Positions 1-64,000 of a stretch of DNA of 64,000 nt are shown here, piece after piece. Positions within the stretch are counted from its first letter, which is position 1. The number at the start of each line of letters is the position of its first letter. The DNA is from Xanthomonas maliensis (GTDB lineage: Bacteria; Pseudomonadota; Gammaproteobacteria; Xanthomonadales; Xanthomonadaceae). A model generated the notes under the pieces. The model had not been told where the DNA came from, ran no database searches, and worked only from the letters and a program-made list of their open reading frames with translations. Position numbers and translations under genes: made by a program. Location: the NCBI RefSeq assembly GCF_009192945.1, contig NZ_NSET01000042.1, forward strand, positions 1-64,000. The letters are read 5' to 3'.

Positions 1-1
1 G

Positions 2-178
2 GATGTGGACGCCAGCGGCAACGTGACCAACGTGTCGGTCGAAAAGTCCAGCCGCAACCGCGACCTTGACCGTGCTGCGATGGACGCGGCACGTAAGTGG
101 AAGTTCAACCCTTCCGTCGTCAACGGACAGAAGGCAGCTGGACGCGTCCGAGTCCCGGTCAACTTTGCTCTGAACTGA
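2..178 (+). CDS. tonB: TonB energy transducer, C-terminal end (5' truncated by window)
   Basis: Only the last 58 codons are present, read from position 2 to the TGA at 176-178. The segment reads as the TonB C-terminal domain: a VDASGNV strand, then AAMDAARKWKFNP, which is the helix-plus-'W-x-F-x-P' element typical of TonB family C-termini, and a final strand ending VPVNFALN. TonB spans the periplasm from the inner membrane and transmits proton-motive energy to outer-membrane receptors. It works with ExbB and ExbD, whose genes follow directly, so the assignment is strongly supported by context. The N-terminal membrane anchor and proline-rich linker lie outside the window. Confidence 0.92.
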   Translation, partial: DVDASGNVTNVSVEKSSRNRDLDRAAMDAARKWKFNPSVVNGQKAAGRVRVPVNFALN

Positions 179-184
179 TCCCAC

Positions 185-204
185 GGGCCGGCCAGGGCCG
201 GCCC
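185..204 (+). other. Perfect stem-loop between tonB and exbB
   Basis: An 8-bp perfect inverted repeat, GGGCCGGC (185-192) and GCCGGCCC (197-204), encloses a 4-nt loop in the 85-bp tonB-exbB gap. No T-tract follows directly, so it is not a standard intrinsic terminator. It could stabilise the tonB mRNA 3' end or attenuate read-through into exbB. This is inference from base pairing only. Confidence 0.4.
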
Positions 205-263
205 AGGATCCTGTCTTCCTTTCGCTCCACCCTTCATCACCTCACACAACAAAGGTAAGCGTC

Positions 264-1025
264 ATGCTGCAGGAACTTTTCATCGCCGCCGCTGCAGGGG
301 GCTCCAATCCGTCGGCCGCCCTTTCGCAGATGGGCTTCGAGCACCTGATCACGGAAATGACCTCCAATCCGGGTGACTTCGCCGTCTCCTGGGTCGTTCT
401 GATCACGCTGATCGGCATGTCGGCCCTGTCCTGGTACTGGACCGTCATCAACATCTTCCGCGCCACCCGCCTCAAGAGCGCGGCTGACCGCGTCACCACC
501 GCATTCTGGGAAGCCCCGAATGCACAGGACGCCATCCGCGCCATGGAAGAGCAGCCGGCTTCCGAGCCGTTCTCCAAGATCGCGCTGGACGCTGCCCAGG
601 CAGCTGCTCACCACCAGCGCGCCGAAGGCGGCACCGCCGGTCTGGGCGAGACCCTGAGCCGTTCGGAGTTCGTCGATCGCGCGCTGCGCCAGGCCGTGAC
701 CCGCGAAAGCACCAAGCTGCAGTCGGGCATGACCCTGCTGGCGACCGTCGGTGCAACCGCGCCGTTCGTTGGTCTGCTGGGTACCGTGTGGGGCATTTAC
801 GGCGCGCTGATCAAGATCGGTGCCACCGGCTCGGGCTCGATCGAAGTCGTCGCCGGCCCGGTGGGTGAAGCGCTGATCATGACCGCGATCGGTCTGTTCG
901 TCGCGATCCCGGCAGTGTTCGCGTTCAACTTCTTCTCCAAGATCAACAGCTCCACGATCGCGAAGTTCGACACGTTCGCCCACGACCTGCACGACTTCTT
1001 TGCTACCGGCGCGCGCGTTCGCTAA
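264..1025 (+). CDS. exbB: ExbB, proton-channel subunit of the TonB complex
   Basis: The 253-residue protein belongs to the MotA/TolQ/ExbB family. Three membrane segments are visible at about residues 42-65, 156-181 and 200-224. The conserved stretch LLATVGATAPFVGLLGTVWG lies in the second and GEALIMTAIGLFVAIPAV in the third. ExbB forms the inner-membrane proton channel with ExbD and energises TonB for uptake of iron chelates, vitamins and plant carbohydrates through outer-membrane receptors. AAAGG at 251-255 sits 8 nt before the ATG, supporting the start. It lies 85 bp after tonB and 47 bp before exbD1, as in a four-gene operon. Confidence 0.97.
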   Translation: MLQELFIAAAAGGSNPSAALSQMGFEHLITEMTSNPGDFAVSWVVLITLIGMSALSWYWTVINIFRATRLKSAADRVTTAFWEAPNAQDAIRAMEEQPASEPFSKIALDAAQAAAHHQRAEGGTAGLGETLSRSEFVDRALRQAVTRESTKLQSGMTLLATVGATAPFVGLLGTVWGIYGALIKIGATGSGSIEVVAGPVGEALIMTAIGLFVAIPAVFAFNFFSKINSSTIAKFDTFAHDLHDFFATGARVR

Positions 1026-1072
1026 TCCGGTTGTCCAAGAACGACATCGCAACGATTTAGACGGAGCCCGTT

Positions 1073-1495
1073 ATGGCCTTCAGTAGTGGTAACAGCGGCG
1101 GCCCGATGGCCGACATCAACGTCACGCCCTTGGTGGACGTGATGTTGGTGCTGCTGATCATCTTCATCATCACGGCACCGCTGATGTCCCATAAGGTCAA
1201 GGTGGACTTGCCCCAGGCGAACCTGAACAAGGAAGAAGACGCGACGAAGCGGTCCGATCCAATCACCCTGGCGGTGAAAGAAAACGGCGACCTCTTCTGG
1301 AACGATCAGCCGATCAGCAAGGAAGCACTGGAGTCGCGCCTTTCCACCGCCGCACAGCAGACCCCGCAGCCGCCACTCAATCTGCGTGGCGACCGCACGA
1401 CCAAGATGCGTACGATCAACGAGGTCACCAAGATCGCGCAGGGTCAGGGCATGCTGGACATCGGCTTCGTTGCGACCAAAGAGAAGGGGCAGTAA
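1073..1495 (+). CDS. exbD1: ExbD (first copy), TonB complex subunit
   Basis: The 140-residue protein is a biopolymer-transport ExbD/TolR family member. A short cytoplasmic N-terminus ends in the motif [17 protein letters not shown]. Asp22 inside the single membrane helix (about 21-37) is the conserved proton-pathway residue. A VDLPQAN segment and a periplasmic domain follow. Xanthomonas is known to carry two adjacent exbD genes with this operon, and in X. campestris exbD2 has a role beyond iron uptake. exbD1 ends 3 bp before exbD2, so the two are almost certainly co-transcribed. Confidence 0.96.
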   Translation: MAFSSGNSGGPMADINVTPLVDVMLVLLIIFIITAPLMSHKVKVDLPQANLNKEEDATKRSDPITLAVKENGDLFWNDQPISKEALESRLSTAAQQTPQPPLNLRGDRTTKMRTINEVTKIAQGQGMLDIGFVATKEKGQ

Positions 1496-1498
1496 GCC

Positions 1499-1909
1499 AT
1501 GGCATTCAGTACCGGTGGAAACCGTGGGCCGATGGCCGACATCAACGTCACGCCCCTGGTGGACGTGATGTTGGTGCTGCTGATCATCTTCATCGTGACC
1601 GCGCCGATCATGACCTACCCGATCGCCGTGGATCTGCCGCAGCGGGTGCTCAACCCGCCACCGCAGACGACCGAACCGCCGCCGCCGATCGAGTTGCGCA
1701 TCGACGCCACCAACCAGGTGTATTGGAACAATAGCCCGGTGGTGGTCTCGCAGCTGCAGCAGCGGATGGAGGAAGTCGTGCAGAGCGACCCGACCAATCA
1801 GCCGGAGCTGCGCATCGATGCCAACCAGGACGCGGAATACGAGGTGATGGCCAAAGTCCTGGCCGCGGCGAAGAACGCGCAGTTGAAGAAGATCGGTTTC
1901 GTGCAATAA
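1499..1909 (+). CDS. exbD2: ExbD (second copy), TonB complex subunit
   Basis: The 136-residue ExbD/TolR family protein shares the first 23 or so residues almost exactly with ExbD1 ([20 protein letters not shown]), including membrane Asp22. Its periplasmic part differs: a proline-rich linker near residues 50-63, then a domain ending [13 protein letters not shown]. The near-identical N-termini point to a tandem duplication followed by divergence of the periplasmic half. It is the last intact gene of the operon; a strong terminator lies about 40 bp downstream. Confidence 0.96.
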
Positions 1910-1951
1910 GACTTCGCAAGACCGCAACACCACAGTCATGACGCGACTGCA

Positions 1952-1981
1952 AACGCCACCGGCAACGGTGGCGTTTTTTTA
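1952..1981 (+). terminator. Rho-independent terminator of the tonB-exbB-exbD operon
   Basis: A 10-bp perfect stem, AACGCCACCG (1952-1961) and CGGTGGCGTT (1966-1975), closes a GCAA tetraloop and runs straight into a T-tract at 1974-1980. It lies 43 bp after the exbD2 stop. Geometry and position are those of a classical intrinsic terminator. Confidence 0.93.
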
Positions 1982-2289
1982 TTGCCCGTATAGCGGCGTA
2001 CCAGCGATGCCAGCGATACGCTCTCCACTCACAGAGCGCGAGCGGTTTTACCGGCCCGCATGTCCAACAGCGGCGCCAAACCCTGTGCCGCGTGCTGACC
2101 AGACCACGGCTGCCATCCGCGACCACACCCGCGGTGCTGCGGTGCCGTATGAGGGTGTCCTTTGTCCATCTCTACGTGCTCGCCGACCCTGCCCGCCCCT
2201 TGCTGCCACCAGCGGATGTTGATGGTGGGTCGGAACCCGCAGGATGTGGTCGTGATCGCGAGGCGACACAGCATCGGCGTGCACGTGAG
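1982..2289. other. Intergenic region between terminator and exbD remnant
   Basis: About 300 bp with no recognisable gene. Open frames exist on both strands but their translations are Arg/Pro/Ala-rich and resemble no family I know. It may be further decayed sequence belonging to the exbD-like remnant that follows. Confidence 0.5.
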
Positions 2290-2656
2290 TGGATCGACCT
2301 CCCAACGTGGGAGCTGCCAGGGTGATGCTCTTGCTGTCGTGGTTGAACATGGCATGGCGCGCGATCCATGGGATTCCCGTGGCACTGCCACGCCCTGACC
2401 GGCAACGGCCGATGCCTCTACACACGCCTGCACCAATTGGGGACGCCTGGGTGCCAACGGCCAGCTGTTCTGCAATGACAGTCCGCTCGCCCGCCAGGAG
2501 CTATCGTCACCCTTGCAGGGACAAAGGCGTCGCGCGGCCAGCACTGCATCTGCACTGCACTTGTATGTCAGCCCGTGGGCAGACCGCGCGCAGCTGAGCG
2601 AGTTGCTGTTGGCGGCCAAGGCCGCGCGGGTGGAGCGCATCGCCTTCGTGCAGTGA
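2290..2656 (+). pseudogene. Frameshifted remnant of a third exbD
   Basis: Three reading frames in order give pieces of an ExbD protein. Frame one ends WIDLPTWELPG near 2322. A second frame from 2322 reads VMLLLSWLNMAW followed by HGIPVALPRPDR, matching the [10 protein letters not shown]...YPIAVDLPQ part of ExbD2. A third frame from about 2430 to the TGA at 2654-2656 reads NGQLFCNDSPLARQEL and ends LLLAAKAARVERIAFVQ. These align with NGDLFWNDQPISKEAL of ExbD1 and [17 protein letters not shown] of ExbD2. At least two frameshifts break it. The C-terminal match is convincing, the N-terminal part less so. It lies 380 bp beyond exbD2 and outside the operon terminator. Confidence 0.68.
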
Positions 2657-2793
2657 TCTTGGGGTGCGCTGGGGATGCCGAGGCCCGCTCGCGTTCTGTC
2701 TGCGTGCGGGTCAGGCGACGACGTTGTCGTGTTCCAGATGCATCTCGGTGCGGCGTAGTGTGGCCGGAGCACCGGGGTGCCGACCACCAGGCA

Positions 2794-3567
2794 TCAGGGC
2801 ACCGGCCGACTGTTGCGCAGGATCTGCAGGTAGCCGTGCACGCTGGCTTCCAGCCCTTGATACAAGGCTTCGCCGATCAAGGCATGGCCGATCGACACTT
2901 CGAGCACGTTGGGAACGGCGGCGAGGAAATCGCCCAGATTGTCTTGCGAAAGATCGTGGCCGGCATTGACGCCGAGGCCGGCCGCGCTTGCGCGGCGAGC
3001 AGCGTCGGCAAACCGCTGCAGGGCGGACGCTGGATGCCCTTCGAGATGCGCTTGCGCGTACGGACCGGTGTACAACTCGATCCGGTCCGCGCCCAGCAGC
3101 GCCGCCTGCGCAAGATCGGGACTCTCGGCATCGACGAAGAGACTGACGCGGCTGCCCAACGCCTTGAACGCGGCGATCAGGGTGCCGAGCTGCGTGGTGT
3201 CCTGCGCAAAATCGAAGCCATGGTCGGAGGTCAGCTGGCCATCGCCATCGGGAACCAGGGTGACCTGCTCAGGACGGGTGTGGCGGCACAGCTCCAGCAA
3301 TCCAGGATACCCCTCGCGCGGTGGTGCGAATGGATTGCCTTCGATGTTGAATTCCACTCCTCGCTCGCGGGTGAGTGCTCCCAGTGCCAGCACGTCCTCG
3401 GCGCGGATATGGCGTTGATCCGGCCGCGGATGCACGGTGATACCGTGCGCGCCGGCGGCGATGCAGGTCCGTGCTGCCCGCAGCACGTCCGGATCCCGAC
3501 CACCGCGCGAATTGCGCAGCACGGCGATCTTGTTGACGTTGACGCTCAGCTGGGTGGTCGGGGCCAT
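2794..3567 (-). CDS. pdxJ: Pyridoxine 5'-phosphate synthase PdxJ
   Basis: The 257-residue TIM-barrel enzyme condenses 3-amino-1-hydroxyacetone 1-phosphate with 1-deoxyxylulose 5-phosphate to give pyridoxine 5'-phosphate, the last ring-forming step of DXP-dependent vitamin B6 synthesis in the cytoplasm. Family signatures are plain: [17 protein letters not shown] at the N-terminus, the catalytic-loop [29 protein letters not shown] and [11 protein letters not shown]. Length is slightly longer than the usual 240-250 residues. It starts 3 bp beyond the stop of the upstream small membrane gene, suggesting one minus-strand transcript with it. Confidence 0.97.
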
Positions 3568-3570
3568 GCC

Positions 3571-3840
3571 TCAGACCTGCGGCTCGCCATCGCGATCGCC
3601 AGCGGCCGCAGCGGCCTTGCGGGCGTCGGCAACGGCGCGCAGCCGACGCAACTCGGCCGGATCGATCATGCTGGCGGTGTCGCGCTGGCGATCGTCCAGG
3701 CGCGCAGCCACCCAGCCGCGGGTCCACAGCAGCAACAGCACCAGCGCCGTCAGTAGCGCCACGATCAACAGCCACATGTGTGGCGTGCTGAACGCCAGCA
3801 CCAATGCTCCCAGTGCCATGAGCAGAAACAGCCAATGCAT
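3571..3840 (-). CDS. Small two-helix inner-membrane protein
   Basis: The 89-residue protein starts MHWLFLLMALGALVLAF and has two hydrophobic helices (about residues 2-18 and 22-41), then a charged cytoplasmic-looking tail rich in Arg, Ala and Asp. I chose the ATG at 3840 because GGGGAGC lies just upstream on that strand and hydrophobic sequence starts at once; an upstream in-frame ATG would add 43 Pro/Arg-rich residues overlapping the cardiolipin synthase gene. I do not recognise the family. Its tight coupling to pdxJ (3 bp) and position after the cardiolipin synthase gene suggest co-expression, not function. Confidence 0.7.
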   Translation of the reverse strand: MHWLFLLMALGALVLAFSTPHMWLLIVALLTALVLLLLWTRGWVAARLDDRQRDTASMIDPAELRRLRAVADARKAAAAAGDRDGEPQV

Positions 3841-3914
3841 GACGCGCTCCCCGATCTGTGGCCGCAGTGTAGCGCTGCGCCCGGCCGGGTTCCACGTGGG
3901 ACGGCCCGGCCGGC

Positions 3915-5375
3915 CTACAACAACGGGGACAGCAGGCGGGCGAATGCTTCGGGCAGCCGTGATCGCCACAACGGACGATGGCGCAGGAAGCGCACCTCCT
4001 GTGCCTGCGCCATGTCCTCGCCGAGCAGGCCGGCCAATTCGGCCGCCAGTGCCTGGTCGCGGAACAGCATCGATAGCTCGAAGTTCAGGCGGAAACTGCG
4101 GCTGTCGAAGTTGGCGCTGCCGACGATGCAGACATCGTCGTCGGCCAGCAGTGCCTTGGTGTGCAGCATGCGCGGGCCGTACTCGTAGAGACGCACTCCG
4201 GCTTCGAGCAATTCATCGAAATAGGAGCGTGCCGCGTAGGTGACCAGGCGTGAATCGCTGAGCCGCGGCACCAGCACCCGCACGTCCAGCCCGCCGAGCG
4301 CGGCCGAGGTCAGCGCCATCCGGGCGGCCTCGCCGGGCACGAAGTACGGCGTGGCCAGCCACACCCGGTGCTTGGCTTCATGGATGGCGGCGACCATCAA
4401 CCGATGAATGGCCTCCCACGACGAGTCCGGGCCTGAGACCAGCACCTGCGCATCGACCCGTCCCTGCGCCCGACTGGGCACATCGTCCGGCCACAACTGC
4501 TGGCCGTGAAAAGCCGCCCGCCCTTGTTTGGTGGCGTAGATCCAGTCTTCCAGGAAGACCAACTGCAGGCTGCGCACCACATGGCCCTGCACGCGCACGT
4601 GCAGGTCGCGAAATGCGTCGCTCCGGACCTGTTCGTTCTCTTCGTCGGTGACGTTGATGCCACCGGTAAAACCGATGCGTCCGTCGATCACCACCAGCTT
4701 GCGGTGGGTGCGCAGATTCAGCCATGGCCGCTTGAACGGCTTGAGCAGCTGGGTCGGATGGAACCACGCCGTCTCCACCCCCGCGGCCCGCAAGGTATGC
4801 AGCATGCGTCGGGTCATCGCCGAGGAGCCGATCGCATCCATCAGCAGCCGCACCTTGACCCCGGCGCGCGCGCGCTCCATCAAGGCCTGGCAGATCGCCG
4901 TCCCGCTGCGGTCCGGCTGGAAAATGTAGTACTCCAGATGGAGATGGTCGCGGGCGCTGGCGATGGCCTCGAGCAAGGCGGCATACGTGGCGGCGCCGTC
5001 GACCAACCACTGCACGTCGGTCGCGCTGCTGGGCGCCAGCCCGGTGGTGGATTGGGCGATCTTCGCCAGCTCGGTGCAGTCGGCATCCGGTGGGCAGACG
5101 CTGCTGTAGTGCTCCATTCCCGAGCGCGAGCGGCCACGCCGCAGCCGCTGCCGCTTCACCTTTTGCGGGCCCAGCCAGTAATAGATGAGCAGGCCCAGAT
5201 ATGGCAGCGCCGCCAACGACAGGACCCAGCTCAGCGTGGCCACCGGCTCGCGCTTCTGCAGGATGATCCAGCCGATGATCCACAGCAGGTACAGCACGTA
5301 GGCGGAGACCAGGAGGGCATTCAGGTGGGGAATGTCGGTCAGCCAATCCCACGCGCCCTGTGCGAGTGCGAGCAT
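3915..5375 (-). CDS. cls: Cardiolipin synthase (phospholipase D family)
   Basis: The 486-residue inner-membrane enzyme has two N-terminal hydrophobic helices (about residues 18-40 and 48-68), with KREPVATLSWVL between them, as in bacterial Cls. Two HKD catalytic motifs follow: HRKLVVID (His224, Lys226, Asp231) and HTKALLAD (His405, Lys407, Asp412). Other family blocks are EYYIFQPDRSG, FTGGINV and GSANFDSRSFRLNFE. It would join two phosphatidylglycerols to cardiolipin plus glycerol. Length is normal. It is the first gene of the minus-strand cls / small membrane protein / pdxJ group, with 74 bp to the next gene. Confidence 0.95.
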   Translation of the reverse strand: MLALAQGAWDWLTDIPHLNALLVSAYVLYLLWIIGWIILQKREPVATLSWVLSLAALPYLGLLIYYWLGPQKVKRQRLRRGRSRSGMEHYSSVCPPDADCTELAKIAQSTTGLAPSSATDVQWLVDGAATYAALLEAIASARDHLHLEYYIFQPDRSGTAICQALMERARAGVKVRLLMDAIGSSAMTRRMLHTLRAAGVETAWFHPTQLLKPFKRPWLNLRTHRKLVVIDGRIGFTGGINVTDEENEQVRSDAFRDLHVRVQGHVVRSLQLVFLEDWIYATKQGRAAFHGQQLWPDDVPSRAQGRVDAQVLVSGPDSSWEAIHRLMVAAIHEAKHRVWLATPYFVPGEAARMALTSAALGGLDVRVLVPRLSDSRLVTYAARSYFDELLEAGVRLYEYGPRMLHTKALLADDDVCIVGSANFDSRSFRLNFELSMLFRDQALAAELAGLLGEDMAQAQEVRFLRHRPLWRSRLPEAFARLLSPLL

Positions 5376-5758
5376 GCGCCGATTCTACGGCGCCCGAGGC
5401 GGGCTGCTCGCGTGTCTGTCGTGTTGTCTGATGTTCGCCGCTGCGAGCGTTCACGTGGCCGATGGTTGACCGCTCACCCCGAGCGGAGAGGCATGGCCAG
5501 TGCGATGTGGGCGACCGCCGGACCGTGGAGGCGGATGACTGGCGTCCCGGGGCGCGCATGGAGGTGGACCACGACATCTACCGACCTCACACCATCTTGG
5601 CGTCGACCTCATCAGGCTGCGCCATGCAGCAGCAGATAGCCGCCGTCGCCGCAGCGATTGCGATCGGCCATGCGTCCGATCGCGTGGACCTGGCAACGCA
5701 CCGGCAAAGATAGGGTGACCGGCCACGGCGGAAGACGTTGCGCGCGCCAGAGGAATCG
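5376..5758. other. Intergenic region between divergent cls and WYL-regulator genes
   Basis: About 380 bp that should contain the promoters of both divergent genes. No clear sigma-70 hexamers, operator or hairpin stands out. Open frames on both strands give Arg-rich translations without recognisable domains. Confidence 0.5.
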
Positions 5759-6478
5759 ATGTCCAGAACAAGCCGCTTGTTTGAACTGCTGGGGATTCTG
5801 CGTTCGCACAGACGGCCAGTGTCGGCAGTGCAGCTGGCGCAGACGCTGGGCGTGTCACAACGCAGCGTCTACCGCGACATCGACACCTTGCGTGCGCTTG
5901 GCGCGCCGCTGGATGGGCAAGCGGGTATCGGTTATTGCCTGAAGGAAGGCTTCTTTCTTCCCGAGCTGGCGTTTTCGCCGGAGGAGCTGGATGCGGTCAT
6001 GCTCGGCCTGGACTGGGTGAAACAGCGCGCCGATCCTGCCTTGGTCAAATGCAGTGAACGCGCACTGGCGAAGATTCTTTCGGCCAGACAGCAACTGCCC
6101 GCCCTGCATGATGCGTCAGCGGCGATTCTGACGGCTGCATCGACATCCGAGCTGAGCGATCAACCGCACACCGCGCTATTGCGCGATGCCATCCGTCGGC
6201 AACGCAAGCTGTCCATCGGCTACGTCGATGCGCAAGGCGTATTGTCCCATCGTGTCATCTGGCCCATCGCCTTGGTCTACTTCGACGATGTGCGCGTGCT
6301 GGCCGCCTGGTGCGAATGGCGGGCAGCGTTTCGCCATTTTCGCGTCGACCGGGTGCAGGTGGAGGCGATGCTGGAAGCGCGGTACCCGGAGTCGCGACAA
6401 TCGCTGGTCAAGCGCTGGCGCCAACAGGACCGGGACTGGCGCGCACTACTGACAGTTTCTGACGTACCACAACGCTAA
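5759..6478 (+). CDS. WYL-domain (YafY-type) transcriptional regulator
   Basis: The 239-residue protein has an N-terminal winged helix-turn-helix (MSRTSRLFELLGILRSHR, then VSAVQLAQTLGVSQRSVYRDIDTL, about residues 1-55) and a C-terminal WYL domain (about 130-215) with YVDAQGVLSHRVIWPIALVY and FRHFRVDRV, the Arg-rich ligand face. Such regulators sense nucleic-acid or small ligands and often control a neighbour. The ATG at 5759 is preferred over one 21 nt upstream because the family starts at the 'R-lfeLL-iLR' helix and AGAGGA precedes it. The DUF1330 gene 49 bp downstream may be co-transcribed. Confidence 0.9.
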   Translation: MSRTSRLFELLGILRSHRRPVSAVQLAQTLGVSQRSVYRDIDTLRALGAPLDGQAGIGYCLKEGFFLPELAFSPEELDAVMLGLDWVKQRADPALVKCSERALAKILSARQQLPALHDASAAILTAASTSELSDQPHTALLRDAIRRQRKLSIGYVDAQGVLSHRVIWPIALVYFDDVRVLAAWCEWRAAFRHFRVDRVQVEAMLEARYPESRQSLVKRWRQQDRDWRALLTVSDVPQR

Positions 6479-6527
6479 CCTCTGCGAGAGGCCTCCACCC
6501 AGGAGGCATGATCACGGAGAAATATCA

Positions 6528-6905
6528 ATGGTCGCATTTGTAGAGGCCGCACTCGACGCGTTCCTCAACGCCGATGATGATTCGGCGATTACCATGTTGA
6601 ATCTGCTGCAATTCCGGCCCGAGGGAGGACGGCAGACATACCATGAGTACTTGCGGATGGCCGAGCCCATCCTGCGCCGATTCGGTGCGCGCATCGTCTT
6701 CAGCGGTGATGGCCTGCCGGTGCTGACAACGGGGCAAGCGCGACAGTGGGATGCAGTGACGCTGGTCCACTACCCGTCCCGCGCCGCCTTCAAGCACATG
6801 ATCGCCGATCCCGAGTACCAACTGGCCTTCCAGGTCGGAAGTGCGGCGCTGGCCGATATCGCACTGCAACCCTTTATCGGGATTGCAGGCGTCGCTGACC
6901 GGTAG
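6528..6905 (+). CDS. DUF1330 family protein
   Basis: The 125-residue protein is close to the DUF1330 (ferredoxin-like dimeric alpha/beta barrel) fold. It shows ITMLNLLQFRPEGGRQTYHEYL, then GDGLPVLTTGQARQWDAVTLVHYPSRAAFKHMIADPEY, the usual 'vNl..f......Y..Y' and 'W......YPS...f..m..dp.Y' blocks. The biochemical role of this family is not established. The ATG at 6528 is preceded by a CGGAG stretch. It follows the WYL regulator closely and may be its target or partner; this is inferred from position only. Confidence 0.82.
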   Translation: MVAFVEAALDAFLNADDDSAITMLNLLQFRPEGGRQTYHEYLRMAEPILRRFGARIVFSGDGLPVLTTGQARQWDAVTLVHYPSRAAFKHMIADPEYQLAFQVGSAALADIALQPFIGIAGVADR

Positions 6906-7116
6906 CGTTTCCTGATTGCCGAGTGGGTTGGAGCACGTCCGCGCCGGAGATCGAGACTGCAGAGGGCGCGTTTGCCAGGAAGCGCGCAGCTCTGCGCTCA
7001 ACGGCTGCGCCGCATCGGCGAGGTGGCTGTGCGCCCGCTGGGCAAGGCGTGCAGCAGCCTTGCATGGACTGGTTGCCCGTGGCCAGGCGCATGCAAGATC
7101 GAACGCTAGCGCATGC

Positions 7117-8247
7117 TCAAAAAAGCGCCAGCTGCGGTGTATCCGGTCGCGGCGGACGGAACTGACTGCTATCGAGCCTTGGCATGCGCCCGAACCCAAG
7201 GTGCCGGTATGCCTTGGAGAATCGCTGCGAGATCAGCTGTGCAAAGGGCCCCTCTCCGACCATACGCTGACCGAAGCGACTGTCGTAGTCCTTACCGCCA
7301 CGCATCTGCTGGATCAGGCTCATGACGTGTTTGGCCCGCTCCGGAAAATGCATCTGCAGCCACTCGCGCCAGAGCTGGCTCAGTTCATGCGGCAAGCGCA
7401 GCAAGACGTAGCCGGCAGAGCGTGCGCCGTGCTCCCGGGCCGCTTCCAGAATGTGCTCCAGCTCCCTGTCGTTGATCATCGGGATGACCGGCGCGACCAG
7501 CACGCCCACCGGAATCCCCGCTTCGTGCAGCGACCGCATGGCCCGCAATCGCGCATGCGGGGCGGCCGCACGTGGCTCCATCTTGGCGGCCAGCCGATTG
7601 TCGAGCGTCGTCACCGAGAAATACACCGACACCAGGTTGCGCTGCGCCATGTCGGCCAGCACATCGATGTCGCGTTCGATCAAGGCGGCTTTGGTGACGA
7701 AGCTGACCGGATGTCCAGCCTCCGCCAAGACTTCCAGGCATGCCCGGGAGATGCCCAGGCGTCGCTCCGCGGGCTGGTAGGCATCGGTGTTGATCCCCAG
7801 CGCAATGGGTGAACACGTGTAGGACGGCCGCGCCAGCTCTGCACGCAGCAGCGCCGCCGCGTTTGGCTTGGCAAAGATCCGGGTTTCGAAATCCAGGCCG
7901 GGCGACAGGTCCAAATAGGCATGTGATGGCCTGGCAAAGCAGTACACGCAACCATGCTCGCAGCCCCGGTAGGGATTGATCGACTGCGAAAAGCCAATGT
8001 CCGGCGACTGATTGCGGCTGATGATGCTGCGAGCGACCTCCTCCGCGACCACGGTCTTGGGGCGGACCACCGGTGCCTCGTCCGGGTCGGAGGCGTCCCA
8101 GCCGTCGTCGATCTCGATGGACGTGGTGACGGCAAAGCGACCAGGCACATACGACGCGGTGCCGCGCCCCTTGATGGCCGTTCGCGCGTTGCGGACGTCG
8201 CGCTCGGCGCCTTCGCTCGTGCTCGCTTGAGGGATGTCTGGCCGCAT
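7117..8247 (-). CDS. PA0069-family radical SAM protein
   Basis: The 376-residue protein carries the radical SAM cluster motif CEHGCVYC (Cys96, Cys100, Cys103) inside INPYRGCEHGCVYCFARPSH. Other blocks, KGRGTASYVPGRF near residue 26, SFVTKAALIERDIDVL and VLVAPVIPMINDRELEHIL, match the PA0069 / SplB-related group. These proteins bind a 4Fe-4S cluster and S-adenosylmethionine; the substrate is unknown, although relation to spore photoproduct lyase hints at nucleic-acid repair. A LexA-type operator covers the promoter, which fits a DNA-damage role. No ribosome-binding site precedes the ATG, and the predicted transcript would start at or near it. Confidence 0.9.
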   Translation of the reverse strand: MRPDIPQASTSEGAERDVRNARTAIKGRGTASYVPGRFAVTTSIEIDDGWDASDPDEAPVVRPKTVVAEEVARSIISRNQSPDIGFSQSINPYRGCEHGCVYCFARPSHAYLDLSPGLDFETRIFAKPNAAALLRAELARPSYTCSPIALGINTDAYQPAERRLGISRACLEVLAEAGHPVSFVTKAALIERDIDVLADMAQRNLVSVYFSVTTLDNRLAAKMEPRAAAPHARLRAMRSLHEAGIPVGVLVAPVIPMINDRELEHILEAAREHGARSAGYVLLRLPHELSQLWREWLQMHFPERAKHVMSLIQQMRGGKDYDSRFGQRMVGEGPFAQLISQRFSKAYRHLGFGRMPRLDSSQFRPPRPDTPQLALF

Positions 8248-8282
8248 GTTGTTAGTATTAGTGCTAACAACCTGCGGCGCAA
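8248..8282 (-). promoter_or_regulatory. Promoter with overlapping LexA-type operator, probably leaderless
   Basis: On the minus strand, TTGCGC (8282-8277) lies 16 nt before TAATAC (8260-8255), a fair -35/-10 pair. Only 7 nt separate the -10 box from the ATG at 8247, so the transcript would be leaderless. Over the -10 box sits TTAGCACTAATACTA (8267-8253), an exact fit to TTAGN6TACTA, the LexA box reported for Xylella and Xanthomonas. It is part of a wider inverted repeat, GTTGTTAG and CTAACAAC (8248-8271). LexA bound here would block RNA polymerase until DNA damage. Confidence 0.7.
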
Positions 8283-8494
8283 GGCAGGATCACCCTTGAG
8301 GGGAAGACGCGCGCGCGGCCAGTGCGTCACGTCCACGGGCAGTGCGTCGCCAGGCTGTTGCATGGACAGCGTTTGCAAGAAGGCCACAAGCCCCGGCGTG
8401 GCCGGTGATGCGGCCATGGTCGTTGTTGCTACAAGCCTTCACGTTCGATCGGTCCGCCGCTGCGAGCACGAGGCGCAACCGCATTCCAGCCCGC

Positions 8495-9193
8495 TTATCC
8501 GCCATACAACGCTTGCGCGGGCTGGAACAGAATCCAGCTGGTGGCGATGAACTTGTCACCGCCGATCGGGCGGTTGCCGCGGTGCGTATGGGTGAACGCC
8601 GTCGGCGCGATCAGCAGGCTGCCGGTGCGCGGGCGTGCCTTGCGGCGCTGGAACAGGAACTCGGTTTCGCCTTCGGCGAACTCCTCGTTGAGATACAGCG
8701 TCCACAACAGATGGCGGTGCAAGGTCTCGGCGCTGGCGTCGCGCGGATACAGCTCGCAATGCCAATACGGATAACCTCCCTGATCGGCGGCGTACCACTG
8801 CAGGTTGATGGCGCCAGGGCGCAGGCAGGTTCGTGCCAGGTCGCCCAGTGCTTGCTCGCTCATCTGCGTCACCTCGTCGGCCAACAATCGATGCGGCTGG
8901 CCATCGGCGGTGGTGACCTGCAGCATCAGCGGCGAGATCAGAGCCTGTGGATAGACGCGCAGATAGCGCAACAGGCCGCTGAAGACGGCCTGTTGCAGCC
9001 GCTGTTCGACAGCCGCCCAGTCGGGTAGACCGCTGATGCGCAGATCCTGACTCTGTTTGAGTTCGGGGTATAGCCCGCCGCCGACGCGGCCCGGCTGCAC
9101 CTGGGTGCTCTCGCGCAGACGTTGCACGATGGCGGCGCACTCGTCCGCCGAAAGGACCTGGTCGGTGATCTGAATGAAGTCGGGCTCGTCCAT
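8495..9193 (-). CDS. 2-oxoglutarate/Fe(II)-dependent oxygenase
   Basis: The 232-residue protein fits the prolyl-4-hydroxylase-like 2OG-Fe(II) oxygenase superfamily. The C-terminal half has the metal ligands: YWHCELYP (His145, Glu147, an HxE version of HxD) and the distal His in THTHRGNRP, followed by a basic residue in GGDKFIATSW to bind 2-oxoglutarate. LLWTLYLNEEFAEGETEF is a typical core strand pair. Such enzymes hydroxylate proteins or small molecules. The ATG at 9193 is chosen because TAGGGC precedes it. It lies 74 bp after the glucan-synthase-like gene on the same strand; the substrate cannot be told. Confidence 0.82.
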   Translation of the reverse strand: MDEPDFIQITDQVLSADECAAIVQRLRESTQVQPGRVGGGLYPELKQSQDLRISGLPDWAAVEQRLQQAVFSGLLRYLRVYPQALISPLMLQVTTADGQPHRLLADEVTQMSEQALGDLARTCLRPGAINLQWYAADQGGYPYWHCELYPRDASAETLHRHLLWTLYLNEEFAEGETEFLFQRRKARPRTGSLLIAPTAFTHTHRGNRPIGGDKFIATSWILFQPAQALYGG

Positions 9194-9267
9194 GCGCCCT
9201 ACCATAGCAACGCAGGTGTCGGCCTGCAGCAGATTGCGCGCACCGCAGATGTCGGGGCGCGCCGCTC

Positions 9268-11391
9268 CTACGAGCCGGTCGGACGGGGGGAGCAGTCCTG
9301 CTGCTGCACCTGCTGGCTCCACCACCAGGCGATCACCGGCGCCAAGCTCCACAGCACCGCGAAGGGGATGGCGCTGCTCAATGCCGCGGGATGGAGGGCT
9401 GCGACCAGCGCCACCGTCAGCGCGGCAAACGTCGGCGAGGTCCACATCCATCTGACATAGTGCAGCAAGCCATGCCCTTGGCCCTGGAACGCAATGATGG
9501 ATGCGGTCCATTCCAAGCGGCGGCGATGCGAGACCCACATCCTGAAGCTGGCACGCGCGGCGGCATCCAGCGAAGTCCTGGCGTTTTCCACGCCAAAGAT
9601 GAAGGCGGCAGACCGCATCCCGAGGGACGCCGATACCCCTTGCAAGGTCGTTCTGTCCGCCTCGGACAGCAGACTGCGCGCGATTCCGACGACCAGCCGG
9701 AGCAGCGAGGGCAGCCAGGCGATCGCCAATAGATTGAGTGTCCACCAACCCGGGACCGGCGATGTCAGCCAGCCGACGACGAAGCACATCAGCGACGCCG
9801 GCGAGAAGAGCATGCGGAGCAGGTTGTGGAAGATCTTCCACCGGCCAAACCATGGCAGCGGATTGTCGACCCACGCGCCGGATGCATTGCGTATCCAGGG
9901 CGACAGCCACGGCAGCAACTGCCAGTCGCCGCGAAACCAGCGATGCGTGCGTCGAATCGTCGCATCGAGCGTGGGCGTGAACGTCTCGCGCAAGACGATA
10001 TCGGTGACCACCGCGGAGCGGACGATGCCACCCTCGAGGACGTCGTGACTGAGGACGGTGTTCTCGGCGATCAGCCCCTGGGTCAGGCGATGAAACGCTG
10101 CGACATCGTACATGCCCTTGCCGCAATAGACGGCTTGGCCGAACAGATCCTGATCGACATCGACCACCGGCTGTTCGGAGCGCTCTGCCTCGCTGGACTC
10201 GAGCTCCAGCGTTGAGTGCAACAAGTTCTCCAGACGGCTGGGTGCGGCGTCGCTAGGCAACGCGATCATGCCGCGTGGTTGCACGATGGTGAAGCCGGCC
10301 TCGATCCGCCGGCCATCGGCACTGAGTACTGCACGATTGAGCGGATGGCTGAGCACGGCGGCCAGCTCGCAGACCGCACCTTTGGTCAATTCGGCATCGT
10401 CGTCGTCCAGCGTGAGCACATAGCGTGCGCCCGCCGCCCTGTCGAGATCGCCGTGCAGCGTTTGAAACGGCGAGGCCGCGCCGACCAGATAGGCATTCAA
10501 TTCCTCCAGCTTGCCGCGTTTGCGCTCCCAGCCCATCCATCGGTCTTCGCCCGGGTTCCAGCGGCGTGGCCGATGAAACAGCATGAATCCACCGCCGTGC
10601 TGCTGATTGAGCAGCGAGATGCGAGCGCATGCTTCGTCCAGCAAGCCGGCGTCGTCCTCGACCTGCGGTGTCGCCGCATCGGTGAAATCCGACAGCAGCG
10701 CATAGCCGACATTGGCGCCGCGATTGTTGCGATACAGACGCTGCAGCGACTGCGCGAGTGCGTCGATCCCCTCGCGCGAGGTCAGCAGGCAGGGGATGAC
10801 GACCAGCGTCTTCGCTGAGGGCGGTAAGCCAGCACGGAAATCCATGCGTGGCATCCACCGCGGCTGCAACCGTTGCAGCGCGAGCATATTGAACCAACCC
10901 GGCACGATGTAGCCAGCGTAGACGGTGACCGCGATCGCGAGCAGCAGCTGGCCGGGCCAGGGCAGAGCGATCTTGAACGCCCACACCGACAACACCCCAT
11001 AGCCGGCGCTCAATAATAACGCGAGCAGGCAATACATCACCAATAGCGCGCGCGGCGAGCCTGTCTGGATCAGTTCCTGCATGTTCAAACGCGTCTTCAG
11101 TGCGGCAGCCAGCGACGCCACGCCGCGATCGCTCAGAAGATAGCCAACATGGGCGCGGCGATCGGCCGTGCCATGGCGCTCGCCCGCTTGCCGGGCGAGC
11201 ACGAGCACACAGTGTGCGACCTGCGTTGGGGATTGCCCGGATCGCTGTGCCCAGGACACAACCCGTGCCCGGTAGTCGTCGCGGGAGCGCGGGTCCATGT
11301 CGGCATAGGCACCCATCGGATCCTGCCGCAGCAGCGCATCGACCGCATCCTCACCCGCGACACTGCTCTCGCTACCCACGTTCGAATCCAT
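9268..11391 (-). CDS. GT84-type beta-glucan synthase-like membrane glucosyltransferase, short form
   Basis: The 707-residue protein resembles the glycosyltransferase part of cyclic beta-1,2-glucan synthases (NdvB/ChvB). It has the N-terminal block MDPRSRDDYRARV, HVGYLLSDRG and two membrane helices near residues 120-165. The GT core follows with VVIPCLLTSREG, YALLSDFTDA, GWERKRGKLEELN, LTLDDDDAE and the processive-enzyme motif RTHRWFRGDWQL. C-terminal membrane helices end the protein. NdvB proteins are much longer and carry a C-terminal phosphorylase-like domain, absent here. It may be a free-standing synthase making linear beta-1,2-glucan or a truncated NdvB. UDP-glucose is the likely donor; galE lies upstream on the same strand. 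Confidence 0.82.
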   Translation of the reverse strand: MDSNVGSESSVAGEDAVDALLRQDPMGAYADMDPRSRDDYRARVVSWAQRSGQSPTQVAHCVLVLARQAGERHGTADRRAHVGYLLSDRGVASLAAALKTRLNMQELIQTGSPRALLVMYCLLALLLSAGYGVLSVWAFKIALPWPGQLLLAIAVTVYAGYIVPGWFNMLALQRLQPRWMPRMDFRAGLPPSAKTLVVIPCLLTSREGIDALAQSLQRLYRNNRGANVGYALLSDFTDAATPQVEDDAGLLDEACARISLLNQQHGGGFMLFHRPRRWNPGEDRWMGWERKRGKLEELNAYLVGAASPFQTLHGDLDRAAGARYVLTLDDDDAELTKGAVCELAAVLSHPLNRAVLSADGRRIEAGFTIVQPRGMIALPSDAAPSRLENLLHSTLELESSEAERSEQPVVDVDQDLFGQAVYCGKGMYDVAAFHRLTQGLIAENTVLSHDVLEGGIVRSAVVTDIVLRETFTPTLDATIRRTHRWFRGDWQLLPWLSPWIRNASGAWVDNPLPWFGRWKIFHNLLRMLFSPASLMCFVVGWLTSPVPGWWTLNLLAIAWLPSLLRLVVGIARSLLSEADRTTLQGVSASLGMRSAAFIFGVENARTSLDAAARASFRMWVSHRRRLEWTASIIAFQGQGHGLLHYVRWMWTSPTFAALTVALVAALHPAALSSAIPFAVLWSLAPVIAWWWSQQVQQQDCSPRPTGS

Positions 11392-11730
11392 GCCGAGCTC
11401 TCCGCTGATGTCCGCTAACTACGCAAAGACGATGGCGGAAGTGTCGCGAGGCGACGCATGTCCACTGCACCCGATCATTGGCCGTATGCCACCTAGCGTC
11501 AACCAACAGGACGCGGTCATGGCGCTCGGTAAGAAGCGCCCCACCCTGTCCATCGATCAAACTGTGACGCCGATGCCACGCAAGGCCTGCTCTTGAAGCA
11601 CTGCTGGCTGATCGAACTGCAGTCAGCCGTGTTCTTATCCCCTGCCCTGGCAATGCGGCTGCGGCCCTCGGCCTGCCAATGGCGCCTGGCGCCGCGCCCG
11701 CGAGAGCGGCACATACGCCAGCGTGGACCG
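11392..11730. other. Intergenic region between galE and the glucan-synthase-like gene
   Basis: About 340 bp without a convincing gene. On the minus strand GGAGAGC precedes the glucan-synthase start, a usable ribosome-binding site. No terminator or clear promoter hexamers were found. Confidence 0.5.
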
Positions 11731-12741
11731 TCAAACCGGAGCGGCTCGCGGCAACTGCCGCTCCCATGCCAACGCATTGGAGACGATGAGATCCAGATCG
11801 TCATGGTGCGGCGACCACCCGAGCACGGACCGGATCCTGCTGGCATCGGCGATCAGGAACGGCGTATCACCAACGCGGCGTTGCCGCTCGCGCACCGTCA
11901 GTGGACGACCGTTAGCCCGTTCGACCGCGCTCAGGACCTGCCTGACCGACGCGCCGTGTCCATAGCCGCAATTCAGTACGATCGAGGCCTCACCCGCGCG
12001 CAGATAATCCAGCGCGGCGGCGTGCGCACGGGCCAGATCCTGGACGTGGATGTAGTCACGCACGCCGGTTCCGTCCGGCGTGGAGAAATCGGTGCCATAG
12101 ATTTCGACGTAATCCCGCTTACCGTCGGCGACCTCGCACGCGATCTTGATCAACAACGTGGCGTCACGTGTGGATTGACCAATGCGTCCTTGCACATCGG
12201 CGCCTGCGACATTGAAGTATCGCAACGTCACATGACGCAGTTGCTGCGCGGCGGCCAGGTCCCGCAACATCCATTCGCTCATCAGCTTGGACGTGCCATA
12301 GGGATTGATGGGCGCTGGAGGCGTGTCCTCGCTCGCGATTCCCGACGCCGGCATGCCGTAGACCGCCGCTGAGGACGAAAAGACGAAGTGACCAACATTT
12401 GCGGCGACGCAGCAGCCCAATAGCGCGCACGTGACCGCGGTATTGTGGGTGTAATAACGCAGCGGATCTCTGATCGACTCCGGCACGACGGTGCGCGCTG
12501 CGAAATGCATCACCGCATCGATGCGGTGCTGATGCAGCAGCCGCGAAACCAACGCTCGGTCGCCGACGTCGCCAACCACGAGTTCGGCGCCGATGACGGC
12601 ATCGGCAAACCCCGTGCTCAGATCATCCAGCACCACGACGGTTTCGCCGCGTTCGATCAGATGCAGCACGACGTGGCTGCCGACATAACCTGCACCGCCG
12701 GTCACCAGAATCGCGCCACTTGCCGTCCTGCAAGGTCTCAT
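11731..12741 (-). CDS. galE: UDP-glucose 4-epimerase
   Basis: The 336-residue extended short-chain dehydrogenase has the NAD-binding GGAGYVGSH at residues 15-23, the catalytic Ser in FVFSSSAAVYG and the YxxxK pair in NPYGTSK. Further GalE blocks are LRYFNVAGAD and GTGVRDYIHVQDLA. It interconverts UDP-glucose and UDP-galactose in the cytoplasm for polysaccharide synthesis. The start adds about nine residues before the usual GalE N-terminus, but AGAGG lies at the right distance. The downstream GT84-like gene on the same strand would use UDP-glucose, so a glucan or capsule role is possible. Sugar specificity within the family (Glc versus GlcNAc) is not certain. Confidence 0.92.
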   Translation of the reverse strand: MRPCRTASGAILVTGGAGYVGSHVVLHLIERGETVVVLDDLSTGFADAVIGAELVVGDVGDRALVSRLLHQHRIDAVMHFAARTVVPESIRDPLRYYTHNTAVTCALLGCCVAANVGHFVFSSSAAVYGMPASGIASEDTPPAPINPYGTSKLMSEWMLRDLAAAQQLRHVTLRYFNVAGADVQGRIGQSTRDATLLIKIACEVADGKRDYVEIYGTDFSTPDGTGVRDYIHVQDLARAHAAALDYLRAGEASIVLNCGYGHGASVRQVLSAVERANGRPLTVRERQRRVGDTPFLIADASRIRSVLGWSPHHDDLDLIVSNALAWERQLPRAAPV

Positions 12742-12970
12742 TCCGAACCTCTGTCCTTAAGTATCGGGGCGCGTCGCATATACGCTCACGGGCGGCCGCG
12801 GCAGGCATCTGCGCGCGTCACGATAGCCAACAGCAACACCCGCGTGCAAGAGGCGGCTGGCGCCCCCCAGCATCGCTGCGCAACGATAGGTTAACGCCGG
12901 CAACGCTCGCTTTCGGCCACTGATCTCACCTAGTATCGGCTCCATCGACGAATCGCCCGGACGCGCACAG

Positions 12971-13735
12971 ATGTTCGATTTCGATCGCTACATGGAAGAG
13001 CAGTACGTCAGCGTTCCCGGCATGTCCTCGGCCTTCTCGGCCAGGATCTGCACCGACTTGTTGCGTGGCCAGGCCGGCAGCCATTGGGGCGGCCACGTGG
13101 CCGAAATCGGTGCATTCGAGGGCCGTTTCCTGATCGCGCTGCTGTCGGCACTGCAGGCGGGCGAGCGCGCGGTGGCCATCGACCGCTACGATTGGCCGGA
13201 TATCCACGTCAACGTCAGGCTCGACCAACGGCTGCGGCTGTTTGGCCTCAGAGATCGCGTGGACATCGTCTGTGGAGACAGCCGGACGATGACGCCGGAG
13301 ATGATCGCTCCGAACCAGGCGCAGGCAGGCTTCCGGTTCTTCCATGTCGACGGCGACCATCAGCGGGCATCGCTGGTGCAGGACATGCAGCTGGCCTTCG
13401 CCTGCATGCTGCCCTACGGCGTCGTCTGCCTGGACGACATGCTCAGCCCCGCCTATCCGGAGCTGATGCTGGGAGTTGCCGAGTCGCTGGAGGCGCATCC
13501 GGACTGGCGGGTGTTCTGCATCATCGATCGAGAAGACATCGCCGCATCTGCGAAGTTTTTGCTGTGTCGGCACGATTATGCGGACCACTACAGTGCGCTG
13601 CTGAGCCAGCGCTTTGCTGGTCATGTATGGAAAATGCAGGCGCAGTTTGCCACTCACCAGGCTGTGGTATTGGCGCCAGCGCCGCGCCTGCAACGATTCA
13701 ACCTGGGAGGAACCGTCGACACCCTGCAGTCCTGA
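12971..13735 (+). CDS. Class I SAM-dependent methyltransferase, small-molecule type
   Basis: The 254-residue protein has a Rossmann methyltransferase fold: motif I VAEIGAFEGRFL near residue 42, an acidic motif II (AIDRYD), GDSRTMTPE, and FRFFHVDGDHQRASLVQDMQLA, a block seen in O-methyltransferases of polysaccharide and antibiotic clusters (Methyltransf_24-like). It is probably cytoplasmic. The natural substrate is unknown. It is transcribed away from galE and toward the NRPS/PKS cluster, but 909 bp separate it from the first cluster gene, so membership in that pathway is uncertain. A short GGCGC/GCGCC hairpin (13736-13750) directly follows the stop. Confidence 0.78.
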   Translation: MFDFDRYMEEQYVSVPGMSSAFSARICTDLLRGQAGSHWGGHVAEIGAFEGRFLIALLSALQAGERAVAIDRYDWPDIHVNVRLDQRLRLFGLRDRVDIVCGDSRTMTPEMIAPNQAQAGFRFFHVDGDHQRASLVQDMQLAFACMLPYGVVCLDDMLSPAYPELMLGVAESLEAHPDWRVFCIIDREDIAASAKFLLCRHDYADHYSALLSQRFAGHVWKMQAQFATHQAVVLAPAPRLQRFNLGGTVDTLQS

Positions 13736-14644
13736 GGCGCGGTGTGCGCCCCGTTTGTGGTCGATGCATTGTGTGCTTTGGGTTGACGCGAACGCGATGG
13801 CATCTCGTCAGCGCGACGCACGCGGGCTTAGATGCGGACGGGACCGACGGCCTGCTCCAGTGTGGTGCACTCACATTCACACCCACAAACATGCTGCGCT
13901 GCGATAGAAACGGTGCAAACAGCATCATGCGGCGAGCGCGTTTCGCATTCAGCTGCGCATTCGCATAAGCGTTCAGGGTCAATCTACTGCAGCGTGTCCA
14001 CATGTGTGCGGTTGCGTGTCAACCCGGCAATATCGTTAAGACGCAGCATCGCCAGTGCGCGTTGCGACGCTGACAAAGTAGCCACCATCTAACGTTGCGC
14101 GTTGTAACGCGCCTGTATCAGGACCAGCCTGGTTACACATCGATCAAAGCGCAGGTCGACCGCAGTGCCACTATGCTGCAACGTGATAGATACCGAGTCG
14201 CTCTCGACTAGCTTGACGAACACGGATTGATCGTAAGAGGATGCTGCCCACCAGCGCTGTCGACGTACCATCAGATGCGCAGCGGTGCCCCAACGTGGAG
14301 TGCAGGATGCCTGACAAACGTTGCATGGATCTGGAATCGGTCGAACGTGGAGGGTGTGCGTCGGCGACAACTGCCGCGCCGCGCGCCTGTCATTTTTCCC
14401 ACGCAGCAAGCACATCCCACGGTGGGCCGGACAAGCGGCTGTCGCGCCGCGGGGCGATGCAGCACGCGTGTGTTCGGCTCGGGCAGGCCACTGTGAGCGG
14501 CGACGTGGCATTGCAGGACTCCACGTTTTTCTTGAAGCGGCCGCGGCTTCGTATCGTGCACTAGCCGCACTCGCACTGCCGCTGCCGCTGCCGCGCAAGC
14601 GTACTGTGCACACGTAAGTTCCTGCGACATAGGAGTTCTCAAGG
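13736..14644. other. Long non-coding leader upstream of the biosynthetic cluster
   Basis: A 909-bp stretch with no gene I can support. It must hold the promoter of the cluster. GC content is visibly lower and more uneven than in the flanking genes. Notable elements: a pair of TTCGC boxes 13 bp apart (13942-13946 and 13960-13964), an inverted repeat GCGCGTT/AACGCGC at 14097-14112, and AGGAG at 14631-14635, nine nt before the sulfotransferase ATG. No sure -35/-10 pair was found. Confidence 0.55.
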
Positions 14645-15427
14645 ATGCAGAACAGCCGGTCCTACATCATTTGTACGACGATGCGCAGCGGCAGCACGAT
14701 GCTGGCAAGCGGACTACGCCAGACCACTATCGCCGGCCGGCCTGAGGAATACTTCGCGCCTCCGGTGCGCTTGCCGCAAGCGCAGATCTTCGACATGGAA
14801 CCGGCGCGCTATCGAAGCCTGCTGCAGGCCCATCGAGAGGCACATCCTGCAGCAAAGACGCTTCGGCATATCCTCGAAGCTGGCACGACCGACAATGGCG
14901 TGTTTGGCGTCAAGATTCATTACCAACGACCGTTTTCAGACTTCCATAATGCCGTGGAGTTGCTGCAAGCGTACTTTGACGATCGGCTCTCCTCGCCGGC
15001 AGCATTGTTCAGCCGTGCCTTTCCGCGTTTGTCCTATATCTGGCTGCGCCGTTGTGATCGGGTGGAACAGGCGGTCTCATTGTTCAAGGCCATCAAGACC
15101 AGCGAATTCGTTCGCGTGGAAGGTGTGAACGAGCCAGTCAGGCCGGTCCATGCAGACGACTTTGACGCCAGTACGATTCGGCGGCTTGCGGATTGGCTGC
15201 AAAGCGGCGATGACGCATGGCGCGCGTTCTTCAGCCGCTACAGGATCCAGCCGCTGACCATCGATTATGAGGATCTGGCGGCAGACTATCCATCCACCTT
15301 GCGCTCGGTGTTGGGCTACCTGGGGCTGGCGCAGCACTGCGATGTGGTCACCCAGACCCGCCATCAGCGTCAGTCCGATGAGATCTCCAAACATTGGGTG
15401 ACGCGCTTTCGCGAGATGCACGCGTGA
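14645..15427 (+). CDS. Stf0-type sulfotransferase
   Basis: The 260-residue protein matches the Stf0 family (trehalose 2-sulfotransferase type), which moves sulfate from PAPS to a hydroxyl of a sugar or other small molecule. The 5'-phosphosulfate loop is CTTMRSGSTMLASGL (residues 10-24), followed by GRPEEYF. The 3'-phosphate region reads YIWLRRCDRVEQAVSLFKA near residue 138, and YRIQPLTIDYEDL is also typical. AGGAG stands 9 nt before the ATG. It is the first gene of the NRPS/PKS operon and its stop overlaps the GTG start of the first megasynthase by 4 nt, so sulfation of the product or of an attached sugar is likely. Confidence 0.88.
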   Translation: MQNSRSYIICTTMRSGSTMLASGLRQTTIAGRPEEYFAPPVRLPQAQIFDMEPARYRSLLQAHREAHPAAKTLRHILEAGTTDNGVFGVKIHYQRPFSDFHNAVELLQAYFDDRLSSPAALFSRAFPRLSYIWLRRCDRVEQAVSLFKAIKTSEFVRVEGVNEPVRPVHADDFDASTIRRLADWLQSGDDAWRAFFSRYRIQPLTIDYEDLAADYPSTLRSVLGYLGLAQHCDVVTQTRHQRQSDEISKHWVTRFREMHA

Positions 15428-18400
15428 CCAATCATCTGGACGCGACTGCCTGGCTGTCCGACGGGCCGGTGCCCGGCGGCATCGATGGCGATGGGTCGGC
15501 GGCTACGTTGCTGGACCGATTCGCGGCGCAGGTCCAACGTGCGCCGGAGGCCATCGCACTGAGCTACGGTCAGGACACGCTGACCTATCGCGAGCTGCAC
15601 GCACGTGCCGGGCAGCTTGCAGTGCACTTCCAGAGCCTGGGTGTGGAGCCTGGCTGCATTGTCGCCCTGTGTCTGGAGCGCTCGCCGTTGCTGATTGCCA
15701 GCGTGCTAGGTCTATTGCGCGCAGGTGCCGCTTATCTGCCGATCGACCCAGCCACACCTGCTGCCCGCGTTGCCTTCATGCTCGAAGACAGTGGCGCCCG
15801 CATGGTGTTGACCGACGCGGATCTGGGCGAGGCGGGTGCGCTCGCCGCACATCGCGTGGTTCGCCTGGACGCTGCTGTCCGGTTGCCAGCCGCACCGAGC
15901 GCGACGGGCCCACGGGTCCTGATGCCGAACGATGGGTTGGCCTACGTCATCTATACCTCTGGCTCGACTGGCCAACCGAAGGGCGTTCTGGTTCCGCAAT
16001 CCAATGTCGTGGCGCTGTTCGACGCATCGCAGGCGCGCTTTCGCTTCGGCCCCCAGGACGTGTGGACGTTGTTCCATTCCTACGCTTTCGACTTTTCTGT
16101 TTGGGAGATGTGGGGTGCGCTGCTGTATGGCGGTCGTCTGGTCATCGTTCCTGGCACGGTCAATCGCGATACCGAAGCCTTCTATGAGCTGGTGAGTCGC
16201 GAACGCGTCACCGTCCTCAATCAGACGCCTTCGGCGTTCTCCCAGTTCATGGCGGTCGACGAGGCACAGCGGCTCGCACTGCGGTTGCGGCTGGTCATCT
16301 TCGGCGGAGAAGCGCTACGGTTCGGCGAGCTCCAGCACTGGGTCGAGCGGCACGGCGATACGGCTCCGGAACTGGTGAACATGTATGGCATCACCGAAAC
16401 CACGGTGCATGTCAGCCTGCGACGCGTGCTTGCAGAGGACACCCACCAGCGGCAAGCGAGCCTGTTGGGCCAGGCTCTGTCGCACCTGTCAATTCACGTG
16501 CTCGATGAGCGCCTGCAGCCGGTCGAGGATGGCTGCCCAGGCGAACTCTACGTGTCCGGCCGCGGGCTCGCATGGGGCTATCTCAATCGCAGCGCGCTGA
16601 CCGCATGTCGCTTCATCGCCAACCCATTCGCGACTGGCGAACGACTCTATCGCAGTGGCGACCTGGCCAGGCGCACCGCCGAGGGCGACATCGAGTATCT
16701 GGGCAGGGTCGATCAACAGGTCAAGCTGCGCGGCTTCCGGATCGAGCTGGGCGAGATCGAGGCGGCGCTACTGCGTCATCCCGCGGTGCGGCAAGCGGTC
16801 GTCATGTTGCGCCAAGATGATGCACAACGCAGCGCACTCGTGGCCTACGTTGTCGCCTCCAACCCCGCAACGAACGAGCTGGCGGCACGTGCGGACGATA
16901 CCGTGGCGCAATGGCAGGCCTTGTATCAGGAGACGTATCGCCCGGCAGACGCCAAACGTGGCCCGGACTTCACCGGCTGGCTGAGCAGCTATACCGGCCT
17001 GCCGATTGGCGAAGCGGACATGCAGCAATGGCTGCAGGCGACGGCGAACAGACTCTTGGCTCGGCGCCCGCGACGACTACTGGAGATCGGCTGCGGACTT
17101 GGCCTGGTGCTCGAGCAGGTGGCGCCGCACTGCACGTCCTACGTCGCGACAGACCTTTCGTCGGTTGCAGTCTCGCACGTGCGGCAATGGCTGCTTGCCC
17201 ACGAGCACCTGCAGCACGTGAGCGTGCGTCAGCAGGCGGCAATCGAATTTTCGGAACTGCCCAAGGACTTCGATACGGTCGTGCTGAATTCGGTGATTCA
17301 GTACTTCCCAAGCATTGACTACCTGCTGGAGGTGCTGCGGCAGGCGGCCGCGCATGTGACGCCGGGAGGGCGCATCTTTGTTGGTGATGTCCGTAACTAC
17401 GCGTTGCTGGAGCTGTTCCATGCATCGGTGCAGGTGGCGCGCGCAGACGATGCGATGTCGGTTGCGCAGCTGCAAGCTGCCATCGACCGCAGCATACGGC
17501 AGGAAAAGGAGCTGCTGGTGGCGCCGGCGTTCTTCCAGAGTCTGCGGCAATGGGTGCCGACGATCACTGGCGTGCACGTGCTGCTCAAGCGTGGCGACGC
17601 CCATAACGAGCTGAATCAGTACCGCTACGACGTGTGGCTGGACGTGGGAGATGTGGCCACCGTTGCAGCCGACGCCATCCAATGGCACCCGCAGGACGAT
17701 GCCCCGCTGGTCGCGCTCGCCGACTATCTTGTTCAGGAGCGACCTACGCGTTTGCATGTGCCGGCGCTTCCCAATGCCCGGTTGGCGGTGGAACTGGCCA
17801 CGCTCGCGCAGCTGCGCAGGTGCAGCCCGAGCTGCACCGTCGGTGAGCTGCGTGCACACGTCGCGCGCGCGACGTCCCCGGCAGTGCAGCCGGAGGAGGT
17901 CTGGCAGCTGGGTGAACGCCTGGGCTATGAGGTTGCACTGAGCTGGTCCGAGAACGCGAGCGGGCAGCTGTCTGCAGAATTCAGTGATCGCAGTCGCCTC
18001 GTCGAGCGCGTGCTTGCGGCTCCGGCCACCGACACGATGCCGCCCGCGGGGGCGCTCGCCCAGTACGCCAACGATCCGCTCGTCGGTGTTTGGCAACACG
18101 CCTTGCTGCGCGAATTGCGTGCGCATCTGCGTGAGATGTTGCCGGCGCATATGCTGCCATCGGCGACTCTGCTGCTGCCAGCGCTGCCGTTGACCGTCAA
18201 CGGCAAGGTGGACAAGGCGCGTTTGCCTGCGCCGGATCAACGGATCGATCTGGCTGACTACACCGAACCCCACACGCCGCTGCAGCAGACCCTGGCCGCG
18301 ATCTTCGCCGAGGTGCTGCGGCTGGATCGTGTGGGGCTGCACGACAGTTTCTTCGAGCTGGGTGGCAACTCGCTGCTGGCCATGCGGATCGTCACCCAGG

Positions 18401-21400
18401 TGCGTGGCCAACTGGGGGTCGCGCTGCCGCTGCGGGCGATCTTCGAGCATGCCACGGTCGCGGGAATCGAAACGGTGGTGGACACCCTGCGTGCGGAATC
18501 GTCGGAGGAGGCGTTACCGGCGCTGGGTCGGCGTCGGCAAGGCGAAGCGATACCCCTGTCGTTTCCGCAGGAGCGGCTGTGGTTCATCGAGCAACTTGGT
18601 CTGGTGGGGGCGGCCTACCACGTACCGTTGGCCTTCCGCCTGCACGGACAGGTGCAGGTGAGCGCTCTGCGGGCCGCAGTGGCCGATCTGGTGCGACGGC
18701 ATGAAATGTTGCGGACCCGCCTGGTCGTGGTCGGCGCAGAGCCACAACAAGTAATCGACCCTGCACCGGCAGATCCGTTGGCCATCCAGGATCTGCGCGA
18801 TCTGGCCCCATTGCAGGCGCAGGCACGCGTGGCTGAATTACTGGACGCCGAAGCGCGGCATACCACCGATCTGCAGCGCGGCCCGTTGTTTCGCGCCTGC
18901 CTGCTGTGGGTCGAAGACGATGTGTGGGTGCTGATCCTGGCTGCTCACCATCTCGCCGCCGATGGCTGGTCGCATGCAGTGATCTTTCGCGACCTCAGCG
19001 CGCTGTACCGAGTGCACACGCAGCCTGGCACGCCGCCGCTGCCGACCCAGGCGCTGCAATACGCCGATTACGCGCTATGGCAGCGCCGCTGGCTGACCGG
19101 CACGCGTCTTGCCCAGCAGCTGGATTACTGGACACGACAGCTGGCCGACGCGCCGGACCTGCTGGCCCTACCCACCGACCGGCCGCGACCTGCGGTTGCA
19201 AGCTTCCGCGGTGCCCTGCATCGTTTCACGCTACCGCCGCTGGCCGTGCGCCGTCTTCCCGAGTTCGCCCACGAACAGGGCGTCACGCCATTCATGGCCT
19301 TGCTCGCAGCGTTTCAGGTCCTGCTATCGCGTTGGAGCGGCGGCTCGGACATCGTCGTGGGGACGCCGACCGCCGGGCGCACATCGCAGGAGACGGAGCA
19401 GATCGTCGGCCTGTTCATCAACACCTTGGCGTTGCGGGCACACATCGATGCGCAGGCCTGCTTTGGCGACATCCTGGCGCAGGTCAAGGAGACCGCGCTG
19501 GCAGCCTTCGCGCACCAGGACGCGCCATTCGAGCAGGTTGTCGCTGCACTGAAGCCCGACCGCAACCTGTCGCGTCAGCCGATCGTGCAGGTGATCTTCG
19601 CGCTACAGAACACCCCGCCCAGCGAGCTGCGGCTGGGGCAGGCGCGGATCACGCCGCTCGCGCTGCCGAGCAGTAGCGCCAAGTACGACCTGACATTGAA
19701 CCTCATCCAGTCCAGGGAGACCCTGACGGGCGAGATCGAGTACGCCACCGACCTATTCGATGCGACCACGATTGCGGACCTGGCGCAGTGGTACGGCAGC
19801 ATGCTGGTGTCGGCGATGGAACAGCCCGAACGACCGGTATCGCACCTGCGGCTGTTCGCTGCGGCACCTGCTCACGCATCCGAAGGCAGGACAGCGGACG
19901 ATTGCAGTGTGTTGGATCTTTTCGACGCCCAGGTTGTGCGCGCGCCGCATGCGCCTGCGATCGAGTCGGCAACGCAGTGCCTGAGTTACGCCGAGCTCAG
20001 CGCCCAGTCCGATCGCTGGGCGCGTTGGTTGAATCGCCAAGGCATCGCCCGTGGCGATTGCGTGGCGGTGGTCAGCAATCAGCAGATCGACACCTTCCTG
20101 GCGATGCTCGCCATCCTCAAGGCCGGCGCGGCGTATCTGCCGATCAATGCCGACGCACCCACCGCACGGCGGCGGGCAACCCTGCAGGACGCATGCCCCC
20201 GCTTGGTCCTTGCGGATGCGGCCGTACTGTCCGACCTGCCGGCCGGCGCCATCGCCTTCGAGAGCATCGCCACCGCGACCATGGACGCGGCGTTCGACCG
20301 CACGCACGCCATAGGGCCCTCGCCTGCCGGTGGCGATCTGGCTTATGTGATCTACACCTCCGGATCGACCGGGAGGCCTAAAGGTGTGCTGCTCGAACAT
20401 CGGGGACTTCACCAGCTGGTCCTGGCCCAGATCGAGCGCTTCGCCATCACCCCGGCGAGCCGGCTCTTGCAATTTGCGAGTCTGGGTTTCGACGCCTCGG
20501 TCTCGGAAGTATTCACGACCCTGTGTCGCGGTGCGTGCCTGTGCCTGCCTGCGCCGACGGACATCCTGGCGGGCGACGGACTGGCCCAACTGCTGCGTGC
20601 ACGGGCGATCACTCACGTGACGCTGCCGCCGAGCGCGATACCCGGTCTGGTGCAGGCCGGCGGAGCGCCGACGTTGCACACCCTAGTGGTCGCCGGCGAG
20701 GCGTGCGCGGCGGCCATTGTCCGCTCCTGGCCCACGCCGGTCCGTTTTATCAACGCCTATGGCCCGACCGAGGCCACCGTCTGCGCAACCCTCCACATCT
20801 GCGACCCGGACGAGTTGCGTAATCCTCCGATCGGCAAGCCCTTGCCGCATGTGCGCCTGTACGTACTCGACCCTGCACTGCAGCCGGTGCCTGCCGGGAT
20901 TGCCGGCGAGATCCACATCGGTGGGACCGGCGTGGGGCGGGGATATCATGGCCGTGCCGCGCTCACTGCCGAACGCTTCATCGCCGATCCGTTCGGTCCG
21001 CCGGGGACGCGCATGTACCGTAGCGGCGATCGGGGCCGGCGGCGCCCGGACGGCACGGTGGAGTTCCTCGGACGGCTGGATCGCCAGGTGAAGGTGCGGG
21101 GCTACCGCATCGAACCCGGCGACGTCGAATCCGCCTTGCTGCAGCTCGCTGGCGTCGGTCAAGCGTTGGTACTTGCGCAAGGAGAACTCGATCGCCGACG
21201 TCTCATTGCCTACGTGGTACCCGCCCATCCCGGTGCCGTGACGCCGGAGTCGATACTCGCCGACTTGCGCGTCCATTTGCCGGCTTACCTGGTGCCTGCG
21301 AGCGTGATCGTGCTGGCGCAATTCCCGCTCACAGCCAGCGGCAAGATCGATCAATCAGCCCTGCCTGCCGTGGACGCCTGCAGCGTTCCGCAGACGTCGG

Positions 21401-24400
21401 CAGCACCGCACACGCCGACGGAACGTCAGCTGGCGGCCATCTGGATCGAGGTGCTGGGCTGCCAGTCGCCGGGTGTGGACGACAATTTTTTCGCCTTGGG
21501 CGGACATTCCCTGCTGGCCGCGCGGGCGGTCGGACGGATCCGCGAAACCATGGCGGTGGCTGTCAGTGTGCGCGACGTCTTTACGGCCAGCAATTTGCGG
21601 GACTTGGCGCGGGTGATCGACGAGCTGCAGGTGGCGTGTCCGGCCAGTGCCGCACCGATCCCGGTCGCGCATGGTACGCGCCTGCCGTTGTCCAGCATCC
21701 AGCAAAGCCTGTGGATGCTGGATCGCTTGGGTGCGGCCGGCAGTGCCTATGCCATGCCCATCACCTTGCGTCATCAGGGCGAGGTCGATGTATCGGCGAT
21801 GCAGCAGGCGCTATCGGAGATCGTGCGGCGGCACGAGATCCTGCGCACCACCTTCGTCTGCGATGCGCAGGGGCCGCATTGCGTCGTCCAGCCGGCGCAG
21901 ACAGTCGCGCTGGAAGTGCACGATCTTAGCGCACTGTCGTCATCGGATTGCGCCAGGACCAGTCTCCGTCTTCAGCAGGCGCTGATCGAGCGCCGCTTCG
22001 ATTTGGGGCGCGACCTGCTGTTGCGCGGGCTATTGATGCAGTGCGCCGATCAGCAGTGGCTGCTGTGTCTGACGACGCACCACATCGCCGCCGATGGCTG
22101 GTCGATCACGCTGCTGGTAGAGGAGTTGCAGAGGCTTTACACGTCCTATGCCGACGGCCGACTCCCCGTGCCGCCGCCGCCGCGCATGCAATACGCCGAT
22201 TACAGCGTCTGGCAGCGCGATCGCTGGGACGAGTCGGCACTGGAGCAGCACCGGCGCTATTGGCAAGCGTGCCTTGCCGATGCGCCGATGGTCTTCGAGC
22301 TGCCGGCCGACCGCCCGCGTCCACCGGTGCAGAGCTACCGCGGCGCGCTTCATCGCTTCAATATCCCGGCCGAGCTGCACCGCGCATTGGCTGCGCTGAG
22401 TGCCGCCCATGGGGTCACCCTCTACATGACGCTGCTGGCGGCCTTCAATGTGCTGTTGCACCGGCTCAGCGGCTGCCGCGACATTTTGATCGGTTCACCG
22501 ATCGCCACGCGCATGGAATCGGAGTTGATCGACATGATCGGCCCGCTGTTGAACACCGTGGTCCTGCGCATCGACCTGAGCGAGGATCCGACATTTGCCA
22601 CCGTTCTGGCGCGCGCGCGTGCGATGACGCTGGATGCTTACGAACATCAGGCTCTGCCCTTCGAACAACTGGTCGATCAGCTGCGGCCGCCGCGCGATCT
22701 GGCCAGGCAGCCACTGGTGCAGGTGCTGTTTTCCTTGCAGAACCAGCCGACCGCCAGCACAGCGCCGACGGACGTGTGGTCGCGCATCGACAGTCCATGG
22801 AGCTATGCCAAGTACGACCTGTCGTTGTACATCACCGAAACCGCAGATGGGCTGGCATGCGAATACGAATACGCCACCGACCTGTTCGACGGCACGACCA
22901 TCGCGCGTTGGAGCGATCATCTCCGCTGCCTGCTGGCGGCGATCGTTGCCGATCCCGGCATGCGCGCAAGCCGGCTTGCCATTTTCGATGGTGTCGCACG
23001 CAACCAGTTACTGTCCACGGCGCGTCGAATCGCCGGCACCGGCCTGGAGACCGGCTCCCTCCCCGAGCTGGTCGCACGGCAGGCGCGCCGCAGACCGCAG
23101 GCCCTGGCGGTGCGCTGCGCCACGCGCGCGCTGACGTATGCGCAACTGGACGAACAGAGCGACGGCATGGCCGCGCGGTTGCGCCGGAAAGGCGCGTCTG
23201 CCGGGCAGCGTGTCGGTCTGTGCGTCGAGCGCTCGGTCGACCTGGTAGTGGCAGTGCTGGCGGTCCTGAAGTCCGGCGCCGCCTATGTCCCACTCGATCC
23301 AGCCTATCCGCAGCAACGGCTCGGCCACATGGTGCGCGACAGCGCACCCTGCTGTATCGTGACCGATCACGCCAGTGCCTCGCGCGTCGCGCCGCTGATC
23401 GCTGCCGATTGTCTGTTGGATATCGACCAATCGGTGCCACCGCAGGAAGCCGCACCGCTGGCGGATGCGCCACCGCGGTCGGCCGACAGCATCGCCTACA
23501 TTATCTATACCTCTGGGAGCACCGGTCAGCCGAAGGGCTGCGTGATCACCGATCGCGGGCTGCTCAACCTGCTGGGCGCGATGGCCGAGCAGTTCGCCAT
23601 CGGCGAGGGTGATCGGCTGCTGGCGGTCACACCGTACAGCTTCGACATCGCTGGCCTCGAACTGCTGCTGCCGCTGGTTCGCGGCGCTTGCACCCACCTC
23701 AGTTCGCTGCCGCAGTCACGCGATGCGCGGCGATTGATGCAGCTCGTGCAGGAGCTGCGGCCGAGCATCATGCAGGCCACGCCGGCGACCTGGCAGATGC
23801 TGCATCGTGCGGGTTGGCGCGCCGATGGGACGATGCGCATCCTCTGCGGTGGCGAAGCGCTTCCCGACGCCCTGCGCGATCAGTTGGCCCAGGCGGGTTC
23901 GGCATGGAACATGTATGGGCCGACCGAGACGACCATCTGGTCGACCACCGCACCGCTGACCGTGGGGGGCCCCACCACGATCGGCACGCCGATCGCCAAT
24001 ACCTGCACCTACGTCCTCGACGACGCCATGCAGCTGGTACCAGTCGGTGTCGAGGGCGATCTATACATCGGTGGCGACGGCGTCGCGCGTGGCTACTGGA
24101 ACCGACCTGCGCTGACCGCACAGCGCTTCATTGCCGACCCATTTGCCGTCGGTCGCATTCTCTACCAGACAGGCGATCGCGCACGCTGGCGGGCCGACGG
24201 TAGCCTGCAGTACCTGGGACGGCGCGATACCCAGATCAAACTGCGCGGCTTTCGCATCGAGCTGGGCGAGATCGAAGCCGCATTGGCCAAGCATCCTGAC
24301 GTGGACGCATGCGCCTGCGTGCTGCGCCAACTGGGCGAGCCGCAGCTGGTCGCCGCCTATGTGGCCGCAACCGGGACGCTCCCCGATCGCGATGCGTTGG

Positions 24401-27400
24401 TGCGCCATTTGCGTGCGCAGTTACCTGAGCATATGGTTCCCGTTGACTACATCGCCGTGCCCGCGCTGCCGCTGACTGCCAACGGCAAGATCGATCGCCA
24501 GCAGATCGCCGGCTGGCCGGCCTCCGGTGCAGCGCCCCGGCAGGTTTCCTCCGGTGGCGATATCGGCCAACACCTGTTGGCGATCTGGCAGCAAGCCCTG
24601 GGTCGGCAGGATCTGGACATCGAGGAGGGCTTCTTCGCACAAGGCGGGACCTCGCTGATGGCGGTCGTGGTTGCCGAACGGATCGCCGCTGAGTTGCAGC
24701 CTGGCTTCGACGTCACCGCGATCTTCGAGTTTGGCTCGATCGCCAAGCTGGCCGCTCACCTCCAGGCGCTAGCTGCCGCGCCTGCCGCGCATGCGCTGCT
24801 GCCCGCGGCCATCGCCCCGGTCACCGCAGCCGGCGCGACCGAGCCCGCAGACGCGGCGGACAAGATGCCTGCCTACTACGCCGATAGCGTCGCCATCATC
24901 GGAATATCCTGTGCATTCCCGGGCGCGCGCAATGCCGAGGAATTCTGGAGCAACCTGCTGGCCGGCAAGGAAAGCATCGAGCGCATTCCCGAGGAGGAAC
25001 TGCGCCAGCTCGGTATTCCCGCGCACGTGCTGGCCGACCCCAGATACGTGCCGGTGCGTTCGGAATTGCAGGACCGTGCGCTGTTTGATGCGGCGTTCTT
25101 CAACATCTCCGAACGCGACGCGCAGCTGATGGATCCGCAGCTGCGTCTGTTGTTGATGCATGCCTGGCGCGCGATCGAGGATGCCGGCTACAACGTGGAG
25201 GATGTCGCGCGGTGCGCGGTCTACGCCACCGCCAGTACCAGCGCCTACCACGCACGTCAGTTGGCCTCGGCCTCGGCGTCGGCGCAGAGCATCGAGCAGT
25301 ACGTAGGCTGGATCATGGCGCAGAACGGCACCTTGCCGGCAGTGATCTCCAACAAGCTCGGCCTGGTGGGGCCTAGCCTGTTCGTCCATTCCAACTGCTC
25401 ATCGTCGTTGAGCGCCTTGGATCTGGCGCATCGGCGCCTGCTTGAGGGCGAATGGCCCTATGCGCTGGTCGCAGCGGCCCGTGTCGCCAGCTTCGAAGGC
25501 AGCGGCTACGTGCACCAGGACGGCATGAATTTTTCCAGCGACGGCCACTTGCGTGCGTTCGATGCCGCGGCCGACGGCGCGGTCGGTGGGGAAGGCGTCG
25601 CGGTCCTGCTGCTCAAGCGCGCACACGCGGCCATCGCGGATGGCGATCCCATCTATGCCATCCTACGCGCCACGGCAACCAACAACGACGGTGGCCACAG
25701 CGCAGGCTTCTATGCTCCCAGCGTTGTCGGCCAACGTGCGGTGGTGCAGGGCGCACTCGCCGCCAGCGGGATCGATCCCGCCACGATCGGCTATGTCGAA
25801 GCGCATGGCACCGGCACGCCGCTTGGCGACCCGATTGAATTGGCCGCCCTGAGCCAAGCTTACGGCACCGCTGCGCGGCAGGCCTGCGGCATCGGCTCGG
25901 TCAAGACCAACATCGGTCATCTGGACACCGCAGCGGGACTGGCCGGCTGCATCAAGGTGGCGCTGAGCCTGTCGCGCGGCGCGATCCCTGCCTCGCTGCA
26001 TTTCGTCTCGCCCAATCCGGCGTTGAAGCTCGAGCAGTCGCCGTTCTTCGTCGTGGACGCCGTGCGACGTTGGCAGGGACCGATGCCCTACCGTGCGGCC
26101 GTCAGCGCGATGGGTGTAGGGGGCAGCAACGCACACGCGATCCTGGAAGCCTGCGTGGCTCGGCCGCAGTCGTCCTCTGCGAAGGCCGGCCCCTGGCTGT
26201 TCCCGCTGTCCGCGCACGATCCGACCTGCCTGCGCGTCCTGGCAGAACAACTGCTGGCCTTCGTCGCACGGCATCCGGACCTGGCCTTGTGCCAGCTGGC
26301 CTATACGTTACAAGTGGGCCGCAAGCCCATGCCGTATCGACTGGCCATCAGCGCGGACGATGCGGCGCAGTTGCAGGCGCGCCTGCGGCAGTACCTGCAA
26401 GCGCCGACCGCTGCAGTCGGCGTGCGCTGCGGTCATGTCGCCACCGTCGCGCCGCACACCGACGACACAGCCGCCGCAGAATTGACCGCCGCATTGGCGC
26501 GCTGGGCGCAGCAAGGTCATCACGACATGCTGGCCTCGTTGTGGGTCAATGGGTTCGTGTTCGACTGGCGTTCGCTCTATGGCAGCACGCCGCCGCGCCG
26601 GCTCAATGCCCCGGTCTATCCCTTCAACGGAAAACATTTCTGGCTGGATGCACCGGCGACGCAAGCGGCGGCGGCGACCACCGCAGCTCAGCCGGTGCCG
26701 GACGGCGTGATCCTGTTTGCCGAACGCTGGGAGCCGGCGGCGCCATCGCCGCTCCCCTGGGATCACCTCCGCTACTTGGTGCTATGCGACTTTCCATCGG
26801 CCGTGCAATGGCCGGTGACGCAGCCCACGCCCGGTCTGGTCGTACGGACGCTGCCGCGTACCGCCGACAGTCTCGGCCATCGCTTCATGGAGCATGCGGC
26901 AGCGCTGCTGGAGCTGCTAAAGGATGCCGCGGCTGCCGCTCCGGCCATGGTGCAGGTGGTGGTGCCGGACGACGCCGATGGCGCCGTCTGTGCCGCACTC
27001 GTCGCGCTGCTGTACAGCGCCAAGCGCGAGTACGACAGGCTCGAAGTGCAGCTGATCCAGATGCCATGCGATGCCGCGCCCGACGCGATTGCCCGGCTGC
27101 GGAGCGCGGTGCCCGATCGTGTGCGCGAACGACGCGAAACCTCGGCAGCAGCATTACGCAGACGCTTCGTGCCGCTGCCGCGACAGCCGCAGCAACCGCC
27201 AATGCCAACGCCTTGGCGCGATGGTGGTCGCTATCTGATCACCGGTGGGGGGCGGCTGGGCATCGGGCTTGCGCGGGAAATGGCTGCAACGCTATCCAGT
27301 GGCGTCCTGGTCGTGGTCGGCCGCAGCGCGCAAGCGTCGGAACTCGCCACCGAGCTGTCGGCTCTGCGGACTGCGACCTTGCAGGTCGACTACCGCCGTG

Positions 27401-30400
27401 CCGATGTCACGGATCGCGCTGCCGTGCAGGCCGTGCTGCAGCACATGCGCGAACGCTACGGTGGGGTCGATGGAATCATCCACACCGCCGGGGTACTGGA
27501 CGACGGCTATATCGCTCGCAAGCAGCGGGCCACGTTGCAACGCGTGCTCGCGCCCAAGGTGCTGGGGCTGGAGCACCTGGACGCCTGCCTTGGCAGTGCG
27601 CCGTTGGATTTCCTGATCTGCTTTGGTTCGGTCAGCGGCGCGGTGGGAAGCGCAGGACAGTGCGACTACGCCACCGCCAATGCGTTCATGAGGTCATTTG
27701 CCGTGACCCGCAATGCGCGCGCCGCGCAGGGACAGTGCTGCGGCAGGACGCTATGCATCGATTGGCCCTACTGGCGCGATGGCGGCATGCGGCTTTCGGC
27801 GCACGCAGAGGCAGAACTGGTCCAGGCCGGGCTCGTTCCGCTGGAGACCGCTGCCGGCATCGAGGCGCTATCGCGTGCCTGGCACAGCGGGGAGTCGTCG
27901 GTCAGCGTGCTGGCCGGCGCGGGTGTCGAGATGGCCGCACTGTTCGCGCAGGTGGCAGAGCGTGCAGGCGACCGGCCAGTGACGCCACCGGCCAGCGATG
28001 CCTCTGAGCTGTCCCGGTTGACATTGCAGCGGTTGATCGCGGTGTTCGCTGAGGTTTCCAGGATCGATCCTGCGCGGATCGATGGCAGCGTACCGCTGGA
28101 GACCTTCAGCATCGACTCGATCATGATTGCCCAGCTCAACCAACGCCTGGGCACCACCTTCCCTGGGCTATCGAAGACGCTGTTCTATCAATTCACGACG
28201 CTGCAGGCGATTGCCGATGAGCTGGCCACCCGGCATGCCGATGCCTGTGTGCGTTGGACCGGTCAGGCCGCCACCGTCGCTGCCGCCGTCCCGATGCGCA
28301 GCCCCGCCATTGAGCAGAGCGCGGCAGCGGCGCCGCGCGATCCGTGTGAGCCCATCGCGATCATCGGCCTGGCCGGTCAGTATCCGCACGCTCGTACGTT
28401 GGAGGCCTTCTGGCAGAACCTGCGTGCCGGGCGCGATTGCATCGACGAGATCCCATCGCAGCGTTGGTCGCTGGACGGTTTCTTTTGCGAGGATCCACAG
28501 CAGGCGATCGCCCACAGGAAGAGCTACAGCCGCTGGGGAGGATTCCTGGAGGGCTTCGCCGATTTCGATCCGCTGTTCTTCTCGATCGCGCCTGCCGAGG
28601 CGATGGACATGGATCCACAGGAGCGCCTGTTCCTGCAGGCGTGCTGGCAGGCACTGGAGGACGGTCACCATACGCGCCAGACCCTGGCCAGCCGATATGG
28701 CGGGCGCGTTGGTGTGTTCGTTGGCATTACCAAGACCGGGTTCGAGTTGCATGGCCGGGATCTGGCGGCGCAAGGCAGCACGGCGATGCCGTATACCAGC
28801 TTCGGCTCGGTGGCCAATCGGGTGTCGTATCTGCTGGATTTGAATGGCCCGAGCTTTCCCATCGACACCATGTGTTCGGCCTCGCTGACCGCCATCCACG
28901 AGGCCTGCGAGCATCTGCGGCGCGATGAATGTGCGTTGGCGCTGGCCGGCGGGGTGAATCTGTATCTCCACCCTTCCACCTACGTGGGCCTGTGTTCCCA
29001 GCGCATGCTGTCCACCGATGGGCGTTGCCGCAGCTTCGGTGCCCATGCCAGCGGCTTTGTTCCCGGCGAAGGCGTCGGCGCGGTCCTGCTCAAGCCGTTG
29101 TCGGCCGCCCAGCGCGATGGCGACACCATCCACGGAGTGATCCTGGGCTCGGGGATCAATCACGGCGGGCGTACGCACGGCTATACCGTGCCCAACCCGC
29201 GTGCGCAGCGCGATCTGATCCAGCGCACGCTGGCGCGCTGCGGCCTGGATGCCGCCGACATCAGCTACGTCGAAGCGCATGGCACCGGCACGGAAATGGG
29301 CGATCCCATCGAAGTGGAGGGCCTGGCACAGGCGTTCGCGGCTGGCGCACGCGCGCCCAGGGCCTGTGCGCTGGGGTCGGTGAAATCGAATATCGGTCAT
29401 CTGGAAGCCGCGGCCGGCATCGCCGGGCTGACCAAGGTGCTGTTGCAGTTCAAGCATGGCGAACTTGTGCCGACGCTGCATTGCGCCGATCCCAATCCCA
29501 ACCTGGCGTTAGCCGATACCCCATTCGTGCTGCAGCACCAGGTGGCACCCTGGACCAGGCCACTGCGGGCCGATGGTGCCGTGGTGCCGCGAATCGCCAC
29601 CGTGTCATCGTTCGGCGCCGGTGGCGCCAATGCCTTCCTGGTCGTGCAGGAAGCCCCCTCCACGGCGACGCCCACCGTCGCGCTACGTCAGCACACCGGC
29701 TGGCCCGCGCTGATCGTCATGTCGGCACGCCGGCCCGATCGGCTGGCCGACTACGCACGCGCGCTGCAAGCCGCTCTCGCGCAAGGAGCGTTCAGCGATG
29801 CAGATCTGCCGGCGATTGCCGCCACCTTGCAGCTGGGCCGCGAGGCGATGGAGTACCGGCTCGCATTCGCGGCACGCTCGCTGACCGAAGCGATCGACTG
29901 CTTGCAGCAGTATTTGCAGGATCCGCAGGATCGTGGCGCTGTCGCTGTCGGCAAGCGGATGGCCAGTGCACCAGCGCAGGCCGAAGGATGGCAGACCGGG
30001 CCCTACGCACCGGTGCTGGCGGCCTGGACGCGTGGCGCGGAGACCGATTGGAGCAGCCTGTACGACGGTACGCCTGCGCGCGTGCGCCTGCCGACGTATC
30101 CGTTTGCTCAGGAGTCCTATTGGCCGGTCGCTGCGACGCCGCAGCCGCAGCGTGCAGACGACCCGGCGCGCACCACGCCAGCACTGGGCGGCGCAGACGT
30201 GCAGGCGACTGCCAGCGAAGACCTGCTGCTGGTTCCCGATTGGGTGCCGATCGCTGCACCCGCGGCAGTGCCTATCGCAACCTCGGTGCTGGTCATCGGC
30301 GCGGCCCAAGCGCCGTTGCCGCACTCCGACGCCGCCGTCAGCGGTATGACGCCCATCCCCTGGAGCGGCGCGGCCGCGTTGCGGCAGCAGCTCGTCGAAC

Positions 30401-33400
30401 GCGCGGTGACGCGGGTGATCTGGTTCGCTCCGCAGCCACCGCAGCCGTCACCATCAGGTTTGCTGCAAGAGGCCACCGTCGCGGCCGTGCAATGCGTGGA
30501 ACTGCTGCAAACCTTGGCAGCGGTGAGCGGTCCTGGCAGGCCCATCGATCTGGTGGCGGTGACGCACCAGTCGCACCCCGCGGCGGATGGCGAGTGCCCG
30601 GACCCGGCACAGGCCGCCGTGGTCGCCTGCCTGCGGTCGGCAGCCAAGGAATACCGTCACGGTGCGCTGGCGGTGGTGGATCGTGCGCCCGCCCACGGGC
30701 CGGACCTGGAGGCGCTGCTGGCGGTGCGTGCCCACCGTGGCCGTGCCAGCGTGTACGCCTTCCGCCAGGACCGTTGGCTATGCCAGCAATTGACCCCGCT
30801 GCGGGTGAACGCTCGGCGCGCCTCGGTATTGCCCGATGGCGGCGTCCATCTGCTGGTAGGCGGCGCCGGTCATGTCGGCCGGCATCTCAGCGCTCATCTC
30901 TTGCAGCGGGCGGCGGCGCTCGTGTGGATCGGCCGGCGGCCGGCGGCCGAGGTGCAGGAGGCCTTGGCCCAGTTCGCAAGCGATCCACGCCTGAGCTACT
31001 ACCAGGCCGACGCGAGCGATCCGCAGGCACTGCGCCGCGTGCGTGCGGAGGTGCTGGCGCGCCATCGGCGCATCGATGCGGTGCTGGTGGCCACCACCGA
31101 CTTTTCCCTGGTCCCACTGACGTCGCTGTCGCCTGTCGCCCTGCACGAGGCGTTCGCTGCCAAGGTCGGCCCGGCAGTGGCAGTGGCCGAGACCTTCGGC
31201 GGCGACGCGCGCGAGGGTCTGATCTTTCTGTCTTCGCTGGTCGTCTACCTCGGCAACCGTGCGCAGGCGCATTACGCCGCCGCCTGCGCCTGGCAGGACG
31301 CGTTTGCACGCGCTTTGTCGTTACGAGGCATCAAGGCCAGGGTCATGAACTGGGGCTATTGGACCATTGACGATCCGCATCGCAGCGAGGAGTTGCATGA
31401 CATCGGCATCGCGTTCATCGACGCAGCATCGGGCGGTGCTGCATTGGATATCCTGCGCGCCGGCCCGTTCGATCAACTCGGCTTCCTGCGCACGCGTGCA
31501 CCGCTGGCGATCGAGGGCTTGAACCTGCAGGCGCACTTAGTGCTCGATGGCGAGCAGATCCGCCGCGTGCAGCTGCCGCCATCGGCAGACGCCAGTGGCC
31601 ACGACCAACCACTGCCTGGCCAGGATGCAGACGAGGCGGTGCGCGACCGTGTGGCCAACGCAGTGTGTCGCACGCTGGCGATGGATCGGCAGCTGCTCGA
31701 CGAACAGGCGCCGTTTGCCGAATACGGCCTGGATTCGATCCTCGGTCTGAAACTGGTGCGTGCCATCAACCACGACCTGGGGATTGCCCTGCCCGGACCG
31801 TGTCTGTTCGACCACCCCAGTGTCGAACGACTGACCGCGCATATTCGTGCGGTCTATCCGGATGCTGCGTTGCCTGCACGCGATGCGCAGCCCGCCACCC
31901 TGACTGCGGCCCGGCCAGCGCCCAGCAGCCAGGGCGATTCCGGCGTGCGCGAACCGATCGCCATCATCGGCATGAGTGGCCGTTTCCCGCAGTCCGAGGA
32001 TGCCGATGCCCTCTGGCAGCACCTGGCCGCCGGACGGGATCTGGTCGAGCCGGCCACCCGTTGGCCCGAGCCCGACTGGCAGCAGGACGACGACACCCAG
32101 TGCCGGCATGCGGGCTATATCGCCGACGTCGCGGCATTCGATCCCTTGTTCTTCCGCATCTCGCGTGCCGATGCATTGCAGATGGATCCGCAGCAACGCC
32201 TCTGCCTGGAGGAGGCGTGGAAGGCGTTGGAGAACGCGGGCTATGCCGGGCGCGCGGTGTCCGGCAAGGACTGCGGCGTCTACATCGGCTGCAGTGGCGA
32301 GGACTATACCCAGCTGGTGGATGGCGAGCTCCCGGTCGCTGCCATGCACGGCAGCTCGACGGCGCTGCTGTCTTCGCGCATTGCCTATCATCTGGACCTG
32401 CACGGTCCGGCGATGACGGTCGATACCGCCTGCTCGAGCGGCCTGGTGGCGATCCACCTGGCCTGCCAGGCACTGTGGATGGGCGAGATCGCGCTGGCGA
32501 TCGCCGGTGGGGTCCATGTGCAATGCACAGCGGGCTTCCACGTCCTCGGCAGCCGTGCCGGCATGCTGTCGCCGCAGGGTCGCTGTTTCACCTTCGACGC
32601 CCGTGCCAATGGGTTCGTTCCCGCAGACGGCGTCGGCATCGTCGTGCTGAAACGGCTGTCGGCGGCATTGGCCGACGGCGACCATATCGTCGGTGTCATC
32701 GCTGGCAGCGCGATCAACCAGGATGGCACCAGCAACGGACTGACCGCGCCAAGCGCGTCGGCGCAGGAGCAGCTGGCATCGCAGGTGTACGCGCGCTTCG
32801 GCATCGATGTCGCCAATGTGCAGATGGCCGAAGCGCACGGCACCGGCACCGTGCTCGGCGACCCGATCGAGGTGCAGGCGCTGACGCGGGCGTTCCGCCG
32901 GCAGACCGACCGCGTGGGGTACTGCGCCATCGGCTCGGTCAAGAGCAACCTCGGCCATGCCGCGGAGGCGGCGGGTCTGGCCGGGCTGTTCAAGATCCTG
33001 CTGTCGCTGCGCCATCGGCAACTGCCGCCGACGCTGCACTACCAAACGGCGAACCCGCACATCGATTTCGCCAACAGCCCCTTCTTCGTCAACACCCGCT
33101 TGCGGGACTGGCCGGCGCCGGCGCATGGGCCGCGGCGGGCGGTGCTCAGCGCCTTCGGTCTCAGTGGGACGAATGCGCATCTGGTGATCGAGGAAGCTCC
33201 CGCGACGCCGTCGATGGCATGGGCGCCGGTCACGGGGCGGTGTTGGCTGATGGCGCTGTCCGCGCGCACGACCGACCAGCTACGGAGCGCGCAACAGCGC
33301 CTGCATGACCATCTGATCACGCATCCTGCGCTATCGCCGCTGCATCTCAGCCATACCTTGCTGCAAGGGCGGCACCATTTCGACCACCGCTGGTGTTGCG

Positions 33401-34149
33401 TGGCAGGCACGATCGAGGAGGTGGTGCAGGCGTTGGGGGCTGCGCTGGCCACTGCATCGGCGCAGTCGACCGCACGTGCGGACAGCTCCGCTCGCGCGGC
33501 GCTGCACCGACAGGCGCAGCAGTGCGTCGACGCCTGCGCCCAGGCGCAGGACCGGCCTACCCAGCTCGCACGCCTGGCCGAGTTGTTCCTGCATGGGGCG
33601 ACGCCGGACTTCGCACCGTTGTTCGCTGCCGGGACCGGCCGTGTTCCGCTGCCGACCTATCCGTTCGCGCGCGAACGCTATTGGCTCGGCGATGCGGTCG
33701 TCCAGGCGCGCCAGGCACGACTGCAGGCGGCCCCGCCGCCGCCGCCGCTCGCAGCGACCCAGCGCATGCCCGCGACGGAGGGGCTGTCTGCTTTCATCGT
33801 GGAATTCCTCGAGCGCACGCTGATGCTCAAGCCGGGCGAATTGTCCGCGGAGATTGACCTGCAGGAACTGGGCGTGGACTCGCTGGTGAGCATGCGCCTG
33901 ATGCGCGACATCCGTCACCGCTACGGCATCGCGGTCTCGGGTCGCGAGCTGTTCGACCACCGCAGCGTCGCCAGTCTGGTCGCCCACCTTGCCGGCGCGG
34001 CCGACGATATCCAGGTGGCACTGCCGCCGGTCGCAGGCGCGGTGGCGACGCTCGCCGATGAGATCGATGCGTTGCTGGATGCATTCGAGGCGGGCGAGCT
34101 CAGTGTCGACGCCCTGGAACAGCGTATTGGCGAGGGAGCAGCATCATGA
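15424..34149 (+). CDS. Hybrid NRPS/trans-AT PKS megasynthase 1 (six modules)
   Basis: About 6241 residues. Order: A-NMT-PCP, C-A-PCP, C-A-PCP, KS-KR-ACP, KS-KR-ACP, KS-ACP. There is no loading C domain, so this protein starts the chain. Adenylation pocket residues predict Thr, Tyr and Gly. Each KS is followed by a short linker ending in a YPF-x-W element instead of an AT domain, the trans-AT layout. Phosphopantetheine serines are at about residues 983, 2029, 3077, 4232, 5438 and 6153. The C-terminus has a helix-rich tail (DALLDAFEAGELSVDALEQR) that should dock to the next protein. I prefer the GTG at 15424, in a GTGA overlap with the sulfotransferase stop; an upstream TTG would add ten residues. 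The next gene overlaps by ATGA. Confidence 0.95.
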   Translation: MTNHLDATAWLSDGPVPGGIDGDGSAATLLDRFAAQVQRAPEAIALSYGQDTLTYRELHARAGQLAVHFQSLGVEPGCIVALCLERSPLLIASVLGLLRAGAAYLPIDPATPAARVAFMLEDSGARMVLTDADLGEAGALAAHRVVRLDAAVRLPAAPSATGPRVLMPNDGLAYVIYTSGSTGQPKGVLVPQSNVVALFDASQARFRFGPQDVWTLFHSYAFDFSVWEMWGALLYGGRLVIVPGTVNRDTEAFYELVSRERVTVLNQTPSAFSQFMAVDEAQRLALRLRLVIFGGEALRFGELQHWVERHGDTAPELVNMYGITETTVHVSLRRVLAEDTHQRQASLLGQALSHLSIHVLDERLQPVEDGCPGELYVSGRGLAWGYLNRSALTACRFIANPFATGERLYRSGDLARRTAEGDIEYLGRVDQQVKLRGFRIELGEIEAALLRHPAVRQAVVMLRQDDAQRSALVAYVVASNPATNELAARADDTVAQWQALYQETYRPADAKRGPDFTGWLSSYTGLPIGEADMQQWLQATANRLLARRPRRLLEIGCGLGLVLEQVAPHCTSYVATDLSSVAVSHVRQWLLAHEHLQHVSVRQQAAIEFSELPKDFDTVVLNSVIQYFPSIDYLLEVLRQAAAHVTPGGRIFVGDVRNYALLELFHASVQVARADDAMSVAQLQAAIDRSIRQEKELLVAPAFFQSLRQWVPTITGVHVLLKRGDAHNELNQYRYDVWLDVGDVATVAADAIQWHPQDDAPLVALADYLVQERPTRLHVPALPNARLAVELATLAQLRRCSPSCTVGELRAHVARATSPAVQPEEVWQLGERLGYEVALSWSENASGQLSAEFSDRSRLVERVLAAPATDTMPPAGALAQYANDPLVGVWQHALLRELRAHLREMLPAHMLPSATLLLPALPLTVNGKVDKARLPAPDQRIDLADYTEPHTPLQQTLAAIFAEVLRLDRVGLHDSFFELGGNSLLAMRIVTQVRGQLGVALPLRAIFEHATVAGIETVVDTLRAESSEEALPALGRRRQGEAIPLSFPQERLWFIEQLGLVGAAYHVPLAFRLHGQVQVSALRAAVADLVRRHEMLRTRLVVVGAEPQQVIDPAPADPLAIQDLRDLAPLQAQARVAELLDAEARHTTDLQRGPLFRACLLWVEDDVWVLILAAHHLAADGWSHAVIFRDLSALYRVHTQPGTPPLPTQALQYADYALWQRRWLTGTRLAQQLDYWTRQLADAPDLLALPTDRPRPAVASFRGALHRFTLPPLAVRRLPEFAHEQGVTPFMALLAAFQVLLSRWSGGSDIVVGTPTAGRTSQETEQIVGLFINTLALRAHIDAQACFGDILAQVKETALAAFAHQDAPFEQVVAALKPDRNLSRQPIVQVIFALQNTPPSELRLGQARITPLALPSSSAKYDLTLNLIQSRETLTGEIEYATDLFDATTIADLAQWYGSMLVSAMEQPERPVSHLRLFAAAPAHASEGRTADDCSVLDLFDAQVVRAPHAPAIESATQCLSYAELSAQSDRWARWLNRQGIARGDCVAVVSNQQIDTFLAMLAILKAGAAYLPINADAPTARRRATLQDACPRLVLADAAVLSDLPAGAIAFESIATATMDAAFDRTHAIGPSPAGGDLAYVIYTSGSTGRPKGVLLEHRGLHQLVLAQIERFAITPASRLLQFASLGFDASVSEVFTTLCRGACLCLPAPTDILAGDGLAQLLRARAITHVTLPPSAIPGLVQAGGAPTLHTLVVAGEACAAAIVRSWPTPVRFINAYGPTEATVCATLHICDPDELRNPPIGKPLPHVRLYVLDPALQPVPAGIAGEIHIGGTGVGRGYHGRAALTAERFIADPFGPPGTRMYRSGDRGRRRPDGTVEFLGRLDRQVKVRGYRIEPGDVESALLQLAGVGQALVLAQGELDRRRLIAYVVPAHPGAVTPESILADLRVHLPAYLVPASVIVLAQFPLTASGKIDQSALPAVDACSVPQTSAAPHTPTERQLAAIWIEVLGCQSPGVDDNFFALGGHSLLAARAVGRIRETMAVAVSVRDVFTASNLRDLARVIDELQVACPASAAPIPVAHGTRLPLSSIQQSLWMLDRLGAAGSAYAMPITLRHQGEVDVSAMQQALSEIVRRHEILRTTFVCDAQGPHCVVQPAQTVALEVHDLSALSSSDCARTSLRLQQALIERRFDLGRDLLLRGLLMQCADQQWLLCLTTHHIAADGWSITLLVEELQRLYTSYADGRLPVPPPPRMQYADYSVWQRDRWDESALEQHRRYWQACLADAPMVFELPADRPRPPVQSYRGALHRFNIPAELHRALAALSAAHGVTLYMTLLAAFNVLLHRLSGCRDILIGSPIATRMESELIDMIGPLLNTVVLRIDLSEDPTFATVLARARAMTLDAYEHQALPFEQLVDQLRPPRDLARQPLVQVLFSLQNQPTASTAPTDVWSRIDSPWSYAKYDLSLYITETADGLACEYEYATDLFDGTTIARWSDHLRCLLAAIVADPGMRASRLAIFDGVARNQLLSTARRIAGTGLETGSLPELVARQARRRPQALAVRCATRALTYAQLDEQSDGMAARLRRKGASAGQRVGLCVERSVDLVVAVLAVLKSGAAYVPLDPAYPQQRLGHMVRDSAPCCIVTDHASASRVAPLIAADCLLDIDQSVPPQEAAPLADAPPRSADSIAYIIYTSGSTGQPKGCVITDRGLLNLLGAMAEQFAIGEGDRLLAVTPYSFDIAGLELLLPLVRGACTHLSSLPQSRDARRLMQLVQELRPSIMQATPATWQMLHRAGWRADGTMRILCGGEALPDALRDQLAQAGSAWNMYGPTETTIWSTTAPLTVGGPTTIGTPIANTCTYVLDDAMQLVPVGVEGDLYIGGDGVARGYWNRPALTAQRFIADPFAVGRILYQTGDRARWRADGSLQYLGRRDTQIKLRGFRIELGEIEAALAKHPDVDACACVLRQLGEPQLVAAYVAATGTLPDRDALVRHLRAQLPEHMVPVDYIAVPALPLTANGKIDRQQIAGWPASGAAPRQVSSGGDIGQHLLAIWQQALGRQDLDIEEGFFAQGGTSLMAVVVAERIAAELQPGFDVTAIFEFGSIAKLAAHLQALAAAPAAHALLPAAIAPVTAAGATEPADAADKMPAYYADSVAIIGISCAFPGARNAEEFWSNLLAGKESIERIPEEELRQLGIPAHVLADPRYVPVRSELQDRALFDAAFFNISERDAQLMDPQLRLLLMHAWRAIEDAGYNVEDVARCAVYATASTSAYHARQLASASASAQSIEQYVGWIMAQNGTLPAVISNKLGLVGPSLFVHSNCSSSLSALDLAHRRLLEGEWPYALVAAARVASFEGSGYVHQDGMNFSSDGHLRAFDAAADGAVGGEGVAVLLLKRAHAAIADGDPIYAILRATATNNDGGHSAGFYAPSVVGQRAVVQGALAASGIDPATIGYVEAHGTGTPLGDPIELAALSQAYGTAARQACGIGSVKTNIGHLDTAAGLAGCIKVALSLSRGAIPASLHFVSPNPALKLEQSPFFVVDAVRRWQGPMPYRAAVSAMGVGGSNAHAILEACVARPQSSSAKAGPWLFPLSAHDPTCLRVLAEQLLAFVARHPDLALCQLAYTLQVGRKPMPYRLAISADDAAQLQARLRQYLQAPTAAVGVRCGHVATVAPHTDDTAAAELTAALARWAQQGHHDMLASLWVNGFVFDWRSLYGSTPPRRLNAPVYPFNGKHFWLDAPATQAAAATTAAQPVPDGVILFAERWEPAAPSPLPWDHLRYLVLCDFPSAVQWPVTQPTPGLVVRTLPRTADSLGHRFMEHAAALLELLKDAAAAAPAMVQVVVPDDADGAVCAALVALLYSAKREYDRLEVQLIQMPCDAAPDAIARLRSAVPDRVRERRETSAAALRRRFVPLPRQPQQPPMPTPWRDGGRYLITGGGRLGIGLAREMAATLSSGVLVVVGRSAQASELATELSALRTATLQVDYRRADVTDRAAVQAVLQHMRERYGGVDGIIHTAGVLDDGYIARKQRATLQRVLAPKVLGLEHLDACLGSAPLDFLICFGSVSGAVGSAGQCDYATANAFMRSFAVTRNARAAQGQCCGRTLCIDWPYWRDGGMRLSAHAEAELVQAGLVPLETAAGIEALSRAWHSGESSVSVLAGAGVEMAALFAQVAERAGDRPVTPPASDASELSRLTLQRLIAVFAEVSRIDPARIDGSVPLETFSIDSIMIAQLNQRLGTTFPGLSKTLFYQFTTLQAIADELATRHADACVRWTGQAATVAAAVPMRSPAIEQSAAAAPRDPCEPIAIIGLAGQYPHARTLEAFWQNLRAGRDCIDEIPSQRWSLDGFFCEDPQQAIAHRKSYSRWGGFLEGFADFDPLFFSIAPAEAMDMDPQERLFLQACWQALEDGHHTRQTLASRYGGRVGVFVGITKTGFELHGRDLAAQGSTAMPYTSFGSVANRVSYLLDLNGPSFPIDTMCSASLTAIHEACEHLRRDECALALAGGVNLYLHPSTYVGLCSQRMLSTDGRCRSFGAHASGFVPGEGVGAVLLKPLSAAQRDGDTIHGVILGSGINHGGRTHGYTVPNPRAQRDLIQRTLARCGLDAADISYVEAHGTGTEMGDPIEVEGLAQAFAAGARAPRACALGSVKSNIGHLEAAAGIAGLTKVLLQFKHGELVPTLHCADPNPNLALADTPFVLQHQVAPWTRPLRADGAVVPRIATVSSFGAGGANAFLVVQEAPSTATPTVALRQHTGWPALIVMSARRPDRLADYARALQAALAQGAFSDADLPAIAATLQLGREAMEYRLAFAARSLTEAIDCLQQYLQDPQDRGAVAVGKRMASAPAQAEGWQTGPYAPVLAAWTRGAETDWSSLYDGTPARVRLPTYPFAQESYWPVAATPQPQRADDPARTTPALGGADVQATASEDLLLVPDWVPIAAPAAVPIATSVLVIGAAQAPLPHSDAAVSGMTPIPWSGAAALRQQLVERAVTRVIWFAPQPPQPSPSGLLQEATVAAVQCVELLQTLAAVSGPGRPIDLVAVTHQSHPAADGECPDPAQAAVVACLRSAAKEYRHGALAVVDRAPAHGPDLEALLAVRAHRGRASVYAFRQDRWLCQQLTPLRVNARRASVLPDGGVHLLVGGAGHVGRHLSAHLLQRAAALVWIGRRPAAEVQEALAQFASDPRLSYYQADASDPQALRRVRAEVLARHRRIDAVLVATTDFSLVPLTSLSPVALHEAFAAKVGPAVAVAETFGGDAREGLIFLSSLVVYLGNRAQAHYAAACAWQDAFARALSLRGIKARVMNWGYWTIDDPHRSEELHDIGIAFIDAASGGAALDILRAGPFDQLGFLRTRAPLAIEGLNLQAHLVLDGEQIRRVQLPPSADASGHDQPLPGQDADEAVRDRVANAVCRTLAMDRQLLDEQAPFAEYGLDSILGLKLVRAINHDLGIALPGPCLFDHPSVERLTAHIRAVYPDAALPARDAQPATLTAARPAPSSQGDSGVREPIAIIGMSGRFPQSEDADALWQHLAAGRDLVEPATRWPEPDWQQDDDTQCRHAGYIADVAAFDPLFFRISRADALQMDPQQRLCLEEAWKALENAGYAGRAVSGKDCGVYIGCSGEDYTQLVDGELPVAAMHGSSTALLSSRIAYHLDLHGPAMTVDTACSSGLVAIHLACQALWMGEIALAIAGGVHVQCTAGFHVLGSRAGMLSPQGRCFTFDARANGFVPADGVGIVVLKRLSAALADGDHIVGVIAGSAINQDGTSNGLTAPSASAQEQLASQVYARFGIDVANVQMAEAHGTGTVLGDPIEVQALTRAFRRQTDRVGYCAIGSVKSNLGHAAEAAGLAGLFKILLSLRHRQLPPTLHYQTANPHIDFANSPFFVNTRLRDWPAPAHGPRRAVLSAFGLSGTNAHLVIEEAPATPSMAWAPVTGRCWLMALSARTTDQLRSAQQRLHDHLITHPALSPLHLSHTLLQGRHHFDHRWCCVAGTIEEVVQALGAALATASAQSTARADSSARAALHRQAQQCVDACAQAQDRPTQLARLAELFLHGATPDFAPLFAAGTGRVPLPTYPFARERYWLGDAVVQARQARLQAAPPPPPLAATQRMPATEGLSAFIVEFLERTLMLKPGELSAEIDLQELGVDSLVSMRLMRDIRHRYGIAVSGRELFDHRSVASLVAHLAGAADDIQVALPPVAGAVATLADEIDALLDAFEAGELSVDALEQRIGEGAAS
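15505..18480 (+). other. Module 1 (loading): A(Thr)-NMT-PCP
   Basis: The A domain has YVIYTSGSTGQPKG near residue 174. Reading the ten pocket positions by alignment to GrsA gives DFWNIGMVHK, the published threonine code. A methyltransferase of about 250 residues (495-745) is inserted after the RGFRIELGEIE core, with SYTGLPI, LLEIGCGLGLVL and VVLNSVIQYFPS, the N-methyltransferase type embedded in A domains. The PCP is FFELGGNSLLAM (Ser983). Predicted starter: N-methyl-threonine. Confidence 0.86.
18541..21640 (+). other. Module 2: C-A(Tyr)-PCP
   Basis: The C domain starts PLSFPQERLWF and has an intact HHLAADG active site near residue 1175. The A-domain pocket reads DASTVAAVCK, a code reported for tyrosine (and beta-hydroxytyrosine). 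The PCP is FFALGGHSLLAAR (Ser2029). There is no epimerase domain, so L-Tyr should be kept. Confidence 0.84.
21679..24770 (+). other. Module 3: C-A(Gly)-PCP
   Basis: The C domain has an intact HHIAADG motif. The A domain (SIAYIIYTSGSTGQPKG near residue 2691) reads DILQLGMIWK, a glycine code. The PCP is FFAQGGTSLMAV (Ser3077). It hands the peptide to the first KS of the line. Confidence 0.85.
24886..28230 (+). other. Module 4: KS-KR-ACP (first polyketide extension)
   Basis: The KS has catalytic Cys3325 in VHSNCSSSLSAL, plus EAHGTGT and NIGHLD histidines. The KR has TGGGRLGIG, the Ser-Tyr-Asn set in FGSVSGAVGS and CDYATANAF, and VLDDG, which suggests a B-type (D-hydroxy) outcome. The ACP is FSIDSIMIAQ (Ser4232). 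There is no DH, so a beta-hydroxyl should remain. Confidence 0.88.
28351..31850 (+). other. Module 5: KS-KR-ACP
   Basis: The KS has IDTMCSASLTAI (Cys4484) and both histidines. The KR has the NADPH loop GGAGHVG but an unusual active site: FLSSLVVYLG and HYAAACAWQDAF, in which the normal Asn after Tyr is Cys. Related KRs of trans-AT systems are often active. The ACP is YGLDSILGLK (Ser5438). Expected product: beta-hydroxyl, if the KR works. Confidence 0.83.
31951..34000 (+). other. Module 6: KS-ACP
   Basis: The KS is complete (VDTACSSGLVAI, Cys5670; EAHGTGT; NLGHA). Only a post-KS linker (LPTYPFARERYW) and an ACP (LGVDSLVSM, Ser6153) follow. With no reductive domain the unit should leave as a beta-ketone, and the chain passes across the protein boundary to a C domain. 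Confidence 0.87.
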
Positions 34150-37100
34150 GCGTTCGCGCCTTACTGAGTGCGTTCCAACGCGGCGAGATCACGCGTGCGG
34201 AGCTACGCCAACGCCTGCTGGAGCAGCCGGCCACGCATCCGCTCTCGGAAGGGCAACAAGGCCTGTGGATGCTGCAATGTGCCGATCCGGCGTCCTTTGC
34301 CTACAACATCCCGCTGTGCCTGCGCCTGCATGGTCCGCTGGACGAAGCGGCGCTCGAGCGGGCGCTGCAGGCGGTGCTGCGGCATCACCCGCTGTTGGCA
34401 GCAGCCATCATCGAGGGTGATGGTCGCCCACGCTGGCAGCCGCTCGCGCCAACGGCGCTGCGGCTGACACGGCATGCACGGCCCTGTACGGATGCTGCCA
34501 CGCGACTGGCGGAAATGTCGGCGCGCCTGCGAGAGCCCTTCGTGTTGGAGCAGGGCCCGCTGTTGCGGGCCGATCTGTATCCGCAACCCGATGGCACCGC
34601 GGTGCTACTGGTGGTGGTCCATCATCTCGCTTTCGACGGCGGCTCGGTCGATGTGTTCATGCGCACCCTCTGCGCCGAATATGCACGTATCGCCCAAGGG
34701 GCGCCGCCAGTCAGCACCCCTCTGGACGACATGGCGGCGCCGCCGTTCGATGCGTTCGTGCAGTGGGAGAGCGAGTTCATTGCCAGCCCAGCCGGCGCGG
34801 CCTCGCTGCGCTACTGGCAGGACCGCCTACGCGGTGCCGAGCCGGTACTCGGCACCGGTGCGGCCGTCGCCGGGCCTGCGCAGCCGCAGACCCATCGGCA
34901 CGCACTGTCTGTCGAGACGAGCCGGCGCATCCGCAGCCTGTGCGCGCGCCTGCGCATCACACCCGCCAGTTTCTTCCTGTCGTTGTATCAGGCATTGCTC
35001 GCCTCGGTGTCGGGCAAGCGCGACCTGACCATTGGCATGTCCGTCGAGCGCCGGCCGCATGCCGGCTTCGACAACACGGTGGGCTGCTTCGTCAACCTGA
35101 TCGCCATCCGCACCACCGACGCGCCGAGCACACCGCTGCCGGAGCGACTCCGTCAGACCCATGCCGCGCTGAGTGAGGCGCTGGCGCATGCAGACTATCC
35201 GTACCAGCGCATCGTGCGTGCGCTGCAGCGCCAGGACGGCGAACCCGCAGCACGCTTCGACACGGTCTTCGAGTACAAGAGCCGACGCTTCTTTGCGCTG
35301 CCGTGGGCGCAGCGCGACTGGGCGGGGGTCCGCTTCGAGCCAGTGGAGGGGCTGTACCAGGAAGGCGAGTACGCGCTTGCGTTCAAGGCTGCCGAGCTAC
35401 AGGACCACTACGTCCTGTACGTCGATCACGATGCGCGCCAGGTATCGACGGCCGACGCCGAGCGTTACCTGCGCCGGATCGCCGACACTGCCGAGCAGAC
35501 GGTGGCGGCGACCGATCCGGCGCCTGCGGAGTTCGCACCTGCGGGCGAAGCGCCCTCCTGGCAACCGTTACACGAGACGATTCGCCAACGCTGCCGGCAG
35601 CTGCCGCAGCAGCTGGCGGCGCTGCAGGACCTACACCAGCTCAGTTATGCACAGTTGGATACACGCTCCGATGCGCTGGCAGCGCAGCTGCAGCGCGTCG
35701 GTGTCGTCGCCGACGCCCGGGTCGGCGTGCTGCTGGAGCGCTCGGCGGAGGCGGTGTGCACCTTGCTGGCAGTGTGGAAGGCCGGCGGCGCTTGTCTGGC
35801 GCTGGATCCGGAGCTTCCGCTCGAGCGTCTGCGTTTCATGATCGAGGATGCCGATCCTGTGGCCATCGTCACCCGTGCCGGCCTGGTGGACCGACTGCCG
35901 TGCGAGGCGATACCGGTGGTGGTACGCGAGGCGCTTGCCGAGGGCGTGACAGCTCCGGTCGCGGCATCGGTGGTGCCGGGACAATTGGCCTATGTCATCT
36001 ACACCTCTGGCTCGACCGGAATGCCGAAGGCGGTGGCGGTCACCCACGCAGGGCTGGCGAACCTGGCCCGTGTGCAGACCGAGGCGTTTGCGGTGGCGGC
36101 CGGCGAGCGCGTGCTGCAGTTCGCGCCCTGGACGTTCGACGCGTCCATCTGGGAGATCGCAATGGCGCTGCAGGCTGGCGCCACGCTGGTATTGGCGCCG
36201 AACGACGCCTTGCAGCGCAGCGATCTGCTGGCCGAGCTGATGCAGGCGCAGCAGGTCAATGTCGCCACCTTGCCGCCGTCGGCGCTCACCCTATTGGAAG
36301 CGGTCGATCTTCCGGCCTTGCGCCTGATGATCGTGGCAGGTGAGGCGTGCGCGCCTGCGCTTGCCGAACGCTGGATGCGCCGATGCCGGTTCGTCAATGC
36401 CTACGGACCTACCGAGTCCACGGTCTGCGCCACATTCAAGGCGTTGGATGCACCTTCGACGGACGCGTCGGCACGCACCACGGTCGAGGACAGCGACGAG
36501 CTGGCGTGCCCAGGTTCGCTGTCCATCGGCTGCGCCATCGATGGCGCCCGCGCGCTCGTCCTCGATCCGGACACCTTGCGTCCGGTTGCTGTCGGCGAGG
36601 TCGGGGAGCTATTCATCGGCGGCGTCGCCTTGGCCCGCGGCTACCTGCGTCGTGCCGGCCTGACCGCCGAGCGCTTCGTGGCCAGCCCAGCAGGGCCACG
36701 GGGGAGTCGGCTGTACCGCACCGGCGATCGGGTGCGCGTACTGGCGGCCGGCGAGCTGCAATTCGTCGAACGCATCGATCGGCAAGTCAAGATCCGCGGT
36801 TCGCGGGTGGAGCCGGGCGAAGTGGAGTCGGTGCTGCATGCGCATCCGGGCGTCGCGCAATGTGCCGTTGTGGCGTTGGAGGAACGTAATCAATTGATTG
36901 CGTTCGTGGTCCGCTCCGCGCATGCCGCCGACAGCGATGCCGGCGCGCTGCACGCGCACCTGCGTCAACGTCTGCCCACTTACATGCTGCCTGCGCAGAT
37001 CGTCTTGCTGCCGCGCCTGCCGACCACTCGCAGTGGCAAGGTGGATCGGACCGCGCTGCTGGCAGCTTGGCAAGACAGCCAGGACAAGGAGCGCAATGCG

Positions 37101-40100
37101 ATGGAACCGGTGTCGGCAATCGAGTCCGAGGTCCGTGCGATCCTGCAGCAGGTCCTGCGGGTGCAGGAGGTGCCACTGGATGCGGGTTTCTTCGAGATCG
37201 GCGGCGATTCGATCCTGGCGGTGGGAGCCGCACGTCGTCTCGCCGATGCCTTCGACCTGCCGTTCGATGTGACCGCGCTGCTGAACCTGGCCAGCGTGCG
37301 GCGGATCAGCCGTCACCTGGCCGAGCAGCGTGCCGCTTCTGCCATTCCGGACACCGCCACCGCTGCCGCTGGACCGGGGCCTGTGCGTGCTCAGTTGCCG
37401 GATGCGATCGACGAATGCGTGGCGATCATCGGTATCTCCTGCCAACTGCCCGGCGCCCGCGATCACCGCCAGTTCTGGGAAAACCTGCGCGACGGCGTGG
37501 AAAGCATCGAGTTCTTGAGTCCCGACACCCTGCGCTCACACGGGGTGCCAGACGCGCTGCTGCAGACCCCTGGCCTGGTTGCGGCGCGTGCCAGTATCGA
37601 GGACGCCGATTGCTTCGATGCCGAGTTCTTCCACGTCTCGGCCTACGATGCACAGATCATGGACCCGCAGCAGCGCATGCTGCTGCAGCATGCCTGGAAA
37701 GCCGTTGAGGACGCCGGTTACCGGCCGGCGGACCTGGCCGATGCCGGCGTCTTCGTCACCGCCGCCCATTCCGGCTACCACAGCGATGGCCCGCCCGCAG
37801 CCTGGAACGTCATGGAGGGCGCCAAACAGTACGCTGCCGCAGCCTGGTCGCAACCAGGCGCGCTGCCTACCCTGATTTCGCACCGTCTCGGCCTGCACGG
37901 TCCGAGCCTGTTCGTGCATTCGAATTGCTCGTCCTCGCTGGTTGCGCTGCACACGGCCTATCGCAGCCTGCTGGCGGGCGATGCCACTCATGCGCTGGTT
38001 GGCGCCGCGGCGTTGTCGGCCAGCGTCGAGCTCGGCTACGTGGCCGAGCACGGCATGAACTTCTCCAGCGATGGCCACTTGCGCCCCTTCGATGCGCAGG
38101 CCGATGGCATGCTCGGTGGAGAAGGCGTGGCGGTGCTGCTGTTGAAGCGCGCCCGTCAAGCGATCGCCGATCACGATGCAATCTATGCCCTGATTCGTGG
38201 CGTGGCAGTGAATAACGACGGCGCCGACAAAGCGGGCTACTACGCGCCCGGCGTGGCCGGCCAGGCGCAGGTGATCGACCAGGTCCTGCGCAAGACCGGT
38301 GTGGAGGTGGACACCATCGACTATGTGGAAGCGCACGGGACGGCCACCAAGCTGGGCGACCCGCTCGAGGTGGCGGCGCTGATCGATGCCTTCGGGCGTC
38401 ACACCGACAAGCGCCAGTTCTGCGGGATCGGCTCGGTCAAGAGCAATATCGGCCATCTGGATACCGCTGCCGGCCTGGTCGGCTGCATCAAGATCGCATT
38501 GGGCTTGCGGCACGGGCAGATCCCGGCATCGTTGAATTATCGCAGTCCCAATCCCGCGATCGATTTTGCCGGCTCGCCGTTCTACGTGCTGGATCGCACC
38601 CTGGTGCTGGCGCCGCGCCAGACGCCCCACCGCGCGGGCGTCAGTTCGTTCGGCATCGGCGGAACCAATGCGCATGCGCTGCTGGAAGCCTTCCCTGCCC
38701 CTGATCGGCAGCCCAGCGATGCCACCCGCTGCCTGGTGCCGCTATCGGCCCGTCAGCCGGCGCAGCTGCGCCAGTATGCGATCGATCTGTTGGCCTACCT
38801 GGAGCGCGATGCGGCGCCGGACCTGCACGATCTTGCCTATACCTTGCAGGTCGGTCGCGAGCCTTTCGCTTGCCGCCTTGCGTTGGAGGTGTCCACGCTG
38901 GACGAACTGCGTGCTGGCTTGCGCGATTTCCTTGCCACTCCCCAACACGCCGACAGCAGCAGGCACGCGAACGAGCAGGTGCAGACGTTGCTGCCGCACT
39001 GGATCCTGAGCCGACACTGGCAGCAGATCGGCGCTGCCTGGATGGCGGGTGCGACGGTCGACTGGGCCGCATGTTGGGCTGGAAGCGAGCTGCCACGTCG
39101 GATTTCGCTGCCGACCTACCCATTTGCCCGCGTGCGTCACCGCCGCCCCGTGCGGGCAGCGCAGCCAGTGCCGGTCCAAGGGCTGCACCCGTTCCTGCAA
39201 CGCAATACCTCCACGCTCTCCGAGCACCGCTATAGCACCCGTTTCGATGGGAGCGAATTCGTCTTCGCCGACCATCGGGTGCGTGGCATGCGTTTGTTGC
39301 CGGGCGTGGCTTACCTGGAGATGGCGCGTTCCGCGGTGGCGCTGGCGCTGGACGCGAGCGGCACGCCGCTCGTGCTCAAGGACGTGTGCTGGCTGCGCCC
39401 GCTGCGCGCCGACGGTGCCGCGATCACCGTGCACGTCCGCGTCGAACGTCGTGATGCCCACAGCGTCGCCTTTCAGATCTATCGCGACCCGCCTCCGGAG
39501 CAGGCGACCGCAGAGGTCTATTGCGAAGGCGTTGCCACCGTGGCAGCGGAGGCGCAGCCCGCCGCGCTGGACTTGCCGGCCTTGCGTGCCGCCTGCGGCG
39601 ACGGTCTGCCGGGTCCATCCTGCTATGCGCTGTTCGATCGGCTCGGCTGCCACTACGGCAGCACGCTGCGGGCATTGGTAGAGACCGCGCCAGGCACCGC
39701 GGCGGACGGCACCCGTTTTGCGCTGGCGCAGGTGCGGTTGCCTGCCGAAGCGGTGCGTGACCCGCGCCTGGTCCTACATCCAGGCGTGCTCGATGCCGCG
39801 CTGCAGGCCTCCATCGGCATGGGCGTGGTCGATGGCGTGCTGGACGAGGCGGCCATGGAGCAGACGCTCCCTTTCAGCGTCGATCGGGTACGTATCTTGC
39901 GGGCGCCGCATGAGCAGGTCTGGGTGCATGTCTGCGAGGCGGCAGGGAGTTCGCCGCTGGTGCATAAGCTGGACGTCCGTCTCTGCGATGCACAGGGAGC
40001 GATCCTCGTCGAGATCGCCGGTCTCAGTGCGCGGGTGACCGACGGCGCGCGCGCGCCGTCGCTGCCCCACGCCGTCTCCGCCGCGGCAGCGAATCCCGAC

Positions 40101-43100
40101 GCCGTCGTCCTTGCCGAGGCAACTCAGGCGATGGGCCTGCAGCCGCTGGTACCGGTCTGGGAGTGTGCCGGCCCCTATCCCGAGGTGGCGGCCCCCGATG
40201 TCCCGCGCCGGATCTTGCTGATCGGCGGTACGCCGTCGGTGGCCGTCGCGCTAGCGGCGGCTGGAGCGCGGGACATGCTGGTTTCGCTGGCAGCCGATGC
40301 CAGCGCAGACGAGCTGATGGCGCAGATTCTGTCCTGTCGACCGACGCACGTGGTCTGGATCGTCCAGGCTGGCGACGCTGGCGCCGCGCCGGAGCTGCCG
40401 ACCTTGTACGGGTTGCGTCTGGTCAAGGCGTTGCTGGGCGCCGGCTTCGAGACCCAATCCGTGCATGTAGCAGCGATCACGACCATGGCGCTGGCCGTGC
40501 GTCGCAGCGAATCCGGCCGTCCGCCGCAGGCGGCGGTGCATGGCTTCATGGGCGCGCTGGGCAAGGAGTATCCCCACTGGGCGGTGCATGCCTTCGATGT
40601 GGAGACACTCGCGCAGTGTCCCTGGCCGATGGTGCTTGCCGCCGCCCCCGACCCGGAACATTGCTCAATCGCGCTGCGCGCAGCGTTGCGCTACGCCCAG
40701 CGCCTGCTGCCCACGACCGTGCCGCCGGTGTCCAGTTCGCGCTTCATCGACGGTGGCGTGTATGTGGTGCTCGGCGGCGCTGGTGGACTCGGCCAGGCCT
40801 TGACCGAGCATCTGCTCGGCCGTTATCGGGCCAACGTCGTCTGGCTGGGCCGACGTGCGCCCGATGACGGCATCGCCCAGGCGCTTCAGCGGCTTGGTGC
40901 GTTAGGCGGAAGCCTGCGCTACTTGCAGGTGGACGCGCGCAAGCGCACGGCGCTGGAAGCAGCGCTGAAGCAGGTGGAAGCCGAGCATGGCGTGGTTCAC
41001 GGCTTCGTCCACACCGCGTTGGACTTGCATGACCGTAGCATCATGGCGGTCGACGAGGCGCGGTTCGCCGATGCGTTGTCATCCAAGCTGCAGACCGGCG
41101 CGGCACTGGCCGCTGCGCTGGCGCGCTACCGGCCGGCGCACTTCGTGCTGTTCTTCTCGGCGCTGCAGAGCTTCAACCCTTCACCAGGGCAAAGCAGCTA
41201 TGCCGCCGGAAGCGTCTACCTGGATGCCTTGGCCACGTGGCTGCGACGCAGCGGACAGGCAGCGACCTATGTGATCAATTGGGGGTATTGGGGCAGTGTC
41301 GGCATTGTGGCCACGCCGGCCCATCGGCGCCGCATGCAGCATCTCGGCGAGGGTTCGATCGAACCGACCGAAGCGATGCCGTTCATCGAAGCCGTGCTGG
41401 CTGGCCCATTCGAGCAGATGGCCTTGCTCAAGCGCAGCGCCGCCCATGGCGGCGCCGCCTTGCCGCTGGTGCAGGACGAACACCTGCGGCTTGCGCCGAC
41501 CCGGCGACACACCCGCTTCGTGCTGCCCGAGCCCGGGCTATTGCCGGAGCCGCCCGCCGAGGCGACGACAGCCGGTCCTGCTACGCTGGACGCCGCGCTA
41601 GCCGCCGGGCTGTTCCATCAGTTGAGTGCGCTGGGCGGCCCCTCCACGCGTCCGCTGTCGCTGGCATCGCTGAACGAGCGGCTGGCGTCTCCGCAGCTCT
41701 ATACACGCTGGCTGCACGAAGCGATGCGGTTCCTCTGCGATGCCGGCTACGCACGGCGCGACGAAGACGGCGCCATGGTCTTTGTTCGGCCTGCCGCAGA
41801 TTCGGATTGGCAGCTGGCCGAGCATCACTTTGCCCAGGCGCGCGCCAACGAGAGCGAACACGCCCACATCGCCTTGATCGAACCGATGCTGCGCGCGTTG
41901 CCCGACATTCTGGCTGGCCGACGCACAGCGACCGACATCATGTTCGCCGATGCCTCGGTGCAGCGGGTGGAGAGCGTTTACAAGAAGAACCCGTTCATCG
42001 ATTACTACAACCGCGTCACCGCCGCGCTCGTGCAGCAAGCGTTGGAACAACGCTTGCGCAGTGATCCGAATGCGCGCTTTCGCTTGCTGGAAATCGGCGC
42101 GGGCACCGGCGCGACCAGCGAACGCGTCTTCCAGGCCGTGCACTCGCTGGCGTCGGCGATCAGCGAGTATCGCTACACCGACATTTCGCGTGCTTTCCTT
42201 GCGCATGCCGAGCGCCACTATCAACCGCACGTCCCGTATCTGCGTTGCCAGCTGCTGGATATCGAGCGACCGCTCGCGGAACAAGGGGTGGACTGCGGCA
42301 GTTACGACGTGGTCATCGCGACCAATGTGCTGCATGCGACCCGGCAGATGCACCGGACCGTGCGACACGCCAAGGCCGCATTGGCGGGCTCCGGCCTGCT
42401 GGTCATCAACGAAATGCAGGGTCATACCTTGTTTGCCCATCTGACCTTCGGCCTGCTGCCCGGGTGGTGGGCGTATGAAGACGGCTGGCTGCGCGAGCCG
42501 GGTTCGCCAGGACTGGCGCCTGCCAGTTGGCGCCAGGTGCTGGAAGAAGAAGGCTTGCGTGCGATCCGGTTCCCACTCGGGGATCGGGATCGGTTTGGAC
42601 AACAGATCATCATTGCGGAGAGCGACGGAGTGTTTCGACAGAAGAGCACGGCGGTGCCGCCCTTACGCGACGATAGCGATGCCCGGTCTGCGAGCGTCCC
42701 ACTTCCCCTGCTGGCCAGTGCGCCCGAACCACTCCCGGCCAATGAGGCGATGAGCACCTATGTTCGCCGTCTGATTGCCGAGATCCTGGAGCTCACGCTC
42801 GAGGATATCGACCCGGACGAGCCGTTCGATAGTTACGGGATCGATTCGATCCTGGCGATCCGGCTCGCCAATGCCCTGCGCGCCCGCTTCGCATCGGTCT
42901 CGAGTACGGTCATCTTCGAGTACTCCAATGCACGCGCACTGGCGGGGTATCTGCAAGGACTTGCAGCGCCTCCCGCGATCGCTGCGGATGCCTCGCCGGC
43001 GCCACCGGCGGCCGTAACGGCCCAGTTCTCTGCGCCGAATTCGCCATCGGGCCTGCGTGCGGCAGTGACCGCGCATATCCGCACGGTCATCGCTCAGATC

Positions 43101-46100
43101 CTGGAGCAGCCTGTCGACGAAATCGACGTTCACGAGCCGCTGGAACACTACGGCGTGGATTCGATCCTGGCGATCCGCGTCGCCAATGCACTGCGGAGCA
43201 CCTTCGAGGATGTCAGCAGCACGCTGCTGTTCGAGCATCGGACCATCGTGGCAATTGCCGATCATTTCCTGGCCACTCAGCCCGGCAATGCGGCGCGACT
43301 GCAGACGGCGACGCCCTTAGCGCACTCGGTGCTGCACGCACCCTCCGCGCCTGCACCCGTCTCACCGGTCATCGATCACGCCGCGCGCGCCGCCACCACC
43401 ACGCCAACGGCCGCAGGCCAGCCGGATCGCGCCATCGCCATCATCGGCGTCTCCGGGCGCTATCCCAAGGCCGCCAACCTCGATGAATTCTGGCAGCGGT
43501 TGCGCGACGGCGAGGACTGCGTGCAGGAGATTCCCGCCGACCGCTGGCAGCTGCAGGGCTTCTTCGATCCCGATCCGGCCAGCGCAATCGCACGGGGACA
43601 CAGCTACAGCAAGTGGGGCGGCTTCATCGATGGCTTCGCCGAGTTCGACCCGCTGTTCTTCGGCATCTCGCCGCGCGAAGCGATGGCGATCGACCCGCAC
43701 GAGCGGCTGTTCCTGCAGGAGAGTTGGCACGCCATCGAGGATGCCGGCTATACCCGCGACAGCCTGGCACGCCAACACGCCCGCCGGGTCGGTGTGTTCG
43801 CTGGCGTGTCGCAATCGGGCTTCGAAAAGTGCGCCAGCGACCAGGATGCCGGTGGTGAGGCAATCCAACCGCAGACCTCGTTCGGCTCGGTCGCCAATCG
43901 GGTGTCCTACTTGCTCGACCTGCAAGGGCCGAGCATGCCGATCGACACCATGTGCTCGTCTTCGCTCACAGCCATCCACGAGGCCTGCGAGCACCTGCTG
44001 CGCGAGGAATGCGACATCGCTTTGGCCGGCGGCGTCAATCTCAACCTGCACCCCTCGCGCTACGTGGCGTCCTGCGAGGGACGTTTCCTGTCGACCTCCG
44101 GCCGCTGCCGGAGCTTTGGTGCCGGTGGCGACGGATTCGTCCCCGGCGAGGGCGTCGGCGTGCTGGTGCTCAAGCGTTTGTCCAATGCGATCGCCGATGG
44201 GGATGACATCCGTGCGGTGATCCGTGCAACCAGCATCAACCATGGCGGCAAGGCCAAGGGCTATACCGCGCCCAACCCTGCCGCGCAGCGCGAGCTGATC
44301 AAGACCGCGATGCGCAAGGCAGGGCTCACTGCCAGTGACATCTCGCATGTCGAGGCGCACGGGACCGGAACCGAATTGGGCGACCCGATCGAGATCGATG
44401 CCTTGACCCAGGCCTTCCGCGCGAGCACCGACGCACGCGGCTTCTGCGCGCTCAGTTCAGTCAAGAGCAATATCGGTCATCTGGAGGCGGCGGCCGGCGT
44501 CGCCGGGGTGACCAAGGTGCTGCTCGAACTCAAGCACCGTCAGCTGGTGCCGACGCTGCATGCGCAGACCCCGAACCCGCACATCGATTTCGAGGCGAGC
44601 CCGTTCCGCCTGCAACGCAGCTTGAGCGATTGGACGCCTGCGGGCGGCCCGCAGGGCAAACGGATCGCCAGCGTGTCTTCGTTCGGCGCCGGTGGTGCGA
44701 ACGCACACGTCATCCTTGAAGAATACATTCCCGCGCCGGCGCCCGCGGCGATGCCGAGCAGCGATGGCCCGTGCCTGGTGCTGTTGTCGGCCAAGGACGC
44801 CACCCGCCTGGACGAGAGCGTGCGGCAACTCCTCACCGCCTGTGCGGCGCTGGAGGATACGCAACTGGCCGACGTCGCCTATACCTTGCAGATCGCGCGC
44901 GAGCCGATGGAGCTGCGGTTCGGCTGCCTGGTGCGCTCGGTGGCGGAACTGCAGGACGCATTGCAACACTTCCTGAGCAGCAAGACCCAGCGGAGCGACC
45001 TGCGCAGCGGAGATATCCGCACTGCCCGCAAAACGCTGTCGTGGCTGCGCGACGACGACGACATCCAGACGCTGATCGCTACCTGGCTGGCACGCGGCAA
45101 ACTGGATCGCCTGCTCGAAGCCTGGGTCGCCGGCGTGGCCCAGGTCGACTGGACGCAGCTGCCGCGCCAGGCGCCGCCACGTCGCATCCCGTTACCGACC
45201 TACCCGTTCGCCAAGGAACGCTACTGGCTGCAGTCCGGTGCGTCTGCCCAGGCCATCGGCGTTCCGACCGCGTCGTTGCTGCACCCCCTGGTCCACCGGA
45301 ATACCTCATCGATCCACGGCCTGCGTTTCAGCTCGACGTTCAGCGGCCGTGAACCGGTCTTCGCCGACCACCAGGTCGCTGGCCAGGCCGTCTTGCCAGC
45401 AGCGGCCTACCTGGAGATGGCGCAAGCCGCCGCCGTGTTTGCCCAAGCGGTTGGGCCAACCACTGCGTTGCACCTGCGCGATGTGATCTGGCTGAAGCCG
45501 ATCGTTGCGACTGGGCAGCCAGTGCAACTGCAGCTGCAGCTGACTCCGAACGAAGATGCCTTGCTGTGCGAGTTCCTGCTCGCTGAGGGCGATGGTCCGG
45601 GGCCCGCCGGCGCCGGTGCAGCCACCTTGTGCGCCCGCGCCACCGTCGCGCTGGGACCGCAAGGCGAAGCGACGCAACAGATCGCGGCACTGCGCGCCGC
45701 GTTGTCGGCGGCACCGATCCCAGGCGAGGCCTGCTATCGCCAGCTCACGACGATGGGCGTGGTCTATGGCCCCTCGCACCGCGGTTTGGTCGACGTCGGG
45801 ACCGGCCAGGACGCGCACGGCGCATTCGTATTGGCGCGGCTGCGCCTGCCCGAGGCAGCGGATGCCAGCCGCTTCGGTCTGCCGCCGGGGCTGTTGGATT
45901 CGGCCGTGCAGGCGGCCGGGTTTTTCGATGCGCTCGCCACCTCCGATGAGGCGGCGAGCGCAGCAGCGGTGCCATTTGCCCTGGACAGTCTGCAATGGTT
46001 CGCGCCCTGCCCGGTCGAGGGATGGGTGGTGGTGCGACGATCCGTTGCGGGTGTCATCCAGACCCACATCGACCTGTGTGACGACGCCGGTCGCGTGTGT

Positions 46101-49100
46101 GTCCGCCTGCGCGGCCTGACCGCGCGTGCCTACCGTGCCGCACCGCCCGCTACGCCAACGAACGCTGGAGTGCAGACGGTTTTCTTCACCACGCCAGCGC
46201 CAACGGCTGCTTGGCAGCCCGAGCTGGATGCGCAGGCACAACGCGTCCTGCTCGCTTGCGAGCTGCCGGCGGCGACACTGGCGGCCTTTGTGCCGGCTGC
46301 GCGCTGTACCGTTCTGGACAGTGCCGCCAGCGATCCGGCGGAGCGCTTCAGCGACTACGCCGGCCAGCTGCTGGAAATCGTACAGACGCTGCCGCGGCCG
46401 TCCGCGCAGCAGTCCATCACCGTGCAGGTGCTGGTCCCGCGCCATGGCAATGGCCGGCTGCACGCCGCCCTGGCGCCGCTGCTGCGTGCTGCCCAAGCCG
46501 AGTTGCCTGGGCTTGACACCCAGCTGCTGGCGGTCGAGCTTGCGCAGCCCGGTGTCGCCACCACCACCGCGGTGGTGCTGGACAACGCTCTCGCCGAGAT
46601 CGCGCTGCCAGCGCGCGGGGCCGGTGCAGTCTGGCGCGATCGCGGCATCTATCTGATCACTGGTGGGCTAGGCGGGATTGGCCGGGCCTTGCTGGCCGAT
46701 CTGGCCCGCAGTACCCGCGATGCCACCGTGATCCTTGCCGGTCGCAGCGATCTGGACGCCACCCGACGTGCCGAGGTGAATGCATTGACCGCGCAAGGCC
46801 TGCGCGTGGAATACCGCCGCGTGGACGTCGCCCATCGCGCGCAAGTGAACGAGTTGGTGGACGAAATCTGCCGGCACTTTGGCCCGTTGACCGGTGTGCT
46901 GCATTGCGCAGGGAGTGCCCATCATGCGGCGTTTGCCACGCTGACGGCCGCCGAGCTACGCGGTGCCATCGCTGCCAAGGTGGCCGGCACCCGTCATCTG
47001 GACCTTGCCACTCGCCATCTGGCGCTCGACTTCTTCGTGCTGTTCTCGTCGCTGACGACGCATACCGGCGGCGTCGGGCAAGCCGCCTACGCCACTGCCA
47101 ACGGCTTCCTCGACGAGTACGCACGCTACCGGCATGCACTGCAGGCGCTGGGGGAGCGCAGCGGACGCAGCCTGTCCATTGCCTGGCCTTACTGGTCGAC
47201 CGAGGGCGGCATGCAGTTGCCAGCGGCGACCGTGGACGCGTTGCAGCGGCAAGGCTTCATTCCGCTGGATGCGCAATCGGGCATCGATGCGCTTGCGCGT
47301 GCCTTGGCAGCGGATGTGCCGCAGTTGGCGGTCGCGCGCGGCCAGCCGGCGCCGATCCGTCGCCTGCTATTGCAAGGAAGGACCGCTGACCTGCCCGCGC
47401 CGATGCCGCTGCCGGCGTCGCCGCAGATGCATCCGCCGCAGGGCATCGCGCAGGCCATCGACGCGTTGCGCGACTTCCTGGCGCAACAGCTGATGATCGC
47501 GCCCGCTCGCATCCATGCCGATGCAGGCTTCGAGACCCTCGGCATCGACTCAGTGGTCGCGGTCAGGCTGACCGCAGCGCTGGAGGCCGTGCATGGTCCG
47601 TTGTCGAAAACGGTGTTCTTCGAACATGCCACCGTTGCCGAGTTGGCGGCGCATCTGGCAGTAACCCGCCAGCAGACCACGGCCAGCGTGACGATCGCAG
47701 CGGCTGACAGCGCGCCGCCGATCCACGCATTCCCCAGCGAGGCCTGGACGACTGCGCAGGCGCGCAGCCAGACCGACAGCGACACCGATGTCGGCACCGC
47801 GGTGGCTGCCGCCGACACCAACGCCCATGCCGTGCCGGACCAGGCGGGCGACGCCATTGCCATCATCGGCCTGGCGGGACGGTATCCGCAGTCGCCGACA
47901 TTGGAAGCGTTCTGGCACAACCTCAGGGATGGCATCGACTGCATCAGCGAGATCCCCGCCGATCGCTGGGATGCCGCCGCGTTCTTCGACCCCACCCCCG
48001 GCGTGCCCGGCAAGAGTTACAGCAAGTGGGGCGGCTTCCTGGAAGGCGTCGCCGACTTCGATCCTGGGTTCTTCAACATTTCGCCGCGCGAAGCGCCGAT
48101 GATGGATCCGCAGGAGCGCTTGTTCCTGATGTGCGCGCACGATGCGATGGAAGATGCCGGCTACACCCGTGAGGGCCTGAACCGCACAGCCGAGACCGCC
48201 GGCGTCGGCGTCTTCGTCGGGGTGATGCACACCGAGTACCAACTGCACGGCGCCAATGCCAATGTCGATGCCGATGGACCGATACTGGGCTCTGGCATCG
48301 CCTCGGTCGCCAACCGGGTCAGCTACTACGGCAATTTCCAGGGCCCTTCGCTCGCCGTCGATACCATGTGCTCGTCGTCGCTGACAGCGATCCACCTGGC
48401 GTGCCAGAGCATGCGCGACGGCGACTGCGGCGTGGCGATCGCCGGTGGCGTCAATGTCTCCCTGCATCCCAACAAGTATCTGGGCCTGTCGCAGGCGAAG
48501 TTCGCATCCACCAGCGGCCGTTGCGCGGCATTCGGCGACGGGGGCGATGGCTATGTCCCTGGCGAGGGCGTCGGCGCGGTCGTGCTCAAGCCATTGCGCA
48601 AGGCCATTGCCGACGGCGATCGCATCTATGGCGTGATCAAGGCCAGTGGCATCAACCATGGTGGACGCTCCAACGGCTTCACGGTGCCCAATGCCAGTGC
48701 GCAGAGCCAATTGATCCGTCGGGTCATCGCCCGCAGCGGCGTCACACCGCAGGCGATCGGCTATATCGAGGCACACGGCACCGGAACCGCGCTGGGCGAT
48801 CCCATCGAGATCGCCGGCCTGACGCGCGCACTCCGGCACTGGACCCAGGACACCGGCTTTTGCGCGATCGGTTCGGTCAAATCCAATATCGGTCACTGCG
48901 AGAGCGCTGCCGGGATCGCAGGATTGACCAAGATTCTGCTGCAGCTGCGCCATGCGACCTTGGTCCCCACCCTGCATGCGGAACACCTGAATCCGCGCAT
49001 CGCCTTCGCGCAGACGCCGTTCGTCGTTCAACGCACGGCCGCGCCCTGGCACTGCGCGCACGATGCCGGTGGCCGGCCGTTGCCGCGGACCGCAGCGCTG

Positions 49101-50186
49101 TCGTCCTTCGGCGCTGGCGGTGCCAATGCCCATCTGGTGATCGAGGAGTTCCAGCCCAGCCCGCAGCCGCTGCCGGTACCGCCATCGTCCAGCCGACCGG
49201 CGCTGATCGTGCTCAGTGCGCGCACGTCCGAGTCGCTGGTCGAGGCGGCCTCTCAGCTGGCATCGGCCCTATTGAATGCAGACCAAGCCACGGATGAACT
49301 GCAGGCAATTGCGTTGGCGCTGCAGACCGGTCGTGAGCATCATGCCTATCGCCTGGGATTCTCTGCAGCGTCGATGGGCGAGGCCCACGAACGCCTGCGC
49401 GCCTTCATAGCGGGTGACCACCAGGCAGTGGTCCACGGACAGGTCAGTGATGCGCCGGCGACTGCACTGACCTCCGCCGAGCTGTTACGCCTGAGCGATG
49501 ACGGCCAGCAGCGACACCTGCTGGAGGCGTGGGTAACAGGCGCCGCGTGCCCATGGTCGGTGTTGCATCCGCAGCGGCGGCTTCCCCGGTTACGCCTTCC
49601 CAGCTATCCGTTCGCCCTGACCCGCTACTGGGCGCCAGACCTGTGGCGCGATCCACCCACAGCGGCGGCAACGCGACACCACGCGGCAGCGGCCGATCAT
49701 CAGTCGATTGCGGCAGCTGCGCCGTCGGCGTCGCCTGGCGTGCAGGATCTGCCCGCACCATCGCCAGCGCCCGCAGCGGCTGGGGCAAGCGATGAGCTGC
49801 GGCGGATCGAGCGCATCCTGCGCGAGACGCTGGCCGAGGTGCTGTACATGAAGGTCGCCGACGTCGGCCTGCACACCGCCTTTGTCGATCTGGGAATGGA
49901 TTCGGTGATGGGCGTGGAATGGCTACCAATGATCCAGGCCCAGCTCGGCGTCTCGCTCGGCGCAACCAAGATCTACCAGTACCCGACGCTGAGCGAGCTG
50001 GCGGCCTTCGTGCTGTCGCAGCGCCCGACTGCCGTCGGGGCCGAGGCGCCGGCGCCTTCGCTGCCACAACGCTCGATCGACGAGTGGCTGCAAGCGGTCT
50101 ACGACGGCACGGCAAGCGCAGACGCGGCCCAGGACTGGCTGCGGACGCAATCGCCGACGGCAGCAGGAGCGACGCATGTCCACTGA
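34146..50186 (+). CDS. Hybrid NRPS/trans-AT PKS megasynthase 2 (four modules)
   Basis: 5346 residues. Order: N-terminal docking helix, C-A-PCP, KS-DH-KR-CMT-ACP-ACP, KS-DH-KR-ACP, KS-ACP. The first 30 residues (SVRALLSAFQRGEITRAEL) look like a docking element. Phosphopantetheine serines are at about 1022, 2901, 3006, 4469 and 5253. No AT and no thioesterase are present. GAGGGA at 34132-34137 is a good ribosome-binding site for the ATG, which overlaps the previous stop (ATGA). The C-terminus ends in another putative docking tail (SIDEWLQAVYDGTASADAA). The gap to the next gene is 111 bp, the longest inside the synthase group. The cytoplasmic complex should take the ketide-peptide from protein 1 and pass it to protein 3. 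Confidence 0.95.
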   Translation: MSVRALLSAFQRGEITRAELRQRLLEQPATHPLSEGQQGLWMLQCADPASFAYNIPLCLRLHGPLDEAALERALQAVLRHHPLLAAAIIEGDGRPRWQPLAPTALRLTRHARPCTDAATRLAEMSARLREPFVLEQGPLLRADLYPQPDGTAVLLVVVHHLAFDGGSVDVFMRTLCAEYARIAQGAPPVSTPLDDMAAPPFDAFVQWESEFIASPAGAASLRYWQDRLRGAEPVLGTGAAVAGPAQPQTHRHALSVETSRRIRSLCARLRITPASFFLSLYQALLASVSGKRDLTIGMSVERRPHAGFDNTVGCFVNLIAIRTTDAPSTPLPERLRQTHAALSEALAHADYPYQRIVRALQRQDGEPAARFDTVFEYKSRRFFALPWAQRDWAGVRFEPVEGLYQEGEYALAFKAAELQDHYVLYVDHDARQVSTADAERYLRRIADTAEQTVAATDPAPAEFAPAGEAPSWQPLHETIRQRCRQLPQQLAALQDLHQLSYAQLDTRSDALAAQLQRVGVVADARVGVLLERSAEAVCTLLAVWKAGGACLALDPELPLERLRFMIEDADPVAIVTRAGLVDRLPCEAIPVVVREALAEGVTAPVAASVVPGQLAYVIYTSGSTGMPKAVAVTHAGLANLARVQTEAFAVAAGERVLQFAPWTFDASIWEIAMALQAGATLVLAPNDALQRSDLLAELMQAQQVNVATLPPSALTLLEAVDLPALRLMIVAGEACAPALAERWMRRCRFVNAYGPTESTVCATFKALDAPSTDASARTTVEDSDELACPGSLSIGCAIDGARALVLDPDTLRPVAVGEVGELFIGGVALARGYLRRAGLTAERFVASPAGPRGSRLYRTGDRVRVLAAGELQFVERIDRQVKIRGSRVEPGEVESVLHAHPGVAQCAVVALEERNQLIAFVVRSAHAADSDAGALHAHLRQRLPTYMLPAQIVLLPRLPTTRSGKVDRTALLAAWQDSQDKERNAMEPVSAIESEVRAILQQVLRVQEVPLDAGFFEIGGDSILAVGAARRLADAFDLPFDVTALLNLASVRRISRHLAEQRAASAIPDTATAAAGPGPVRAQLPDAIDECVAIIGISCQLPGARDHRQFWENLRDGVESIEFLSPDTLRSHGVPDALLQTPGLVAARASIEDADCFDAEFFHVSAYDAQIMDPQQRMLLQHAWKAVEDAGYRPADLADAGVFVTAAHSGYHSDGPPAAWNVMEGAKQYAAAAWSQPGALPTLISHRLGLHGPSLFVHSNCSSSLVALHTAYRSLLAGDATHALVGAAALSASVELGYVAEHGMNFSSDGHLRPFDAQADGMLGGEGVAVLLLKRARQAIADHDAIYALIRGVAVNNDGADKAGYYAPGVAGQAQVIDQVLRKTGVEVDTIDYVEAHGTATKLGDPLEVAALIDAFGRHTDKRQFCGIGSVKSNIGHLDTAAGLVGCIKIALGLRHGQIPASLNYRSPNPAIDFAGSPFYVLDRTLVLAPRQTPHRAGVSSFGIGGTNAHALLEAFPAPDRQPSDATRCLVPLSARQPAQLRQYAIDLLAYLERDAAPDLHDLAYTLQVGREPFACRLALEVSTLDELRAGLRDFLATPQHADSSRHANEQVQTLLPHWILSRHWQQIGAAWMAGATVDWAACWAGSELPRRISLPTYPFARVRHRRPVRAAQPVPVQGLHPFLQRNTSTLSEHRYSTRFDGSEFVFADHRVRGMRLLPGVAYLEMARSAVALALDASGTPLVLKDVCWLRPLRADGAAITVHVRVERRDAHSVAFQIYRDPPPEQATAEVYCEGVATVAAEAQPAALDLPALRAACGDGLPGPSCYALFDRLGCHYGSTLRALVETAPGTAADGTRFALAQVRLPAEAVRDPRLVLHPGVLDAALQASIGMGVVDGVLDEAAMEQTLPFSVDRVRILRAPHEQVWVHVCEAAGSSPLVHKLDVRLCDAQGAILVEIAGLSARVTDGARAPSLPHAVSAAAANPDAVVLAEATQAMGLQPLVPVWECAGPYPEVAAPDVPRRILLIGGTPSVAVALAAAGARDMLVSLAADASADELMAQILSCRPTHVVWIVQAGDAGAAPELPTLYGLRLVKALLGAGFETQSVHVAAITTMALAVRRSESGRPPQAAVHGFMGALGKEYPHWAVHAFDVETLAQCPWPMVLAAAPDPEHCSIALRAALRYAQRLLPTTVPPVSSSRFIDGGVYVVLGGAGGLGQALTEHLLGRYRANVVWLGRRAPDDGIAQALQRLGALGGSLRYLQVDARKRTALEAALKQVEAEHGVVHGFVHTALDLHDRSIMAVDEARFADALSSKLQTGAALAAALARYRPAHFVLFFSALQSFNPSPGQSSYAAGSVYLDALATWLRRSGQAATYVINWGYWGSVGIVATPAHRRRMQHLGEGSIEPTEAMPFIEAVLAGPFEQMALLKRSAAHGGAALPLVQDEHLRLAPTRRHTRFVLPEPGLLPEPPAEATTAGPATLDAALAAGLFHQLSALGGPSTRPLSLASLNERLASPQLYTRWLHEAMRFLCDAGYARRDEDGAMVFVRPAADSDWQLAEHHFAQARANESEHAHIALIEPMLRALPDILAGRRTATDIMFADASVQRVESVYKKNPFIDYYNRVTAALVQQALEQRLRSDPNARFRLLEIGAGTGATSERVFQAVHSLASAISEYRYTDISRAFLAHAERHYQPHVPYLRCQLLDIERPLAEQGVDCGSYDVVIATNVLHATRQMHRTVRHAKAALAGSGLLVINEMQGHTLFAHLTFGLLPGWWAYEDGWLREPGSPGLAPASWRQVLEEEGLRAIRFPLGDRDRFGQQIIIAESDGVFRQKSTAVPPLRDDSDARSASVPLPLLASAPEPLPANEAMSTYVRRLIAEILELTLEDIDPDEPFDSYGIDSILAIRLANALRARFASVSSTVIFEYSNARALAGYLQGLAAPPAIAADASPAPPAAVTAQFSAPNSPSGLRAAVTAHIRTVIAQILEQPVDEIDVHEPLEHYGVDSILAIRVANALRSTFEDVSSTLLFEHRTIVAIADHFLATQPGNAARLQTATPLAHSVLHAPSAPAPVSPVIDHAARAATTTPTAAGQPDRAIAIIGVSGRYPKAANLDEFWQRLRDGEDCVQEIPADRWQLQGFFDPDPASAIARGHSYSKWGGFIDGFAEFDPLFFGISPREAMAIDPHERLFLQESWHAIEDAGYTRDSLARQHARRVGVFAGVSQSGFEKCASDQDAGGEAIQPQTSFGSVANRVSYLLDLQGPSMPIDTMCSSSLTAIHEACEHLLREECDIALAGGVNLNLHPSRYVASCEGRFLSTSGRCRSFGAGGDGFVPGEGVGVLVLKRLSNAIADGDDIRAVIRATSINHGGKAKGYTAPNPAAQRELIKTAMRKAGLTASDISHVEAHGTGTELGDPIEIDALTQAFRASTDARGFCALSSVKSNIGHLEAAAGVAGVTKVLLELKHRQLVPTLHAQTPNPHIDFEASPFRLQRSLSDWTPAGGPQGKRIASVSSFGAGGANAHVILEEYIPAPAPAAMPSSDGPCLVLLSAKDATRLDESVRQLLTACAALEDTQLADVAYTLQIAREPMELRFGCLVRSVAELQDALQHFLSSKTQRSDLRSGDIRTARKTLSWLRDDDDIQTLIATWLARGKLDRLLEAWVAGVAQVDWTQLPRQAPPRRIPLPTYPFAKERYWLQSGASAQAIGVPTASLLHPLVHRNTSSIHGLRFSSTFSGREPVFADHQVAGQAVLPAAAYLEMAQAAAVFAQAVGPTTALHLRDVIWLKPIVATGQPVQLQLQLTPNEDALLCEFLLAEGDGPGPAGAGAATLCARATVALGPQGEATQQIAALRAALSAAPIPGEACYRQLTTMGVVYGPSHRGLVDVGTGQDAHGAFVLARLRLPEAADASRFGLPPGLLDSAVQAAGFFDALATSDEAASAAAVPFALDSLQWFAPCPVEGWVVVRRSVAGVIQTHIDLCDDAGRVCVRLRGLTARAYRAAPPATPTNAGVQTVFFTTPAPTAAWQPELDAQAQRVLLACELPAATLAAFVPAARCTVLDSAASDPAERFSDYAGQLLEIVQTLPRPSAQQSITVQVLVPRHGNGRLHAALAPLLRAAQAELPGLDTQLLAVELAQPGVATTTAVVLDNALAEIALPARGAGAVWRDRGIYLITGGLGGIGRALLADLARSTRDATVILAGRSDLDATRRAEVNALTAQGLRVEYRRVDVAHRAQVNELVDEICRHFGPLTGVLHCAGSAHHAAFATLTAAELRGAIAAKVAGTRHLDLATRHLALDFFVLFSSLTTHTGGVGQAAYATANGFLDEYARYRHALQALGERSGRSLSIAWPYWSTEGGMQLPAATVDALQRQGFIPLDAQSGIDALARALAADVPQLAVARGQPAPIRRLLLQGRTADLPAPMPLPASPQMHPPQGIAQAIDALRDFLAQQLMIAPARIHADAGFETLGIDSVVAVRLTAALEAVHGPLSKTVFFEHATVAELAAHLAVTRQQTTASVTIAAADSAPPIHAFPSEAWTTAQARSQTDSDTDVGTAVAAADTNAHAVPDQAGDAIAIIGLAGRYPQSPTLEAFWHNLRDGIDCISEIPADRWDAAAFFDPTPGVPGKSYSKWGGFLEGVADFDPGFFNISPREAPMMDPQERLFLMCAHDAMEDAGYTREGLNRTAETAGVGVFVGVMHTEYQLHGANANVDADGPILGSGIASVANRVSYYGNFQGPSLAVDTMCSSSLTAIHLACQSMRDGDCGVAIAGGVNVSLHPNKYLGLSQAKFASTSGRCAAFGDGGDGYVPGEGVGAVVLKPLRKAIADGDRIYGVIKASGINHGGRSNGFTVPNASAQSQLIRRVIARSGVTPQAIGYIEAHGTGTALGDPIEIAGLTRALRHWTQDTGFCAIGSVKSNIGHCESAAGIAGLTKILLQLRHATLVPTLHAEHLNPRIAFAQTPFVVQRTAAPWHCAHDAGGRPLPRTAALSSFGAGGANAHLVIEEFQPSPQPLPVPPSSSRPALIVLSARTSESLVEAASQLASALLNADQATDELQAIALALQTGREHHAYRLGFSAASMGEAHERLRAFIAGDHQAVVHGQVSDAPATALTSAELLRLSDDGQQRHLLEAWVTGAACPWSVLHPQRRLPRLRLPSYPFALTRYWAPDLWRDPPTAAATRHHAAAADHQSIAAAAPSASPGVQDLPAPSPAPAAAGASDELRRIERILRETLAEVLYMKVADVGLHTAFVDLGMDSVMGVEWLPMIQAQLGVSLGATKIYQYPTLSELAAFVLSQRPTAVGAEAPAPSLPQRSIDEWLQAVYDGTASADAAQDWLRTQSPTAAGATHVH
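34230..37320 (+). other. Module 7: C-A(Phe)-PCP
   Basis: The C domain (PLSEGQQGLWML; HHLAFDG at His159-Asp164) must accept a ketide from an ACP. The A-domain pocket reads DAWTIAAVCK, a phenylalanine code. The PCP is FFEIGGDSILAV (Ser1022). No epimerase is present. Confidence 0.87.
37417..43270 (+). other. Module 8: KS-DH-KR-CMT-ACP-ACP
   Basis: The KS has VHSNCSSSLVAL (Cys1261); its HGTAT replaces the usual HGTGT but keeps His. DH: DHRVRGMRLLPG (His1710) and HPGVLDAALQ (Asp1883). KR: GGAGGLG near residue 2210, FFSALQSFNPS and SYAAGSVYLDA, with Ser in the normal Asn place. C-methyltransferase: LLEIGAGTGATSERVF near 2650 and ATNVLHAT. Two ACPs (Ser2901, Ser3006) follow. Expected unit: alpha-methyl, alpha-beta unsaturated. 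Confidence 0.88.
43429..47660 (+). other. Module 9: KS-DH-KR-ACP
   Basis: KS: IDTMCSSSLTAI (Cys3270). DH: DHQVAGQAVLPA (His3742), VYGPSHRGL and PPGLLDSAVQ (Asp3918; the His usual before this motif is Pro). KR: TGGLGGIG, LFSSLTTHTG and AYATANGFLDE with intact Ser, Tyr and Asn. The LDD motif is absent, suggesting A-type. ACP: LGIDSVVAV (Ser4469). Expected unit: a double bond. Confidence 0.88.
47851..50020 (+). other. Module 10: KS-ACP with beta-branching-type ACP
   Basis: The KS is complete (VDTMCSSSLTAI, Cys4742). The ACP reads LGMDSVMGVEWLPMI (Ser5253), with Trp six residues after the serine, the mark described for ACPs recognised by HMG-synthase cassettes. No reductive domain is present, so the beta-ketone needed for such branching would be available. 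Confidence 0.84.
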
Positions 50187-50297
50187 GCGTGGGGGCAGCG
50201 ATCGCAGGAATCTTTCGCGACCGCCTTGAGTGCAGCGTCAGCCGGCAGAACGCGGAGTGCGGATCGTGGTTTCAGGAAGATCAAACGGACGGCGGAT

Positions 50298-60596
<10,299 letters not shown>

Positions 60597-60668
60597 GGCG
60601 GCGTGCTGCCGCGCTACCGCCAATGCTGCAACCCGCAGGCGCCGTCCTGCACGCTATCGGAGATCACC

Positions 60669-60899
60669 GTGTCTGAGCACGACGTAACGGAGGACTTCAT
60701 CGTCCTCATCAATGACGAAGAACAGTATTCCTTGTGGTCCAGTGCGATCGATATCCCACAAGGCTGGCGCCTGGTCTACGGCCCGTCGAACAAGCAGGCA
60801 TGTCTGGCCTATGTCGAGGAGGTGTGGACCGACCTGACCCCGCGCAGCGTGCGCCTCTCGCTGCAGCAGGCGTCGCAGCACGGCGACGGCAGCCGATGA
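60669..60899 (+). CDS. MbtH-like NRPS accessory protein
   Basis: The 76-residue protein carries the MbtH signature: FIVLINDEEQYSLWSSAIDI, then PQGWRLVYG, then YVEEVWTDLTPRSVR, matching N-x-E-x-Q-x-S-L-W ... P-x-G-W ... W-T-D-x-x-P-x-S. Such proteins bind NRPS adenylation domains and are needed for their folding or activity, so it probably serves the Thr, Tyr, Gly or Phe domains of this cluster. I chose the GTG at 60669 because GGAG (60659-60662) lies six nt upstream; an earlier GTG at 60603 would add 22 atypical residues. Its stop overlaps the next gene by ATGA. Confidence 0.94.
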   Translation: MSEHDVTEDFIVLINDEEQYSLWSSAIDIPQGWRLVYGPSNKQACLAYVEEVWTDLTPRSVRLSLQQASQHGDGSR

Positions 60900-61765
60900 G
60901 CGAAGCGTCGATACGCATCGGCGTCTCCGACGGCGTGGCCCTGCATGTACGCCAGTGGGGGCCGCCGCCGATCCGGCTGTTGCTGGTGCATGGGTTCGGG
61001 CAGGGCAGCTTCGTCTGGCGTTCGCTGGCGCAATCGCTGCCGGAGTGCGGGATCGCCGCGGTCGATCTGCGTGGGCACGGCGATTCCGATCGCGACCCGA
61101 TGCAGCACTACGCGGTCGCCACGCATGTCCAGGATGTGGTCGCAGTAGCGCGCGCGCTGGGCCTGCGCGACTACGTCCTGCTTGGCCATTCCCTGGGGGC
61201 GGCAGTCGCGATCCTGGCGAGCGAGCACCTGCCACAACCGCCACGCGCGGTTGTCTTGATCGATGGCGGGCCCGGCTTGAGTGCCACCGCATCGGCGTAT
61301 ATCCGTGACGAGTTCCTGCGCAGCAAGTTCCGCTATCGGTCGGTCGGGGAATACGAGGAGCAACTGCAGGCAGCCATGCCGCTGGCCGTTCCTGCGTTGC
61401 TGCGCGCCTTGGCAACCGACGCGCTGGAGGCGCTCGGACCGGACGAGTTCCGTCTCAAGGCAGACCGTGCCTTGGGCTACCAACAGGCCTGCCCCACGCT
61501 GGAGTCCTCGCTGTGGCAGGCACTCGAACAGCTGGTGATCCCGGTCTTGTTGGTGCGCGGCGCGGTATCGGCGCTGTGTTCCCGGCTGTGGACCGACGCC
61601 TTCATCACCCGCGTTCCCGACGCCATCGTCGAGGCGGTGGATCGCGCCGGCCATGCGGTCATGCTGGACAACCCCGTGCAGTTCAACGCCGTGGTACGCC
61701 GCTATCTGTCGCACTGGCTGGGCCCGCAGGTCGGCCCGACGCCCCACCTTGCCTCCCTGGACTGA
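60896..61765 (+). CDS. Alpha/beta hydrolase, candidate chain-release or proofreading thioesterase
   Basis: The 289-residue alpha/beta hydrolase has the oxyanion HG in LLVHGFGQGSFVW, DLRGHGDSD, nucleophile elbow GHSLG (Ser99) and catalytic His253 in AGHAVMLDNP. It lacks a visible signal peptide. It starts within the MbtH stop codon (ATGA), so it is translationally coupled to the synthase operon. Since no megasynthase ends in a thioesterase, this protein may release or cyclise the product. Equally possible are type II thioesterase editing or an ester-hydrolysing tailoring step. The sequence looks closer to general alpha/beta hydrolases than to classical RifR-type thioesterases. Confidence 0.88.
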   Translation: MSEASIRIGVSDGVALHVRQWGPPPIRLLLVHGFGQGSFVWRSLAQSLPECGIAAVDLRGHGDSDRDPMQHYAVATHVQDVVAVARALGLRDYVLLGHSLGAAVAILASEHLPQPPRAVVLIDGGPGLSATASAYIRDEFLRSKFRYRSVGEYEEQLQAAMPLAVPALLRALATDALEALGPDEFRLKADRALGYQQACPTLESSLWQALEQLVIPVLLVRGAVSALCSRLWTDAFITRVPDAIVEAVDRAGHAVMLDNPVQFNAVVRRYLSHWLGPQVGPTPHLASLD

Positions 61766-61768
61766 ACG

Positions 61769-62872
61769 ATGCTCTGGCATGCCGTCATCACGCGATTCAG
61801 CTATCGCCATTCCACCACGCGCGCCGGGCTCGATGGCGTCCTGGTCTCGGTGCTCCGCCGCGATCCGCTGCAACCGGATCGCCTTGCCTTTCGCTACTCG
61901 CTGTTCGAATTGACCTGCCTGCCCTCGTTGCTGGCCCAGACCGAGCAGAACTTCGACTGGTTCATCATCGTCGATCCGGCGCTACCGTCGCACTGGCGCC
62001 AGCGGTTGCAGGCACTGGTGAGTGGCCGCACCCGCACTCATCTGCATGACTACGATCCCGCCGAGGACCTGACCAAGACAGATTGGCTGCAGCGGTATGC
62101 ACCACCGCAAACGTGCCAGGTGTTGACGACACTACTGGACGACGACGACGCGCTGCCGGCGGACTTCATCGAGACCCTGCAACGCGCCGTCGGCGAGCAG
62201 GACGGCATGCTTGCACCGGTGGTGACACTGGCGAGCAGGAAAAGCCGGCAGTGGGAACTGGTGCACAGCCGTCGGGCACCACTGGGCTACCAATGCAGCT
62301 GGCATCGCGGCAACTGGGTGCTGTCCACCGGACTGTCACTGCTCTGCCAGTGGCCGATGTATCCATTGACCGTGCTCGCGATCCATCATCAGGTCGCCGA
62401 CCTGTGGTATCGCCCCGAACGCGGCCCGGCGTTGATGAGCTTGCTGCAGGAATGCTGGTCGTTGCCGGACGCGCGCGTGGCCGAGGCCACCGCGTTCATC
62501 GCAGGGCGGATGGATGACTTCCGTGCACGCGTCGCGGCCTACGACGATGACGCAGCGGTGGCGGACAGCCAGCGCCAGCACTTCATCGACATCAGCGATG
62601 TCGTCGAACCTTTCGTGGTCAGCAACCATTTCGGCAACGACCAGGTGATGCGGTTGTTCGAGCCCAAGCCCGATCGCAGCCCGGTCCGCGATGCGCTGGA
62701 CTTCCCTGGGGTACCGATCGACCTGGACGGATTTGCGCACAATGCGGCTCACTTCGCCAAACGACCCCGCATCTACTACAGCCTGCTACGCGAGCTGTGG
62801 TCGCGGCCGTTTCCACTATTGCCCCGCTTGCGCCTGCTGGCGTGGGCAAGCTGGCGTTTTGCGCGTGCGTGA
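61769..62872 (+). CDS. Putative rhamnosyltransferase (glycosyltransferase)
   Basis: The 367-residue protein fits the putative rhamnosyl-transferase family (PF11316 type): an N-terminal HAVITRFSYR, then RYSLFELTCLPSLLAQTEQNFDWFIIVD, and the acidic donor-binding stretch LDDDDALPADFIE near residues 122-134. It is cytoplasmic, with no membrane segment. The usual donor would be a dTDP- or GDP-deoxysugar; this cannot be read from the sequence. It starts 3 bp after the hydrolase stop, in the same operon, so the NRPS/PKS product is likely a glycoside. With the sulfotransferase at the other end, a sulfated sugar is a possible decoration. Confidence 0.82.
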   Translation: MLWHAVITRFSYRHSTTRAGLDGVLVSVLRRDPLQPDRLAFRYSLFELTCLPSLLAQTEQNFDWFIIVDPALPSHWRQRLQALVSGRTRTHLHDYDPAEDLTKTDWLQRYAPPQTCQVLTTLLDDDDALPADFIETLQRAVGEQDGMLAPVVTLASRKSRQWELVHSRRAPLGYQCSWHRGNWVLSTGLSLLCQWPMYPLTVLAIHHQVADLWYRPERGPALMSLLQECWSLPDARVAEATAFIAGRMDDFRARVAAYDDDAAVADSQRQHFIDISDVVEPFVVSNHFGNDQVMRLFEPKPDRSPVRDALDFPGVPIDLDGFAHNAAHFAKRPRIYYSLLRELWSRPFPLLPRLRLLAWASWRFARA

Positions 62873-62905
62873 TCGCAACCGGGAACCCGACCAGAGGAGA
62901 GCACG

Positions 62906-63787
62906 ATGCACGCGATGATGTTTCCCGGGCAAGGCTCACAACGGCCAGGAATGGGCGAGGACCTGTTCGACCTGGCCGATTACACCGCCATCGAACCGCA
63001 GGTCGACGCACTGCTCGGCTATTCCTTGCGCGCGCGCTGTCTCGATAAGGCCTACGTCTTCTCCGGGACCGATGTCACCCAGCCCTGCCTGTATATGGTC
63101 AATGCACTGCACGGCATCCGAGTTCTGCGCTCGGGAGTGCAGATCGGTTGCGTCGCCGGTCACAGCCTTGGGGAATACAACGCGCTGCAGGCGGCAGGTG
63201 TTTTTGACCTGCTGACCGGTCTGCGGCTGGTGCACAAGCGCGGGACCTTGATGGCGCAAGCGCGCGGCGGCGCGATGACCGCGGTCCTGGGCCTGAGCTC
63301 GGCCACGATCGTGGACCTGATGTTGGGCCACGGCCTGGACATGATCGACGTCGCCAACTACAACGCGCCTGCCCAGACCGTCATCTCCGGACCCGAGGCA
63401 GAGGTCGCGCAGGCCACGCGGATCTTCGAGTCGGCTGGTGCGACAGCGTGTATCCGGCTTCCAGTGAGCGGCGCCTTCCATTCGCGCTTGATGGAAACAG
63501 CCGCGCGCGCCTTCGCCGGCTTCATCGACGCAGTCGACTTCCAGCGTCCGCAGATTCCGGTGATCTCCAACGTCACCGGGACCTTTTATCCCGCCAAGGC
63601 ATCCAGTGCGGTGATTGCCTCGCTGCTGGTTCGGCAGATCGTGCGACCGGTACTCTGGGTCAAATGCGTGCACAGCATGCTCGACGCCGGCGCGACCGAT
63701 TTCGTGGAAGCCGGCCCAGGCAACGTATTGATGCGCTTGATTCCGCAAATCCGTGCAGTTGGCCGCACGCCGGCTGTCGTCCACTGA
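62906..63787 (+). CDS. Free-standing malonyl acyltransferase (trans-AT)
   Basis: The 293-residue acyltransferase is of the FabD type: MFPGQGSQRPGMG at the N-terminus, GHSLGEY with nucleophile Ser87, Arg112 in HKRGTLM (carboxylate binding), and GAFHS with catalytic His192, the malonyl-specific form. None of the eight KS modules has its own AT, so this protein should load malonyl-CoA onto all PKS ACPs in trans. GAGGAG precedes the ATG. A housekeeping FabD is not likely here because no fatty-acid genes surround it. Only one AT is visible; the acyl-hydrolase partner common in such clusters is not seen in the window. Confidence 0.92.
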   Translation: MHAMMFPGQGSQRPGMGEDLFDLADYTAIEPQVDALLGYSLRARCLDKAYVFSGTDVTQPCLYMVNALHGIRVLRSGVQIGCVAGHSLGEYNALQAAGVFDLLTGLRLVHKRGTLMAQARGGAMTAVLGLSSATIVDLMLGHGLDMIDVANYNAPAQTVISGPEAEVAQATRIFESAGATACIRLPVSGAFHSRLMETAARAFAGFIDAVDFQRPQIPVISNVTGTFYPAKASSAVIASLLVRQIVRPVLWVKCVHSMLDAGATDFVEAGPGNVLMRLIPQIRAVGRTPAVVH

Positions 63788-63805
63788 GCATCGGGAACGC
63801 CATCC

Positions 63806-64000
63806 ATGCCACCTCTCTTACACGGGCAGGCTGCTGCCATCCTGATGTACCACCGCATCGCAGACGATGGCACCGATCTTTGCGTCTCGCCGGCGGAGTT
63901 CCGTGCCCACATGGCCAGTCTGCGTGCAGCCGGCTACCCGGTGCTCGCGTTGACGGACCTGGCTGCGCAACTGAAGGCAGGCACGCTGCCGGTACGCAGC
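63806..64000 (+). CDS. Polysaccharide deacetylase-like protein, N-terminal part (cut by window)
   Basis: The first 65 codons are present. They read AAAILMYHRIADDGTDLCVSPAEF, then RAHMASLRAAGYPVLALTDLAAQL, the start of NodB-homology (polysaccharide deacetylase) proteins: 'lmYHri', then the 'F..hl..L...Gy.v..l.dl' helix. The catalytic Asp-His-His metal site lies beyond the window. It begins 18 bp after the acyltransferase stop, so it belongs to the same transcript. It could remove an N-acetyl group from a sugar attached to the product; this is inference. Confidence 0.78.
   Translation, partial: MPPLLHGQAAAILMYHRIADDGTDLCVSPAEFRAHMASLRAAGYPVLALTDLAAQLKAGTLPVRS

Follow-up and report, generated by a model that had tools for sequence, protein, structure and literature searches.

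An orphan trans-AT polyketide/peptide island in Xanthomonas maliensis that carries stand-alone GT84 glycosyltransferases

The window analysed here is the whole stretch of 64,000 nucleotides at the start of the 109,258-bp contig NZ_NSET01000042.1 of Xanthomonas maliensis. It is entered at 9212 by a genomic island that comparison with a related genome (G018) places at 9212-82141 of the contig. G018 has 271 bp in place of these 72,930 bp, and its match to the window genome ends at 9211 and resumes at 82142. In the same way, the flanking genes are 79.7 kb apart here versus 4.9-7.0 kb in 31 of the 34 other genomes of the genus. The span of 14645..64000 given in the first-pass annotation was thus too short on both sides, and about 18 kb of the island lie to the right of the window. 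Two routes of integration were considered and rejected: no tRNA was found in the window, L002, L003, L004 or L033, and exact matches between the two 600-bp island ends do not exceed 11 bp, which gives no sign of terminal repeats. The features are as follows.

9212..64000, strand not given: part of the genomic island within the window, from the breakpoints of the G018 match
9268..11391, minus: stand-alone GT84-type membrane glycosyltransferase, left copy, 707 aa (GT84 homology, residue alignment)
11731..12741, minus: GalE, UDP-glucose 4-epimerase (TIGR01179, 422 bits for a cut-off of 262.3; syntenic in both Lysobacter copies, 70-72% identity)
12971..13735, plus: SAM methyltransferase (Pfam PF13578; syntenic in Lysobacter, 62-63% identity)
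14645..15427, plus: Stf0-family sulfotransferase (PF09037, E 2e-40; PDB 1tex Stf0, E 5.5e-22; Lysobacter proteins 73-74% identical)
15394..34149, plus: synthetase A, 6251 aa, modules 1-6, A(Thr)-N-MT-PCP; C-A(Tyr)-PCP; C-A(Gly)-PCP; KS-KR-ACP; KS-KR-ACP; KS-ACP (Pfam, A codes, open frame)
34146..50186, plus: synthetase B, 5346 aa, modules 7-10, C-A(Phe)-PCP; KS-DH-KR-MT-ACP-ACP; KS-DH-KR-ACP; KS-ACP (Pfam, A codes)
50226..60596, plus: synthetase C, 3456 aa, modules 11-12, KS-KR-ACP; KS-DH-KR-MT-ACP-ACP-ACP (Pfam)
60603..60899, plus: MbtH-like protein (PF03621, E 1e-20)
60734..61765 (ORF limits), plus: stand-alone alpha/beta hydrolase, candidate releasing thioesterase (PF12697, E 1e-22)
61769..62872, plus: PF11316 glycosyltransferase, "putative rhamnosyl transferase" (Pfam)
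62906..63787, plus: free (trans) AT, FabD-like (PF00698; TIGR00128, 267.8 bits for a cut-off of 260.9)
63806..64000, plus: start of a polysaccharide-deacetylase gene (PF01522; L002:806-1756) that ends outside the window at contig position 64756 (Pfam; syntenic, 59-61%)
76733-78856 of the contig, outside the window, strand opposite to the synthetases: stand-alone GT84, right copy, 707 aa, 71% identical to the left copy

Some gene limits call for caution. The start of synthetase A is the most upstream start codon and is uncertain, and for the hydrolase the ATG at 60896 is likelier than the ORF limit at 60734. The frame 12926-13693 on the minus strand was set aside as antisense, having no Pfam match and overlying the methyltransferase gene; x1 (70969-71772, plus) was dropped in favour of abh2, which is 70% conserved and lies on the other strand.

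The centre of the island is formed by three collinear genes (15394-60596) without internal stops. Domains were called with Pfam on 22 overlapping pieces covering all of A, B and C, and the twelve modules, four NRPS and eight PKS, that had been read from the DNA at first sight are borne out by the open frames and this architecture. The proposed order of N-methyl-Thr, Tyr, Gly, three ketides, Phe and five ketides is likewise supported by the Pfam calls and by adenylation-domain codes for Thr, Tyr, Gly and Phe. For these codes, position 278 was partly misplaced by the automatic script and was assigned by hand from the sequence and its motifs, and the residue positions, the final K and the meanings of the codes follow the usual convention. 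The attachment serine is kept in all 15 carrier domains and the Cys-His-His motifs searched for in all eight KS domains, each of which is followed by a PF22336 (RhiE-like) linker. In the window copy, the KS domains of modules 4 and 8, the two placed directly after an NRPS module, carry the active-site motif HSNCSSS, which the other six do not, and modules 6 and 10 have no KR. The E-values of the assigned domains lie between about 3e-7, for one ACP, and 7e-104, for one C domain; these values, together with the conserved content and order of the genes in two Lysobacter genomes, exclude chance. No match to the acyltransferase family PF00698 was obtained in any of the 22 pieces, and a free AT is encoded in the cluster at 62906-63787, so that the reading as a hybrid NRPS/trans-AT PKS holds. 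A scan of the host's own genome found a second FabD on another contig (C81), with a better score than the island AT. As first described, the free AT lies in one plus-strand run with the MbtH, Stf0 and PF11316 genes.

The assembly line is surrounded by putative tailoring genes. The sulfotransferase belongs to the family PF09037 and scores 122 bits against the NCBIfam equivalog for trehalose 2-sulfotransferase Stf0, below its cut-off of 400 bits. The PF11316 protein is 78% identical to its counterpart in X. arboricola, 72% in L. enzymogenes and 66% in X. sacchari. To the right, a carbamoyltransferase is encoded together with one GT84 in a sub-operon on the strand opposite to the synthetases. It has both halves of a GdmN-type enzyme, Carbam_trans_N and Carbam_trans_C (PF02543, PF16861), and no match to it was found in any other genome of the genus searched. 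Its closest matches are GdmN of geldanamycin (PDB, E 2e-168) and the decarbamoylnovobiocin O-carbamoyltransferase, presumably NovN (E 1.8e-167), which share both Pfam halves with it; unlike them, the island enzyme sits in a trans-AT PKS/NRPS island. The earlier prediction of sulfation and glycosylation stands and would extend to carbamoylation and further glucosylation. The deoxyhexose that it foresaw is unsupported: no rhamnose-nucleotide gene was recognised among the 25 island genes, the sugar-nucleotide gene of the island is galE, and "rhamnosyl" is therefore kept only as the Pfam family name.

The cluster also occurs outside this strain. A syntenic cluster is present in Lysobacter enzymogenes ATCC 29487 (L006, L014-L017, L021), a member of a species used in biocontrol, and in Lysobacter sp. 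yr284 (L005, L010-L013, L019), in both with the gene order of the window genome from galE as far as the ABC exporter on the right, and the island edges fall just beyond the outermost two genes matched there. Among the 25 island genes, 24 were matched in yr284 and 23 in L. enzymogenes, which does not have abh2 and luc. The plus-strand run is 58-79% identical between the window genome and the two Lysobacter clusters. Both copies specify the same four A-domain substrates at the visible code positions, position 278 of module 1 excluded; unlike the window copy, both have two ACP motifs in module 10. The two GT84 genes differ in position: in Lysobacter they form a tandem pair at the right, with the carbamoyltransferase on one side and the conserved ABC exporter on the other, whereas one copy stands at the left edge in the window genome.

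The right-hand sub-operon of yr284 is heavily mutated, with loss of active-site residues, while genes outside it are normal; luc, the amidohydrolase, the carbamoyltransferase and the two GT84 genes are affected (29-34%), and all five are counted among the 24 matches. Either the decorations are dispensable in yr284 or its product differs. A DGR-type cause of the mutated tract was set aside for want of a link: the only PF00078 RT found there is of the RT-DUF3800 class and lies on another contig. Given its opposite strand and the missing abh2 and luc of L. enzymogenes, part of this sub-operon may be optional.

This ruined tract and the rarity of the genes would fit a silent or decayed acquisition that yields no product in the window strain. 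For instance, among 199 relatives the PF11316 gene was found in the window's own genome only, and of the 17 genomes among 120 that match the cupin gene, this same genome alone does so over full length. Nevertheless, every one of the 25 island genes has an open frame in the window genome, the active-site motifs checked are present and the GC content of the island (65.6%) is close to that of its flanks (66.6%), and a silent or decayed state appears quite improbable. On the sequence evidence, the island holds a real, intact-looking orphan trans-AT PKS/NRPS cluster.

Could the product be an already described compound, made by a known pathway in a new host? Lysobacter surveys, in the parts available, report two uncharacterised hybrid trans-AT clusters in more than one Lysobacter genome and, for L. 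enzymogenes C3 and CX06, a cluster of 82.6 kb typed as "NRPS, transAT-PKS" that includes fabD and pksL (PMC11451712 / PMC9410377). The clusters listed there have no product name, may be distinct from the island cluster, and their products are called unknown (PMC9410377, PMC11451712). In Xanthomonas, excerpts of the literature describe a 69-kb novel NRPS cluster in strain GW (PMC7479056) and a spliceostatin as the trans-AT product of X. cannabis (PMC7930024). The latter shares the genus and the trans-AT pathway with the island, but its product class, compared by description, is unlike the one predicted here (PMC7930024). Moreover, the module order is absent from the parts covered of the Lysobacter (PMC4657364, PMC9410377, PMC11451712, PMC6591275) and Xanthomonas (PMC3849588, PMC7479056, PMC7930024, PMC8734464) papers, and no matching compound appears in the titles and abstracts listed on trans-AT pathways, sulfotransferases, carbamoyltransferases and methylthreonine. 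The first-pass annotation knew of no described product with this order and none was found in the literature searched, MIBiG being outside that search; a known compound seems unlikely.

The two GT84 proteins set the island apart. Their stop-to-stop frames amount to 716 and 731 aa. They resemble the front half, with the GT84 and transmembrane parts, of cyclic glucan synthase (PDB 8rf9), both in sequence (E 1.2e-97) and in an AlphaFold model (pLDDT 86.7, pTM 0.86; Foldseek TM 0.81), with the same catalytic residues: D527, D624, D739, R773, W774 and R776 are kept in 28 of 28 aligned stand-alone proteins, and D626 in 27, although not every one of these proteins is an independent case, P0051 and P0061 being near-copies of the two L. 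enzymogenes proteins. In cyclic glucan synthase, the GT84 half is described as first glucosylating its own tyrosine, Y694 (PMC10901819). By contrast, that column is a gap in all 28 stand-alone proteins; Y694 is kept in 91 of the 93 other hits, including some short proteins (P0099, 722 aa; P0130, 760 aa). Six of the 28 have a non-conserved tyrosine no more than a few residues from this site. At about 700 aa versus about 2,800-2,970, there is also no room for the cyclase or the GH94 phosphorylase parts. With Y694 and both of these halves missing, the acceptor must be another molecule, and the stand-alone GT84 proteins probably glucosylate an outside acceptor, most likely the product of the cluster.

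It could be argued that the synthetases and the GT84/carbamoyltransferase sub-operon are separate functions travelling together, and that the GT84 proteins serve to build a beta-glucan of the cell surface or periplasm. GT84 homologues elsewhere do make glucan (PMC10901819), the sub-operon runs opposite to the synthetases and varies in part, and the host draft genome has no detectable full-length Cgs, the two island copies being the only GT84 matches found in it. Yet the stand-alone GT84 genes flank the synthetases, with one copy at the left extreme of the island and the other towards its right end, the pair is enclosed by carbamoyltransferase and exporter in both Lysobacter clusters, and the truncation and the lost primer tyrosine speak against a glucan synthase, which makes this separation rather unlikely. 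We favour, with a probability of roughly 70%, the island as a single biosynthetic unit for a heavily decorated peptide-polyketide, with the decorations, the GT84 proteins and export included.

In such a single unit, the free hydrolase would release the chain, after which Stf0 may sulfate it, the PF11316 enzyme glycosylate it and the GdmN-like enzyme O-carbamoylate it, with possible further methylation, hydroxylation or de-N-acetylation. GalE could supply UDP-galactose from UDP-glucose, and the two membrane-bound GT84 enzymes would add glucose, or a related sugar, from a UDP-sugar. Their likeliest acceptor would be the released product, perhaps its tyrosine phenol or a sugar already placed, and MacB-type and ABC exporters could export the product. 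The identity of the product, the glucosyl acceptor and the placing of each tailoring step are inferred. A tentative and doubtful extension is that the GT84 enzymes, having lost the primer tyrosine, start a glucose unit or short beta-1,2-glucan on the product's tyrosine, so that the secreted molecule would bear a glucan tail with sulfate and carbamoyl groups.

Neither the literature matches listed nor the portions covered of a review on glucan cyclisation (PMC11842490) place a GT84 in a natural-product cluster, and few tyrosine-glycosylating enzymes are reported, fewer still that also extend the sugar chain (PMC10901819). The cluster is new in form by virtue of its presumably repurposed glucan-synthase half. 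As a large Xanthomonas/Lysobacter assembly line that is sharply bordered, keeps its set of genes and has two relatives with known sequence, it is a practical target for compound discovery, and it raises a testable question: can a self-priming glucan synthase turn into a tailoring enzyme by loss of its primer residue?

On sequence comparison, the synthetase cluster is a genomic island. The features concerned are the following (contig positions).

7117-8247, minus strand: radical-SAM gene just left of the island border
9212-82141: island, 72,930 bp
9268-11391, minus strand: left stand-alone GT84 protein, 707 aa
15394-34149, plus strand: synthetase A
34146-50186, plus strand: synthetase B
50226-60596, plus strand: synthetase C
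76733-78856: right stand-alone GT84 protein, 707 aa

The contig is 109,258 bp long and its bases 1-64000 form the window; the host genome has 5,196,983 bases. The host is a Xanthomonas, its cardiolipin synthase sharing 89-90% identity with proteins assigned to Xanthomonas sp., X. campestris and X. melonis. In another genome of the genus (G018), the match to this contig ends at 9211 and restarts at 82142, with 271 bp in between. The flank genes, a cardiolipin synthase gene and what looks like a hydroxyacid dehydrogenase gene, lie 79.7 kb apart in the host. Their spacing, calculated from match positions, was 4.9-7.0 kb in 31 of 34 further genomes of the genus, the second gene being matched partly, weakly or brokenly in five of the 31 (G012, G019, G021, G024 and G027). 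It reached about 37 kb in G002 and G017, and the two genes were on separate contigs in G007. The stretches scanned for tRNA genes yielded none, and exact matches shared by the two island ends do not exceed 11 bp.

At the wide-spaced spot of G002 and G017, island proteins gave no match at E 1e-15, so the spacing of about 37 kb there points to another insert. A different insert occupies the island's chromosomal spot in 2/34 other same-genus genomes (G002:C2 and G017:C5); the one in G017 holds a PAPS-reductase-like gene and an integrase of the IS type. This site may be a hot spot for insertion. The radical-SAM gene was found in opposite orientation in G018, and two copies of it bracket the other insert in both G002 and G017.

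The three synthetase frames are unbroken, and the 12 modules proposed in the first-pass annotation were recovered by Pfam on 22 overlapping pieces. The attachment serine is present in all 15 carrier domains. In modules 4 and 8, each directly after an NRPS module, the KS domain carries the motif HSNCSSS (HTNCSSS for module 8 in one Lysobacter copy), and the remaining KS domains carry DTACS, DTMCS or DSMCS, a pattern that fits collinear working. The A-domain pockets read, in order, DFWNIGMVHK, DASTVAAVCK, DILQLGMIWK and DAWTIAAVCK, as taken from sequence and motifs with position 278 read manually and the final K assumed; we take these codes to stand for Thr, Tyr, Gly and Phe, respectively. Since a methyltransferase sits after the A domain of module 1, the residue it contributes would be N-methyl-Thr. 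Both Lysobacter copies have motifs compatible with the same four calls (position 278 being excluded from the module-1 comparison), and their Gly code differs from that of the window at one position (M to L). From the reductive domains of each module, hydroxyls are predicted from modules 4, 5 and 11, double bonds from modules 8, 9 and 12 and unreduced ketones from modules 6 and 10; C-methyls are likewise predicted from modules 8 and 12. No chain-releasing domain was found in synthetases A, B and C, and a free alpha/beta hydrolase gene lies downstream of them. Along the plus-strand genes from Stf0 to DinB, neighbours lie no more than 169 bp apart and in several cases overlap, which suggests a single long operon.

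Besides a GT84 protein, the left part of the island contains GalE and a methyltransferase. To the right of the window, it holds a polysaccharide deacetylase, an ABC ATPase, an aldo-keto reductase, two MacB/FtsX permeases, a JmjC-like cupin, the DinB protein, a second alpha/beta hydrolase, a luciferase-like monooxygenase, an amidohydrolase, a carbamoyltransferase, the right GT84 protein, a methyltransferase and an ABC exporter. The nearest solved structures of the carbamoyltransferase are GdmN and decarbamoylnovobiocin carbamoyltransferase; it was matched in 16/120 relatives, namely the host and 15 from other families of the order. The cupin was matched in 17 of 120, at full length only in the host. 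The PF11316 glycosyltransferase occurs in one of 199 relatives, the host itself, and in two of 398 genomes of the order, the second being a weak partial match; it is matched at 78% in X. arboricola and 66% in X. sacchari.

Lysobacter sp. yr284 matched 24 of the 25 island genes (five of these, in the adenine-poor tract described below, only at 29-34%), the best single match to synthetase B spanning residues 1-3046, and L. enzymogenes ATCC 29487 matched 23. In the latter, one gene is the best match for both GT84 queries and a second GT84 gene adjoins it. When a genome collection was scanned, three of the 22 pattern matches were relatives: the two Lysobacter genomes and a short match in a deltaproteobacterium. 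No described product with this module order was found in the open-licence literature searched. Two Lysobacter surveys report uncharacterised trans-AT NRPS-PKS clusters (PMC11451712, PMC9410377).

An adenine-poor tract was observed in the minus-strand gene run of yr284 (G199:C29, about 356,950-368,450, 11.5 kb; end of L005, L013 and L019), spanning its luciferase-like, amidohydrolase, carbamoyltransferase and two GT84 genes. Its coding strand has 264 A per 11,500 bases (about 2%) with abrupt edges, and composition is normal in its flanks, in L. enzymogenes and in the window's contig. Against L. enzymogenes, 15% of A is retained (30% to C, 33% to G, 22% to T), as is 49% of C, lost C being mostly G or T; retention of A and C is 88% and 89%, respectively, in three genes outside the tract, and 76% and 67% for the same genes of the window's contig. 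Because all stop codons contain A, the frames stay mostly open, the four frames checked having no more than two stops apiece. The yr284 GT84 copies have nevertheless lost active-site residues. The tract may be an assembly error. The yr284 genome also carries an RT-DUF3800 (class VII-A1) reverse transcriptase, a candidate anti-phage gene (L036:442-2367, minus strand); ATCC 29487 gave no PF00078 match.

GT84 was matched in 37 genomes among 120 relatives searched, apart from the island copies mostly in frames of about 2,800-2,970 aa; short, split or intermediate frames were found in G016, G029, G038, G045, G065, G135 and G147. Of the other 34 genomes of the genus, 18 had a match, which in 16 lay in a frame of roughly 2,900 aa. 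The search of the host draft genome turned up the two island copies alone and no full-length cyclic glucan synthase. The protein search, whose length limit kept out full-length synthases, was taken to the best 120 of 1,287 matches; among these, identity steps from 44-76% for proteins of about 700 aa, X. arboricola, X. sacchari and L. yananisis included, to 38% or less. Among 12 of the 6,557 papers matched to GT84 and cluster terms, three name GT84, once each.

The right copy, modelled with AlphaFold (pLDDT 86.7, pTM 0.86), superposes on the glucan synthase structure PDB 8rf9 with a TM of 0.81. Four intact copies from the host and L. enzymogenes and 24 protein matches, leaving out the short P0063 and the window's own P0039 and P0041, gave 28 stand-alone proteins, of which P0051 and P0061 are near-copies of L. 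enzymogenes proteins. They were aligned with 93 further matches from the same search (P0066-P0158, 619-1,234 aa, many annotated as partial glucan synthases). D527, D624, D739, R773, W774 and R776 are retained in 28/28 stand-alone proteins and D626 in 27, and the Y694 column is a gap in all 28, six having a tyrosine a few residues away. Among the 93, catalytic residues are kept in all and Y694 in 91, including the short P0099 (722 aa) and P0130 (760 aa); the two lacking it are 697 and 687 aa, stand-alone in length.

A study of Agrobacterium Cgs states that the GT84 domain glucosylates Y694 to begin the chain and that Y694A gave no growth under an osmotic-stress test (PMC10901819). Since Y694 is absent, the stand-alone GT84 proteins would need another acceptor, which we infer would be the NRPS-PKS product, in particular its Tyr.
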